A stretch of DNA of 64,000 nt from NCBI GenBank assembly GCA_001972305.1, contig BDDD01000560.1, positions 332,730 to 396,729 on the forward strand, written 5' to 3'. Both the position numbers and the translations under genes were made by a program. Source of the stretch: Cephalotus follicularis (taxonomy: Eukaryota; Streptophyta; Magnoliopsida; Oxalidales; Cephalotaceae). The notes beneath the pieces were generated by a model, which had not been told where the DNA came from, searched no databases, and worked only from the letters and a program-made list of their open reading frames with translations. Shown piece after piece: positions 1 through 64,000 of this stretch; position 1 is the first letter of the stretch, and every line of letters begins with the position of its first letter.

Positions 1-495
1 TCGTTCTTCTGACACGTCACCTAGTCTGCCTGAACCGAGGATTAAAGCATGCCCTTTGGTCTGCCATTAATTTTATTAACTGGCCTCGTGTTGCGAACCG
101 TTATGATTAGCATTTAAGTTGCGTACTGAATACGCTTCACACGTGGCACACTCAAAACGTCTCCCGCCTCTGCCTTTTCGTTTCCCACGCCTGTCTCCTC
201 ATTTCCCGCGCCTGATCTGACTGTCCGTTTCCCAGCCGTTGGATCTGTGCGAGGTGGAGGGCTAGGATCCGAGATGGGGGTCTATAAAAGCTTTTGTTCT
301 TCACAAAGCCAAACTTTCGCCTCTTGAACCTTCAATACTCACATTATCGTTGAGAGCTTGCGATCTGCAGTGCCTTCAGAAACCTATTCCATACCTTCAA
401 ATCAAAGTCTTTGGTAAGTTTTTGTCATCTCTTTGCTTTTCCAGATCGTTCTAAGATTTTTTCTTTATCAATTTCTTCTTCTTCCTCTCAAACTT
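1..495 (+). promoter_or_regulatory. Promoter and 5' leader of the antisense gene in element A
   Basis: A clear TATA box, TATAAAAG, lies at 283-290. A start of transcription about 30 bp downstream would give a leader of roughly 180 bp before the ATG at 496. A GTAAGT at 414 followed by a pyrimidine-rich stretch and CAG at 444 looks like a splice signal, but the 31-bp interval is too short for a normal plant intron, so a leader intron is not claimed. No coding potential was seen in this interval. Confidence 0.55.
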
Positions 496-1400
496 ATGGC
501 TAGTCAAGAACAATCTAGTGGGTCTTCTTCTACTTCTCCCCTGTCTGTCGAGCCTTTGGTCATGGTGGTTCCCACTGCCGAAAGGCCACTTAGTGTTGAA
601 GGTACTCTGGGGGCTGCGGTGGGTGACCCTGATGCACCCATTGCAGAGGCCAATCCTCTTCCTGACGATTGTGTCTTTGGTGTAAGCACCCTCAGCCAAG
701 CTGAGGTGAAAAATCTCTCTGCAAAGTACAACTTCCCTCGTGGGTTGACCTACTGTCTTCCTAAGGATCCTCGGATAGTTACCATGAGCCTTGAAGGTCT
801 CTTTATGATCTTCGAAGCGGCACTTTCTCATGGTCTGAGGGTCCCAGTCCCTTCCTTTACCGTCTCTGTCTTAGTCAGCTTTAGTCTTCATCCCTCACTT
901 CTTCAACCTCAGTCTTGGAGCTTTATAATAGGCTTCCTCGTCAAGTGTATAGAGTCCGAGGTGGACGCGACTGTGAATCTTTTCAAAGAATTTCACGTCC
1001 TCTCGGCCACCCCTAAAACGATCGGGTATTTTTTCAAGTCCCGTTCTGGGGTGAAAAAGCTTCTCCTCAACCCTACCAAATCCATAAAAAACTGGAGGAG
1101 GAAGTACTTCTTGATAAAGAACTTTGAAGGGTTTACTCCCTCTCCCTGGTGCAATTCCCTGGACACTAAATCTCTGAACAAGAGGTCTCGCCTGACCTCG
1201 GCTGAGAAGATCGGCCTTAATAAACTCTTGGCCCTTGAGCCAGAGGATGTAAACTCCACCGTTAGTGAGGATCGTTTGATCCAAGCCGGACTGAGTGTGG
1301 TCCTCGGACAAGGATCTCGCTCGAGACGGATCAGAGGAGGACGTCTCAGAGGGAGAGGGAGAACAAGATAGTCCTCTGCCCCAAATGTTGGAGGAAAATT

Positions 1401-1497
1401 GTAAAAAGCCTTCGTCTCCTCCATTCCTCAATTTAGTATCATTTTTACTCTTCCTGCATTCTGGAACTTTGAATCTAACTTTCTTGTCTTCTTTCAG
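1401..1497 (+). other. Intron 1 of the antisense gene
   Basis: The 97-bp interval starts GTAAAA and ends TTTCAG after a T-rich tract. Splicing joins the last base of exon 1 to CT at 1498-1499, making a Ser codon, and reading continues at the ATG at 1500 in the frame of the downstream exon. Frame continuity supports this boundary. Confidence 0.6.
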
Positions 1498-2021
1498 CTA
1501 TGACTCCTCGCTGCGATTTCTCTGCTATCATGAAGGCCACCGACCAGAGGAAGGCCCCTGCAACTGGTGGGCCAAAGCCTAAGGGGAAGACCTCTGTGGC
1601 CGAGGGGTCAAGGCCGTAGGCCAAGACTCCTCCACCTGTTAGGGCGCCGGTTGTAACTGCTGAGAAGAGGAAGGTAGCAAGCAAAAGGGCTGCAGATGGC
1701 ACCTCCACTGCTGAGCACGCTCCTCTGATGAAGAAGAGCAGGAAGGGGAAGGCTGTCGATGGGACCAAAAAGGTGCAGGAGGTCGAGGACGTCGCTGCCC
1801 TCGGAGCAAGCTCCCAGGACCCAATCATCATTCCTCCAACTCGGGAGGTAGAGGAGCTGCTCAATGAGTTTGAGGACATGGACTGCCACAAACTGAACTT
1901 GAATGGTGCTGGGGTTCCCCAAGCAGTTAGTCGTTTGGTCTTCTTCCCCACGGAGATGGAGGCAAGGGAGAAGTGGCCCAACGAGGACTTGGTAACCCAT
2001 TGTCTGCGGAGCAACTTGCGG

Positions 2022-2104
2022 GTAAGTGATCTCTTTCTCAATTGCCTTGATTTTTCTTGTGTTTTGGTTCTTCATAATTACTAACATTTGTGCTCCTCTG
2101 ACAG
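2022..2104 (+). other. Intron 2 of the antisense gene
   Basis: This 83-bp intron starts GTAAGTGA and ends CTGACAG, close to plant consensus, with a T-rich interior. It joins a CGG codon (2019-2021) to GCT (2105-2107). The exon 2 frame carries straight into the coiled-coil exon 3, which no unspliced frame does. Confidence 0.75.
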
Positions 2105-2947
2105 GCTCTGAATAATACTCAACTGCTTGTGGACAACTTCTCTACAGTAGTGGCCAGGGACAGAGAGCCGAGGTCGAGCACGGCCTCATTGGAGGAAACT
2201 GCCCGCTCGGCTCAAGCTCAACTGAACGAGGTTCTCAAAGTTCAGGAGTCCTTGGTCGAGGAGAAGAAGCAAGCAGTTGAGGACTTGGAGGAGGAGAGGG
2301 CTGATAGGAAGGAGCTGGAGGCCGAGCTGGATCAATCCAAGAAGAGAATCAATGATCTGGTAGCCAAGCTTGAGCGACAGCAGAGGAAAGACAAAGAGCA
2401 GCTGAGGAAGGAACAGCACAAGGCAGTGGCAGACTTCAAGAACTCTGAAGAGTTCAAGGAGTTGATGAGGTCCTTCGTGGAGGAGTTCAAGAGCTCGGAC
2501 GAGTTTGAGGAGGCAGTGTTCCTGGAAGCGGCCGCGTACTTTCACCGGCGCTTCTATGCCTGCAGGAATTGGGTCTCTTCTCTGCGTCCCGAGGTCTCGC
2601 TGGATGAAGTGGTGTATGGTCCCTCTGCCAATGCATTTGACTTCTACCCAGAGGGAATTGATGCAGTGGAGGAGAAGCTCTGTCAGACATTGGAGGAAGG
2701 AGTCTCGTCTGCCATGGCGGACGATCTGCCAACTCCAGTTTCTCCAGACGTGGTTATTCTTGCTGCGGATCCTGCTGCCACCTCGGACCCTGCATCTGAC
2801 CCCTCAGCTCTTCCTTCTTCTTCAGCTCCAGAGGACCCCTTTGCTGGCTTTGGAGATCCTCCTCTGCCTTCCGTTGAGGCCTTCTTTGCTCCTCCACCCC
2901 AATTCGAAGACCGTCTGGCCGAGCAAGAAGATCCTCCTCAGCCCTAG

Positions 2948-4076
2948 TTTTTTTGCTTTAGTCTTGTAATAATTTTTTGTCTCTTTTCTTGTAATCTCTT
3001 CCAAAAATTAATAGAGGAATTTCTTTTTTCATTCTCTGGTCTTGGCTTTAAATTTGTCTTCTGTGTGTTGTGGTTGATCTCTGCATACTTGTACTTATTA
3101 ATAATTCCCTTAGGAATTTTGTCTTCATGGTGACCTCTAACTTCTCACACAAGTGGGCACTTGACTCCAAAAAAGCTTAAGTAACTTATCAGAAATATAA
3201 ATAAAAAGGCTTTGCCTTCTCGGACTTTATCTTCAGTTGGTTCCTTGTGTGTTTGAGTTTGGAGTGCATATATGTGCTGATAATTTCCTTAGGACTTTTA
3301 ACTTAGCCCAAATTACCAACTTTCCGTGGATGAGGTCACTAAAGTTTTGGCAGTCCTCGTAGGACCCTTTGTTTCAAAAATGCTTAAGTAATTATAAGAA
3401 AATTTTTGCACTCACAGGTTGAGTTCGTGGTCTGCTCGGACAAGTTCCTATGGGTTTGCCGAGGAGAGTATCGTCTAACCTAAGAGGATTTAGGACAGGT
3501 CGGCTGAGCTTTCAGTCCACTTGGAGACACTTGTATTAAAGTGCTAAGTCCGACGAGCTTGATCGTTGCGAGTTCCCATGGAATCGCCTTTCAAGTCACG
3601 ACTTTAGGTCTGGTTGGACAAGTTCCCATGGTGTTGTCTACCAGCGCTTGCTCCCTAAGAAGTCTTAGTGCTTCCTTGGAAGTCTTTAGGCGTGCTCCTC
3701 AGAAGGAGTCTTTGTTGTTGGATATAGGGAGTTCCTCGGAAGGAATTTTTAGTATGCTCCTCGGAAGGAGGCTTCAATGGGTGCATCCTTGGATGCCCTC
3801 TTGAATGATTGTTTCACTGGTCTATTTGAGACCTCGGCTTATGTTGGCTTTGCTCTTGAGAGTTAGTCTTCGTAAGACTTAAGAAGATTTGGATCTCTAA
3901 GCTCCCCCTTGGGGGCATGGTCCGAGATGCTTAGCTTAAGACTGAGGGAGTTGATCGGTGGTTGTTCAGAGGTTTGAGGACATGAACATTGGGCCTCCGG
4001 TCCCTTGCAAACTTGGAACTACAATATTGAACTCGAATCTCGAAAAACTTGAAACTTCATTGAAAATATCTTATAA
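2948..4076. other. Spacer between the antisense gene and pol of element A
   Basis: Non-coding on both strands. The left part is the presumed 3' UTR of the antisense gene, with TAATAA-like signals near 2968 and 3010. Two diverged copies of a block containing CTTAGGA and, further on, GCTTAAGTAA occur at about 3107-3195 and 3288-3400. CCTCGG and its variants recur at 3580-3800. A short frame at 3541-3804 is not convincing as a gene. Confidence 0.5.
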
Positions 4077-5171
4077 TTATTGATAATGCTTCCTCAGATG
4101 CTCATAATTCCAAGCTCTGACAATCTCCCTACCCCCCAAAGTTTCAAGTTTAAATGTTCCTGGGCGGAGGACCCTTTTGATCTTGTATGGCCCTTCCCAG
4201 GCAGGGGCTAGCTTTCCTCTGGTACCGGTAGGGTCTGCAACGGCTGAGTTGCGTAGATCTAGATCTCCTTGCCTTAGTAGTCTTGGGCTTACTCTTTTGT
4301 TGTAGTAACGGCTTACCCTCTGCTGGTAGGCTGCAACTCTGATTGCGGCCTTATCTCTGAGTTATTTCACTAGGTCGAGGAGGCACCTCAGCCCTTCTTC
4401 GTTGTTGTCCTCAGTAAAGTGTACAACTCTTGGCGATTGTATTCCAACCTCCACTGGTATCATAGCCTCTGCTCTGAAACATAAATTGTATGGGGATTCT
4501 CCTATTGTAGTCTGAGGAGTGGTTCTATATGCCCATAATACACTTGGTAACTCCTCGGTCCACCTTCCTTTGCTGTCTTCCAGGCGCTTTTTCAAACCCG
4601 AGATGATTTCTCTATTGATCACCTCGGCTTGGCCGTTGCTTTGGGGGTAGGCTACTGAGGCAAGCCTATGCTCTATCCTCCATTCTTTGCAAAAGTCACG
4701 GAAGGCTTGGCAATCAAACTGTTTACCATTGTCTGTGATAATTGTCTTTGGGACTCCAAATCTACAGATGATTGACTTCCACACAAAGCTCTCTGTGTTC
4801 TTCTCTGTTATTGTAGCTAGGGGCTCTGCTTCCACCCACTTAGTGAAATAATCAACTGCTACAATGAGAAACTTCCTCTGGCTTGTTGCCATAGGTAATG
4901 GTCCGACGAAGTCCATTCCCCACTGTGCGAAGGGCCACGGGGCCGTAATTGATGTCAGAGGTTGAGAAGGCCTTCTACTTATATTGGCGTTCCTCTGACA
5001 CTTGTCACACTTACTCACTAAGTTTATAGCATCTTGATGCATGGTCGGCCAGTAGTAACCTTGCCTTAATAGTTTGTGAGACAAAGTCCTGCCCCCAGTG
5101 TGACTGCCACAGATTCCTTCATGGACCTCCCTTAGGGCGTAGTCGGCCTCCGAGGGGTTCAAGCACCTCAG
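4077..5171 (-). pseudogene. Element A integrase
   Basis: Integrase joins element cDNA to the chromosome. The minus-strand frame shows the HHCC zinc module (HEG, SHTGG, then CDKCQR), the catalytic core with GMDFVGP, ITDNGKQF and GQAEVINRE as the D, D and E positions, and AYRTTPQ. Past an in-frame TAA at 4362-4364 the same frame continues into a typical C-terminal domain (GDLDLRN, WEGPYKI) and ends RKHYQ at the TAA at 4077-4079. A TAG at 5172-5174 separates it from the upstream RNase H, where related elements usually have Tyr. No frameshift is seen, so two substitutions explain the breaks. Confidence 0.88.
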
Positions 5172-5972
5172 CTAAGGAAATGAGAAAGACCTTTTGTAGA
5201 GGATCCCATCTTGGAATTGGAATCTGTTTGCTCTGTAGACTAGCTTCCTCGCCTCCACGGGGTCCTCGGGCAGGATCCCGTCCCTTAGCCAATTAATAAA
5301 GGGAGTCATCCAATTTGGCTCCTGCGGAACCTCTATGTCCATTACCTCTGCTTCATAGATGGTCAGACGGTCCAGGTAGTCAACTAGCACTGTTTGATTT
5401 ATCTCCAACTCCTCAGCCGTTGCTAGCTTTGACAATTGGTCTGCTCTGACGTTCTCTGCTCTGGGCACTTTCACAATTCTCAAAACTTCGAAGGCTGACT
5501 TCATGCCCTGAAAATGGGATAGGTATTTTACCATGAGGTCTTCTCTGGCCTCATACTCCCCATTTGCCAAACTAACCACTAGCTGATAATCACTGGAGGC
5601 TTCAATCCTCTGCACCTCCAAGTGCTTTGCAATTGTCAGTCCAGCTATTAGAGCTTCCCACTCAGCTTCGTTATTTGTAGCTTTGAACTTGAACATCAGA
5701 GCATACTCCAATGTCCAACCATCTGGACTTGTCAATACTAACCCTGCCCCACTGCCAGTGAGGCATGAGGATCCATCCACTGATAACTTCCACATTCCCT
5801 TCTCGCTCTCAGAAGGGTTCTCCTCCATACACTCCGTACGTGTATTATCTCTAACAAAGTCGGCCAGTACCTGTGATTTGATTGCTGGTCTGGCTTCGAA
5901 CTTCACATCATACTCACCTAGTTCGACTGACCACTTAACTAACCTGCCCGAGGTGTCAGGCTTGGCAAGAAC
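5172..5972 (-). pseudogene. Element A second (archaeal-type) RNase H
   Basis: This segment of pol carries a complete type-1 RNase H fold with its acidic residues in order: LSVDGSS, NNEAEWEAL, SSDYQLVV and NVRADQLSKLA. It lies between the RT-linked RNase H and the integrase, the place of the extra archaeal-type RNase H in Tat elements. In the retroviral scheme it degrades template RNA. It is in the same frame as RT and integrase, bounded by TAG codons at 5973-5975 and 5172-5174. Confidence 0.85.
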
Positions 5973-7190
5973 CTATTTGAGTGGTTTGTCAGTTAGAACC
6001 TTGATTGTATGGGCTTGAAAATAGGGCCTCAACTTTCTGGCCGAGATGATCAAAGCATAGGCATACTTCTCCACCTCTGGGTACCTCCCCTCCGCATCGT
6101 TCAAAGCCTTGCTCACGTAGTATACTGGCTTCTGAACTTTTTCCTCTTCTCTGACCAGCACTGCGCTCACTGCGCCCGAGGTGGCCGCAAGATACAAATA
6201 CAGGTCTTTCCCATCCTTGGGTTTCGAAATCAGATGAGGGGAAGCCAGGTATTCCTTCAACTTGTCGAAGGCTGCTTGACAGTTGTCTGACCAGGAGAAT
6301 CCCTTGGGATCTCTAAGTATTTTGAAGAAGGGAAGGCACTTCTCTGCTGACTTTGACACAAACCTGCTCAGGGCTGCAATCTTCCCATTTACTCTCTGGA
6401 CATCCCTGATGGTTTGAGGTGGCCTCATGCTTTGAATGGCCGATATCATCTCTGGGTTGGCCTCTATACCTCTACTAGAGACCATGAATCCGAGGAACTT
6501 TCCCGAGGTGACCCCAAACGTGCACTTGGACGGATTGAGTTTCATATTATACTTCCTCAACACTTCAAAAGTCTCCTCCAAGTCTTTTATATGGGGGCTC
6601 CTGGCTGGGGTTTTGACGAGCATATCGTCTATGTATACCTCCATGTTCTTCCCAATCTGAGGCTCAAAAATTTTGTTCACCAGACGCTGGTAGGTGGCCC
6701 CTGCATTCTTCAAGCCGAAGGGCATAACCTTATAACAGTACATTCCTCGGTCTGTTATGAACGCTGTTTTGTTCTCATCAGCCTTATACATGGGGATTTG
6801 ATTATATCCCGAGTAAGCGTCCAAGAAGCTTAAGATTCTGTATCCCAAGGTTGCGTCTACCAGCTGGTCTATTTTTGGGAGAGGAAAGTGATCCTTTGGG
6901 CAAGCTTTGTTGAGGTCCGTGAAGTCTATGCACATCCTCCATTTACCATTGGCTTTTTTGACCAACACTGGATTAGCTAACCAGTCCGAGTAGTGCACTT
7001 CTCTGATAAAACCTGCCTGCAAGAACTTGCTCACCTCGTCGGCTATTGTCTGCTGCCTCTGAGGGGCAAAGTTCCTCTTCTTTTGTCTGGTCGGGGGCCT
7101 GGCTGGGTCCACGCTTAATTTGTGGACCATTACATCTGGGATGATGCCAGGGACCTCCTCTGCCGACCATGCAAAAACATCTTTATTATC
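5973..7190 (-). pseudogene. Element A reverse transcriptase with linked RNase H
   Basis: The polymerase copies element RNA into cDNA. Conserved blocks appear in order: WRMCIDFTDLN, LPKIDQLVD, FLDAYSGYNQI, VMPFGLKNAGATYQ and the catalytic YIDDMLVK (about 6615-6635). Next come LGFMVSSRGIE and a Ty3-type RNase H region with YYVSKAL and VLTDKPLK. The frame is open from 7188 to a TAG at 5973-5975 that probably replaced Gln. The TGA at 7191-7193 upstream probably replaced Arg. Apart from these it reads as a normal Tat-type RT. Confidence 0.9.
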
Positions 7191-7834
7191 TCAGAGAAAT
7201 GTTATTAATTCCCCCTTCTCCGCCTCCCCAAGTTGTGAGCCAACTTGGAATACTCTCTCAGTGTTCCCCTCTTCCATGGGCACTTGGAGCACATCTTCAA
7301 CATGCTGTGGACGCTCTGGTTCCACGTATGCTCTGAGCTCCACGTTTGCTATGGGGAGGACCTTGCCCTTCCCCTTGTCCGAGATGGTAGTCTTATAGCA
7401 TCGCCTTGCCACCTCTTGGTCTCGTCTGACCTCCCCCACGCCAAATCTTGTGGGAAACTTCATTAATAAGTGTCTCGTAGACACTATGGCCTCCAACAAG
7501 TTCAAACCTGGTCGCCCCACTATAGCATTGTAAGGGCTGGGTGTGTCCACTACCAGGAATGTGATCTCTACCTGAGTCTGACGTGGGGCCGTGCCTGCAA
7601 CCACGGACAGGTTGATAGATCCCATAGGATGGATCGTCTCACCTGTAAAACCAACCAGTGGGGTTTTGACAAGCTTTAGTTGGTCTGCCGGTATCCTCAA
7701 CTGATCAAATGCGTGTTTGTACATGATATCAGTCGAGCTGCCACTATCGATGAGGATCCTCTTCATGGTAAAAAGTTCCACCAGAAGAGTTACCAGCACT
7801 GGATCATCGTGAGGAAGACGTACTCCCTCATAGT
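7191..7834 (-). pseudogene. Element A aspartic protease region, split by element B
   Basis: The frame contains the retropepsin-like active site LIDSGSS (DSG in place of the commoner DTG) and a following NAIVGRPGLN block, normal for plant gypsy proteases. Just before it, VRLPHDD joins across element B to VITFSEA at 12516-12550, a motif usual in this place, so B landed in coding sequence. The frame runs to a TGA at 7191-7193 and then continues into the RT domain. Confidence 0.85.
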
Positions 7835-7839
7835 CCGCC

Positions 7840-8442
7840 TGTCACACCCCGTCTTTTCGGTGCCATATATTTAGACGAGCATATATGGTAGTATCAGTAT
7901 TAAACATGCATTCCAGCATAACATTTAACAGTATAAACAATATGCGGAAAATAGTCAATAAGCCAGAATGTATAAAGTACAAGTCATCGCACGCATCCCA
8001 TACTACGTGCGGTACAAAACGACAATATCCTTATCATAAGGAATACAACAGTAACAAGGTGTGATTCGTTCGTTCAATAAAGTACTTAATAACAGTAAAT
8101 AACAACCTTAACGATAAAACAGAAGCTTTCAGAAGCTTCGGCAGCAAGTCTCCAAACGTCCTCGCTCAATCTGTAATGGTAGGGGTTAGCCGTTGTCCTC
8201 ACTTGGCTAAGAAGAAGATAGTGTATGCAGAAGAATATATGAATGCAATTATGTATGACAGTTTATATAAAAATATCATTTCAGTAGCCAATATAGAGCA
8301 GTCATGCCAAGTGGCCATAAACAGTACATAAGCAAAAATACCGCACAAGGGTACAATCAATTCAGTCGTTCAGTGGTTTGGGTGTCACATGTCGCTAACT
8401 CCTAGCCCCCAACTGTGCACCACCTAACTATCACCCTACACT
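7840..8442 (-). repeat. Element B LTR, 3' terminal part
   Basis: This is the 3' end of the LTR in minus orientation. It contains a perfect 8-bp stem, CCATATAT (7863-7870) with ATATATGG (7881-7888), and the TTAGCC/GGCTAA block (8186-8210) that recurs near the 3' end of the other Tekay-like LTRs here. CAGTA linkers occur throughout. No coding sequence seen. Confidence 0.7.
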
Positions 8443-8544
8443 CCGAGAATGATAGAAAATGTATCAGTTACTACCGGCGTTGGCGGGTAGTTTAACAGTA
8501 GCTCTGCAATGTGCAGACAGTAGGTGATACTCTGGCCAACTCCT
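8443..8544. repeat. 102-bp direct repeat, left copy
   Basis: This segment, starting CCGAGAATGATAG and ending CCAACTCCT, is repeated at 10163-10264 with three mismatches that I can see. The two copies flank the pol fragment of element B in direct orientation. It is LTR sequence: LTR continues to the left of this copy and to the right of the other. Confidence 0.9.
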
Positions 8545-10162
8545 AGATCTTAAAGAAAACATGATCTCCCTTTTCAAACTCTAGCTTTCTCCTCTTGCTG
8601 TCAGCGTAACTCTTCTGCCGACTCTGTGCAGCTAGCAGTCTCTTCTTGATCATTTCCACTTTATCAGTGGTCTCTTGAACCAAGTCCGGTCCCAGTACTT
8701 GCCTCTCACCTACCTCATCCCAGCAAATAGGTGATCTGCATTTTCTCCCGTATAAAGCTTCATACGGAGCCATTCCGATGCTAGTATGGAAACTGTTGTT
8801 GTAAGAAAATTCAATTAGTGCCAGATGATCCTCCCAACTCCCAGCAAAGTCAATCATGCAAGCCCGTAACATATCCTCCAGAGTCTGGATCGTACGTTCG
8901 GACTGTCCGTCAGTCTATGGGTGAAATGCGGTGCTGAAGTTCAAGGTTGTTCCCATAGCCGATTGGAACTTCTTCCAGAACCTTGAAGTAAACCTAGCAT
9001 CTCGGTCGCAGACAATACTGACCGGCACCCCATGCAATCTTACTATCTCCCGGATATATAATCAAGCAAGCTTCTCGATAGAGTATGTCATGTTCATCGG
9101 AAGAAAGTGTGCGGACTTAGTAAGTCTGTCCACAACAACCCATACTGCTTCATGCTGGTTTCGTGACCTTGGCAATCCTGACACAAAGTCCATGGTCAAG
9201 TGTTCCCATTTCCATTCCACTACTGGTAGCGACTGTAGTAGTCCCGCAGGTTTCTGATGTTCAGCCTTCACTCTCTGACAGGTCAAACATCGTGCTACAT
9301 ATTTGGCAATCTCTCTCTTCATGCCGCTCCACCAGCATCTCTTCTTCAGGTCGTGCCACATCTTGGAACTTCCTGGGTGAACACTGTACCTCAATTTATG
9401 AGCTTGTTGCAGTAGCTCATTCTTGATCATCTCATCATCAGGTACACATATCCTTCCCCGAAATCTCAGTATGCCATCAGTATGTACGGAGAACTCAGAA
9501 TCAGAGTCAGGGTTCTCACGAACACTCCACAAATCAGTATCACTATACTGAGCTGTCAAAATACGCTCGTGAAGTTCCGGTTGGGCTCTCATACTCGCCA
9601 CAATCACTCCACGGGAAACCATGAATGGGTTCCATCTCTCAAATTCCTCCAATACGTTCCACTGTGAAACCATAGCTCCAGCAACCATTGCTTTGCGACT
9701 CAGCGCATCAGCCACTACATTTGCCTTTCCCGGGTGGTACTGTATGTTGCAGTTGTAGTCATTGAAGAATTCCACCCATCGCCTCTGTCTCATGTTAAGC
9801 TCCTTCTGGGAAAACAAATATTTCAAGCTTTTATGGTCCGTAAATATTTCAAACTGAGCCCCACAGAGATAATGCCTCCATTTCTGTAAAGCAAATACTA
9901 TGGCTGCTAGTTCCAGATCGTGTACGGGATAGTTCTCCTCGTACGGCTTCAGCTTCCTCGATGCGTATGCAATCACTCTTCCATGTTGCATCAAAACGCA
10001 TCCCAGTCCTTTCCCAGAAGCATCAGAGTAAACAGTAAACCCCTCATTACCCTCAGGTAATGCCAACACTGGAGCCGAAATCAACCGACTCTTCAATTCC
10101 TGAAAACTTGCCTCGCAAGAATCATCCCATACAAAACTTGACTTCTTCTGAGTCAACTGTGT
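8545..10162 (-). pseudogene. Chromovirus RNase H-integrase fragment inside element B
   Basis: Read from 10156 down: the end of the RT thumb ([15 protein letters not shown]), an RNase H with [34 protein letters not shown] and [12 protein letters not shown], then an integrase with [30 protein letters not shown] and, beyond two in-frame stops (TGA near 9060 and TAG near 8918), [19 protein letters not shown] and [12 protein letters not shown]. This is the standard Tekay/Del chromovirus arrangement. It stops at FFKI where LTR sequence resumes, before any chromodomain. Gag, protease and most of RT are missing, so this is a captured or deleted remnant. Confidence 0.88.
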
Positions 10163-10393
10163 CCGAGAATGATAGAAAAGGTATCAGTTACTACCGGTGT
10201 TGGCGGGTAGTTTAACAGTAGCTCTGCAATGTGCAGACAGTAGGTGATACTCTGACCAACTCCTGGCACCCAGGATCACATCCATAGTCAGTGATAACCT
10301 CCATCACCGAACTACGGCAGTAGCATAGACAATCAATTCAATCAATACAATCAGTAGTAATATTACATATATAATCAATATGCAATATCAATG

Positions 10394-11170
10394 GTTTCTT
10401 TCGAAACAAAACATTCAGTAATCGTGCATCTCATATGAGGAAACGATATCAGTACAGTGGTTTCCAATTCGGAAACAAAACAGTCGATACCTCTCAAGTG
10501 GAGGAAAACAGTAGTTCATTTAAACAATCACGTTCTTTGGAGAATGATAGTAATATCATAAATCGTGCATATAGCACTCAATTGATTCCATAATTAGAAT
10601 CTAAACAATAGGTGAAAATAGTATTTCACAATCAGTAATTTATAAATAGGTAGTGGATAATTTGGTATTCCTTTAAAATGGTAGTGAATTATCCCAATTT
10701 AGTTCAAGTTCCATAAATGGTTTTGATCTTGAAATTATCAGTAGAAGTGGTGTTCATATCACCAAACAGTAGATATATATTAATATAAATAGCATATATC
10801 AAGACAGTAATTTTTGGTAGATAACAACTTTCATTGAAAGTAATGTTCAAAATCATCATTTGTGCATATAGCACATATCTTGTTTGATTAAAGAAATATC
10901 AGTAACAATGGTGTTAAATAGCACCATACAGTAGGTATATACTAACATAAGTAGTACATACAGTAACTTTAATCAAATCAGTAGTTCTTGCAAATAGTAG
11001 TTTGCATTTGAACGAAGGTTTAAAACCATAATTGTGCATATAGCACATAATTCGTTCAATCCGTGAAATATCAGTAGTGATGATGTTAAATACCATCAAA
11101 CAGTAGGAGCATTATGTTGGTAACATGTACAATCATCAACAATGCAAACAGTAACAATTCATTGATCATT
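10394..11170. repeat. Array of short hairpins separated by CAGTA linkers
   Basis: Perfect short inverted repeats follow one another: GTTTCC/GGAAAC (10460-10476), GTGAAA/TTTCAC (10612-10629), GGATAATT/AATTATCC (10655-10694), GGTG/CACC (10749-10763), CTTTC/GAAAG (10828-10840), ATGGTG/CACCAT (10908-10927), TGCAAA/TTTGCA (10989-11006) and three copies of GTGC-ATATA-GCAC (10565, 10862, 11034). Most are followed by AACAGTA or ATCAGTA. Stems differ in sequence while the linker is conserved. Confidence 0.75.
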
Positions 11171-11189
11171 ATGCAGTTCCAACCCAGAA

Positions 11190-11260
11190 CAGTCGGCTGC
11201 CCTCAAGAACCAGCCGGCTGTTGGGTATAGCAGTCGACTGCATTTGATGACAGTCGACTG
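11190..11260. repeat. 21-bp-phased palindrome array in element B, first block
   Basis: Four 10-bp near-palindromes, CAGTCGGCTG, CAGCCGGCTG, CAGTCGACTG and CAGTCGACTG, have cores at 11192, 11213, 11233 and 11253, giving spacings of 21, 20 and 20 bp. Confidence 0.85.
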
Positions 11261-12125
11261 GTTTTGCCCAGAAATGTAGGCAGACCAGTTTTATAATGCA
11301 ATTCAGTGTTCAAATCAATTAAGTGCAATGAAAAAATCAACATACATAACATGCATGAACATATCTTCCAATACATATCACTACCCCTACCTCAAATGCT
11401 ATCCCAAGATCAATTGGATGATCTTTCTCTTTGAAGCTTTCAAAGTCTCTTCCAAGCTTTTTACCAAATCAATTCTTTTCAATCACAGGAGGTTCAATCT
11501 ATGCATGTTATAGGTGCATGCATCAGTGGCAGATAAACATTCCAATCAGTAGCTTAAGTTATTATTTCATTAAGCTTTATGTCCCTCCATTTTACTACTT
11601 CTTATGCATGAACACTACCTCAATTCTTAATTTCTTAATGGACAGAAGATGAGTAGGTATATAAATAAGAATTTCAGTAGCTTATCATGGTATTAGTAAC
11701 AACCTCCTAACCAATTTAGAGATTGCATGTTCATATGCTTGAGCCAAAGTTACATTCCTTATCAATTCATCCTCTTAGGATGATAATCAATCGTTCATAC
11801 AGTAGATTAAGTGTCCTCCTAACCTCAATGTCAACTTACAACAACCCAGAAGTTAGGATTCAAACTTACCAGGAATGTCAAGGATCCCAAGTTCCCACTT
11901 TGAGCTTCAAGCTCCAAACTCTCCAATGAAAGATTTCAATCAAATTCTCCAGCAACTCTCTCAATATTTAGTGTTTCTAACACTCATAACATCCTCACAT
12001 ACGGATGATATAGGCCATGAATTCGCCAAAGATTATTAGCTCCACATTTCCTCCATTTCCTCTCACTCACATGCACATGTCTCATATGCTTTTCTTTCTT
12101 GATTCTTGTAAATTGCAGGTTATGC

Positions 12126-12170
12126 ACATGCAGGTGGAGCAGAGGACATGCAAGGCCTCTACCTGCATGT
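12126..12170. repeat. Strong hairpin in element B LTR
   Basis: ACATGCAGGT (12126-12135) pairs perfectly with ACCTGCATGT (12161-12170). Inside it AGAGG (12141-12145) pairs with CCTCT (12156-12160), with a one-sided bulge of five bases. That is 15 pairs in 45 bp. Confidence 0.8.
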
Positions 12171-12256
12171 ATTGGCAGCTTAGGACACCTGTCTCCCATG
12201 CAGGCCACGCCTAATATCAGATGACACCTGAACAGACACATGTTCTGTCGAAATTA

Positions 12257-12336
12257 CAGTCGACTGGATTCATTGGGCAGTCGACTGTCGTCAACACGTA
12301 GCAGGCAGTCGACTGTTCTCCTATGGCAGTCGACTG
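12257..12336. repeat. 21-bp-phased palindrome array in element B, second block
   Basis: Four exact CAGTCGACTG copies have GTCGAC cores at 12259, 12280, 12308 and 12329, with spacings of 21, 28 and 21 bp. Confidence 0.88.
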
Positions 12337-12528
12337 TCAAGAGCTAAATTAGGGTTTCTTGAGTGGGTTTCCACCAATTTGAATCCCAATTCATTTCAAT
12401 CATAAATAATCACAGAAGAACATAACAATTGGACATTAATTCAATTAAAATGTATATTTTATTTCAATAATCCGATCAATATACATCAAATTGAAATTGC
12501 GGTTATCACACCGCCTCCGAGAAGGTTA

Positions 12529-14057
12529 TCACCTCCTCGTCTCCACCAGTTCTGAGCCTTTTGCTGTGAAGGACTTGTTGCACAGCAAGGGACTGTCTCC
12601 CATAGGCCTTTCTTGCGTTTGAGTGGTCGCCCCCAGACGCGACCCCCCCAGAGATGGTGTGGATAACCCCTCTGGGTTGCTGCTGTTGTTGCTCCTCTTG
12701 CTGCCGAGGAGCCTCTTCTCTTCGGTGTTCCCTCCTTCCTTGAGGGGTATCTCTTCAACATACTTGCGCAGGTGTCCCTTTCTAATCAGGTCCTCAATCT
12801 GATTTTTCAGCTGCCTGCACTCCTCTGTATCGTGCCCGTGGTCACGATGATACCGGCAGTATTTCTCCACATTCCTGTTCTCTGTTTCTTCAGTAGAGAG
12901 AAAGTGAATGACGAGTTGCTCCTCAGCCCATTGTTCAAGGCTGCCAGAGCAAAGGACGGCTTCAGGTCTTTCACTGTGAGTGATTCCTTGTTGAACCTGG
13001 TGAGGTAGTCTCTCAGTGACTCATCTTTGCCTTGCACCACGTTGATGAGGTGGGTAGAGTTCCTCCTCTGCGTGGTGCTGTTGAGGAACTTTGTCACGAA
13101 CATTTCCGTAAAATGATCGAAGCTCTTCACTGAATTTCTCGCCAAAGTGAAATACCATGATTGGGCAGCTCCAATCAAGGTCACTGAGAATCCTCGGCAA
13201 AGCATGGCGTTCGAGGCCTGATGCATCCACATAGCCTGAATATAGGTGCGCACATGTTGGATGGGGTCCGTGGACCCATCGTACTTATCAAGACTTGGGT
13301 TTCGGAACCCGCTAGGGACTTGCTCGGCCATGATCTCGGCCGTGAAGGGGTGGGCGTTGATATTTCGCACCTCAGATAGGTGCCCCCTGTGCTGTTCCAC
13401 TCCTCGGAACCTCCTTTCCAAGTCTGCGAGCCTTCTATCCACTTCTTGCTCCACCTCTTCTATGTTCCTAACTCTGCTAGAAACATGTGACCTTCCAGCC
13501 AGTGAGGCTGGGGGATTGACCCTGCTTCCTCGGGCCGTGCCAGCTCTACGCGGAGCGTTGAAGCGCACTTGTGCCTCCTCTTCTCCCCTGGCCTCTTGCC
13601 GAGGATCTGCATCCATGGCCTGGTGCTGAGGATGCACTCTCCTGGGATCGTTGGGGTGATCCCTAGCGGTCGAGGACTCAGCTCTCTGAGATGCATTGAT
13701 CTCAGGCCTCCTTCCCAGGGGATTGTTGTCCCCTGACCGCCTAAGGGGAAGTTCATCTCCTCTCGATGGGTTTCGCCTTGCACCTCGTGGGTGCCGTGCC
13801 TCCACCTCTAGTCCTTGGGGACCGGAAACTCCTCGGACCACTTGCTGAGCAGGCCCGACTGGCTGTTGGTTGGCCAAAGTTATGACCAACAGATCTGTGA
13901 CACGCTCCAATCCCTGGAGGAATTGATTGAGTTGCTCCCCTATGATAGGAGCTTGTTCTTGGGCCACGACTTGGGCGGCTTCTGGGGGAGGAGCTATGAC
14001 CTCCTGTTGTTGGCTGCCAGTGGCTCCACCCTGGGTGTTGTTCTTCCTCGGAGGCAT
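12529..14057 (-). pseudogene. Element A gag
   Basis: Gag forms the particle that packages element RNA. The frame starts MPPRKN at 14057, close after the LTR, has a long Gln/Arg/Pro-rich region, then the capsid-like domain of plant gypsy gag with SLDKYDGSTDP, WYFTL and [10 protein letters not shown] frameshift near 12880 moves reading to a second frame (12870-12529) with [15 protein letters not shown], typical of this family. A second shift near 12545 leads into the protease frame. Both breaks make it non-functional. Element B lies immediately downstream, inside the start of the protease region. Confidence 0.88.
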
Positions 14058-14083
14058 GGTTGTTAATGACTTTTCGTTGCGTT

Positions 14084-14102
14084 TCCCACAGACGGCGCCG
14101 AC
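14084..14102 (-). promoter_or_regulatory. Element A primer-binding-site block
   Basis: Directly downstream of the 5' LTR on the minus strand the sequence reads GTCGGCGCCGTCTGTGGG. A GGCGCCGTCTGTGGG-type block at this position is usual for plant Tat-like elements. I did not match it to a particular tRNA, because that needs a tRNA database. Confidence 0.6.
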
Positions 14103-15050
14103 TGTTGATACAGAAATCGTTCTCTCAATAGTATCCTACGTGGAGGACTTTAATTTGTTAAGAGAAACGCTTGCCACGGATGCCTGGAGGAAGACTTTGA
14201 TCGCTGATCCCTGCACAAAGTAACAAAGTGGTGGAAAGTCCAGGAGGTTGTTCTCTCGGGGACACTCTGACGCTCAAGTTAGACAAAGTGCAGAGGAAAC
14301 AAGGTTCTTTGCAATGTAAAAATGGCTGACATTTGTTCAGTCTGTTGAACTTGTATTTATAGTGTTGTCTTGTAACGGTTTGAGCGTGAAAATAGGAGAT
14401 TATAGCTGTCCCCTAGGGAAATGCCGAAGATCTCGGTCATTCCCCTTGATCTCCGCCAGATATGTCGCTGTTTCCTTGTTGGTAGTTCACTATGATACTG
14501 TCTCTTCATTTGGATAAGCATAAATCCCAAGAAATCAGGTGGAGTCAATTCCCTTATCCCATAGATAAGGCAGAGGTCCTCCATTGCGGGACTGTAGTGG
14601 AAATTGATTATGATACTGCTGCCGAGGTTATGGTCCTCTTGCTATCCCCTTTTGCCCCTCAGTGGTGTGTGCTTAAGACGGCAGGTCCTCATTAATCCGA
14701 GGACAAAAACTTTTTGAATATGTGCGAGGAGGAGGTCATCAGTTTCTATGTAGCAGAGGGTGTGTCTCCTGTTCCATGTCTGATAGGTAATCTGGGCAGA
14801 GGAAGTCCTCCGCCCCGGCACCGTGAATGTGGTCTTCTGACCCGAGGTCCGAGGAGTATCCTCGGCCTTGATGTTTCAGCATGTGCCCTTCAAAAAATAG
14901 TGGTCCTCGTCTCTTGGTCCGAGGAGGATGCCTTCTGTTATTAGCGTTCCAAGGCACGGCCTCCTGTTAAGCTCCTAATCCCCTCTGGACAACTGGTCAT
15001 GTCTGCAGTGGACACGTGTCCTTCTTGATATAAACAGATTTTTCCCCCCA
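14103..15050 (-). repeat. Element A 5' LTR
   Basis: The LTR starts with TGTTGATACAG on the plus strand (its 3' end in minus orientation) and ends about 15050 at TTCCCCCCA, or at 15053 if three more bases belong. On the minus strand a TATAAATA box lies at 14361-14354, which could drive the genomic RNA. GAGGAC and CCGAGG motifs are frequent. The 3' partner is outside the window, so LTR age cannot be estimated. Confidence 0.75.
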
Positions 15051-15240
15051 TCATGATTTAACCAGACTTCACAAAGAATAATGACTTTCTAGTCTATGTG
15101 TATCTTTAAAATTGAGAAAAGATAATAGTTAGGTTGAGCATGTTTTGAGTAGACATTTTAATTTAATGATACTTTTGCATGTTTATGCATAAATAATCAT
15201 GTAGTTATTTGTTTTAAAACAAGTAATTTGCTTGCACTAG

Positions 15241-15935
15241 ATGGTTGAGGTTGGACTTTGTGACAAGAAAATTTGGATGGAAGAAAATGAGATCAAATTT
15301 ATTTTGCTAATGGAAGAAGAGATGATTAAGAGGAATATTAATACAACCACATTTAGCCTTTTGTTTGGTAGTTCTTTTAGATTACTAAAAGCACTTTTAG
15401 GAGTGTTTGGTAAAGAAAAAATCAGTTAAATTTGGGTAAAACTGTTTTTGATTTTTGTTTACAGAAAAGCATTTTTTTATTGGACCAAAATGTATTTGTT
15501 AGAAGACTGTTTTTTATGGGTCTACATTTTTTTTTATCTTTAACGCAAAAGTTTGAGAAAAAACACATATTCACTATTTTTTATTCGTAGAATTACTTTC
15601 CGTCGTTGAATTTATTAAACGCTTTTAGATTTGTCAGAATAATTTTACTGAAAATACTTTCACTTATAGTACTTTCATACAGTATTTTTTGTGAAACACA
15701 CAGCAGCTCAAACATACCCTAAATGTAAAACGATGGAATAACATCATTGTAGGGATGAAAGAAAAATCCGGTAGGGATTTCACTTTGGAACAACTTAATA
15801 ATAAATTTAATCAACTCATAAAATGCCAAAGGGCTTTTAAACAATTGTTGGACATGACCAGGATTGGCTGTAACCCTTTAACTGGAACCATAGTTGTCTT
15901 TGATGAATCATGAGAAGAACTTTCTATCAAAAATA
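15241..15935 (+). pseudogene. Myb/SANT-like DNA-binding domain fragment, interrupted
   Basis: Two pieces fit one plant Myb/SANT-like domain. The first (15241 to about 15355) has KIWMEENEIKFILLMEEE and NTTTF. The second (15722-15913) has RWNNIIVGMKEKSGRDFT, LEQLNNKFNQLIK and LLDMTRIGCNPLTGTI, then a TGA at 15911-15913 with EELS beyond it. The pieces are in different frames and are separated by an AT-rich MITE-like insert. Such domains occur in host DNA-binding proteins and in proteins of Harbinger-type transposons. This is the only apparently non-retroelement coding sequence in the window. Domain recognition is from motif memory, without a profile search. Confidence 0.65.
15350..15721. mobile_element. 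MITE-like AT-rich insertion
   Basis: The roughly 370-bp block is AT-rich, non-coding and splits the Myb/SANT-like fragment. Its edges carry GTTTGGTA-type sequence on the left (also GTGTTTGG near 15398) and the complement of GGGTATGTTTGAG on the right, loosely like hAT-type MITE termini. Inverted repeats are poor and no target duplication could be fixed, so class and exact ends are uncertain. Confidence 0.4.
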
Positions 15936-16284
15936 TATGTATGCCGTACATACAATCGATATAGTTTAGAAATTATTTCTTATATGAATAATTTTATTTA
16001 TTCATTCAGTAATTATATGTGACATTATCTTTATAATAATATGAGCAATTTAATTATTAATTATCTCACGTGATGATTATTATGATAAAGCTCATAGAAT
16101 TAAAGTACAAAAAAAAATAATTACGATGAGATTATAATAGTGAGATATACTATTCTTACATATACTTTATTCTTAAATGTTCATAATCATATGATCACTG
16201 TAATGGACATTAGTGAATCCGGATAGATTAACACATACGATATTTCACTCAAGTGAGAGTATGACTAATCTCACTGTAGAACAC
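15936..16284. other. AT-rich DNA without recognised content
   Basis: Very AT-rich, with stops in all frames. It borders copia element C0 on the right. Nothing recognised. Confidence 0.5.
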
Positions 16285-16597
16285 TGTTAGAGATAAGTCC
16301 TGTAAGCAATTGCTATATCGTGTAATATATAAACTTGTCTTTGATAATATTCAATAAAGATGTATATTTCACTATTTATGGCTATGAGTTCATTTACTGT
16401 ATTAATGTAATTATTAATAATTGAATGTCCTAAGATTAAAGTTAGAGAAACCAAGTTCTTGATGAGATCAAGATGTGAGAATTGGAATCTAGGTAAGCTT
16501 TATTTTTGAATCTTCCTGGCCGTAGGATTAAATACTCATGGCATATTTAATTCAGTAATACCAGTACGTAGTATGCCAACTCGTATAGAGGGTGATT

Positions 16598-16641
16598 TGT
16601 GACGACCCGAATTCCCTTTTGTGACGACCCGAATTCCCTTT
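16598..16641 (+). repeat. 22-bp tandem duplication at the T1 5' end
   Basis: The first 22 bases of the LTR, beginning TGTGACGACCCGAATTCCC, occur twice in a row with starts at 16598 and 16620. The outer copy is the one that abuts the target duplication. Confidence 0.9.
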
Positions 16642-17266
16642 TGTACCCGAGTTGTATTGAATTGAGGTATTCCTATACCTATTGTTATTGTATTGATTAT
16701 ATGCATGTCTAGTTGGGATTTTGTGCTGAGTTTCAGAGAGTTGATCGAATTGGCTATATAAGTCAATTTCCCACTCTCATTCTCTCATTCTTTCATTCTT
16801 CTACCTCTCTCTATATCCTTCTCCCATTCTCTCTCTTGCTGGCAGCCTCCCTCCATCTCCCTAGCAGCCGAATTTGCATCTCCGTCAACAAGGATAGCAC
16901 TTGCAAGTTGTGGGTGCCGATTGAACAAGAAAGTAGCTGATTCTTGAGTGATTTCAGTCGATTGACCGATCGTTAGCTCAACTTTTGAAGCTTCGTTAAA
17001 GGTAGGACTTCCCTACTTGATTGCCTATTGCTTAATTGCATAATTGATTGAATGATTGATTGAATTGAGTGATTGTATTGCATTGAATTGAAAAACTAGG
17101 GTTTTTATTCATTTCCTTGATCTAACTGATCTATGAGGATTGAACTGAATTTTGAAGGTTATAACAAACTTTACTAACCTTAAATGATTGATTTTAACCC
17201 TTAGTTTTCAAAGAATGACTTTAAATTGGATTTTGACTTGAGATTGACCATTTTGTTTGCACAAAA

Positions 17267-17384
17267 ATCGACCATGCCTGGCAAAGACATCGACCCCAGC
17301 CCATGGACGTTGATGTCTTTCGCTTTAGAATGCTGTATCCTTGATTCCGCAGCAAAGATATCGATGTCTTTCAAAGACATCGAC
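17267..17384. repeat. GTCGAC-type array in T1
   Basis: Cores ATCGAC 17267, ATCGAC 17289, GTTGAT 17309, ATCGAT 17360 and ATCGAC 17379. Several have flanks AAAGACAT and GTCTTT, so the long palindrome is AAGACATCGACGTCTT-like. Spacings within groups are 22, 20 and 19 bp. Confidence 0.7.
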
Positions 17385-20300
17385 GTCTTTGCCTTGAGAT
17401 GTCTTCTCCCCAGGAAATACATTGGTTGATTGATTGATTGTTTGAGCCATAAGTATTGTGAGTCTAAGTTTGGAACGTTGGACGCATATTCCTATTTCTC
17501 CATTAGACATCACCACTTATTGGCATTGTACTGACAGATTGATTGTATTGTATGGATCCTATAGAGGGACATTATGATTCATGTCGGCATGTTAGGTTGT
17601 TGACTCTGTCCTCCTATTCTGTCGATCGTATCATTTATTGAATTGTATTGACCTGCTGACGAGCAGTATTGTATTGATTGACGATTGATGCTCCCTTGAG
17701 GACCGTAGCTCCCTAACGGTAACAGTAGCTCCCTCGATTGTAGCTCATTGATATTGTATTGACCCAGCCATAGGCTGGAAGATCTACGAGTTCCAGACCT
17801 GATCAGTATGAGAACAATAGATAGATCTCCCACCGTTTTTGAAGGACTACCTTCCATGGGATTGATCATTACTATTGATTGACATTGTACTAACTCGAGG
17901 TCGCATGCTCTATAGGATATGATTGCTTGATTGAGTGTTTGATACACCTCCATTTAGTGTCTATCATGGATTGATTGTTATAGATCCTATCCATATGCTC
18001 TGTTATGGGCAAGTGTCATACTGATTGTCTGATCGCCAATTGCACATGCATTTGCCATATCATGCATTTATATTTTACACTGCACATTTATATTGCATAG
18101 ACTGTCACTGATATTGCACGTTGTACATGCATACATGTTGCATGGGGTTTCTGCTTAGCCTTGTGGCTAACCCCATCCTTCGGTGTGGGGCTGCGTTGTA
18201 CTTTTTATGTGCGACATAGGTAGGGCAGCAGGTAGCAACGGACAGAAGGATTGAAGATTCAGTGCGATCGCGTGACCATTCGATGTAACTGAGCTTGGAT
18301 TGTAAATGTACCGACGAGTATTGTATTGAAATGTAATGTGTATTGAAATGAAATGACTGACATAGTATTGTAACTGAATAGTATTGTATGGAATCGCAGG
18401 GATGGAATATTGTATTGTATCTTCCGCACAATGACATGTTTTACAAAGTTTTTAGTTATTCGCATTTTTATATTGCTAGTCTCGACCATTGTATTGTATA
18501 TTGGATTGAGAGTAATGCCACCTGTCTGTCCTCCGGGCATGGGGTGTTACATGATTAATCTCACATATCATCTTGTTGAGACAATGGCAATACACGTGGA
18601 TGAATGAGTTCACTGAAGGTGACATGCTAAATGGAGTGCATGTATGAAATTTTTATTGTACGTCAAACAAACATTCTTAATAGCAGCAGTGCAATAGTGG
18701 TCCTTAGACATGAGTCATCACTGATATCTTGTGCATAGAATGTTGTGCTTTAATAGTGTTTACATATGTCTCCTAACTCCGGGGTGTATACAAACATTGA
18801 TTGGGTATGACAGGTTTATGGCAGAGATAGGTGAGTGCGGAAGAACGAATCCATCGTTCCAAGGAAAAGGGATATATGCTCAATTGATTAGTCATTGACC
18901 AAATTCTCTCGCCAGGGTAAGAACAGTGATATGTAGAAAGGGTTCTAATATCACTGGTTCATATTAAAGGAGCACTTCTAATATGATTGGACTAATGACA
19001 ATATATTATGGTACCTATTAATTAAACTATTAGGGTTTGACACTATCCATACCCTATGTTTGATTATAGCAATGACGATGGAAGGATTGTACATGCACGT
19101 AACTGCATTTAATGGTTCAAGGTAAATTCATGTTACTTGGGGATCATTATGCATTGCTAGATGTCGATGCTGATCAGTAGAATACATATATTCTTTTAAA
19201 TAGTAGACCATGGAAGAAAAAGGATAAAATGGATGATTTAATTCTAGATATCAATAAGTATTTTTTCATAGGACTGAAAAAAATTTTATTGGTCAATCGT
19301 AGAATAGTGACTTAATTCTATGGCCAGTGTAATAGTGAATTTATAGGGCCGCCCATAATACAACTGTCGATCTCCAAAACCGGGTGTAAAGAAAATAAAT
19401 TAGTGTAACACACTAATTAATTAAATCATGAGATGATTTAATTATGATTAGATATTTTTTTTGACTTAGTCAAATTGCTTAAAGGCTAAAAAAGGTTTGA
19501 TATTTTGATTCATTGCTATCTTCTCATTATTACTTACTAGCATAAGTAAGATAAAAATATATACCATCCTTTTTGAATAGTCTTGACCGAAAATCAAGAG
19601 AGAGAGATAAAAGAGTTCATCTTGCATCTTTTGGCTTGACTTTCTTAAGAAGAGAAGTGAAGAACATCTTGGAAATCACTTGGTGTGGATCACTTTCGGA
19701 GGCTAATCTTATCTTGGTGGCTTGACTTGAACCAATGAGCTTTTGAAGGAATGAGTGGATCCCTAAAGTGAGAGAAATTCCTCCATTAATGTTAATTTTG
19801 GCTTCCCAAGCATGTAATAACCTAGTTAAGCATGAATGGTCCTTGAGAATGGATTAGTTTTGTGAAGAATTTTTTTTTGTTTAAAACTGATTTTCAAAGT
19901 TAGGGTTTCTTGCAAAACAAATCGAACAAATGGTATCGGACCTTAATTCATGCTTATAGGTTGTTTAGGTGATTATATTTGCTTGAATTGATTGAGTTTT
20001 ATTGATGTTTGAGGTTTGAATTGGAAGCTGGGGTTACAAACAAATCATGACAAATTTATCTTTCTAAAGTTGTTTGAAAATGTTTTATAAGGCCATGGTT
20101 GTAAGGAGGAGGATGTGGTGATGAATTTCCTCTCTTGTACTTTAACCTAAAAACCACCACATCTCTTGCCCTAGCTATCTTATTATGTCGGCACTAATGG
20201 TATGGTAAGTGGTTTTGTGGTTGTTTTCATGAAAATTTGTTACCAAAAATGGAATGAGGAGGTGGAAATGAGAATTTTTCATGTTGGTCATTTTCACCTC

Positions 20301-20681
20301 CAACACCCACCAACACCAACCATCGATGGTAACCACCACCATCCTCCCCTTGCCGTCTCCTTGGTCTCTATTAATGGAGTCCTTAACTTTCTTGCTTGCT
20401 TGATGGAAGATGATTAATCATGATCATGGTTCATAAAGTCTTTGGTTGATGTCATGCATGATGACATTAAAGTATAAAGTGTAAAGTAAGAATTTATGGC
20501 ATTGAATGTTAATGGATAAGGTTAAAGATTTTGTTTATTTTTTGGCTTAATTTGATTAAATCATTTAAATTAAAGTCTTGATATTTTGCAAGGTTTGATC
20601 CTAATCATTGGATGAGATCATAATGGATGATTAGAATTAAATGGGAGGTGAAAAAGTCATATGATGACATATGACATTGGT

Positions 20682-20880
20682 TTACGATTTAGGGTTTTGG
20701 AAATCTTAAACCCTAAACCTTTAGGGTTTTCTAACCTTAAGCGCCATAATTTAGGGTTTTAGAAACCCTCAGGATTTTTAACCCTAGGTTCCATAATTTA
20801 GGGTTTCAAAAACCCTAATCCCTTAGGGTTTCTCTAACCCTAGGCGTCATAAACATTTTAGGGTATTTTTTTAAATTTTC
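20682..20880. repeat. Telobox-like motif cluster
   Basis: Within about 200 bp the plant telomere-type word appears on both strands more than ten times, as TTTAGGG, AAACCCTAA or close variants, between short unrelated spacers. It is interspersed and is not a telomere tract. Confidence 0.85.
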
Positions 20881-21606
20881 ATAATTACTCAATCAATTAA
20901 CTATGATGATAGTGTCAAATAGATCACAGTTATTGTTACTTCATGACAATGTATTATTATTAGCATGATGATAGTTCACAGACTTGACCTAGTTTTAAGG
21001 TTTTATATTCAAGTGTTGAATGGTGTGGTTATTTATCTTTGATGGGAATGTTTGTCATATTTTTTTAATTGGGGTTTGAATGTCTCTTCTCCCTCTTAAT
21101 TCTGTATCTATTAATTCTTTGTTCCTCCTTGTAACTCCCATTGATTTAGAATCAAGGTTTCTTTAAGTTATAAGTAGAAAATTGTATTTTATGGGTGAGA
21201 GTCACACCAGAAGCGAAAATGAGAAGATTGGAGTCATTAAAGAGTATTACAAGACCCATGATATTTATGGGGATATAAATGCATGATTGTAATAATCACA
21301 CATAGGAATAAGACCAGTGGCTTGCTTAGAGCTCAAGCAAGTCACAGTAGTTAGAGTCCGTGATCTATCATTAGGGTGTTAGGATGTATGAGATGCATGC
21401 CTAAATTATCTGTTAGAGGTTCCAATGGCCTCTCTATATTATGCTAAGTACCTGTAATCTGATTAATTAATGTTTGGCCCAATTATTAAAAGCGACATTA
21501 CAATCCATCAAACAACTAATATCAAGCATATGACGAAACTAATACTAAATAGTATTAGGTCGTCGCCTTCCTCCATTGTTACTGATGTGAATGGTTCTAT
21601 GGGGTA

Positions 21607-21920
21607 TGAACTTGTTGAGCACACTCAAGATTTGCATTCCAGTAGGGTATTCACATCAATAGACCATGAGATATACATACTGATGAATTAGTGATTGAAT
21701 TTGGTTTGGGCTACACCCAAGTGTATTATCACTCATTCACTTGCATGTTAACGGAGGGTCCTGCTTGTCTATGGCGATTTTGACTTGTTGAGCGCACTCA
21801 AGGTCAATTTGCATCTAGAGTCAAAACAAAAGATCGAGGGCTGTGCAAGAGATACACAATCAGCAAAGAGCTTTGCCTAACTCAAGGATTATCATAACTT
21901 GTTGAGTACACTCAAGTTTG
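21607..21920. repeat. Three copies of an ACTTGTTGAG stem-loop
   Basis: The word ACTTGTTGAGCACACTCAAG, with one or two changes, occurs near 21611, 21785 and 21898. In each, TTGAG pairs with CTCAA across a four-base loop. Sequences between the copies differ. Confidence 0.75.
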
Positions 21921-22133
21921 TGATAAAAATGTTGCAAGACATCGATTTCCACTTAGAATTAGGGTCCATGATGATTGCTAATTTTAGTCTCCCAAAATAT
22001 GAGGGCTATGGGATTCTCGAAAAACAGTGGAAGGTATCATAAAGTTAAAAGACCAAAACTTTATGTCTATAATTTTATTGAATTTATTTCTGTTTTATTA
22101 ATTATTTTTTGTTTTATAACTGTAGATCCCGTA

Positions 22134-22772
22134 ATGACAAACCCCATTGCACTCATTCTTGAGAAGAATTCTCTTACTTGTCCAAATTTTATGGCCTGAG
22201 GCCCCCATGCCAGCACAACCTACTGTTGATGCCTCTTCAGAGGATCAAGCTGTCTATAAGTAGTGGTTTGAGGATGACAATAATGTTAGGTGCTATATGA
22301 TAGCATCTATGTCTAATCCTCTCCAAGTGTAGCATGATTCCATGTGTGTTGCTTGAGCTATCCTGTTTCATCTTCGTGAGCTATATTGGGAAAATAGCAG
22401 GAACACTCGTTTTTAGCTTACTGCCAAACTGTTCGACACTAAGATGGCAGAAGGGACCTCCGTAAATGATCATATGCTTAAGAAGATCAATGTGATTAAA
22501 CGTCTTGCAGCCCCTGGCATCATCCAGGATGCCGAGCTGAGCACTGATCTCATTCTGTATTCACTTCCTCCCTCATTTTCTTGTTTTATCACAAACTTTA
22601 ACATGAACAGGATTGATGCCACACAGGCTGATTTCCTAAACATGTTAAGGGAGGCAGAAGTGAATATGCAGAGGGGCAAAACACCCATTCTGGTGGTGGG
22701 ATAGTCTTCTAGGCCCAGGGGAAAGGGCAAGTCTACCACTCACAATGGGAAGGCTAAACAGGGGGCGCCGAC
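22134..22772 (+). pseudogene. C0 gag, decayed and cut by C2
   Basis: The start MTNPIALILEKN at 22134 is typical of copia gag that begins with a short tether and then NFMDW-like sequence, here ending in a TGA after NFMA. Several stops follow. A clear later block (22444-22704) has HMLKKINVIKRL, LSTDLILYSLPPSF and MLREAEVNM, the conserved capsid part of plant copia gag. The basic region RGKGKST runs into the C2 insertion at 22773. The zinc knuckle and all of pol lie beyond C2. Confidence 0.8.
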
Positions 22773-22935
22773 TGTTGGAAGCGTGAAGGGCTGGCAAAGG
22801 ACGTTTTAGGCCATAGGTACTCATGGTGTCCAATTTTAATTTCACTATGAAAGATTGCTCTAAGCAGACGACACCATGGAATATCTATGTCTATAAACGT
22901 CCATGTCCACATGGGGAACCCTGATTGTCCGACCA
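22773..22935 (-). repeat. C2 3' LTR, terminal piece
   Basis: Starts TGTTGGAAGCGTG, as does the 5' LTR at 58286. It is interrupted by C1 after GACCA, which is duplicated on the other side of C1 at 34746-34750. Confidence 0.88.
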
Positions 22936-24997
22936 TGTTAGAGAGAGTGTGACTCGTCAAGCCACTAGGTGGCTAGATGTACTTGTACTCTGCTCATATT
23001 ATATACAGTCTTGTTCTATTCATGTTACATTGTGTAAATTGTATTTATTGGCATAACTGTATATGTTTTATCACATAATTGAAGCATGACACTGCTTACA
23101 TATATGGTGCCTGTCACATCAAATGGCTGGTTGTCAAGCCAAGGGCTATGAGAGCGACTTCCTTATTCCTTGTGACTAAACTGTTCCAAGTCATAGGTTC
23201 ACTTGCTTTGGGCATTTGTGAACCGAATAGACTTGTCGTATTGTGCTTGCTCTCGCGAATGGGAGGGTGGAGTATCTCATTGCCACTTGGGTTGAACCCT
23301 AAAGCTAATGCGGGGTGCGTGCTGGGAGCATGTACACTGAACTTGACCCACCATGGAAATTCTATTTGGATGGTCACATATCCTGTGTCAGTAGAGTTTC
23401 CCATCTGAGATAGTATTGTATAGACTCTGCGAGTCTAGCAAGTTCTGAATGGACTTGTCTGATCCTTAGACCTGAGTGACAACTGTACATTGCATAGAGA
23501 GTGTATGACTTTGAAATCTGCCTAACCAAGTTCTTTCGCGGGGCTGACAAACATGCAACGTTTGGGTCTTGCATGATTTATGTGAATGTAAGTGAGTGCG
23601 CAACAAGGAATTGTCACATCTGATGTGAGGGTGATTGGCTCTATAGTATCTGTATTCAATGTGGTCTTTGAAATACATGGCCAGGTTATGGCGAGTTGGA
23701 ACCTAGGGTTTCCGGAAATGCTTGTCGATAGTCATAATGGTAAAATACGGATTTATAGATACCGGCATATCTAGGGTTGACACGTATCCTTACCCTAGGC
23801 CGCGATCAGAGCCGAGGATGCTGAGGGATTATAGTACACGGTAACTATTGTTAGGATAAAGTATCGGATGTATCAGAAACAGACTTAATTGTGAAAATTA
23901 ATCAAGGGATTAATTTTACACACCTGGAATATGATAGTCATAGGTTCAGGGTCTTAAAAGTAGTCAATGACTATTTATGGTAAGTTTACTTAAGCGCAAG
24001 GCGTCTTAGTAACACACAATCATTACCGATTAATTCTGGACTTTCGGGTCCCGCCTCACGAGTATATGTATTAGATACATATATCGTATTGTTTTATAAC
24101 GTGTGATGGCACATGTTATATTGTGGCGTATTAGTGATGTTACGTGACTGATTAGTTGACGTAATATATTATTATGATTTTGGTATTAATTAATAATTAG
24201 ATTATTAATTCTCTTATCTCTTTTTGAGTAATAAATAACAATTGGATTATTATTTATCTCTCTCCTCATAGGCTACAGAATGGATATCAACGTATTGGTT
24301 GTTAGACAATCCATATGATAAGTGGCAGCTAAATAAAAATAACACGTTAATAACACATCATCTCTTATCCATTCCATATGTCATGATGACAAAACAGAAA
24401 AAGGATTTACATTCAAATGGAATGAAATCCTGATAACACGTTTGGTTGTTATTATCATCCTATTATTGGGGATCAAACTCTGGGGTTAAGTAAAGGGAAG
24501 TTAGAACGCGTTATGTGGAGAGTTGGTTTTGGGAACCTGCACACTTTTTACATAAAGAGAGAGAACTTATGGTTTTTGGTTCTTAGAGAACAAAAACAGA
24601 GAGAAGAGAAAATATACCAAAACACATCACAGTTTGATTTCTATTGGTGGTGTACTACTTTCATTGAGCATTACATTCCCTATATTGATCCTAGTTTAGG
24701 ATTAGAAATATAGGCTTTGGTTTGTTTGTTATTCCGCTGCTGTTCGTTCCTAAGTGAAAGATTGATGTCTCAGAACGGATACTTGAAGGAAGGAGTTGGT
24801 TGGTTGGTATAAACTCTATCCTTCTATGTATATATTGTTTATCTAGAGTGTTGATTAGCGATTCTAAGTTGTTTGTATTCATTTATGGTGTTAGATCATG
24901 GACGTTCTTTGTTTTGAGCCATTGTAAAGAAAGTTTAAGTTGAACAGTCCAAGCAACTAATGCCTAAAATGACTATAAACGAAGTTCTATTCTTTCA
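22936..24997 (+). repeat. C1 5' LTR
   Basis: Starts TGTTAGAGAGAG, ends TTCTTTCA, 2062 bp, matched along its length by the 3' LTR. No conserved protein is encoded. Confidence 0.93.
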
Positions 24998-24998
24998 A

Positions 24999-25010
24999 TT
25001 GGTATCAGAG
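24999..25010 (+). promoter_or_regulatory. C1 primer-binding site
   Basis: TTGGTATCAGAG directly after the LTR matches the complement of the plant initiator tRNA-Met 3' end, the usual primer of copia elements. Confidence 0.88.
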
Positions 25011-26799
25011 AGTACTAGTCAACCCAAGTTAAACTTTGTTTTTAGTTTTTGGTGACTTTTTTGGATTATTTTGGAACTCTGGTTGTGTCCTGAACTGTCT
25101 AACAGTCGATTGTTTCGCGTAAAGCATCGACTATTGGACATCAAAGCGTTGACGGTTTGGCATTTGTCTTGCGCTAACCGCTGGCGGTAACCTTAAGCGA
25201 TGACACTTAGCAATAGGTGTTGACGTTTAAGGTTGTAGGCAACGACTTAATAATTTATGCGATGGTGCTTTGTCTAAAGCGAAGTGGGTTACGCAAAGCA
25301 TCGACAGTGGCGTCAATGCTTAGCCAGTAAATGCCAACGGTTATGATAAAGTGTCGCCGCTATAGTCGGGACACATGCGCACGATGCTTCACTTGAAGCG
25401 CGGATCGTTATGCCAAAGCGTCCACGTTAGCTTCGACGCTTAGCCAGTAACCTCCGACGCTTAAGGCAGAGCCTCGCCGCTTTCAATGTGACAAGTACGC
25501 ATTTTTGAAATCTTGGTATGTAATACAAGTGGTACTGGATTTTCATTGATCTAGTGGGAGTTATGCCGAGAAATGCCATGTTTGATTTGATTAGCCATCG
25601 AAAATTAAAATTGTTAAGTTTTTATTCAATTTTATATTAGATATAATTTTGGATATGATATGCATGATGGTAACGCTATGGGACATGACCTAGATTTTTG
25701 TTTCTTTCGTGGATTTTTAATTTGCTTTATTATTTTATTGAGTTTGTAATTTGGTGGCCTACGAGCACCTTAATTTCTTATCTTTCGATTCCTCTATAGG
25801 ATAGATTCTTTTCTTTAAATTTAAATGTAAATTTTATTATAAAGCCTTGTAAACAAAAGTAGGAGAATTGATGGAGAGGAAGATCAAGAAAGTTGCAAGA
25901 CAAAGATGAAGGCCATAGATGCATGGTATTCTTTGTAATAAAGTAGAATTAAATAATTCACCTAGGAGACCCGGTGATCACATTGGCTCATGTGAATCAC
26001 TATAGAATTGTACCTAGCCTAACCATGCTTTATGTTGTACTTCGGATGCATGTGCTGGACAATTGGTCCAATTATGTCATTGCATGTAAGCCACAATTAA
26101 TTGGATTTGGCTAAGATAACCAATGAATTAATTAATGGATTGGCTTAGTTAAAATGTGAGACCTAAAATCCCTCCAAGGATGAAATAATAAGTCTTAACG
26201 CCAGAGATACTAAGAGTGACCTGACGTGGCCTTCCATAGTTCTCGTTGAGTGGCATTGACAGGTTGTGGGTGGTTAGCTAAAGCTAAGGTCTGCAATCTG
26301 TTTAGTGTCATGTCAACGTCAGTATTAGATACTGCAAGGAAACCACAATGTTTTGCACTTGGACACGTAAACTTGTGGGTGTCAAAACATGTGTATTATT
26401 TTTAGGATTGTGGGTATAGACTTATACCGACTCTAATGGTTTTTCATGCTAAAGCTGAGATCACATTGAGCTGGTAGGCCGAATCAATGATTGGATCTTA
26501 CACGAGCGTGTGGGATTAGATCCTGAGCTATGTAAATTGGCAGGTGAGCCTACCTATCTTGGGTGTTATGGTTTATCATGCTAAAGCTAAGGCCATGATA
26601 TGCCGAGGTAGATTCCAATCCCCACTAGGAGATTAAATCTCCCGAATTCCACATGGAGGTATGGGATACGATTAGAATAGTGGGAGGAACCATAAGCACT
26701 AAAGACCAAGTGTTATGGTTGTAACATGCAAAATGGAAAATGGAATATTTGCTAATAATCTCTATTGTTTCCTATAGGTTATATGTACTTTGCTAGAAA
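25011..26799 (+). other. C1 untranslated leader
   Basis: A long non-coding leader. Its left part (25105-25500) carries GTCGAC-type motifs: cores at 25105, 25126 and 25148 are 21 and 22 bp apart, and GACGCTT or TCGACGC words recur to 25480. The rest is AT-rich; CATGCTAAAGCT(A/G)AG with a GATCAC- or CATGA-like flank occurs at about 26450 and 26580. No conserved reading frame. Confidence 0.6.
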
Positions 26800-27318
26800 A
26801 TGTCTGTCAGCGCCGCAATTGCAAAAGTCTTAGAGACTGAAAAATTGGCTGGGACAATTTTTTTCGATTGGCAGCAAAATTTGCTTCTTATTTTGGGAAG
26901 CTTAAATGTTTCTCATGTTGTGATTGAGGAACCCCCGGTACTAAGTACCAACGCGTCTGAGGATCATAAGGCTATGGTGGCCAAGTGGTGGTTTGACAAT
27001 GACTGAGCACGTTACCTAGCGATTGAAGGCATGATGCCTGAATTGCAAAGGCAATGTGAGCATTTACAGCCCTTACGTGCCATACTGATGCAACTTAAGG
27101 AGTTGTATGGCACACAGTCTAGGACTAATGAGGTAGATTTTGACCTTGATGGGTTGGAATTGTCTGTAAAGCCTTTTCTATTTGATGGAACCACCTCTGC
27201 GAGGGGTAGTTCCAAGGGTAAGACCCTAATGGAGAGGCCGCTCGATCGAGGGGGTGCTGCTAAGAGTAGGATACAGTGGCTTAAAAGGAAGAGGGCTTGC
27301 TTCTTCTATGAAAGGCCA
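26800..27318 (+). pseudogene. C1 gag, N-terminal part
   Basis: The frame starts MSVSAAIAKVLETEKL at 26800 and has the copia gag signature LILGSLNVSHV. A TGA at 27004-27006 breaks it, and the same frame continues with PELQRQCEHLQPL and LKELYGTQSRT. After that the usual central block of about 100 residues is missing and a basic region follows directly, so an internal deletion is likely. It ends in CFFYERP, the start of the zinc knuckle (first Cys kept, second replaced by Tyr), where T2 is inserted. Confidence 0.82.
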
Positions 27319-27417
27319 TGATGTAATGACTGAGAAATTTTGTTAAAGTTATATGGAAATATGGTTGCCATTGCTGAGGTTGGAAAATATTTCAAGGGAC
27401 TCGCGATACGACCCTAA

Positions 27418-27512
27418 CGCTTGGGGGGTTCGGGGGTTCCGCTCCCCGGTGAGTGATGGGGGGTCCCGCTGCCAGGACAGCGGGCAGGGGGTCAGGGGCA
27501 GCGCCCCCGGAA
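27418..27512 (+). repeat. GC-rich G-run island in T2
   Basis: A block of about 95 bp with six or more runs of three to six G, in otherwise AT-rich DNA, including GGGGGG, GGGGG and a GGGGCAGCGCCCC palindrome. It could form G-quadruplexes or hairpins. Confidence 0.8.
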
Positions 27513-27560
27513 GAAAATCGAAGTTGGCTATTTGTTTTGGATGAATGTCATGTTGAAAGC

Positions 27561-27930
27561 GTCGATTTCAAAGGTTAAGAGTTGACAAATATTTCTAAAG
27601 CGCCAATGGTTTCACTTAAAGTGGCAACGCTTTGAAGGTAACCATCGACGCCTAGAGCCCTCTTGGCACCGGTTAAAAACAGAGAGTTTTGAACTTGGAC
27701 AAATTCCCCTAACCGACGACGCTTAGACGAAAGTGGCAGCGCTTGGAGGTAATCGACGACGCTTGAAATGTGAGCTTCAATGCTTTGAAGTCAAAGTATG
27801 CCCTATTGATTTGGACGAGACCCGAAAGCGGCGACGCTTGAAAGTGAAGCTTCAACGCTTTAGTCTAGAAGGAAGTTGAAGAACACCTAACAAGCCCGTA
27901 AGCGGCGACGCTTAAAAGTGAAGCGCCGAC
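27561..27930. repeat. 21-bp-phased GTCGAC-type array in T2
   Basis: Cores at 27561, 27581, 27602, 27623 and 27644 (spacings 20, 21, 21, 21), then 27715, 27735, 27755 and 27776 (20, 20, 21), then pairs 27830/27851 and 27904/27925 (21, 21). Flanks are mostly AAGCG and CGCTT. Confidence 0.8.
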
Positions 27931-29501
27931 GCTTTGAGCTGCAGACCAGTTGCCAAAGTCTAACTTTTTGTTATTTTGTAAGTTAAATTCATTAAATATG
28001 GGACAAGTATCAAGACAGGGAGAGATGAGGCTAGATATTTCAGATTGTAATGCCAAGTATCACAATTTAATTGGAGGATTTAAGACACATTGGCAACTAT
28101 GAGAGATGATAGGAGAGAGATGAAGACTTGCTCCCCAAGCAACCAGCCTATTTATGGGCAATTGGAGGCTGAGTTTAGCCATTTTGGCTGAGAAAGGAAG
28201 TGCTTCTGCTGAGAGTGAAGTGGAGAATTCAAAAGGAGAAGGAGAAAAAGGATATCAAACTAAAGTAAAGAATTTCAACACCCATTTTTATCAAAGTTTC
28301 CCCTGTTTTAATGCAAATTTTAAAGTATATTATTTTGTTCATATCTTGCTCAATTATTGATGAAATTTCAAATGGTTTGATGTTTTGGAAACTTTAAGAT
28401 GTCTACTTTAACTGTTATGTTTTCTACAATTTGAAATTCTACCGATTTCTTGGTAAGAATCCATGTTTCATTTTACTGCTCCTGTACTGCTAAAACAGGG
28501 AACCAGCCACTTTAAAAATTCATAACAGATTCAATTGTCAACCAAATGTTATAAACTTTAGATTTATGTAATCGTTGAGATGTCTACTTTAATTTCACTA
28601 TTTTATGTTTTCTCAGAAAATGCTTAATTCTAAATGAAATACCAAATTTAGAAATTTTATGCAAAGCTATTTTATGAATGCATTTGAGTTAATTACTCAA
28701 ATGAAGAGAAATATTTATGAATGGTGAAAGAAATGTTATACAATGTTGTTTATGAATGCTTTGAGATGATCCTTCAAAGTATTACTAAATGTTTTATGAA
28801 ATGAAAAGAGAATGAACCACCCTTGGATTGCGATCCAAGGGGAATGAATATGAGATGGATTAATGTTAATGGAGCCAAAAGTGCTCACGGACATGCATGT
28901 GATGTAAGGACAGTAATCGGGGAGTGCACAATGCCTTGGTGAAGAGGTGTGAAAGGGTTTATTAAGGTTTTATGACTACTATGTTTTGATGAAATGTTCT
29001 AGTTATGAGTTTTGACTAGAAAAGTGATATGATGAAATGTGTTTTACAATGAAAACCTTACTAAGCTATTTTGAGCTCATTCCTTTCGATGTTGTTTTCA
29101 AATAAAATATTTTTAGGAAAGGATTGAATGGAGAATGCGAGCTTTAGAGGGAGCTCTTAAGACGAAGTTTTGTAAAGGAAATGTATTATGCAATAGGGTT
29201 TGCATAAAATGCTTTTGAGATGTAATAGGACAATGTTTTTCCGCTGTATTATATGTTTATGATAAAGGATGATCCTGTGTAAATTTAATTGACATTATGG
29301 CTTTTAACATCTTTAGATAAGATGAGGATGTTTAAAGTTTGAATTCAAGGTTATGTAGTATATTGAAACATATAAGCTTTATGATGTATGTTAACTTTAG
29401 ACTAGAGCGCTAAAGGATATAACGGTTCACCTCACGTAACGCACCGATTCCTCGAGGCTCGCTTTGAGCATAAAGTTAACTCAGAACGGGGGCGTTGCAC
29501 A

Positions 29502-30620
29502 GGACATTGGAAAAAGAATTGCAAGGAGTTTCTTGCTTCCACTACTTGTGCCTCAGGTTCAGGTACTTACATGATTGAGCTTCATGTAGTTTCTAATATT
29601 AGTTCTACTTGGGTGTTAGACACTGGTTATGGTACTAATATTTACAATTATTGGTAAGGACTAAGAAGTGCAAGCCAGCTTAGAGCTGAAGAAGCAGTAG
29701 ACCTACGACTGGGTGATGGATCAAGGATCATTACTAGAGTTGTAGGAATATATGATTTACATTTGTCAAATGGTTTTGTTATAAGTTTGGATCCATGTTA
29801 TCTTGTTGAGAACTTAATTCGGAACATTGAGAGCTTAATTTTAATATGAATGGTTGTTCGCTTTTATCAAGTGACAAGATTATCGTATGTGATGCGCACA
29901 TTGATAATGAGATTTATGTATTGAATACTAATTACAAAATGGCATTGTTAATCGAGCAAGGAACTAAAAGACAAAGAGAGAATAATGAAATTAATCAATC
30001 CTATACTTGGCACTGCAGATTGGGTCATCCTAGTGAAGCAAGGATGTCAAAGTTGGTTAAGGATGGTCTTTTGGACATCCAGGACTTAGAGTCCTTTCCA
30101 ACATGTGAATCTTGCCTACTTGGAAAAATGACCAAATCTCCCTTCTCTGGTCAAGGAGAAAGGGCGGTGGATTTACTGGGTTTAATCCACACCGACGTCT
30201 GTGGACCTATGTCGGTCAGTGCACGAGGAAGATATCTATACTTCATTACTTTTACCGATGATTTGTCACGGTATGGGTATGTGTTTCTGATGAGACACAA
30301 ATCAGATTCGTTTGAGAGGTTTAAGGAATTTAGAAATGATGTAGAGAAGCAAATAGGTAAGCCCATTAAAACACTTCGATAGATCGAGGGGCGAGTACCT
30401 GTCTACTGAATTACAGGATTATCTTAGAGATAATAGGATTCTCTCACAGTGGACCCCTCCAGGAAGACCACAACATAATGGTGTGTCCGAACAGAGGAAT
30501 CGGACCTTGATGAACATGGGCCGGTCCATGATGACTTTTGCAGACCTCCCTGCCTCCTTTTGGGGTTATGCACTGGAAACAGTTGCATATGTCCTTAACC
30601 GGATTCCTTAGAAATCTGTT
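29502..30620 (+). pseudogene. C1 zinc knuckle end, protease and integrase
   Basis: Directly after T2 the knuckle resumes with GHWKKNCKEF. The protease active site is WVLDTGYGTN (near 29610-29640). The integrase has WHCRLGHPSEARMSKLVK with FPTCESCLLGKMTKSPF (HHCC module, 30008-30145), the core HTDVCGP and FTDDLSRYGYVF, and the downstream region QHNGVSEQRN containing the third acidic residue. Lesions include a TAA near 29655, a TGA at 29847-29849 before MNGCSLL, and a frameshift near 30380. It would cut the polyprotein and integrate the cDNA if intact. Confidence 0.88.
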
Positions 30621-31955
30621 CCCTCTACTCCATACCATGTATGGATAGGGAGGAAACCTAGCCTAAAACATTTGAGAGTTTGGGGCTGTCCAGCTTACGT
30701 TAGAAGGTTGGAACCTAGTAAGCTGGAGGCACGATCAGATCGGTGCCGGTTTGTGGGGTATCCCAAAGAAACGATGGGATATTATTTCTACCATTCCAGC
30801 GAACAAAAGGAGTTTGTTTCGCGTGCTGCAGTTTTCTTGGAGAAGGAATTCCTACTCGCATGAAGCAATGGGAGCAAAGTGGAACTCGAGGAGTTGCCAC
30901 TGGAAGAAACACCATAGAATGGAAAGGAACTAGAGGCTAGTACCTCTGGAGACACAGCTGAGATTAGATCCCAACATGCGATTAGATCTCATATAGGCAC
31001 TCATACTTTGAGGAGATCAGGCAGGGTTTCAACAGCGGCATAGAGATATGGTTTTCTCGTTGAAGGCACTGATGAACCCAACATCATCGAGGATGATGAG
31101 CCTTCCAGGTATCAGGAAGCAGTGCAAGGCATTGATTTCGCTACATGATTAGATGCCATGAAATCCAGATCGATTCCATGTACGCCAACCGAGTTTGGAA
31201 CTTGGTCGAAGCTCCCGGGGCATAGTGCCTATTGGTTGCAAGTGGATCTTCAAGAAGAAGATTGGCGCAGATGGAAAGATTAAGACATACAAAGCATGAT
31301 TGGTGGTGAAAAGGTATAGACAATGACACGGGGTCGATTATACCAAAACTTTCTCACCAGTTGTGATACTCAAATCTATTCGGATTTTGCTTGCAATTGC
31401 CGCTCATTATGATAATGAGATATGGCAAATGGATGTCAAGACTGCATTCTTAAATGGACATCTTGAGGAGGACATTTATATGTCCCAACCTGAGGGGTTT
31501 TCATCCACTGAATCTTTGTGCAAGCTTCAGAGGTTGATTTATGGCCTAAAGCAAGCATCAAGGAGCTGGAACATGTGTTTGATGAGGCTATCAAGTCTTT
31601 TGGCTTAATTAAAAATGTAGATGAGCCTTGTGTCTACCGGAAACATGAAAAGTCAGGTATCACTTTCTTGGTGCTATACGTGGATGACATTCTGATCATT
31701 GGGAATGATGTAGGGATGTTCCAATCCGTGAACGTATGGCTAGTTGAGAACTTCTCCATGAAGGATTTGGAAGAAGCCTCTTACATACTTGGTATAAAGA
31801 TCTATAGAGATAGATCTACTAGGTTGCTCAGGCTTTCCCAAAGCCAATACATCAGCAAAGTGCTGAAACGATTCGGTATGGAGAATTCCAAACAGGGCTT
31901 ACTGCCAATAGGCCATGGAATTCAACTTTCCAAGAATGTCCCCGTAGACATCTGA
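30621..31955 (+). pseudogene. C1 integrase C-terminus and reverse transcriptase
   Basis: The integrase tail has RVWGCPAYVRRLEPSK and FVGYPKETMGYYFY. The linker and RT follow with CKWIFKKKIGADGK, IWQMDVKTAFLNGHLEEDIY, YGLKQASRSWN and the catalytic FLVLYVDDILIIGNDV (YVDD near 31675). A shift near 31590 changes frame in the middle of RT, and more stops lie in 30900-31360. The sequence type is that of the copia group with large LTRs (Tork/Angela-like by resemblance). Confidence 0.85.
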
Positions 31956-32666
31956 GGAAAGGACGGTCATGAGTCGGATGCCCTATGCTTCGGCTGTGGG
32001 ATCGATCATGTATGCAATATGTGTACTAGGCCTGATGTCACACATGCCTTGGGAATGGAAAGTCGATTTTAGTCCAATCCCGGTTTGAAACACTGGGAAG
32101 TAGTCAAGGGGATCCTTAAGTACCTTAGACGGACTCAGGATGCTTTCTTGATCTACGGTGGAAATAGTGAGTTGAAATTGGAGGGATACACTGACTCCAG
32201 TTTTAATAGTGATACGGATGATCACAAATCAGTGTCGTGATATGTCTATATCCTGAATGGCGGTGCTGTGAGATTGTGAAGATCAAAACAGGAAACAACG
32301 ACATACTCCACAACGGAAGCATAGTATATAGCAGCCTCAGATGCTACAAAGGAGGGTGTTTGGATGCGTAAGTTCATAGCTGAACTTGGAGTGGTTCCAA
32401 CCATTAGTCGTCCTGTAGTTCTCTACCATGACAATAATGGGGCTATTGTACAAACCAAGGAGCCCAGGTCACACCAATGGTCCAAGCATATCCTACGGCA
32501 TTCTCACTTGATCCGAGAGATCATTGACAGAGGAGACATTGTATTAGAGAGGGTTGCCTCAGAGGCAAATTTAGTAGACCCACTTACTAAAGCTCTTAGT
32601 AGTAATGTATTTGAGCGTCATCGGAGCATGATGGACTTGAACTATAGGGCTTCGTGGCTTGAGGGC
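31956..32666 (+). pseudogene. C1 RNase H
   Basis: The copia RNase H region is recognisable in pieces: YTDSSFNSDTDDHKS-like sequence near 32190, a Thr-Glu-Ala motif near 32310, and the final open frame (32364-32684) with LYHDNNGAIVQTKEPRSH and the end LVDPLTKALS. Stops occur near 32240 and 32275. It ends just before the polypurine tract. Confidence 0.82.
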
Positions 32667-32678
32667 CAAGTGGGAGAT
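32663..32678 (+). promoter_or_regulatory. C1 polypurine tract
   Basis: GGGCCAAGTGGGAGAT lies immediately before the 3' LTR, the usual plus-strand primer place and motif of this copia group. Confidence 0.85.
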
Positions 32679-34745
32679 TGTTAGAGAGAGTGTGACCCGT
32701 CAAGCCACTAGGTGGCTAGATGTACTTGTACTCTGTTCGTATTACATATAGTCTTGTTCTATTCATGTTACATTGTGCAAATTGTATTTATTGGCATAAC
32801 TGTATATGTTTTCTCACATAATTGAAGCATGACACTGCTTACATTTATGGTGCCCTGTCACATCAAAGGGATGGTTGTTGAGCCGAGGGCTATAAGAGCA
32901 ACTTCCTTATTCCCTGTGACTAAACTGTTCCAAGTCATAGGTTCACTTACTTTGGGAATTTGTGAACCGGATAGGCTTGCCGTATTGTGCTTGCTCTCGT
33001 GAATGGGAGGGTTGAGTATCTCATTGCCACTTGGGTTGAACCTGAAAGCTAATGTGGGGTGCATGCTGGGAGCATGTACACTGAACTTGACCCACCGTGG
33101 GAATTCTATTTGGATGGTCACATATCCTGTGTCAGTAGAGTTTCCCATCCGAGACAGTAGTGTATAGACTCTACGAGTCTAGCAAGTTCTGAATGGACTT
33201 GTCTGATCCTTAGACCTGAGCGGCTACTATACATTGCATAGAGACTGTATGACTTTGATTTCTGCCCTACCCAGTTCTTTCGTGGGACTGACAAACAGGT
33301 AGCTTTTGGGTCTTGCATGATTTATGTGAATGTCAGTGAGTGTGCAACAAGGAATAGTCACACCTGATGTGAGGGTGATTGGCACTATAGTATCTGTATT
33401 CATTGTGGACTTTGAAATACCTGGCTAGGTTATGGCGACCTGGAACCTAGGATTTCCGGAAAGGCTTGTCGATAGCCATAATGGTAAAATACGGATTTAT
33501 AGTTACCGACATATCTAGGGTTGACACGTATCCTTACCCTAGGCAGTGATCGGAGCCGAGGATGATGAGGGATTATAGTACACGGTAACTGTTGTCAGGA
33601 TAAAGTATCGGATATATCAGAAACAGACTTAATTGTTGAAATTAATCAAGGGATTAATTTACACACCTGGAATATGATAGTCATAAGTTCAGGGTCTTAA
33701 AAGTAGTCAAGGACTATTTATGGTAAGTTTACTGAAGAGCAAGGCGTCTTAGTAACACACCATCGTTACCGATTAATACCAGACTTTCGGATCCCGCCTC
33801 ACGAGTACATGTATCAGATACATATATCATCTTATTTTATAACATGTGATGGCACATGTTATATTGTGGTGTATTAGTGATGTTACGTGACTGATTAATT
33901 AACGTAATATACTAATATGATTTTTGTATTAATTAATAATTAGATTATTAATTTTCTTATCTCTTTTTAAGTAATAAATAATAATTGGATTATTATTTGT
34001 CTCTCTCCTCATAAGCTGCAACATGGATATCAACGTATTGGTTGTTAGACAACCCATATGGTAAGTGGCAGCTAAATAAATATAACACGTTAATAATATA
34101 TCATCTCTTATCCATTCCATATGTCATGATGACAAAATGGAAAAAGGATTTGCATTCAAATGGAATGAAATCCTGATAACACGTTTGGTTGTTATTATCA
34201 TCCTATTATTGGGGATCAAACTTTGGGGATACGTAGAGGGAAGTTAGAACGTGTTATGTGGAGAGTTGGTTTTTGGAACCTGGGCACTTTTTACATAGAG
34301 AGAGAGAACTTCTGTTTTTTGGTTCTTAGAGAACAAAAACAAAGAGATGAGAAAATATACCAAAACACATCACAACTTGATTTCTATAGGTGGTGTACTA
34401 CTTTCATTGAGCATTACATTCCTTATATTGACCCTAGTTTAGGATTAGAAATATAGGCTTTGGTTTGTTTGTTATTCTGCTGCTGTTCATTCCTGAGTGA
34501 AAGCTTGAAGTCTTAGAACAGATATTTGAAGGAAGGAGTTGGGTACTTGGTATAAACTCTATTTTTCTATGTATGTTTATATTGTTTATCTGGAGTGTTG
34601 ATTAGCGATACTAGGTTGTTTGTATTCGTTTATGGTGTTAGATCATGGACGTTCTTTGTTTTGAGCCACTTTAATGAAAATTAAAGTTGAACAGTCCATG
34701 CAACTAATGCCTAAAATGACTATAAACAAAGTTTTATTCTTTCAG
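32679..34745 (+). repeat. C1 3' LTR
   Basis: 2067 bp, starts TGTTAGAGAGAG and ends TTCTTTCA, followed by GACCA. Collinear with the 5' LTR. Confidence 0.93.
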
Positions 34746-34750
34746 ACCAA

Positions 34751-36802
34751 ACAAACAACAACCATAAAGGAACAAGCAGAGAAGAAGAATCCATTACCTG
34801 AACGGAAGGCTCCTTCCTTCTAGAGCTCCCTCAACACTGTAGGTCCTCCGTGAGATCCATGAACTTCAACGTCCAAGCTCCAATGCTTGAATATAACCTC
34901 TCCAAAGGAAGACTAGAAAGGTCTAACTTCCTAACACTCAAAACCTATTGTCCGAACTTACGATTACTTATTGTATAAGACTTTCCTTGGACTTTGACGA
35001 TTCCAAGAGGTCTAGAATGCAAGAAGAGTTTCAACTAAACTAGAGATCAAGACAGATAAAGAATAGTACATGATGTAACACTCCTCCACCTATAATGACC
35101 AAAAGAGGGGCGAGAGGAGATGAGTGTGTTTGAGAATTTCTCTTGAAGCTCTAAGCTTTCTCTCTTTTCTCCGTTTCACTAAAAATAAGAAAGAGCAACA
35201 GTGACCTTAAAGGAGAAGCACGTGCGCATATATATATGAGAATGGGGGTTGAGTATCTAACACTCAACCTCTCTTTTCATTTCCACCAACCCGTCAGACC
35301 TTGTCTGACGATTTCAGGAGTCCTACTCTCTTATGCGTACACGCCTCCAAGCATGCTTGCATTTAATGCACCAATCATCAAGCCTTCACTAGAAGACAAA
35401 ATTGAGTCCTCCAAAGACTTTTCATTTTGGGTTTTGCCCAATGTGAGTCTAACACACATTATATATTTGGCCCAATATGTGTCCAACACATATTTTATCC
35501 AATCACATATCCAATATGTCACAATAACAATACTCAGTCCAAAATAGAGTATTTTGACTATGATGTTGCTGTTAGCTAATCAAAATACTTTTTGATTGGT
35601 AATACCACCCTCTATCGACATATGCCTAGCATATGTCATTCTCACTAGTGATCAGGCGGGACCCTAAAGCTCAGTTTGTAATCTGGTTCAACGATTAATT
35701 CCTGGAATATCCCAGAGTTCCGGTACGACTAATCCATTGGTCGTAGACCACCCAAAAAAAGTCCTAGAAAAATATCTAATATTTTTCTTTTTTGTTCCGT
35801 GGAGTTAATCTCTAAATTAAATTCCACTGTGATCGTCCGAATTCCAATTAACCGATACTTTCTACTGTTGTCGGCGTATGTGCAGTGTTTCTCTCATCAT
35901 GCTTAGCTCCGATCATGGTCTAGGGTATGGATAAGTGTCACCCTATATGAAAGCTACGATAACTGTAAATCTGTTACCACATTGAGACAATCGGCGGACC
36001 TCCCCGGAAACCTAGTTTCCAGTCCACCGGTACCTGGCCAAGTTTTTCCATGTCTGCAATGGACACAGAAAATATAGAGCTGATCAGTCTACATATGGGT
36101 GTGATGATCCCTTATTGCGCACTCGCTCACACTAGCACGCAACTCCCACATTACCCAAAGACAAGCCGTTTGCCAACTCTCTGAGATGGGTAAGCACGAA
36201 ATCAAAGCCATGCAGTCACTACACAATGTCAAGCAGCCGTTCAGGTCTAAGGAGACAACGCAGGTAGTTTGCCTACTAGTCACCTAGTGACTATACACTA
36301 CTGACGCAGATAGGAATCCTATTAACACAGGTAGGACTATCCATATAGGTTTCCTATGGTGGGTCAAGTACAGTGAACAAGCTATAAGCATGCAACCCGT
36401 AATAGGCCCTTGGCTCTAGCCAAATGGTAATGAGATACTCCATCATACACTGTTGGGATGCGTGCCTAACTACAGCAAGTCTATCCGGTTTTATTATTGC
36501 CCAAAGATAGTGAACCAATGACTTAGAACATTTTTGTCAAAAGGGAGTAAGAGAGTCATTCTCACAGCCTTTATGGCATTACATCCAACCCTTTGCAAGA
36601 CATGGCGCCATGTGTGCTTACAGTTAATATGTAAGTTGAACTGAGACAATACATTTATTGGTTGGGATACTCACACACGACATGCCATAACAGAATAAAT
36701 TTGCACAACGTAACATTAAATGAATTCAAGATTGTATATATGCGGTGAATTACAATTACAATCAGCCACCTAGTGGCTTGCAGGGTCAACCTATACCTAA
36801 CA
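34751..36802 (-). repeat. C2 3' LTR, main piece
   Basis: Continuation of the C2 3' LTR right of C1, ending ACCTAACA where the polypurine tract begins on the minus strand. The short frames here lack domains. With the left piece the LTR is about 2.2 kb. Confidence 0.85.
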
Positions 36803-37500
36803 ATCTCTCACTTGGCCCAAAAGCCATGAAGACCTATACTTTAGTCGCATCGCACTCCGGTGACAATCTCCAACATTGCTCACAAGAACTTTGGTCAGTG
36901 GGTCTGCTATGTTTGCCTCTGAGGCAACCCTCTCTAATACAATGTCTCGTGTATCCACGATCTCCCTGATCAAATGATATCGCCGCTCAACATGCTTGGA
37001 TTTCTAGTGAGACCTTTGTTCCTTGGCTTGTCAAACAGCCCCATTAATGTTACAGTACACCACAACTGGACGACTAATGGTTGGAACTACACCCAGTTCA
37101 ACTATGAACTTTCTCATCCAAACAGCTTCCTTTGCGACATCCGAGGTTGCAATATATTCTGCCTCAGTGGTGGAGTCTGCAGTAGTCTACTGTTTTCCAC
37201 TTCTCCAACACACAGCACCGCCCTTTAGGATAAACACATATCCCGTAATGGACTTGTGATCATCTGGTTCACTTTCAAAACTAGAATCTGAATAGCCCTC
37301 CAGTTTCAATTCACTCTCTTTTCCGTAGATCAAGAAGGTATCCCAAGTCCGTCAAAGTACTTTAGAATCCGCTTAACTGCTTTCCATTGTCTTTCATCAG
37401 GATCAGACTGAAAACGACTTGCCAATCCTAGGGCCATATCAGGCCTAGTACATAGAATGGCGTACATGATCGACCCCATAGCCGAAGCATAAGGCTGTCA
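36803..37500 (-). pseudogene. C2 polypurine tract and RNase H
   Basis: Minus-strand reading from 37500 down shows copia RNase H pieces, GYSDSSFESE-like sequence near 37280 and the Thr-Glu-Ala-Glu motif near 37155, ending at CCAAGTGAGAGAT (36803-36818), the polypurine tract. Several frameshifts are present and no long frame survives. Confidence 0.75.
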
Positions 37501-38609
37501 ACTCATGCGTGTCCTCTCCTTCGGAGTTTGCGGTGCCATTAGCTTGGAGAAGTGGATTCCTTGACCAATGGGCAATAGGCCACATTTGGAATTCGCCATA
37601 CTAAATGGCTTCAACACTTTTCCGATGTACTGGCTTTGGGAGAGCCCAAGCAACCCATTATATCTTTCCCTGAAAATCTTTATACATAGTATATAGGATG
37701 CCTCTCCCAAATCCTTCATGAAAAAGTTCTTGGCTAACCGTACTTTTACGGACTATAACATACCTACATCATTCCCAATGAGTAGGATGTCATCCACATA
37801 AAGTACCAAGAAAGTGATACAGGAGTTTTCCTGTTTCCAATAGACACGTGGCTCATCTACGTTCTTGATGAAGCCAAAAGACTTTACGGCCTCGTCAAAA
37901 TGGATGTTCCAGCTACGAGATGCTTGCTTAAGGCCATAGATTGACCTTTGGAGTTTGCACACCATGTGCGGAGACTCCTTGGATGTGAACCCCTCGGGTT
38001 GGGACATATAAATGTCCTCTTGAAGACGCTCATTCAAAAATGCAGTCTTAACGTCCATTTGCCATATCTCATAATCATAATGAGCGACAATAGCAAGCAA
38101 AATCAGAATGGATTCGAGCATCGTTACTGGTGAGAAAGTCTCGATATAGTCGACGCCATGTCTTTGTCTATACCCTTTCGCAACCAATCGCGCTTTATAT
38201 GCCTCGATATTTCCATCAGAGCCAATCTTCTTCTTGAAGATCCATTTGCAACCAATAGGCACTATGCCTTCAGGTGCAGGGACCACGTTCCACACTTGGT
38301 TGGCATACATGGAATCCATCTCGGATTGCATGGCCTCTAGCCATGCCTCCGAGTAGCACCTTGCACTGCCTCTTGATAGCTGATAGGCTTGTCATCCTCG
38401 ATGACGTTGGGTTCCTCAGTCCCTTCCATGAGAAAATCATATTTCTTGGGCGCTCTGGCAACCCTGCCTAATCTCCTCACCATAGGAGTGCCTAACTGAG
38501 ATCTAATCTTAGCTTGAGGTCTAACCTCAACAGTGTCTCTAGAGGTACCAACCTCTAATTCCTCATCGTCTTGTGGTTCTTCACCCAATGGTAACTCCTG
38601 GAGTCCCAC
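37498..38609 (-). pseudogene. C2 reverse transcriptase
   Basis: From 38609 down: the integrase-RT linker, then a well kept frame (38331-37753) with CKWIFKKKIGSDGNIEAYKA, IWQMDVKTAFLNERLQ, YGLKQASRSWN and YVDDILLIGNDVGML. A break near 37740 separates the next block (37719-37498), MKDLGEASYILCIKIF with LSQSQYIGKVLK. A further shift near 38340 separates the linker. The catalytic YVDD is intact. Confidence 0.88.
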
Positions 38610-39490
38610 CCGCTCCCACTGCTCCCTTGGAGCAAGAATTCCTTCTCAAGAAATTGATCATTGTGCGAAACAATAACCTTTTGTTCACTGGGAAGGTAGA
38701 AGTAATATCCCCGAGTGTCTTTGGGATACCCCACAAAACTGCAACGGTCTGACCGGGCCTCCATCTTAGAAGGATCTAACCTTCTCACATGTGCTGGACA
38801 ACCCCATACCCTCAGATGGCCAAGGGTTGGTTTCCTCCCTTTCCATACCTCGTATGGAGTGGAGGGGACGAATTTAGAGGGAATCCGGTTGAGGATATGC
38901 GCTACCGCTTCCAGCGCATAACCCCATAAGGAGGTAGGAAGATTAGTGTAAGACATCATGGATCGAACCATGTCCATCAAGGTTCGATTCCTCATTTCGG
39001 ACACACCATTATGCCGTGGTGTTCCGGGAGGTGTCCATTGAGAGATAATTCCATTATCTCTAAGATAATGTTGGAATTCCGCAGACAGGAATTCGCCACC
39101 TCGATACGACCAGAGTGCTTTAATAGGCTTACCTATTTGCTTCTCTACTTTGTGTCTATATTCCTTGAACCTATCAAAAGAATCAGACTTGTGTTTCATT
39201 AGAAACACGTACCCAAACCATGACAAGTCATCGGTAAAGGTGATGAAGTAGGGAAATCCTCCACGTGCACTGACTGACATGGGTCCACACACGTCAGTGT
39301 TAACAAGACCTATTATGTCCACTGCCCTTTCTCCTTGACTAGAGAAGGGAGAGTTGGTCATCTTACCTAGTAAGCAAGATTCACAAGTTGGAAAGGACTC
39401 TAAGTCCTGGATATCTAACAGTCCATTTTTAATCAACTGTGAAAGCCTAGCCACGCTAGGATGACTTCATCTACAATGCCAAATAAAGGA
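38555..39490 (-). pseudogene. C2 integrase
   Basis: A frame of about 300 codons (39454-38555) with FPTCESCLLGKMTNSPF of the zinc module, the core NTDVCGPMSV, FTDDLSWFGYVF and HNGVSEMRNRTL, and the tail RVWGCPAHVRRLDPSK and GYPKDTRGYYFY. The upstream His pair is degraded by a stop near 39470. The last residues diverge at PNVIEDDKPISYQE in the other frame. Confidence 0.9.
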
Positions 39491-39849
39491 TTGATTAATG
39501 TCATTTATCTCTCAAGGTCTTTCAGAAGTGCCTTGCTCTATAGCTAATGCTATAGTTTGATTTGTATCTAAGACATAGATTCCATTATCTAGATGCCCAG
39601 GTCTAACTGAGACTTTACTAGAAGATAAAAGCGTAAAACCAGATGCATTAAATAAGAGCTACAAGCCCATAGAATATACATATGAAACGCTAATAATGTT
39701 TCTTACAATCTTCTTAACATAGAAACATGGATCAAGACTCATTACAAAACCACTAGGTAGATACACAACAAAAACTCCTACGAATTCGGCGAATATTCTA
39801 GATCCATCGCCTAATCGCTTTTCATTGCATTTCCATCCCCAAGCACCCT

Positions 39850-40014
39850 AGCTTCTCTTAGACCCTGCAAAGAGTTACAAATATTAGTACCACAACCAAT
39901 GTCTAACTCCCAAGTAGAACTAACATTGTGTGCTAGGTAGAGTTCAATCATGAAGGTACATGATCCAGAGGCACCCCTAGAAACGGAAGCAAGATACTCC
40001 TTGCATTCTCTCTT
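39850..40014 (-). pseudogene. C2 protease active-site region
   Basis: The frame reads CKEYLAS, then WELDIGCGTN in place of the usual WVLDTGYGTN, then LQGLREARVLGDG. The catalytic DTG has become DIG by one base, which would inactivate an aspartic protease. Between 39491 and 39849 only decayed protease-integrase linker is seen. Confidence 0.75.
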
Positions 40015-40839
40015 CTAGTAACCTCGCTTCCTACAATGGAAGCTGGCTTTCTCCTTAGTAAGCTTTTTCATCCGATCCCTACTTTCATCATCCCTAGTCG
40101 TTCTTAGCGGCTTAGCTTCTCTTAGAAGCATCTTTTTTCCTTTCTTCTTCATGGGGGTCTTGCCCTTAGAAGTGGATCCCCTAGATCCTCCTCTCTTAGA
40201 GGATGTTCCCCAAGAATTGGGAATGAGCATAACATCGGTCTTGGACCTTCCATGGTCAATGTCCGATTCCACAGTTTGGAGCATCTCCACGAGCTCTTGT
40301 AAAGAACAATCCACTTTATGCATGTGGAAGTTTGATGGGGAGAGAAGAGAGCATGAGATCAATGTAGTAGTCATTGTCCATGTCAAGGCCCAATTGAGAT
40401 AGCTGCTCAATCAAGTCAATCATCCTTAGTCCATGCTGATGGACTAAGGATCCTTCTTGCATCTTTATCCAGAAGAGACAGCGAGAGAGATTAAACCTGG
40501 CGGTCCTAGACCGGCCCCATACAACTCCTTGAGTCATAAGAGTATGGCACCCAAGGTCTCTAGCTTTTTATGTTGTCTTTGTAGTTCTGGCACCATGCCA
40601 ACAATAGCTAGACAATGAACTTACTCGTTGTCCTCCCACCATTTGGCCACTTTGACCTTATGCTCATCAGTAGGGTTTGCACCTAGTGTCGACGGGGCCT
40701 CAGTCATCACATGAGCAATCTTATTGGTCGTGAGGATCAAGCGCAAATTGCGCTCCCAGTCCAAGAAGTTCAGCCCCTCAAGCTTATTTATCTCCAAGAC
40801 ACTGGTTATAGCGGCGTTGATAGACATGATTATATTCAA
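40015..40839 (-). pseudogene. C2 gag
   Basis: Starts MSINAAITSVLEINKLEGL at 40827, or 12 bases upstream at the first ATG. It has the copia gag signature FLDWERNLRLIL and KVAKWWEDNE, then a TAA at 40621. Later pieces are in other frames: HQHGLRMIDLIEQLSQLGLD (40410-40316 region) and a Lys-rich linker (40410-40015) that ends SFHCRKRGY, a damaged zinc knuckle with its first Cys and His lost. Confidence 0.82.
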
Positions 40840-42221
40840 CTAACAACCTATAATGAAACAAAAGAGGAAATATCAGCAGATTATTCAACATGTTTTAATG
40901 TTACAACCATAACACTTGGTCTTTAGTGTATATGACCCCTCCCACTATTCTAATCGTATTAGCCTCCTAGTGGGGATCAGAATCTATCCTGGATATCGTC
41001 GCCCCTGCCACGGGATGTTGACCACAATATCCAAGATAGGTAGGTATACCAATTTGCATCGGGATCTAACCCTACCATGCAAGATTCGATACTACATTGG
41101 GCCTCCCGGCTCAAGTGTTCTCACCGATGGTCATCACGAATCACAAGATCCCGGTATAAGTCAAACCCACAACCCTCAAAAAAATTTATTAGTCTTAAGA
41201 CACCTACACGTGTTCATGTCCAAGTGCCAAGACATAACAATTTCCTTTCAGGAACTTGTACTGGAGCTGAATAGGTATGGGCATAGTGTATACCTCAGAC
41301 ACAGTATGAGCTGCATACAGTATACCCACCCCATTCTGCAAGAATTATGGAAGGCCAACGACGGGTTCACTTACTTCTGTACCCACCGCTTATGGACTTA
41401 TTATTTCACCAGTTGGAGGAATTTAAGGTCTCACAAATTTTTATACATTTAACCAAGCTGTTTATAAAATGTAATTTTATCTTCCAATCCAATTGATTAT
41501 GGCTAAGCATGCATAGACGTAAATGAAAAATACATCCATCTCATGCATCCTATGTCCTACATAAAAGAAAGTGGCCTGACTTGGACTTATGCTATAAGTG
41601 ATCAACGAGCCAAGTGTGACCACTGGGTCTTCAATGAGAGCTATTTAAACTACTTTATTACAAATGCATCCATGCATTCATGGCTTTCACTTGGTCTTGT
41701 AGTCTCCTTTCCAAGCTCCGAGCAACCTCTCATTCTATGTCCTCTACATCTACGTCTTTCATTACATCTAATATAATAGAGAAGAGAATACAATTTGAGG
41801 GAGAAGGAAATTCTGTCCTAGAGAGAATAAAGAGCTAAGGAGATTATCGGTGCACGTAGGAACCTTATTACAAACCAATAGAATCCCATTAAATAAAGAA
41901 AATAAATAACCATCCATAAAAGGAACCAAAAATTTAGGTCTAGTCCCAAGTCTACCATCATGAATTCAATGAAATACATATAATATATAACACTTGAATG
42001 AACAATATCTAATGTAAGCTCCTACTAAATTTCTAAAATTTAGTGTTCCTATAATAGTTCTAAACGATATAATATAATGGTCTGACCATGAAATTTGAGA
42101 GAAAACATTCGTCGACAGACCTTAGACGACGTTGGCAGAGCTCTAAGGTCACGGTCAGACCACCCAGCGCATGGTCAGAGGAGCTCTAAACTCACAAGCA
42201 GACTACATAGCGCGAGGTCAG
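40840..42221 (-). other. C2 leader, gag-proximal part
   Basis: Untranslated leader between gag and the C3 insertion. Short frames, such as the one at 40916-41452 on the plus strand, show no known domain. From about 42110 to 42221 it enters a tandem-like array with GGTCAGAGGAGCTCTAA words, in which C3 inserted. Confidence 0.6.
42110..42221. repeat. C2 leader tandem array, left part
   Basis: Repeats of a roughly 45-bp unit containing GGTCAGAG(G/C)A(G/A)CTCTAA and GCAGACTA(C/G). The array continues at 57878-58165 on the other side of C3. Confidence 0.75.
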
Positions 42222-44454
42222 TGATGGAAAAGGTAAAACATTCCCTCAAGGTGAACCGGACCAAAGGGTGGTTAGAAATGATAACAAAACTTTTTGTCAA
42301 TAGCAGCGGAAATTAAAACAACTATAATCACCAGAAACACAGGTCCAATACAGGGAGTACACACGCTAAGGAACACCACATCATTACATAAATGAAATGG
42401 CATCACAAGAACAACAAATACGATACACAAACAAGGCAACATAAAGAAGAACATGGAGACATACCAACGGTGATGGCTCCTTCATTCTTTGCCGCTACAA
42501 GCTTAAGTAGATTCCCTTTGAAACTTCAAGTTCCTCTAAGTCACCACGTTTCAAAATACCAGAAGCTATTGACCCGAAAACCAGCAACTCCAACCCTGCA
42601 AGGAATAAAAACAGTCACTGTTTCTCTCTCTCTCTCACACAATGCTTACAAAGAGAAGATTGAAATTGACAAGTGTTGTTAATAACAATCCACCCTAGGC
42701 TAGCTTCAAAATGGTGAAGAAATCTCAGAAGGGAATTGCAGTGAGTTCTATAAAAATGTTCCACACCCACTACAGGTTCCAAACCTGTTTTTATCTCAGC
42801 CTCGTTTCTTTCTCTCTTTCACTATTTCCACTACACCACTCATGCACATTTTCTGGATCATGGTGCTCACTCTAAGGAAGCATGTATCCATGATCCAAAA
42901 ACGTGCTCCCATCATCCACAGATAGGATAAAAATGCTGTGAGTGGGAGAGAGAATCACGCACGCATTGCACGCCTACAGCAAGCACCCATGTTGTCGTTC
43001 TAAGCGTCGACGCTTTTCCAAAAGTGCTAACGCTTAGACGGGCTAGGCTTCGACGTCTTTCCATAAGACATCGACGCATAAACTTGGCTAAGCGTCGACG
43101 CTTTTCCACAAGGCGTAGACGCTTTTGAGGCTGGTCAAGTGAATTGAGTTTAACTCTTATTTAAATGAGTCCAACTCATTTTAGAGACTCCACATATCCC
43201 TTCGAATATTGATTAAGTAAGATCAAGAAAATGTGTTTCCACAAATTGCAAAATCCAGCTAACCGATATTTGATTTTATAAAATTTCACCAAGACTTAAT
43301 ATGTCCAACATATTTATGAACTAATCATTATCGGGAAGGGACCCTATAAAATCTTGGTTAGAATCGGTGGTGTTCATAAATTACCGAAATACCTCTAGGG
43401 TTTGGTTAAGCCATTCTAAATAGTCCTAGACCTATTTAAATGCTTCTGAACTAATATCCAATATTATCCGTATGAAAAATTAATCTTATTAATTTCTCAT
43501 AATTTATTACACACCAAAGTAACACAAGACTTTCTAAGTTGTCGGTTTGTGTGTACTATAATCCCTCGTCATACTTGGCCTTGCTTGAGGTCTAGGGTAA
43601 GGATAAGTGTCAACCCTAGATAATAACTCAATGTCTAAAAAATCTGATCATTACTAGGACCTTTGGTAAACTCTCCGGAAATCTAAGTTCCATTCCACCT
43701 CAACCTTGGCTAAGGATTTCATAAGTCCACAGTATAATCAGAGCAGAATAGGGTCGATCACCTTCTTTCAAGTGTGACAATCCCATATTGCGCACTCGCT
43801 TATATTCGTATAAATTCTATCGTAACCAAAGACCACTTGATTGCCAGCCCTGCGCAAGAACTGGGTGAGGTGGAGATCAAAGTATAACCGTGTCCATACA
43901 ATATAGAGCAGTCGCTTAGGTCTAAGGATTAGATGAGTTCGAAAGACTCGCTAAGTGATTAACACTTATACACAACCGCACAAGTAGGAGTCACTACTGA
44001 CACGAGAATAGCGACTATTCAAATAGTGTCTCCTACACGGGTCCAGTTCAGTGTACACGTTGCCAGTGCGCCTCCCGTATTTGCCCTAGTGTCCCAACAC
44101 AGATGGTAGTTAGAGAATCCATCCTCCAATTCCAAAAGTAGGCAACATACGCGCAAGTCTATCCAATTCACTAATGCCCACAAAGTGAACCTATGACTTG
44201 GAACTAATTTGACATAAGGAATAAGGTAGCCAATCTCACTTCCTCCATGCTTGGCATCCAACCTTATGTCAGGGCACCACATGTGTAAGTAGGAAAAAAA
44301 AACTAATTCAATTATGTGATAAAACACAAGTGATATTGCCATAAATAATATACACAAAGTACGTGTCATATATTAGGAATAAGATTGTTTATATACATAG
44401 ATAGATACAATAGGAAAGCTCATCCAATGGATTTTCGGGTCATCCTATCTAACA
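42222..44454 (-). repeat. C3 3' LTR
   Basis: 2233 bp, from TGATGGAAAAGG to CTATCTAACA on the plus strand, collinear with the 5' LTR at 55664-57872. It contains a six-site GTCGAC-type array at 43006-43120. Confidence 0.93.
43004..43122. repeat. GTCGAC-type array in the C3 3' LTR
   Basis: Cores GTCGAC 43006, GCTAAC 43026, TTCGAC 43049, ATCGAC 43070, GTCGAC 43094 and GTAGAC 43115. Spacings 20, 23, 21, 24, 21. Two sites have the full AAGCGTCGACGCTT palindrome. Confidence 0.85.
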
Positions 44455-45842
44455 ATCTCCCACTTGACCCTCAAGTCATGAACTCCTATAGCCTATACTC
44501 ATTGTCCCTCGATGAAACTCCAAAGCCTTGGTGCTTATTGCCTTGGTCAGTGGATCTGCTGTGTTCTTCTCTGAGGAGACCCTCTCAAGTTGAATATCTC
44601 CCCTACCAATAATCTCTCGGATCAAATGATAGCGCCGCTCGATGTGTTTGGATCACGGATGAGACCGTGGTTCCTTGGCTTGTGCTAAAGCCCTATTATT
44701 GTCACAGTATATAACAACCGGACTTCTAATGGTAGGAGCTACTCCAAGTTCAATAATGAACTTGCGCATCCATACACCCTCCTTGGCGGCATTTGAGGCT
44801 GCTATGTACTCGGCTTCTGTCGTGGAATCCACTATCGTCCCTTGCTTTGAGCTCCGCCAGCTCATAGTACCTCCATTATAAACAAAGACATATCTAGAGA
44901 TAGATTTGTGATCATCAGGATCACTATCAAAACTGGAGTCTATATAGCCCTCCAATTTAAATTCACTATCCTTTCCGTAGATCAAGAGGATATCCTGAGT
45001 CCTTCTAAGGTACTTCAGGATTCCCTTGACCCCTTTCCAATGCTTCGAAATGGGATCAGACTGAAAACGGCTTGCCATTCCTGAGGCATGCGCGACATAA
45101 GGCCTAGTGCATAAAATGACATACATGATCGACCCTAATACTGATGCATAAGGTATCCAACTCATGCTTGCTCTCTCTTCAGAAGTCTGTGGAGACATCT
45201 TTCGAGAAAGATGAATTCCTTCACCTATTGGCAGTAGGCCTCTCTTGGAATTCTCCATTCTAAACCTTTTCAGCACTTTGCTGATGTACTGGCTTTGGGA
45301 AAGCCCAAGCAACGTATTGGATCTATCCTTGAAGTTCCTAATACCCAGTATATAGGTGGCTTCTCCCAAATCTTTCATGGAAAAGTTCTTAGTCAGCCAT
45401 GTCTTTGCAGACTGCAACATTCCTACATCATCCCCAATGAGTAGGATGTCATCTACATATTGCACTAAGAAAATGATATTAGGTCCCTCTTGCTTTCGAT
45501 AAACACAGGGCTCATCTACATTTTTAATGAAGTCAAAAGCTCTGATTGCTTCATCAAAACGTAGATTCCAGCTACGTGATGCTTGCTTTAGTCCATAAAT
45601 GGACCGTTCGAGCTTACACACCATATGTGGATGCTCGGTAGATGTCAACCCCTCGGGTTGGGACATATAAATGTCCTCTTAAAGACGTCCTTTGAAGAAT
45701 GTCGTCTTGACATCCGTTTACCATATCTCATATTCATAATGAGCGGCAATCGCAAGCAAAATCCGAATGGATTTTGGCACGGTGACAGGTGAGAAAGTCT
45801 CAGTATAGTCGACTCCATGTCACTGCCAATACCCTTTCGCAA
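44455..45842 (-). pseudogene. C3 reverse transcriptase C-terminal part and RNase H
   Basis: A 337-codon frame (45666-44653) runs from MSQPEGLTSTEHPHMVCKLE through YGLKQASRSWN, the catalytic VQYVDDILLIGDDVGML, MKDLGEATYILGI and the RNase H with GYIDSSFDSDPDDH, STTEAEYIAASNAAKE and VIYCDNNRALAQAKE. A stop at 44653 is followed by the normal RNase H end in the same frame. Upstream, a break at about 45680 separates the part at 45842-45680. The polypurine tract CAAGTGGGAGAT precedes the LTR. Confidence 0.92.
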
Positions 45843-46246
45843 CTAATCGAGCTTTATATGACTCAATTTTTCCTTCTGCATTTTTCTTCTTCTTGAAGAT
45901 CCATTTGCAGCCAATAGGCACTTTGCGTTCGGGTGCTTCAACCAAATTCCAAACCTGGTTGGAGTACATGGAATCCATTTCAGATTTCATGTCTCCTAGC
46001 CATGCCTCAGATTCAGTGCCTTGCACTGCCTCCTGATAGCTGGTAGGCTCGTCATCTTCAACAATGTTGGCCTCATCAGTACCATCAATGAGGAAACCAT
46101 ACCTCTGGGGTGCTAATGGGATCCGGCCTGATCTCCTCAAAGGAGCTTTGCCCAACTGAGATCCATTCTCAGCTTGAGATCCAATCTAAACTGTGTCTAT
46201 TGAAGGTCCAACCCCCAACTCCTCGATTTCTTGCATGGTTTCTACC
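45820..46246 (-). pseudogene. C3 RT N-terminal part and integrase-RT linker
   Basis: The frame 46155-45820 has LRRSGRIPLAPQRYGF, DDEPTSYQEAVQG and CKWIFKKKKNAEGK, the linker and first RT block of this copia group. It is cut off by insertion F at 46246. The linker continues right of F at 51783. Confidence 0.85.
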
Positions 46247-46316
46247 TGTAACAGGACCCGTTCCCGCTCTACTCTGGGCGACGTGCCCTACCGGGGATGG
46301 CGCTCTTGCCAAGAAC

Positions 46317-46693
46317 CCTATCATCTCCAAATTGCCCGAGCAACCCACCAGATATGCTCCAGGGACACGTTACGCAAAAGCCTAACGAGAAAGTCTAGGC
46401 TAAAAGCGGAACAGGCGCGAGAAAAGGGGTAGGGGACAAAAGGACCCGAGGACTCAAACTCCCCGTTTCATTAAGTCACCAACTGCCTACGTCCAAGAAC
46501 TCCAAAACGCGCCGCATCACTTAAGATCCAAGGAGAGCAACCACGTGCTCCTCGCGTGATCACTTAAGCACCAAGGTCTGCTTACTTCCCGAGGACACAC
46601 CCTATCCACGATTCTTTTCTCCTGTGCTCTTCTCTAAAGAACACTTCTCAACACAACACTTAACCTTAACATCAAAACACACAAATTAACTAA
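46317..46693. repeat. 378-bp direct repeat, left copy
   Basis: Starts CCTATCATCTCC and ends TTAACTAA. Nearly identical to 49255-49632; the differences seen include CACACAAA against GTACAACT near the end. The two copies flank T3. Confidence 0.9.
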
Positions 46694-47760
46694 ACGCCCG
46701 TAATTTTTTCATGTGTTGTAATTTCACAATGTGAAGGTACTTTATTTGTGGAATTAATAAAAGATGGATTTTCCCGAATTTGATGATGTTTTCTCAAACT
46801 CTGATAATGTAGAATTTGGAACCCAATTGTTAGAGGAATGTTAAAAGTGTGATTTAGTTAAACGACACGATTTTGATGTTAAAGCGCTGACGCCTGGACT
46901 GGGAGCGTCGACGCTTAAGCCGTTAAAACGCGCGTTTAAATTCAAACACATAAGCGCCGGCGCCTGCATGAAAACGTCGACGCTTTGAGGCGTGTTCTGC
47001 ATACTCATAACAACAGATGGATGTGTCGTAGGGAGGTGTTTTCTTGCCACTTATCAAGCATCTTAGCAGGAGTTTGAGAATGTGGCAATGCATGCCTTTT
47101 GTTGCCAGACCTGCCTGCAACAACAGGGCATGGGACAGAGGGAAAATCCCTCAGTGCATGGCCTGTGGAAGGGGAGAGAAGCACACCTGTTCGCACCTGG
47201 TCTGCATGAGGGAGAGAGGCTAAACTGATGGGGTTCTTGGCAGGGAGGAACAAAATGTTCTGCATAAAGACTACTCCTCTCACCCCCCCTCCCACCTGCT
47301 ACAGAGAGCTTGAGGATCAATGACACCGTGAGAGGAAAGAGAGAGCAGGAGAGCTTGAGAAAAGGAACTCAACCACCATTGTTGAGCAAAGGCTTGGAGC
47401 TTGCACACCAACTACTAGGACGAACCAGGGAGCTTCCAAGCCATACCTGGGGACACAAGTGACTGATTGGATACTAAAAGAGGTGGACTTTCGACTTCTA
47501 ACTTGAGGCCAGAGGTAGGGGAAGCCATAATTGTAAATTGTGGTCAATACTTGGTGAATGTTCAGTGATGTTTAGGCATGAATTTCATAGCTTGATGATC
47601 CGTTTTTAGTCACTGAAATGATGCTACCTTGTACTGGGTGTGTAATATGATATTGCATGTTGTTTTTCTGAGCTTTATACATGTTAGATTGCATGTATCT
47701 GTGTTGGAAATGTCACTATTCGCCTTGTCGTGAGGAGGAAGATGACCCCTGTTTTAAACC

Positions 47761-47950
47761 GCCGACGCCTAAGTAATGACCGTCAACGCTTAGTACCGTG
47801 AACTGCGTTTTATGTATTGAAACGCGTAAAACGTCGACGTCTAAAGGAGGAGGTATTGGCACCCAGACACTGAAAGCACAGACGCTAAGGGACTAAACCA
47901 CGACGCTTAAAGCTCGTAAGCGTCGGCGCCTGAGGAATAAACGCCGACGC
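47761..47950. repeat. GTCGAC-type array in T3
   Basis: Cores GCCGAC 47761, GTCAAC 47782, GTCGAC 47833, ACAGAC 47878, CACGAC 47899, GTCGGC 47922, GCCGAC 47943. Adjacent spacings are 21, 51, 45, 21, 23 and 21 bp, with AAGCG and CGCTTA flanks. Confidence 0.8.
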
Positions 47951-48316
47951 TTTGGAGTCCTGTTTCGACAGTTTTTACGATTTGGATACCCGACGACCCC
48001 GTTTTCGCTTAGGATGCATTAGGGAATTTGTATGCATTGCATATGTACTATTTTACTGCCTGTTCTTGACTGTTTGAAACTGGTTTATGATTTCTAAGTG
48101 TTGTTACTTTAGAAATGCATATATAAATTAAAACTGCTATGTTGAGTACGAAAATATAAGATGAACGTTGTTATATTTTCAAACGTACTGAGGGAGTAAT
48201 GTCCCACCTACTGAACCATTCCAAAAATATTTTCTACAGAAAATGCCTATTTCAAATGTTTATGACTTTGGAAAACATTTTGAAATGAACAGCTTGATGT
48301 GGATCATAACGATCAC

Positions 48317-48790
48317 TACTGTCCTGTTACTGTACTGTTTACTATTTGATTCACTGATTGCTCTGTGAATTTACTGTGATTGTGTTTGAGCCGTACTAGT
48401 TGCGTGGCGGGACTTCCAGCGATGACTAGTGATAGGGTTGACCTCGGGGCCAGGAGTTGGCTGGGTAACTCACAGTACTGTACTGTTGCCTCGCTCGGTT
48501 GCCTGGAGTAGGGACCGGAGTGGGAGTGTAGCGTGGGGCCAGGAGTTGGCGGCGTTATATATACTGCGTGACTGTTGTGGTCCTTATGGACATACTGTAC
48601 TGCCCGTTGGTCCTTTTCGGACATTACTGTGACTGTGGATGTGATCCTGGCCGGATCACTACTATACTGTTCTTGCATACATATATTTATTATATATGTA
48701 CCCACTGTTATTTTCCTGTACTGCAAATGTATATATTTCTCATATATATATATAAACTGTTATTTTCCTGTACTGCATCATTATGCATAC
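48317..48790. repeat. Hairpin array with TACTG linkers in T3
   Basis: Stems GTCC/GGAC (48580-48591), GTCC/GGAC (48610-48622), GTGATCC/GGATCAC (48641-48659) and ACATATA/TATATGT (48679-48700) are separated by TACTGT words, which occur more than twelve times in the interval. Confidence 0.75.
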
Positions 48791-49254
48791 ATTACATGAC
48801 ATGCATCTAATGTTGATCCTGAGCTACTTCTATGACTAGACCGAGTGAGGACAAAGGCTAACCCCCTACTTTACAGATTGATGTAGTGGACCGGTTGGAC
48901 TGGCATGGACAAAGAACGAAGTTGTTATGTTGTTAGTTTTGTTCTCATGATTGTAATAAACTGTTTCGTTAAAGGATTTCCAATGTATTGTACTTATGGT
49001 GATGTTAATGATGGATTTAATATTGTACTATGATCACGCTCCGTTTGTGGGCGATTAACAATGATGGACTTATTTTGGGGTATCGTGTAGAATGGGATGC
49101 ACGCTACGAGTTTACAGCTTATGAATTTTTTTTATGGTTTCGCAACTGACATTTTATTTATGAGTTAAAATTTTATGGTTTTACATGAGCTGTATTTATG
49201 TGTTAATTGCCTTTACCGCTTTAATCTTGTCTTCTCGATAAATGGGGTATGACA

Positions 49255-49632
49255 CCTATCATCTCCAAATTGCCCGAGCAACCCACCAGATATGCTCCAG
49301 GGACACGTTACACAAAAGCTTGACGAGAAAGTCTAGGCTAAAAGCGCAACAGGCGCGAGAAAAGGGGCAGGGGACAAAAGGACCCGAGGACTCAAACTCC
49401 CCGTTTCATTAAGTCACCAACTGCCTACGTCCAAGAACTCCAAAACGCGCCGCATCACTTAAGATCCAAGGAGAGCAACCACGTGCTCCTCGCTTTGATC
49501 ACTTAAGCACCAAGGTCTGCTTACTTCCCGAGGACACACCCTGTCCATGATTCTTTTCTCCTGTGCTCTTCTCTAAAGAACACTTCTCAACACAACACTT
49601 AACCTTAACATCAAAACGTACAACTTAACTAA
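49255..49632. repeat. 378-bp direct repeat, right copy
   Basis: Second copy of the 46317-46693 segment. Here it continues into the rest of F (CTTAAAACACTG), so this copy sits in its original context on the right, as the other does on the left. Confidence 0.9.
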
Positions 49633-50858
49633 CTTAAAACACTGTAGCGCTAGAAACTAATATAATAATTTGCCGCATGAACTTCAAGTCGTCCTCGAAC
49701 CTCTACTCACTAATCTCCTCTGAGCTCATGTCCGAGGTCCCAACCTTGAGCCCTTACTTACTCATAAACCATCCGGGGACTCCCTGTCTCCCAGGGTAAA
49801 ACCTCATACACTTAACCATCAGCCCTTGCCATGCTCTACTATGCTATCCGAGGACACCCTAGCTCCTCGGACAAAACTGATAACATCAAACACATAACAA
49901 CCAAACATTCATCAAATAACAAGGCAAATCTAGTCGCGGACTAAAAACATCTATTTCTTTCTTGAAAGTACTATTACATAACATGTTGTCCTCTGACTAG
50001 AAGCATACACTACTTTCTCTGCTCAACAAAAGAAACAACATAAGCTTTCTTTCTATACATCAAAAGAATTAACATGAATCTCTTGTTTTATCATATCATG
50101 CTTACAAAACATAAGCTCTTGGCTACTCCACAACAAAAGAAGGTAGAGGAACCCAAAAGAATGCCCAATGCAATGCATGCTAGACGCTCAAGATAACGTC
50201 CCGAGGTACCGAACGCAAAAACAACCCTTGCTTAGCTTTCTACAAGAGATCTTTAGGATCTCCTCCTGCTGGCTGGTTTGCAAAATAATCTATGAGGGGA
50301 TTAGTAAACTGACTAAGTGACTGAGAATAAATCATCCTCTGATGCATTCCTTAAGAATGAATGCGCTGAAGAAAGCTTACCATGAACATGAGTAAATATC
50401 CCAACGGGGGAAGAAACTGTAACAAAAAAATGTCATGGCATACAATAAAGAAACGCTCGAATTACTTGAAAAACATATTCTTTTCTCTGCTTAGCTGATA
50501 GTAGAGTGCTCATGAAAACTGAAATAAGCTTAAGAATACAACTGTTAAAGAATGCTCTGGAAAAAGGTCCGACTTGGCTAAAATGCCGAGGAGGACTAGA
50601 TCTAAGCTCGGAACTTGCTTTTCTTTGATATGCTTTGCTTTGCTGTTTACATAATATAGTGCCAGCTTATAGTGGCCTGGGCTCAGCAAATCTTGGCTGA
50701 AGCCATAACTTGGCAGCTTACTTGCTGATGGTTCTCCTCTGTGCTTGCAATTCTTTCTTAACTGAGCTGAGTACTAAAAGTTCGAGGACAAAGGCCCTCA
50801 TCTAGAAAACTTACTGAAAGGCTCTATGCTCTCTATCTGATAACTTAGCTCTGATGTA

Positions 50859-51138
50859 CTCACCACTAAACACTGTCATAGAAAACAGTGTAAAGGAGAT
50901 CTAGGTATGGAACCTGGGGATAGTCTCGCCCATCTTCCCATCATAGACAATGAGAAAACCGAGGAGGTTGGAGCTGTGTACATACGCGCTCGGCTGCTCT
51001 CACCACTAAACACCATCATAGACAATAGTGTAAAGGAGATCCAGGTATTGAACCCGGGGGCAGACTCACTCAAAAACCCATCATAGACAATGAGTACGTT
51101 GAGGAGGGGGTTGAACACGTACTCGTTACCTCATCCGG
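50859..51138. repeat. 140-bp tandem duplication in F
   Basis: Two diverged units starting CTCACCACTAAACAC at 50859 and 50999. Each includes GTGTAAAGGAGAT and CCATCATAGACAATGAG. Confidence 0.85.
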
Positions 51139-51479
51139 GGATGAGTAATATATGGGAAAAGAATTGAGAATTTCTTCTCGGGAAAGCTCTCCACTCACAA
51201 AGAATGGCTTACATAGGACAGTAGGGAAAGAAATTTCCCGGCTAAAGCTAACTTGCTCTGGGCTGGAACACGGAGACAAGGATTCTCAAGAAAACAACAT
51301 GAACATGAAAATATATCTGTGTAAGAAAGGATGTCCTACTCACAGTTCTCTGCTATGTCCTTTGATGAGAACTTCTCTTTTTTCTCCTCGACTGACTGCT
51401 TCATCTTGCTGTGTTCAAAAGCGTCAAACTGCTACTGTTCTCACACTAGAGAAACGGGGAAGAAAGAGAAAGGAAACTA

Positions 51480-51482
<3 letters not shown>

Positions 51483-51525
<43 letters not shown>

Positions 51526-51533
51526 TCTCTCAC
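51483..51533 (+). repeat. CT microsatellite
   Basis: Nearly pure CT repeat of about 37 bases, followed by a shorter CT run after CACT. Confidence 0.95.
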
Positions 51534-51782
51534 TCCATCACATCTAATCTGCTGAAACAAAAACTCTACCAACACTCTAGAAAAGCATGTACGATTACTG
51601 AACACGCCACACGCTTTACACATCCATCATTGTCTTGGAACTTGGAATCTTCTCTTGGAAGCTTTGCACTTGGATCCACAACTTCTTATTAATTATCCTT
51701 AGGTACTTGGACCCCTTTTAACTTAAGCTCTTTTTAAATCATCAAAACTTTATTTATCTTAAAAAAAAATACGGGCGTTACA

Positions 51783-52680
51783 ACATGTGGCAACTCCTTG
51801 AGTTCCACCTGACTCCCACAGTTTCGTTCAAGAAGGTATCCATTCTCTAGGAATACAGCATTACGCAAAACAAATATCCTTTGTTCGCTAGGATGGTAGA
51901 AGTAGTATCCTTTAGTTTCATTTGGATACCCCATAAACCTGCAACCATGCATCCAGCTTATCTGCGTCAAGCCTCTTGACATAAGCCGGACAGTCCCAAA
52001 CCTTCAAGTGGTTTAGGCTGGGTTTCCTCCCTGACCATACCTGGTATGGAGTGGAGGGCTCATATTTTGAAGGAATCTGATTCAAGATATAGGCTACTGT
52101 TTCTAAGGCATATCCCCAGAGATAGGTACGAAGGTCAACAAAAGACATCATAGATCGAACCATGTTCAACAAGGTCTGATTCCTCCTTTCGGACACACCA
52201 TTATGCTGTGGTGTTCCAGGAGGTGTCCACGGAGATAGAATTCTGTTATCTCTAAGATAACCTAGGAATTCAGCTGACAGGTACTCGCCACCTCGGTCTG
52301 ACCGAAGTATTTCTATTGACTTACCAGTCTGCTTTTCTAGTTCAAATATGAACTCCTTAAATTTCTTAAAGGATTCTGATTTGTATCTCATCAGATACAC
52401 ATAACCAAACATAGATAAATCATCAGTAAAGGTTATGATGTAGATATAACCTCCTCGTGCACTAACCGACATCGGACCACATACGTCGGTATGGACTAAT
52501 CCCAGTAAGTCCATTTCCCTTTCTCCTTGACCAGAGAAGGGGAATTTAGTCATCTTTCCCAATAAGCAGGATTCACATGTTGGATAGGACTCCAAATCCT
52601 GGATATCTAAAAGATCATCCTTAGCCAATTGTGAAAGTCTAGCATAACTAAGATGTCCAAGTCTATAGTGCCAAGTATAG
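51783..52680 (-). pseudogene. C3 integrase
   Basis: From about 52680 down: LSYARLSQLAKDDLLD and YPTCESCLLGKMTKFPF (zinc module), the core HTDVCGPMSV, FTDDLSMFGYVYL, LRSDRGGEYLSAEF and QHNGVSERRNQTLL, then VWDCPAYVKRLDADK. A one-base shift near 51950 moves to the frame 51982-51734 with GYPNETKGYYFY. The linker ELKELPHV then meets insertion F at 51782. All three core acidic residues are present. Confidence 0.92.
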
Positions 52681-53130
52681 GTTTTATTTAACTCTGTTTC
52701 TCTTGATATTTTCTTATTACTTTGCTCTCTGGATAGGACTTTAGATTGTACAGTATTTAAGACAAATAATCCATTGTTGATAATACCATTACCAACACAA
52801 ACATTGTCAGAAAATACAAAACATTGAATGTCTTAGAATTTGAGCTCCAAGCCCAAATTGCATAACTATGAAACACTTATAATATTTCTTACAATGCTTG
52901 AAACAAAATAACATGGATTAAGCATCAATACAAAACCATTACTTAAAGTAACATCACAAATCCCTATAGCTTTAGCGATGATCCTAGATCCATCCCCAAG
53001 CCGCAAGACAAGTCTTTAGCTCCAAGCTTTCTAATTTTTCTTAGTCCCTGCAACGAATTGCATAGATTAGTTCCATATCCAGTATCCAATACCCATGAAG
53101 AACTACTATTTAAAGCTATATTTAGTTCAA
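52681..53130 (-). pseudogene. C3 protease
   Basis: Reading down from 53130, FMIELNIALNSSSWVLDTGYGTN gives an intact DTG active site (about 53070-53098), then LQGLRK and a protease body with stops, for example near 52990 and 52830. It joins the integrase zinc module near 52680. Confidence 0.82.
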
Positions 53131-53928
53131 TCATGAACAAACCTGTCGTATTCGGACCATGCGCAGTATCAGAAGAGACTCCAGCACCAGTAACACGACA
53201 ATCCTTCTTCCAGTGTCCTGTCTTCCCACACTGGAAACAGGCACCCTAGCCTCCAGCTGTTTCAAATGATTCTTGGAAATACCCTCATTAGCTCCAAGCT
53301 CTCCCTCCTGGGCTGGGACCTTTGACTTCACAGAGTCAAGATTAGCCTCTGCCATTCTCAACATAGAAACTAACTCAGTGAGAGTTACTTCTATCTCAAT
53401 CAAGTGAAAATAACTCACAAACTGTGAGAACGATTGAGGGAGAGATGTAAGGATAGGATCTATATGCAGATCATCATCCATGAGAAAACCTAATTGAGTA
53501 AGCTGCTCAATCGTGTCTATCATCTCCAGTCCATGATCATGGATTGAAGCTCCCTCTGGCATCTGTACCTTGAAGATCCTGCGCGAGAGATTAAGCCTCC
53601 GAGTCCTAAACCCAGCCCCATACATCTCCTTGAGATCAAGTAGTATAGCGGATAAGGTCTCCATCTTCTCGTACTTACGTTGTAGCTCCGGCGTCATCCT
53701 CAAAAGGGCTATACACCGAGCTTGCTCGTCGTCCTCTAGCCACATGGCCAGACGGTCGCACTCATCATGCGTAGGATCATCACCTAGTGATGGAGGCCCC
53801 CATTTCATCACATACGCCAATTTATTGGCCGTTAGGATTAGTTTGAGGTTACGTTGCCAATCGATGAAGTTTGGGCCTATCAATTTGTTTGTCTCTAGAA
53901 TGTGGGACATAGCAGATTGTAAAGTCAT
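53131..53928 (-). pseudogene. C3 gag
   Basis: A 265-codon frame starts MTLQSAMSHILETNKLIGP at 53928, with NFIDWQRNLKLIL, KLAYVM, LKEMYGAGFRTRR, HDHGLEMIDTIEQLTQLGF and ILTSLPQSFSQF, the full capsid-type order of plant copia gag. A shift near 53245 puts the zinc knuckle CFQCGKTGHWKKDC in another frame, where it is complete (CX2CX4HX4C). This is the best preserved gag in the window. Confidence 0.92.
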
Positions 53929-55650
53929 TTTATAGCAACCTAGATAAGGAAATATAAAGTTGAGTCAACATCTATTCCAGTTTTAATATATGACAACCAT
54001 AACACTTGGTCTTTAGTGTTTATGGTTCCTCCTACTATTCTAATCGTATCCAATAGCCCCATATGGAATTCGAGAAGTCCAACTTCCTAGTGGGGATTGT
54101 AATCCATCGCAATCATATTATGGCCTCAGCTAGGGCATGACAAACCATAATATATCCAATGGGTAGGCTATCTTGCCAATTTGTATCCAATACAAGATCG
54201 AATCATAAAATTCGGCCTTAGATTCAATATGGCCTCAGCTAGGGCATGACAAGCCCTTAGAATCATGATAAGTCAAACACCCACAATTTTCATTGGAATG
54301 CACTAGTTTTAACACCCACACGTAGGCGTGTCCAAGTGCTAAAACATAGCCACCCTTTGCGGTGCCCAACACCGACGTTGACATAGTATCCCACAGGTTA
54401 CCAGCCTCAGCTATGGCATAACAAACTAATAACCCAGGTACACCACTCAACAAAAATTGTGGAAGACCACGGGGAATCACTCAATGGGTTCCTACGTTCA
54501 TACTTATTATTTAATTGAGGGAATTTGCAGTCTCAAATTTAAATTACCAAGCCTTTAATTAATTCATTGGTTTCATTACCCAATTCCAATTAATTACGGC
54601 TTAGCATACATGACGAGATTCTTATGCACATTGGATTTATTTATAAAATAAATCATTGGAATGGCAAGGACATCACTATATGTAATCACTTGAGCCCAAA
54701 GTCACTACTCGGTCTTCTTAGGTGCTATGATTAAATCTATTTATTACATTTATAACCATGCATACATGGCCTTCAAAGGTCTTGTACTTCTTTTCTCCTT
54801 TTCTCCATTTCGCCTTTTGTAAAATCTTCTTTTACAATGCAACATTAAATTTTTAAAAGAAAATTACATAAGAGAGAAAAACAATGATACACGCAAGCAC
54901 AAAGTTACAGATCAATAAATAATAGATAAAATCATTCACACAAGAAAAACCATAATCTAGGTCTTGTCCTTATAGGCCATCCATTGTGCATAAGACAAAT
55001 AGAGTATATCCAATATAACTTTAAACAATATACAAAAAGCCTTTTATAATAAGAAATGATAAAATTTAATATAAGGATTGTTTATAGGTCAAACTCCCAC
55101 TAAATCAAGCAATGATTATTATTTTCTAAGTGCCTTAATGCAAAAATTCCAATTTTTTTTATAAAACAGTTTTTTTTAATTTCAAAGCGTCGACGCTATA
55201 ACAAAGGCATCGACGCTTAACGTCCAACGTATAAAACATGATGATCATTTGAGCGTCAACGCCTAACAAAGATGTCAACACAAATCATGACAGTCAGGTA
55301 AGCGTCGACACTTCAACCAAAAAACGTCGACGCTTAAACCATCTGCATAATTACTCCAAGACCCAAAACTGTAGTTTTCAATGGTTTGGACTTTGGCATT
55401 CCATTTTGGCAATCCAAACTGCACTATGCAGGTTCTAAACATAAGTCCAAAAAAAATGTAACACAATCCCCAGGACAATATCACAATTTAGTTTCTGAAT
55501 TTAATCTAATATCCATTCAAAAACTTCAAATATCATGTAAGCACTTAGGCACTTTTAAAATGAGTTTAACCATATAAATAGTACCAATTATTAAACTTTT
55601 AATCAATTATTATTCCAGGCATCTAAATTCAAATATGAATGATGCGGTTG
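53929..55650 (-). other. C3 untranslated leader
   Basis: Non-coding leader from primer site to gag. It holds a GTCGAC-type array at 55187-55332 and a repeated GGCCTCAGCTAGGGCATGAC word (near 54122 and 54230). Short frames show no domain. Confidence 0.65.
55187..55332. repeat. GTCGAC-type array in the C3 leader
   Basis: Cores GTCGAC 55189, ATCGAC 55209, GTCAAC 55255, GTCAAC 55274, GTCGAC 55304, GTCGAC 55326, forming pairs at 20, 19 and 22 bp with AAGC/GCTT flanks. Confidence 0.8.
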
Positions 55651-55662
55651 TCTCTGATACCA
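55651..55662 (-). promoter_or_regulatory. C3 primer-binding site
   Basis: On the minus strand TGGTATCAGAGA follows the 5' LTR, matching the initiator tRNA-Met primer of copia elements. Confidence 0.9.
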
Positions 55663-55663
55663 C

Positions 55664-57872
55664 TGACGGAAAAGGTAAAACATTCCCTCAATGTGAACCG
55701 GGCCAAAGGGTGGTTAGAAGTGATAACAAAACTTTTTGTCAATGGCAGCGGAAATTAAAACAACTCTAATCACCAGAAACACAGGTCCAATTCAGGGAAT
55801 ACACAGGCTAAGGAATACCACATCATTACATAAATAAAATGGCATCATAAGAACAACAAATGTGATGCACAAACAAGGCAACATAAAGAAGAACATGGAG
55901 ACATACAAACGGTGATGGCTCTTTCGTTCTTTGCTGCTACTAGCTTGAGTAGATTCCCTTTGAAACTTCAAGTTCCTCTAAGTCACCAAGCTTCAAAATA
56001 CTAGCAGCTACTGACCCAAAAACCAGCAACTCCAACCCAACAAGGAATAAAAATAGTCACTATTTTTCTCTCTCTCACAATGCTTACAAAGAGAAGATTG
56101 AAATTGACAAGTGTTGTCAGTAACAATCCACCCTAGGTTAGCTTCAAAATGGTGAAGAAATCTCAGAAGGGAATTACAGTGAGTTCTGTCAAAATGTTCC
56201 ACACCAACTACAGGTTCCAAACCTGTTTTTATCTCAGCCTCGTTTCTTTCTCTCTTTCTCAATTTCCACTACACCACTCATGCACATTTTCTGGATCATG
56301 GTGCTCACTCTAAGGAAGCATGTATCCATGATCCAAAAACGTGCTCCCACCATGCACTGATAGGAGAAAAACGTTGTGAGTGGGAGAGAGAATCATGCGC
56401 GCATTACGCGCCCGCAGCAAGCACCCATGTTGCTGTTCTAAGCATCGACACTTTTCCAAAAGCGCCGACGCTTAGACGGGCTAGGCATCGACGTCTTTCC
56501 ACAAGACATCGACGCATAAACGTGGCTAAGCATCGATGCTTTTCCACAAGGCATCGACGCTTTTGAGGCTGGTCAAGTGAATTGAATCTAACTCTTATTT
56601 AAATGGGTCCAACTCATTTTAGAGACTCCACATATCCCTTCGAATATTGATTAAGTAAGATCAAGGAAATATGTTTCCACAAATTCCAAAATCCACCTAA
56701 CCGATATTTGATTTTATAAAATTTCACCAAGACTTTATATGTCCAACATATTTATGAACTAATCATTATCGGGCAGGGACCCTATAAAATCTCGGTTAGA
56801 ATCAGTGGTGTTCATAAATTACCGAAGCCATTCTAAATATTTCTAGACCTATTTAAATGCTTCTGGACTAATATCCAATATTATCCATATGAAAAATTAA
56901 TCTTATTGATTTCTCATAATTTATTACACACCAACGTAACACAAGACTTTCTAAGTTGTCAGTTCGCGTGTACTATAATCCCTCGTCATACTTGGTCCGG
57001 ATTAAGGTCTAGGGTAAGGATAAGTGTCAACCCTAGATAATACCTCAATGGCGAAAATATCTGATCATTACTAGGACCTTTGGTAAACTCTCTGGAAATC
57101 TAATTTCCAGTCCACCTCAACCTTGGCCAAGGATTTCATAAGTCCATAGTATAATCTGACCATAATAGGGCGATCACTTTCTCTTAGGTGTGACAATCCC
57201 ATATTGTGCACTCGCTTATATTCGTATAAATTCGATCGTACCCAAAGACCACCCGATTGCCAGCCCTACACAAGAACTGGGTGAGGTGGAGATCAAAGTA
57301 TAACTGTCTCCATACAATATAGAGCAGTCGCTCAGGTCTAAGGTTCAGACGAGTTCGAAAGACTCGCTAAGTGATTATCACTTATACACAACCGTAACAA
57401 GTCGGAGTCACTACTGACACTAGAATAGAAACTATCCAAATAGTGTCTCCTACACGGGTCCAGTTTAGTGTACACGCTCCCAGCGTGCACCCCGTATTTG
57501 CCCTAGTTTCCCAACACAGATGGTAGTGAGAGAATCCATCCTCCAATTTGAAAAGCAGGCAACATATGCGCAAGTGTATCTGGTTCACTAATGCCCACAA
57601 AGTGAACCTATGACTTGGAACTAATTTGACATAAGGAATAAGGTAGCCAATCTCAGTGCCTCCATGCTTGGCATGCAACCTTATGTTAGGGCATCACAGG
57701 TGTAAGTAGGAAAAAAACTACTTCAATTATGTGTTAAAACACAAGTGATATTACCATAAATAATATAAAAAAAGTAGCACGTGTCATATATTAGGAATAA
57801 GATTATTTATATACATCGATAGATACAATATGAAAGCTCATCCATTGGCTTGTCGGGTCATCCTATCTAACA
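55664..57872 (-). repeat. C3 5' LTR
   Basis: 2209 bp, TGACGGAAAAGG to CTATCTAACA on the plus strand, then the GTCAG duplication. It holds a six-site array (cores 56444, 56464, 56487, 56508, 56532, 56553) with the same spacings as the 3' LTR. Confidence 0.93.
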
Positions 57873-57877
57873 GTCAG

Positions 57878-58270
57878 AGCGCTATGCCTTAAGGTAGACC
57901 AAGCAGCGCATTACCAGAGGAGCTTTAAGATCCCAGGTAGAACAAGTAGTACAAGGTCAGAGGAACTCTAAGTCCTCAAACGCAGACTAGGTAGCGCAAG
58001 GTCAGAGCAACTCTAAGACTTCGGACGCAGACTAGGTAGTGCAAGGCGACAGTGTACTATGCTCTCACGCAGACCATGAAGTGCAATGTGTCAGAGCACT
58101 ATGCTCGCAGGCATACCATGAAGTGCAAAGTGTCAGAGCACTATGCTCGCACGCAGGCTTCACAAACTCAAAGGTAAACCTCGGAGCATTGGTCCAAGAA
58201 CTAAGCTCATAGTCTGACTATTCGTAAACACATGAGCAAAAGCATGAAGTTTGATTAATGCCAATCAATT
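57878..58270 (-). repeat. C2 leader, array continuation to the primer site
   Basis: Two related sub-arrays: a 45-46 bp unit with CGCAGACTAGGTAG(C/T)GCAAGG (to about 58055) and a 43-bp unit with ATGAAGTGCAA and GTGTCAGAGCACTATGCTC (58060-58165). Then about 100 bp of unique leader follow. It is the continuation of 42110-42221. Confidence 0.82.
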
Positions 58271-58283
58271 GGATCTGATACCA
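58271..58283 (-). promoter_or_regulatory. C2 primer-binding site
   Basis: On the minus strand TGGTATCAGATCC lies two bases after the C2 5' LTR, the initiator tRNA-Met type primer site. Confidence 0.9.
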
Positions 58284-58285
58284 CT

Positions 58286-58410
58286 TGTTGGAAGCGTGAA
58301 GGGGTGGCAAAGGACGTTTTAGGGCATAGGTGCTCATGGTGTGCCATTTTAATTTCACTATGAAAGATTGCTCTGAGTAGAGGACACCATGGAATATCTA
58401 TGTCCATAAA
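58286..58410 (-). repeat. C2 5' LTR, terminal piece
   Basis: First 125 bp of the C2 5' LTR on the plus strand, starting TGTTGGAAGCGTG and homologous to 22773-22897. It is interrupted at 58410 by the SIRE-like element; homology at 22773 continues past this point, which confirms an insertion. Confidence 0.9.
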
Positions 58411-59007
58411 TGAAGAGTCCACAAAAGCAACCAAGAGGGGGGTGAATTGGTTATGTGGAAAAATAACCACCCTTTTTTGAAATATTAACCAATGCAAACA
58501 ACTAATAAACAAAGATACTCTTAACAAATATAAACAACAAAATAACTTGCAAATAATTAAAAGAGTAAGGGATAAAAAGTTGTAAACAAGTTTTATAGTG
58601 GTTCGGCAAACCGTGCCTACCTCCACTCTCCCAAGCCGCATTTGAGGTTCCACTAGAATGTAATCCCTCCGATCATAAACAATAACTCTGGATTTTTACA
58701 AGTTCAATCCTAACTTGGACTTTTGTGAGTTCAATCCCAACTCGGATTTTTGGAAGCTAAATCTAACTTGAGTAAGGTACTAATGACCTTGGGTTACAAA
58801 AGATTTCTGAATGTTTTAAGTGTTTAAAACCTCTCAAAAGGTTAGATAATAGAAAACAATGTAGCTCAAAATCTCAAAAAATAAGAATTTTAACAAACTA
58901 TAACTTTTTCTTACTCTTTGTATTGCTTGGATATTGCTTGCTTATGCTTGATTGATATCTTCATGGATTAAACCTCTATTTATAGCCTTCAGTTCATTGT
59001 AGCAGTT
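58411..59007 (-). repeat. SIRE-like 3' LTR, terminal piece
   Basis: Starts TGAAGAGTCC on the plus strand and has the AAGAGGGGGGTGAATTGG block (58433-58450) often seen in plant SIRE-type LTRs. T4 begins at 59008. Confidence 0.78.
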
Positions 59008-59837
59008 TGTCACGCCTGGGATTTTCATTAAATGTAATGTTGTATTTCCCGATGTAATCTATGCATTGGATTAATGAGAATTATGGATTTTCCCACTTTG
59101 TGATGTTAAAGACTTGAGCAAAAGTTAAAGAAACATTGTGGGAAGTGTGCCAACAGGGCGGGCAGCCAACTGTCAGAGAAAGAAAGTTGATTGGAACCCC
59201 TTAAGTGGAACCAGCCGACTGCTGGGAGAAACAGCCGGTTGGAACTGTCGGCAGGGACAGCCGACTGCCAAGGAACAAAGTCGACTGCCATTGGCCGGAC
59301 AACATTACATGCGTGCCAGGCTTGTCATGGGAGAGAGAGGAGTGATTGATGGGAAATGTCAGCAGAAAGAGAGAGAAAAAGGCGAACTCGTTTTTCCCAT
59401 AAAACACACACATTCTCCTCCTCTTTCCATCATCATTGCATAAAGAGGGAAGAAATAGAGAGTTTGTAAGGAAGAAGGAGAGAAGAGAGGGAGAAGTTGA
59501 GCCCAAATGCTCCAGACTTGAACCGGGACACTTGGAGACTCAAACCAGTGGGAGAACCAGACCTATTGGAGCCATTGGACGAACTTGGGAGCTTTGAACG
59601 CCTCAGATATGGGACTTAAAGTGGTGGATTTCAATTCCTAACTTGAAATTCAAAGGTAGGGGGTTTTATAATTGTGATTTAAGTTCCGTTATAATGGATG
59701 TTCATGGATGAAATGCATGCAATATACTGTGAATATGAGCATGAAATGTGTTATTGTTGATGAATGCTCTATTGTGTTTGGATTGGGCTGAGAATTGCAT
59801 GTATTTTCTGCTGTTTTTCGTGCAATGATCGTAGGAG

Positions 59838-59952
59838 CAACCGACTGTCCCAGGAGGACAACCGACTGTTTGAGGGTACCAGCTAACTATTCAGTGCGAA
59901 TAGCCGAGTGCTCGAGGGAAACAGTTGACTGTGCTAAGGAGCCAGTCGACTT
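59838..59952. repeat. Exact 21-bp palindrome array in T4
   Basis: Six 10-bp units start at 59838, 59859, 59880, 59901, 59922 and 59943: CAACCGACTG twice, CAGCTAACTA, TAGCCGAGTG, CAGTTGACTG, CAGTCGACTT. All five spacings are exactly 21 bp. The 11-bp spacers differ from one another. Confidence 0.93.
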
Positions 59953-60164
59953 TTCATGTGTTTTAATAGAGGATCACCTCCTGCTGGTTGTGTAGTCGAC
60001 TGCCGGGTGAAGGCAGTAGACTGTAGATGGGGCAAACGACTGTAGATGGCACAGTCGACTATTTGGGATGACAATCGATTATCCACGTGTCGCCTTACCC
60101 CGATTCGCTGAGGTGGCGAAGCTACGGTGAGTAGCGATGTAGAAGACGCGTACTGTTCATGAAG

Positions 60165-60300
60165 CAGCCGACTATCAAAAGAGTCAGCCGACTGTTAAGG
60201 GAGGCAGCCAACTGCCAAACACGGGACAACCGACTGTCAAGAGGAGACAGTCGACTGTTGAAAGGAAATAGCCAACTGCCAAGGTGGAGATAGCCGACTG
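60165..60300. repeat. Seven-unit palindrome array in T4
   Basis: Units with cores at 60167, 60187, 60207, 60229, 60250, 60271 and 60293, mostly CAGCCGACTG or CAGCCAACTG. Spacings 20, 20, 22, 21, 21, 22. Confidence 0.92.
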
Positions 60301-61447
60301 GTAGGGACTGACCTGGACTTTGAGCATATGTTTTGCATTGCATTTCGATATGAAATGAATTGATGATTGAAATATGGATGATTCTAAATTGTTTTATTCA
60401 TTTTAGAAATGTGTACATGATTTTATACAAATAACTATTTGATACGAAAATGTATATTTTGATAAATGTAGGTTTTCAACGGATTAAAACATGGTTTCAA
60501 AGATGCAATAAATTTTAAAATAAATGTATTATTTCCAGTATTTTATAAATTACTTGGAAACGATTATATTTGAATTGATTTGTTGATTGTGATTGATGCC
60601 GTACTGGCTGGGGTGACGGAGTGTCGCTGATGGTTGGTGGCAGGATGTTCTCCTAGGGGCCAGGAGATGGCTAGGGACGCTCAAATACAATGTTACTAAA
60701 CACTGAGTGAAAGTAAAACGGGTTACCATGATTGCTGAACAAAGAGTGCGAGCATCATGAGTTTGATTTGTTGCCTTGCTTCGTGACCCGGGAGTCGGGG
60801 GCCGGAGTAAGAGTATGACGTCGGGTCCAGGAGATGGCGGTGCTCTTTGTACAGATTTTATTTGATTTGGTTTGTCCTTTGAGACATGATTGATGATTTG
60901 ATGGCTGTAGCCACTTGGCATTGTTGCACATATTGGCATAGATACATATATGTATATATGTACTGTGATATATTATGTATTGCATCACGAATGCATTCAT
61001 TACATGACATTCATTATCATTGACCCTGAATCACACTTATATTTTAGCCGAGTGAGGACAAAGGCTAACCCCATACTATTACAGATTGATGCAGTGATAT
61101 GGATATCGACCATGTGTGGCCGAATCAGAGGGGAGATGGAGTTTTATTTGCTTGATTAAATGTTAAAACAATGTATTAAAACATGTTTTATTTTTGGATT
61201 ACCGTATTAATGATGTTGATTGGCTTTGAACACGCTCCGTTTGGGGGCAGTTGACAATGGCTAATAATATTAAATTTGGAATCATGTGGTATGGGATGCA
61301 TGGTTCGGTTCACTTTCAGCTTATTATTAAATGCTTCCGCAAGATGTTAATGGAATCGAAGTTTTAAATTCATCGTATTTTATGTATAAGTTGGATTTAT
61401 GTTGATTTCCATGACTTATATGTTGTTAATGAAGCGGGGTGTGACAC

Positions 61448-62151
61448 CGGTTCTAGAGTTCAGGAACCGATCAAAGAGCCGTTGGAGCTATTCAGGGAAA
61501 GAATCACCATTTCAGCACCTTCAAAATTTGCAGATTCTGTGTTTAGCTGTCATTGGCATTGACTTGTATGCATGGCGTTGACGTCTATCCCCTTATGTGT
61601 TCACTCTTGTAGCTTTCTGCGTTATCACTCCAAGCTTTTCTTCAGCTTCACTTCGATTCACGTTGACGTTCATATATGGTATTGACGCGTATATCATTTG
61701 AGTTGACTCCAAAATATCTCTGCATTAACGTCCAAACCTACTATCCGAAATGTGCACCATTAACGTTGACGTCCAATTGTGGCGTTGACGTCTTCAGACA
61801 AGGTGTTGACGGCACTTGTTTTCTTCATTAACATCTAAGCCATTTATGTTGAAATCTTCCTCAAGGCGTTGACGTAAATCATAATTTCCCAGCACGTTGA
61901 CGCAGATAGTATATGACGTTGACGAGAATCTTCTCGTAAACCCAGATACGGTACTTAAACCTAGAACGTTGACGCCTAGAACATAAGCGTTGACGCCAAA
62001 GGTACTGATATGTATTTCTAAGCTTTCTTACATTGTAAGTTATCTTCCTTACAGTGCAAGTTAACTTTGTTAGCTAAGTCCTTCACATCAAACACACATA
62101 TTAGGTATTTTGTAATCATCAAAACAAAGATTGTAACATATAATGTCAACA
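61448..62151 (-). repeat. SIRE-like 3' LTR, main piece
   Basis: Continuation of the LTR to AATGTCAACA at 62151. CGTTGACG words are dense at 61560-61995 (for example cores 61558/61577 and 61662/61681, each 19 bp apart). The minus-strand LTR start is TGTTGACATT. Confidence 0.8.
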
Positions 62152-62447
62152 ATATCCCCCTTTTTGATGATTACAAAACATTCACAATAGGAAGATATAA
62201 AACATATAAATAAAACATATGAGAAGTAAAAAACTTAAAACTTCAAAAAACTCCCCCTTAATCAAACATATAAAGATTTAAACATAAACATACATACTCC
62301 CCCCTTTTCACACTTCCCTTTGTTTTCAAAGAGCACACACCCCCTTAATAAGCAATCTCCCCCTCAAACAAAATAATAAAAATAAGAACACTCCCCCTTT
62401 TTGGAAGTCATCAAAAGGGAATCATAAAAAAATAAATGCATATGAAA
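62152..62447 (-). other. SIRE-like 3' untranslated region and polypurine tract
   Basis: Between the pol stop and the LTR. On the minus strand AAAAAGGGGGATAT precedes the LTR as polypurine tract, and four or more further GGGGGA runs (CTCCCCC on plus) occur upstream. Confidence 0.75.
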
Positions 62448-62931
62448 CTAATCTATATCACATAAACCTATTTCTCTCCTAAGATGTGAGAATGTACTTT
62501 CATCAAGTGGTTTGGTGAAAATATCATCGATTTGTTCTTGTGTGGGAATATATGGGAGAGTGACATCTTCTTTTTCTATGTGATCTCTAATAAATTGATG
62601 TCTAATGTCTACATGCTTTGTTATAGAATGATGAACAGGATTTTTAGACAAGCAAATGCTACTAGTATTATCACAGTTAATAGGAATTTTATTAAAGCAA
62701 TAACCATAATCCACTAGTTGTTGTTTCATCCAAAGTGCTTGGGCACAACAACTTCCGGCTGCTATGTATTCAGCTTCAGTAGTGGAAAGTGCAACATAAT
62801 TTTGCTTTTTACTAAATCATGATACTAGCATGCTTCCTAAGAATTGACAAGAGCCATTTGTGCTCTTTCGGTCAACCTTATATCCACCGAAGTTGGCATT
62901 GGAAAAGGTATGCAATTCAAAATTAGAATCC
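62448..62931 (-). pseudogene. SIRE-like RNase H
   Basis: Reading down: FGGYKVDRKSTNGSCQFLG, a stop replacing Trp in the LVSW motif near 62818, then SKKQNYVALSTTEAEYIAAGSCCAQALWMKQQL and the open end NCDNTSSICLSKNPVHHS to IFTKPLDESTFSHLRREIGL. This is the standard copia RNase H with its acidic residues and the end of pol. Confidence 0.88.
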
Positions 62932-63812
62932 CTAGGACCATAAGCCTAGTGTAGTTGTATATGAAAGATATTTAAAGATACGTTTAGCAGCAAAAATATG
63001 TGACTCTTTAGGGTCAGACTGAAAACGTTCACATAAACACACAGCAAATAATATGTCAGGTCTACTGGCAGTAAGATATACTAAATAACCTATCATACTT
63101 CTATAAAGCTTTTGATCTACAGATTTACATTTTTCATCCTTATCAAGCTTTGTCGAAGTACTCATTGGTGTCTTACTATGCTTTGCATTCTCTAATCCAA
63201 AGCGTTTGAGTAGATCCTTCACATATTTGGATTGACTGATGAATATCCCGTCTTTGAGTTGTCTAATTTGTAGCCTAAGGAAGAAACTGAGTTCTCCCAT
63301 CATACTCATTTTGAACTCATCTTGCATCAACTTAGCAAAATTCTTACACATCAAATCATAGGTAGAACCAAACACAATGTCATCCACATAAATTTGAACA
63401 ATTAAGATATCATCATTACTTTTCTTTGTAAACAAAGTAATGTCAACGAAACCACGTGTAAAATCGTTTAAGATCAAAAAATTGCTCAATCTTTCATACC
63501 AAACTCGAGGAGCTTGTTTTAAACCATACAAAGCTTTTTGCAATTTAAAAACATGATCAGGATAAAAAGGATCAATAAAACCAGGGGGTTGTTCAACAAA
63601 AATTCCTCTTTTATAAATCCATTTAAAAACGCACTCTTAACATCTATTTGATATAAAGTAAAATTTTTATGCGATGCAAAAGCAAGTAACATGCTAATGG
63701 ATTCAAGTCTAGTTGCAGGAGCATACGTTTCATCAAAATCTATTCCTTCTTGGGAATAGCCCGTAGCAAAAAGTCTAGCATTGTTCCTAACAAATATACC
63801 TTGATTATCCAT
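62932..63812 (-). pseudogene. SIRE-like reverse transcriptase
   Basis: The frame 63812-63519 has RLFATGYSQEGIDFDETYAP and YQIDVKSAFLNGFI. A one-base shift near 63600 passes to the frame VEQPPGFIDP and then 63543-62932, with YGLKQAPRVWYERLS, the catalytic QIYVDDIVFGSTYD, MSMMGELSFFLRLQI and MIGYLVYLTASRPDI. The block order and wording fit the SIRE/Maximus lineage. The YVDD site is intact. Confidence 0.92.
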
Positions 63813-64000
63813 TTTATTTCTAAAAACCCATTTTGATTCAATAATCGAATGATCATTACGTCTAGCTACAAGTTCTCATACATTGTTTCGTTTAAACTGA
63901 TTTAGCTCTTCTTGCATAGATATTATCCAGAATTCATCAGTTTCGGTCTCGTTTATATTTTTAGGCTCAATTTGTGAAAGAAAAGCTAAATAGTTACACG
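63813..64000 (-). pseudogene. SIRE-like pol, upstream part at the window edge
   Basis: Minus-strand sequence reads into the start of the RT region (WVFRNKMDNQGI-type, ELNQFKRNNV) with an in-frame break near 63878. It continues beyond the window. Confidence 0.7.

Follow-up and report, generated by a model that had tools for sequence, protein, structure and literature searches.

Why would long terminal repeat (LTR) retrotransposons of separate groups carry the same kind of short palindrome, set in pairs about two helical turns apart? The question is raised by a 64,000-nt window of Cephalotus follicularis DNA (contig BDDD01000560.1, positions 332,730–396,729, forward strand), for which a sequence-only reading had proposed one GTCGAC-centred, phased system in three retrotransposon groups. 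At least three groups do carry it: Ty3/gypsy LTRs, copia elements with a classic polypurine tract (PPT), and a Sirevirus. Sites are present at every array coordinate given by that reading, which had named T1 without coordinates.

A phased palindrome signal in non-coding element DNA

Core pairs, defined as hexamers with at most one mismatch from GTCGAC lying 20–22 bp apart, number 26 in the 24.9 kb of LTR, leader and solo-LTR-like DNA, versus 0.43 expected (100 shuffles), and 1 in the remaining 39.1 kb, versus 0.72 in shuffles, with block borders drawn partly with the arrays in view. The single outside pair, at 16601, lies in DNA without an assigned element; save for this pair, the phased arrays are confined, in this window, to non-coding element DNA. 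When all 64 palindromic hexamers were ranked for 20–22 bp spacing, GTCGAC came first. An unbiased test requiring at least 4 of 5 complementary base pairs per 10-mer gave 15 CG-centred pairs at 20–22 bp versus 0.5 ± 0.67 (maximum 2) in 20 dinucleotide shuffles. AT-centred and TA-centred 10-mers rose slightly above shuffles (10 pairs vs 3.9, maximum 9, and 7 vs 2.95, maximum 6), and GC-centred 10-mers showed no excess at this spacing (0 vs 1.0). The peak is sharp, with at most one pair each at 10, 11, 31 and 32 bp. A single pair makes up 15 of the 27 phased runs, and no phase at 10.5 bp was found between separate runs (R = 0.25, p ~0.38, n = 15).

The palindromes AAGCGTCGACGCTT, CAGTCGACTG and AAAGACATCGATGTCTTT have dyad symmetry, and the Sirevirus LTR has its own, imperfect CGTTGACG. 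Outside the Sirevirus LTR the sites have a TCGA or YCGR core, and a CGG-CCG core is absent. GTCGAC-like cores recur as proposed, although GTCGAC is not the centre everywhere: all five phased sites of the Sirevirus (formerly ‘SIRE-like’) LTR are GTTGAC-centred. Flanks differ between element groups, as proposed. Phased sites number 21 in T4, 11 each in the C1 leader and T2, 10 in T3, 8 in B, 6 in the C3 LTR plus 4 in its leader, and 5 in the Sirevirus LTR, all of these elements being incomplete.

Elements and arrays

Three elements form a Ty3/gypsy LTR family. Element B (7840–12510, minus strand) reads TGTGATAAC...GGGGTGTGACA on that strand, is flanked by a 5-bp target duplication (CCGCC) and encloses a degraded RNaseH-integrase region, in which Pfam RT_RNaseH and Integrase_H2C2 were recognised at 9062–10183. 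Among the 120 listed relatives of its protein, from 8000 candidates scored, two (P0017 and P0111) carry a chromodomain (PF00385), the integrase domain of the Ty3/gypsy lineage of chromoviruses; the B fragment stops short of that part. T3 (46694–49254, plus strand) is a solo-LTR-like homologue of T4 and B that ends in GGGGTATGACA and is without the initial TGTC. T4 (59008–61446, plus strand) is a solo-LTR-like TG...CA unit of 2439 bp (TGTCACGCC...GGGGTGTGACA) inside the Sirevirus LTR, with no clear target duplication at its ends. B is assigned to Ty3/gypsy by its pol domains, TG...CA ends and target duplication, and T3 and T4 by LTR homology only (T3/T4, E 2e-37 over 533 bp; B/T4, E 7e-14 over 231 bp; the 3' part of B is also homologous to T3).

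Each of the three LTRs holds two arrays at matching distances from its 5' end. B has four exact CAGTCGACTG sites at 12257–12336 (spacings 21, 28, 21; 175–254 from the 5' end) and four CAGYCGRCTG sites at 11190–11260 (spacings 21, 20, 20; 1251–1321). T3 carries four AAGCGTCGACGCTT-like sites at 46882–46985 (189–292) and six phased sites at 47757–47952 (1064–1259). The CAGYCGACTG sites of T4 lie at 59163–59287 (four in phase, starting at 59212, plus a lone site out of phase at 59163; 156–280) and at 59838–60300 (17 phased, longest run 7; 831–1293). The palindrome differs among these homologous LTRs, being AAGCGTCGACGCTT in T3, as in C1 and C3, and CAGTCGACTG in B and T4, and motif type therefore does not track element descent.

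Copia C1 (22936–34744, plus strand) has LTRs at 22936–24997 and 32679–34744, a primer-binding site (PBS) at 25000 and the PPT AGTGGGAG followed by AT/TG at 32669. Its leader contains 11 AAGCGTCGACGCTT-like phased sites at 25122–25482, with 2 core pairs versus 0.01 in shuffles; the array had been placed at 25105–25153, where sites do occur, and it extends further, to 25482. Phased pairs are absent from both C1 LTRs and from the C2 LTR fragment. An unclassified insertion in the C1 gag, T2 (27319–29500, ends approximate and set by eye), carries 11 phased AAGCNNCRACGCTT sites at 27598–27934 in runs of 3, 4, 2 and 2. Copia C3 (42219–57875, minus strand) has LTRs at 42219–44457 and 55661–57875 (91% identical), a PBS at 55652 and the PPT AGTGGGAGATTG at 44453. 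Six sites at 43002–43124 in its 3' LTR (spacings 20, 23, 21, 24, 21) recur as the LTR-pair copy at 56440–56562 in the 5' LTR, and its leader adds four phased sites at 55185–55335 in two pairs (20 and 22 bp). Within the LTR the C3 cluster lies at 1314–1456 from the start. Both C1 and C3 have the classic tract, AGTGGGAG-AT/TG, and lack AGGGGGAG, so they are not Sireviruses.

Several AGGGGGAG PPTs and an AT/TG attachment site are described as Sirevirus hallmarks (PMC2829016), and they were found together in one element, at 58285–62151 and beyond. Its LTR (58285–62151, minus strand) is split by T4 and has upstream PPTs AGGGGGAG at 62251, 62357 and 62391, a PBS at 58273 and a TATA box near 58985. 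The array at 61556–61998 comprises five phased sites of the CGTTGACG type, starting at 61761, plus GTTGAC/ATTGAC sites recognised by eye, and the stretch 61447–62148 holds 3 core pairs versus 0.02 in shuffles. Counted from 62148 as LTR start, the array lies ~150–600 bp in, upstream of the TATA box. T1 is an LTR-like segment (16900–18551, plus strand) that ends in GGGGTGTTACA and weakly resembles the 3' ends of B, T3 and T4; its left end was not found and 16900 is an arbitrary start. T1 is a weak carrier of the phased motifs for which it had been named: its AAAGACATCGATGTCTTT-type palindromes at 17283–17392 form only two pairs, one imperfect with a spacing of 20 bp, the other better with a spacing of 19 bp. 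The two core pairs of T1 in the hexamer count involve other sites, or other site combinations, than these palindrome pairs.

A cis-regulatory reading and its rivals

We propose that the arrays serve LTR retrotransposons as clusters of cis-regulatory sites for protein binding, a putative role to which we assign an even chance. For each near-palindrome, a GTCGAC or ATCGAT centre with specific flanks, the binding partner would be a dimeric, sequence-specific factor encoded by the host or by an element. Two dimers ~21 bp apart, on the same face of the helix, would bind cooperatively as the working unit, often a single pair, and several units in the LTR or in the leader just behind it may raise transcription and help against silencing. 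Unrelated elements could reach the same kind of site by converging on, or exchanging sites for, one factor family, and a change of flanks would mark a switch to another member of that family. The motifs, their two-turn spacing and their confinement to non-coding element DNA in the window are observed, as are their presence in three groups and the difference in palindrome among homologous LTRs; binding by cooperating dimers, activation and the identity of the factor are inferred. The place of the Sirevirus array, which is approximately that published for Sirevirus palindromes (PMC2829016), counts for a cis-regulatory role, as do the sharp spacing peak, the confinement to non-coding element DNA, the matching array distances in T3, T4 and B, the higher identity of motifs than of their flanks, and a CpG observed/expected of 1.31–1.92 in the AAGC..GCTT arrays (C3 LTR, C1 leader, T2, T3) versus 0.65–0.80 in whole C1 and C3 LTRs, T2 and T3. 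Against it count that neither C1 LTR nor the C2 LTR fragment holds a pair, that CpG observed/expected is only 0.85 in the main T4 array, that the C3 array has not kept its CpG better than its LTR has, and that adjacent sites show signs of local duplication.

Spacing helps to separate this role from a structural one. It is ~20–21 bp for the 10-bp palindromes of B and T4 and for the 14-bp palindromes of C1, C3, T2 and T3, and 19–20 bp for the 18-bp palindromes of T1, and this near-constancy is better explained by helix phasing than by a loop of fixed length; hairpins would have loops of ~11, 7 and 1–2 nt, respectively. A rival that we judge unlikely has neighbouring palindromes pairing with each other in RNA, or in single-stranded DNA, to give hairpins that would serve packaging, dimerisation or the supply of small RNAs, as proposed for the palindromes of maize Sirevirus LTRs. 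Among 14 stretches folded, those of the C3 LTR (z −5.25, −5.86), one C3 leader pair (−5.06), B (−5.23, −5.78) and T1 (−6.86) fold strongly, and one T3 stretch (−2.56) and T4 (−2.54, −2.07) moderately; small-RNA hotspots have also been reported at the maize palindrome clusters (PMC5311732, PMC10760457). Despite the same spacing, however, the Sirevirus LTR (+0.29), the C1 leader (−0.89), T2 (−1.24, −1.55) and the other T3 stretch (−1.50) fold hardly or not at all better than shuffles, and compensation between neighbours is absent from AAGC sites (inner 128/203 vs 128.4 expected, outer 134 vs 134.4) and from CAG sites (77/100 vs 77.8, 74 vs 75.7). Left and right halves of single sites likewise show no compensation beyond column composition (217/329 paired vs 216.4 expected in AAGC..GCTT sites; 113/145 vs 112.0 in CAG..CTG sites), and a strict dyad reading is therefore putative. 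Plus-strand left halves deviate more than right halves (119 vs 67 in 82 phased sites, both C3 LTR copies included), suggesting that sites may be read with a direction.

Another candidate reader is a CBF/DREB-type AP2 factor, many sites holding (G/A)(T/C)CGAC, which resembles a DRE/CRT core. Of 52 sites of the 14-mer, 44 have T or C at position 6, and of 32 sites of the 10-mer, 31 have it at position 4, with CGAC coming next in most, in plus-strand profiles that reinforce their own direction. AP2 domains bind as monomers, which accounts for neither the outer flanks nor the pairing. The DRE core is given as GCCGAC, and in Arabidopsis CBF3 recruitment was not detected at two GTCGAC elements, a result mentioned in that paper as data not shown (PMC5209670). 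We hold a reader of this type to be very unlikely.

Element-encoded, VANC-like anti-silencing, in which a retrotransposon protein binds the arrays and removes methylation in cis and in trans while non-autonomous or unrelated elements borrow the site and so escape repression, appears rather improbable. VANC21 targets are described as dense, short, non-coding motifs in one orientation that evolve by tandem repeat formation, and those of VANC6 are found as well in AT9TSD1, an unrelated element (PMC5735166); non-coding VANDAL parts are reported as RdDM targets (PMC10398659), and the palindrome change between T3 and its homologues T4 and B resembles target switching. Against it, Pfam matches in ten window ORFs were to retroelement domains, plus a weak, sub-cut-off zf-C4H2 at 2102–2947, outside the array elements, although this weighs little because those elements are mostly truncated. 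Since C3 inserted, moreover, CpG loss in its array has kept pace with that elsewhere in the LTR (10/36 vs 39/124 columns), which argues against lasting protection from methylation.

Neutral growth, with a ~21-bp or pair unit spreading by slippage through fast-evolving LTRs and having no function, would explain why internal repeats take in spacers in T4, T3, the C1 leader and T2, and why adjacent sites resemble one another beyond what column composition would give (p 0.023 and 0.018), which points to local duplication. We nevertheless regard it as quite improbable, because unrelated elements carry the same core and spacing and the kept columns include CpG-rich ones, expected to decay fastest in methylated DNA. 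Spacers have also diverged while palindromes were kept: within 11 arrays motif identity is 0.59–1.00, a figure inflated by motif-based site choice, against 0.20–0.47 for the adjacent 5 nt. The bacterial CAGTCGACTG arrays L002 and L009, the longest two found, differ from this in that their spacers are near-identical. A single mobile insert whose array was captured by all elements, the origin that the sequence-only reading had named as fatal to its proposal, is extremely unlikely: a 45-bp stretch of two sites and their spacer is common to T2 and T3 (76%, E 7e-4), but over 16 array pairs the 5-nt flanks are 0.20–0.34 identical, about chance, with motifs at 0.52–0.81; the palindromes differ, and arrays sit in both leaders and LTRs. 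The convergence or exchange of a module that it favoured fits best, as T3, T4 and B share ancestry yet have two palindromes, T3's being the copia type.

Known palindromes and a possible wider code

The closest known system is the palindromic repeated motifs (RMs) of Sirevirus LTRs (Bousios et al. 2010), a closer precedent than the VANC targets to which the sequence-only reading had pointed. In that account (PMC2829016) RMs are element-specific dyad palindromes in at least 8 copies per element, with a CGG-CCG core to which Tnd-1 is an exception. Their clusters begin 200–400 bp from the LTR start, in the upper LTR half before the TATA box, and form CpG-rich stretches between strongly diverged flanks. 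The 13 RMs listed there include two that are TCGA-centred, Vitis CGGTCGACCG (which contains GTCGAC) and Tnd-1 ACAATCGATTGT; no rule on spacing emerged when the main text was searched by terms. The arrays here are similarly clustered palindromes, and the one at 61.5–62.0 kb sits at about the published place in a Sirevirus LTR. In the gypsy LTRs a second cluster lies near 830–1320. The arrays differ from RMs in a TCGA core without CGG-CCG, and in occurring also in Ty3/gypsy LTRs and in LTR and leader of classic-PPT copia elements, whereas the published account has RMs as specific to Sireviruses and as lacking in classic copia elements (PMC2829016).

Other systems share fewer features. The targets of VANC21 and VANC6 resemble the present arrays as dense, non-coding arrays of short motifs that differ between related elements and recur in an unrelated one, but the motifs YAGTATTAY and AGTTGTMC are described as non-palindromic, lie in DNA transposons and have an element-encoded reader (PMC5735166); one orientation and a VANDAL host contrast with our near-palindromes in LTR retrotransposons. 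Maize Sirevirus clusters of CACCGGACNNNGTCCGGTG (Bousios et al. 2016) also lie in the LTR regulatory region and can form hairpins, but as reported the palindrome is longer and CCGG-type (PMC5311732, PMC10760457). Repeated activator boxes of plant LTR retrotransposons, for example Tnt1 box I, are likewise short promoter elements, at times symmetric and regarded as binding sites of host factors, but are described as 2–3 tandem copies in one element, not as a helically paired system common to gypsy and copia (PMC2829016).

The published Sirevirus palindromes, including the GTCGAC-centred Vitis motif, take away part of the novelty. What is added is an extension of a known pattern, with similar palindromes at tight two-turn spacing in gypsy LTRs, in leaders and LTRs of classic-PPT copia elements and in a Sirevirus. 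More speculatively, and with the chances against it, a regulatory code may be common, in this plant, to LTR retrotransposon superfamilies, in which pairs of TCGA-centred palindromes two turns apart would be read by fast-diversifying dimeric proteins preferring different outer bases; elements would switch among these by rewriting flanks, non-autonomous or unrelated elements would hijack a reader, and motif type would track the reader, not ancestry. Homologous LTRs with swapped palindromes offer a natural experiment: does every palindrome have its own partner within one protein family, and are the carriers of a common palindrome switched on together? The way in which plant retrotransposons select and replace their activators, or their anti-silencing factors, would thereby become directly testable.

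Spacing and enrichment of the sites

Searching the window with a symmetric profile retrieved 80 AAGCGTCGACGCTT-like and 49 CAGTCGACTG-like sites. A neighbour at 19–23 bp is present for 53 of the former, which form eight arrays, and for 29 of the latter, which form four; the other 47 sites are left out of these array counts. Adjacent phased sites lie 21 bp apart in 24 of 49 cases, 20 bp in 15, 22 and 19 bp in four each and 23 bp in two, a distribution conditional on the 19–23-bp filter and with the second LTR copy of the copia element C3 left out. Just a pair makes up 15 of the 27 phased runs. The LTR-like segment T1 contains a third palindrome, AAAGACATCGATGTCTTT, in two pairs spaced 20 and 19 bp. 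Because these 18-bp palindromes keep nearly the same distance, spacing is almost constant across palindromes of 10, 14 and 18 bp. Long-range 10.5-bp phasing between runs was looked for and none was seen, and the outer flanks of pairs yielded just a loose T/A adjoining the 14-mer.

The phased GTCGAC-type motifs described by the sequence-only reading are real, as judged by tests free of the 19–23-bp filter. GTCGAC occurs 23 times in the window, compared with 6.0 in ten shuffles. CG-centred near-palindromes form 15 pairs at 20–22 bp, where 20 dinucleotide shuffles gave 0.5 ± 0.67. AT-centred (10 vs 3.9) and TA-centred (7 vs 2.95) pairs are in slight excess, just over the highest shuffle, and GC-centred near-palindromes have no excess at this distance in the window against dinucleotide shuffles. 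When the 64 palindromic hexamers, with one mismatch allowed, were ranked by the ratio of pairs at this distance to pairs at other distances, GTCGAC came top (27 pairs at 20–22 bp vs 4.7 at other spacings); GTTAAC (14 vs 4.9) and ACGCGT (10 vs 3.3) are likewise raised, probably in part through the GTCGAC-type sites themselves.

Core pairs, two hexamers within one mismatch of GTCGAC at 20–22 bp, number 26 in the LTRs, leaders and solo-LTR-like units (24.9 kb; 0.43 expected) and one in the remaining 39.1 kb (0.72 expected). In a block-wise test of 23 blocks covering 51.2 of the 64 kb, they occur in 10 of 14 non-coding element blocks, for which 9 of 14 is the safer figure because T1 entered the count via pairs other than its palindrome pairs, and in none of nine coding or other blocks. 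Core pairs are missing from four non-coding blocks: both LTRs of the copia element C1, the C2 LTR fragment and the Sirevirus LTR's downstream portion. The 12.8 kb outside the tested blocks holds a single core pair, at 16601. The arrays were in part visible when block borders were set; this affects the 24.9/39.1-kb and 23-block counts and spares the near-palindrome test and the hexamer ranking.

Elements that carry the arrays

The results come from one window of a single genome. The window (GC 41% over 64 kb) consists mostly of nested plant LTR retrotransposons. A degraded RNaseH-integrase ORF at 9062–10183 matches two Cephalotus follicularis proteins at 88–90% identity, while the other 118 relatives among the 120 matches listed, from 8000 candidates scored, are at 44–68%; nine of ten matches of the C3 gag bear the name Cephalotus. 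The source plant is thus probably Cephalotus or a near relative. In the left gypsy-type region, ORF 418–1371 matches Transposase_28 (putative gypsy type transposon), and ORF 2102–2947 has a weak zf-C4H2 match below cut-off (E 4e-4).

The sequence-only reading had placed the arrays in three retrotransposon groups, and this spread holds: they lie in copia elements with the classic polypurine tract, in gypsy LTRs and in a Sirevirus LTR. C1 and C3 have the AGTGGGAG-AT/TG tract and lack AGGGGGAG; the former marks classic copia and the latter Sireviruses (PMC2829016). The right-hand element is called a Sirevirus because three AGGGGGAG tracts lie upstream of an LTR running from ~62151 to 58285. Its array (61556–61998) sits ~150–600 bp inside the LTR and is followed by a TATA box. 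Internal-type signals occur on either side of this LTR (58273–62391), with a primer binding site at 58273 and upstream polypurine tracts from 62251, so placed that it appears flanked as in a tandem element with one common LTR. A further Sirevirus LTR end fragment (22773–22897, 93% identical to 58286–58410) adjoins the C1 5′ LTR and is a leftover of another nested element.

Homology links three gypsy-type units, B (7840–12510, target duplication CCGCC), T3 (46694–49254) and T4 (59008–61446), with E 2e-37 over 533 bp for T3/T4, 7e-14 for B/T4 and 5e-7 for B/T3. All three have in common the end GGGGTRTGACA and a block around GTGAGGACAANGGCTAACCCC. T4 is a TG...CA unit inserted in the Sirevirus LTR, and no clear target duplication was found for it. 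T3 lies within a block (~46225–51787) that interrupts C3 and is flanked by a 378-bp direct repeat (46317–46693 and 49255–49632, 97% identical), a length well beyond that of any ordinary target duplication. By eye, a stretch close to the left end of T2, an unclassified insertion in the C1 gag, is strikingly G/C-rich just upstream of the T2 array (27424–27510, GGGGGGTTCGGGGG...CAGCGCCCCCGG), and T1 contains many degenerate short ATTGATTGA/GTATTGTATTGA-like units at 17040–17090 and elsewhere in 16900–18500. A left end of T1 was looked for and not found.

Palindrome type and element descent

The strongest new point is that palindrome type does not track element descent. Arrays lie at matching distances from the 5′ end in T3 (189–292 and 1064–1259), T4 (156–280 and 831–1293) and B (175–254 and 1251–1321). 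T3 nevertheless carries AAGC..GCTT palindromes and its homologues T4 and B carry CAG..CTG, while the T3 type recurs in the copia leaders, the C3 LTRs and T2.

A single captured mobile insert as the source of all arrays is unlikely. Across 15 pairs of AAGC-type arrays and B/T4, the 5-nt flanks agree at 0.20–0.34, about chance, whereas the motifs agree at 0.52–0.81. A 45-bp stretch 76% alike between T2 and T3 would fit such an insert, but it comprises two sites, their spacer and a few bases around them. Convergence, which the sequence-only reading had suggested alongside module exchange, or the exchange of very short stretches remains as the explanation.

Among viral contigs, exact motif patterns gave zero matches, two reverse transcriptase queries gave two and four pattern-matching stretches with no relatives, and two published Sirevirus repeated motifs used as patterns gave 6 and 23 stretches, as pattern matches alone. 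Genome contigs yielded nine bacterial stretches, which by eye show a hairpin with a T run behind it (L001, L003, L004, L007), repeats that are tandem or dispersed (L002; L006, L008 and L009 of one MAG) or neither (L005). All nine were taken as unrelated. Tandem CAGTCGACTG arrays with near-identical spacers occur in L002:2950–3047 (Pengzhenrongella frigida, 22 bp) and L009:4535–4607 (Myxococcales MAG, 21 bp), spacings bounded by the 19–22-bp search pattern.

Candidate function and known systems

The arrays are best read as clusters of putative protein-binding sites; what the analysis shows directly is their sequence, spacing, place and motif swap. The working unit would be two dimers on one helix face, whose binding and cooperation would lead to activation. 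Left half-sites depart from the consensus more often than right ones on the + strand (119 vs 67), and all five phased sites of the Sirevirus array have GTTGAC. The phased array proposed for that LTR stands, without the GTCGAC centre ascribed to it. Because of both asymmetries, the sites may be read with a direction.

The main structural rival, RNA hairpins formed by pairing palindromes, draws on a folding test of 14 stretches (z against shuffles). Folding is far above shuffles in the C3 LTR (−5.25/−5.86), C3 leader (−5.06), B (−5.23/−5.78) and T1 (−6.86), and moderate in T3 (−2.56) and T4 (−2.54/−2.07). As a general explanation the hairpins are weakened by missing covariation and by stretches that fold barely or not at all above shuffles, in the Sirevirus (+0.29), C1 leader (−0.89), T2 (−1.24/−1.55) and T3 (−1.50). 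Compensation beyond column composition is absent within sites and between neighbouring sites, which favours neither RNA pairing nor strict dyad selection. Neutral tandem growth accounts for the resemblance between neighbouring sites (p 0.023 and 0.018), but leaves unexplained both the diverged spacers around kept palindromes and the recurrence in unrelated elements.

No shielding of array CpGs from post-insertion decay was seen in the C3 LTR pair, the single pair tested: CpG columns changed in 10 of 36 array positions vs 39 of 124 elsewhere, and non-CpG columns in 2 of 87 vs 113 of 1964, less in the array. CpG observed/expected is 1.8 in the array and 0.67 in the LTR. Since array CpGs decayed as fast as those elsewhere, the inserted array was presumably methylated in the long run and its high CpG content would derive from the active lineage.

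As for the protein reading the putative binding sites, a CBF/DREB-type factor is possible, as the sites hold a CGAC core, although one paper reports CBF3 recruitment absent at GTCGAC elements (PMC5209670). All elements of the window are too damaged to speak against a reader encoded by one of them. The targets of VANC, the anti-silencing proteins of Arabidopsis VANDAL transposons, resemble the arrays in outline, with motifs of another form and carriers of another element class (PMC5735166). LTR retrotransposon insertion is reported to have just a slight preference for palindromes (PMC6911290), which gives little backing to the arrays as insertion targets.

Closer are the palindromic repeated motifs that Bousios et al. 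(2010) described for 13 Sireviruses, located in the LTR's upper half and ahead of the envelope gene, including CGGTCGACCG (Vitis) and ACAATCGATTGT (Tnd-1); the authors state that they are missing from classic copia and that a common binding factor was not identified (PMC2829016). Among the open-licence papers listed, none deals with gypsy LTRs bearing arrays of GTCGAC palindromes or with a 21-bp rule. The window's Sirevirus array, which differs in having no CGG-CCG core, is likely a new member of this kind, and the arrays in classic-tract copia and gypsy LTRs, together with the two-turn pairing, appear to be new as judged from those listings.
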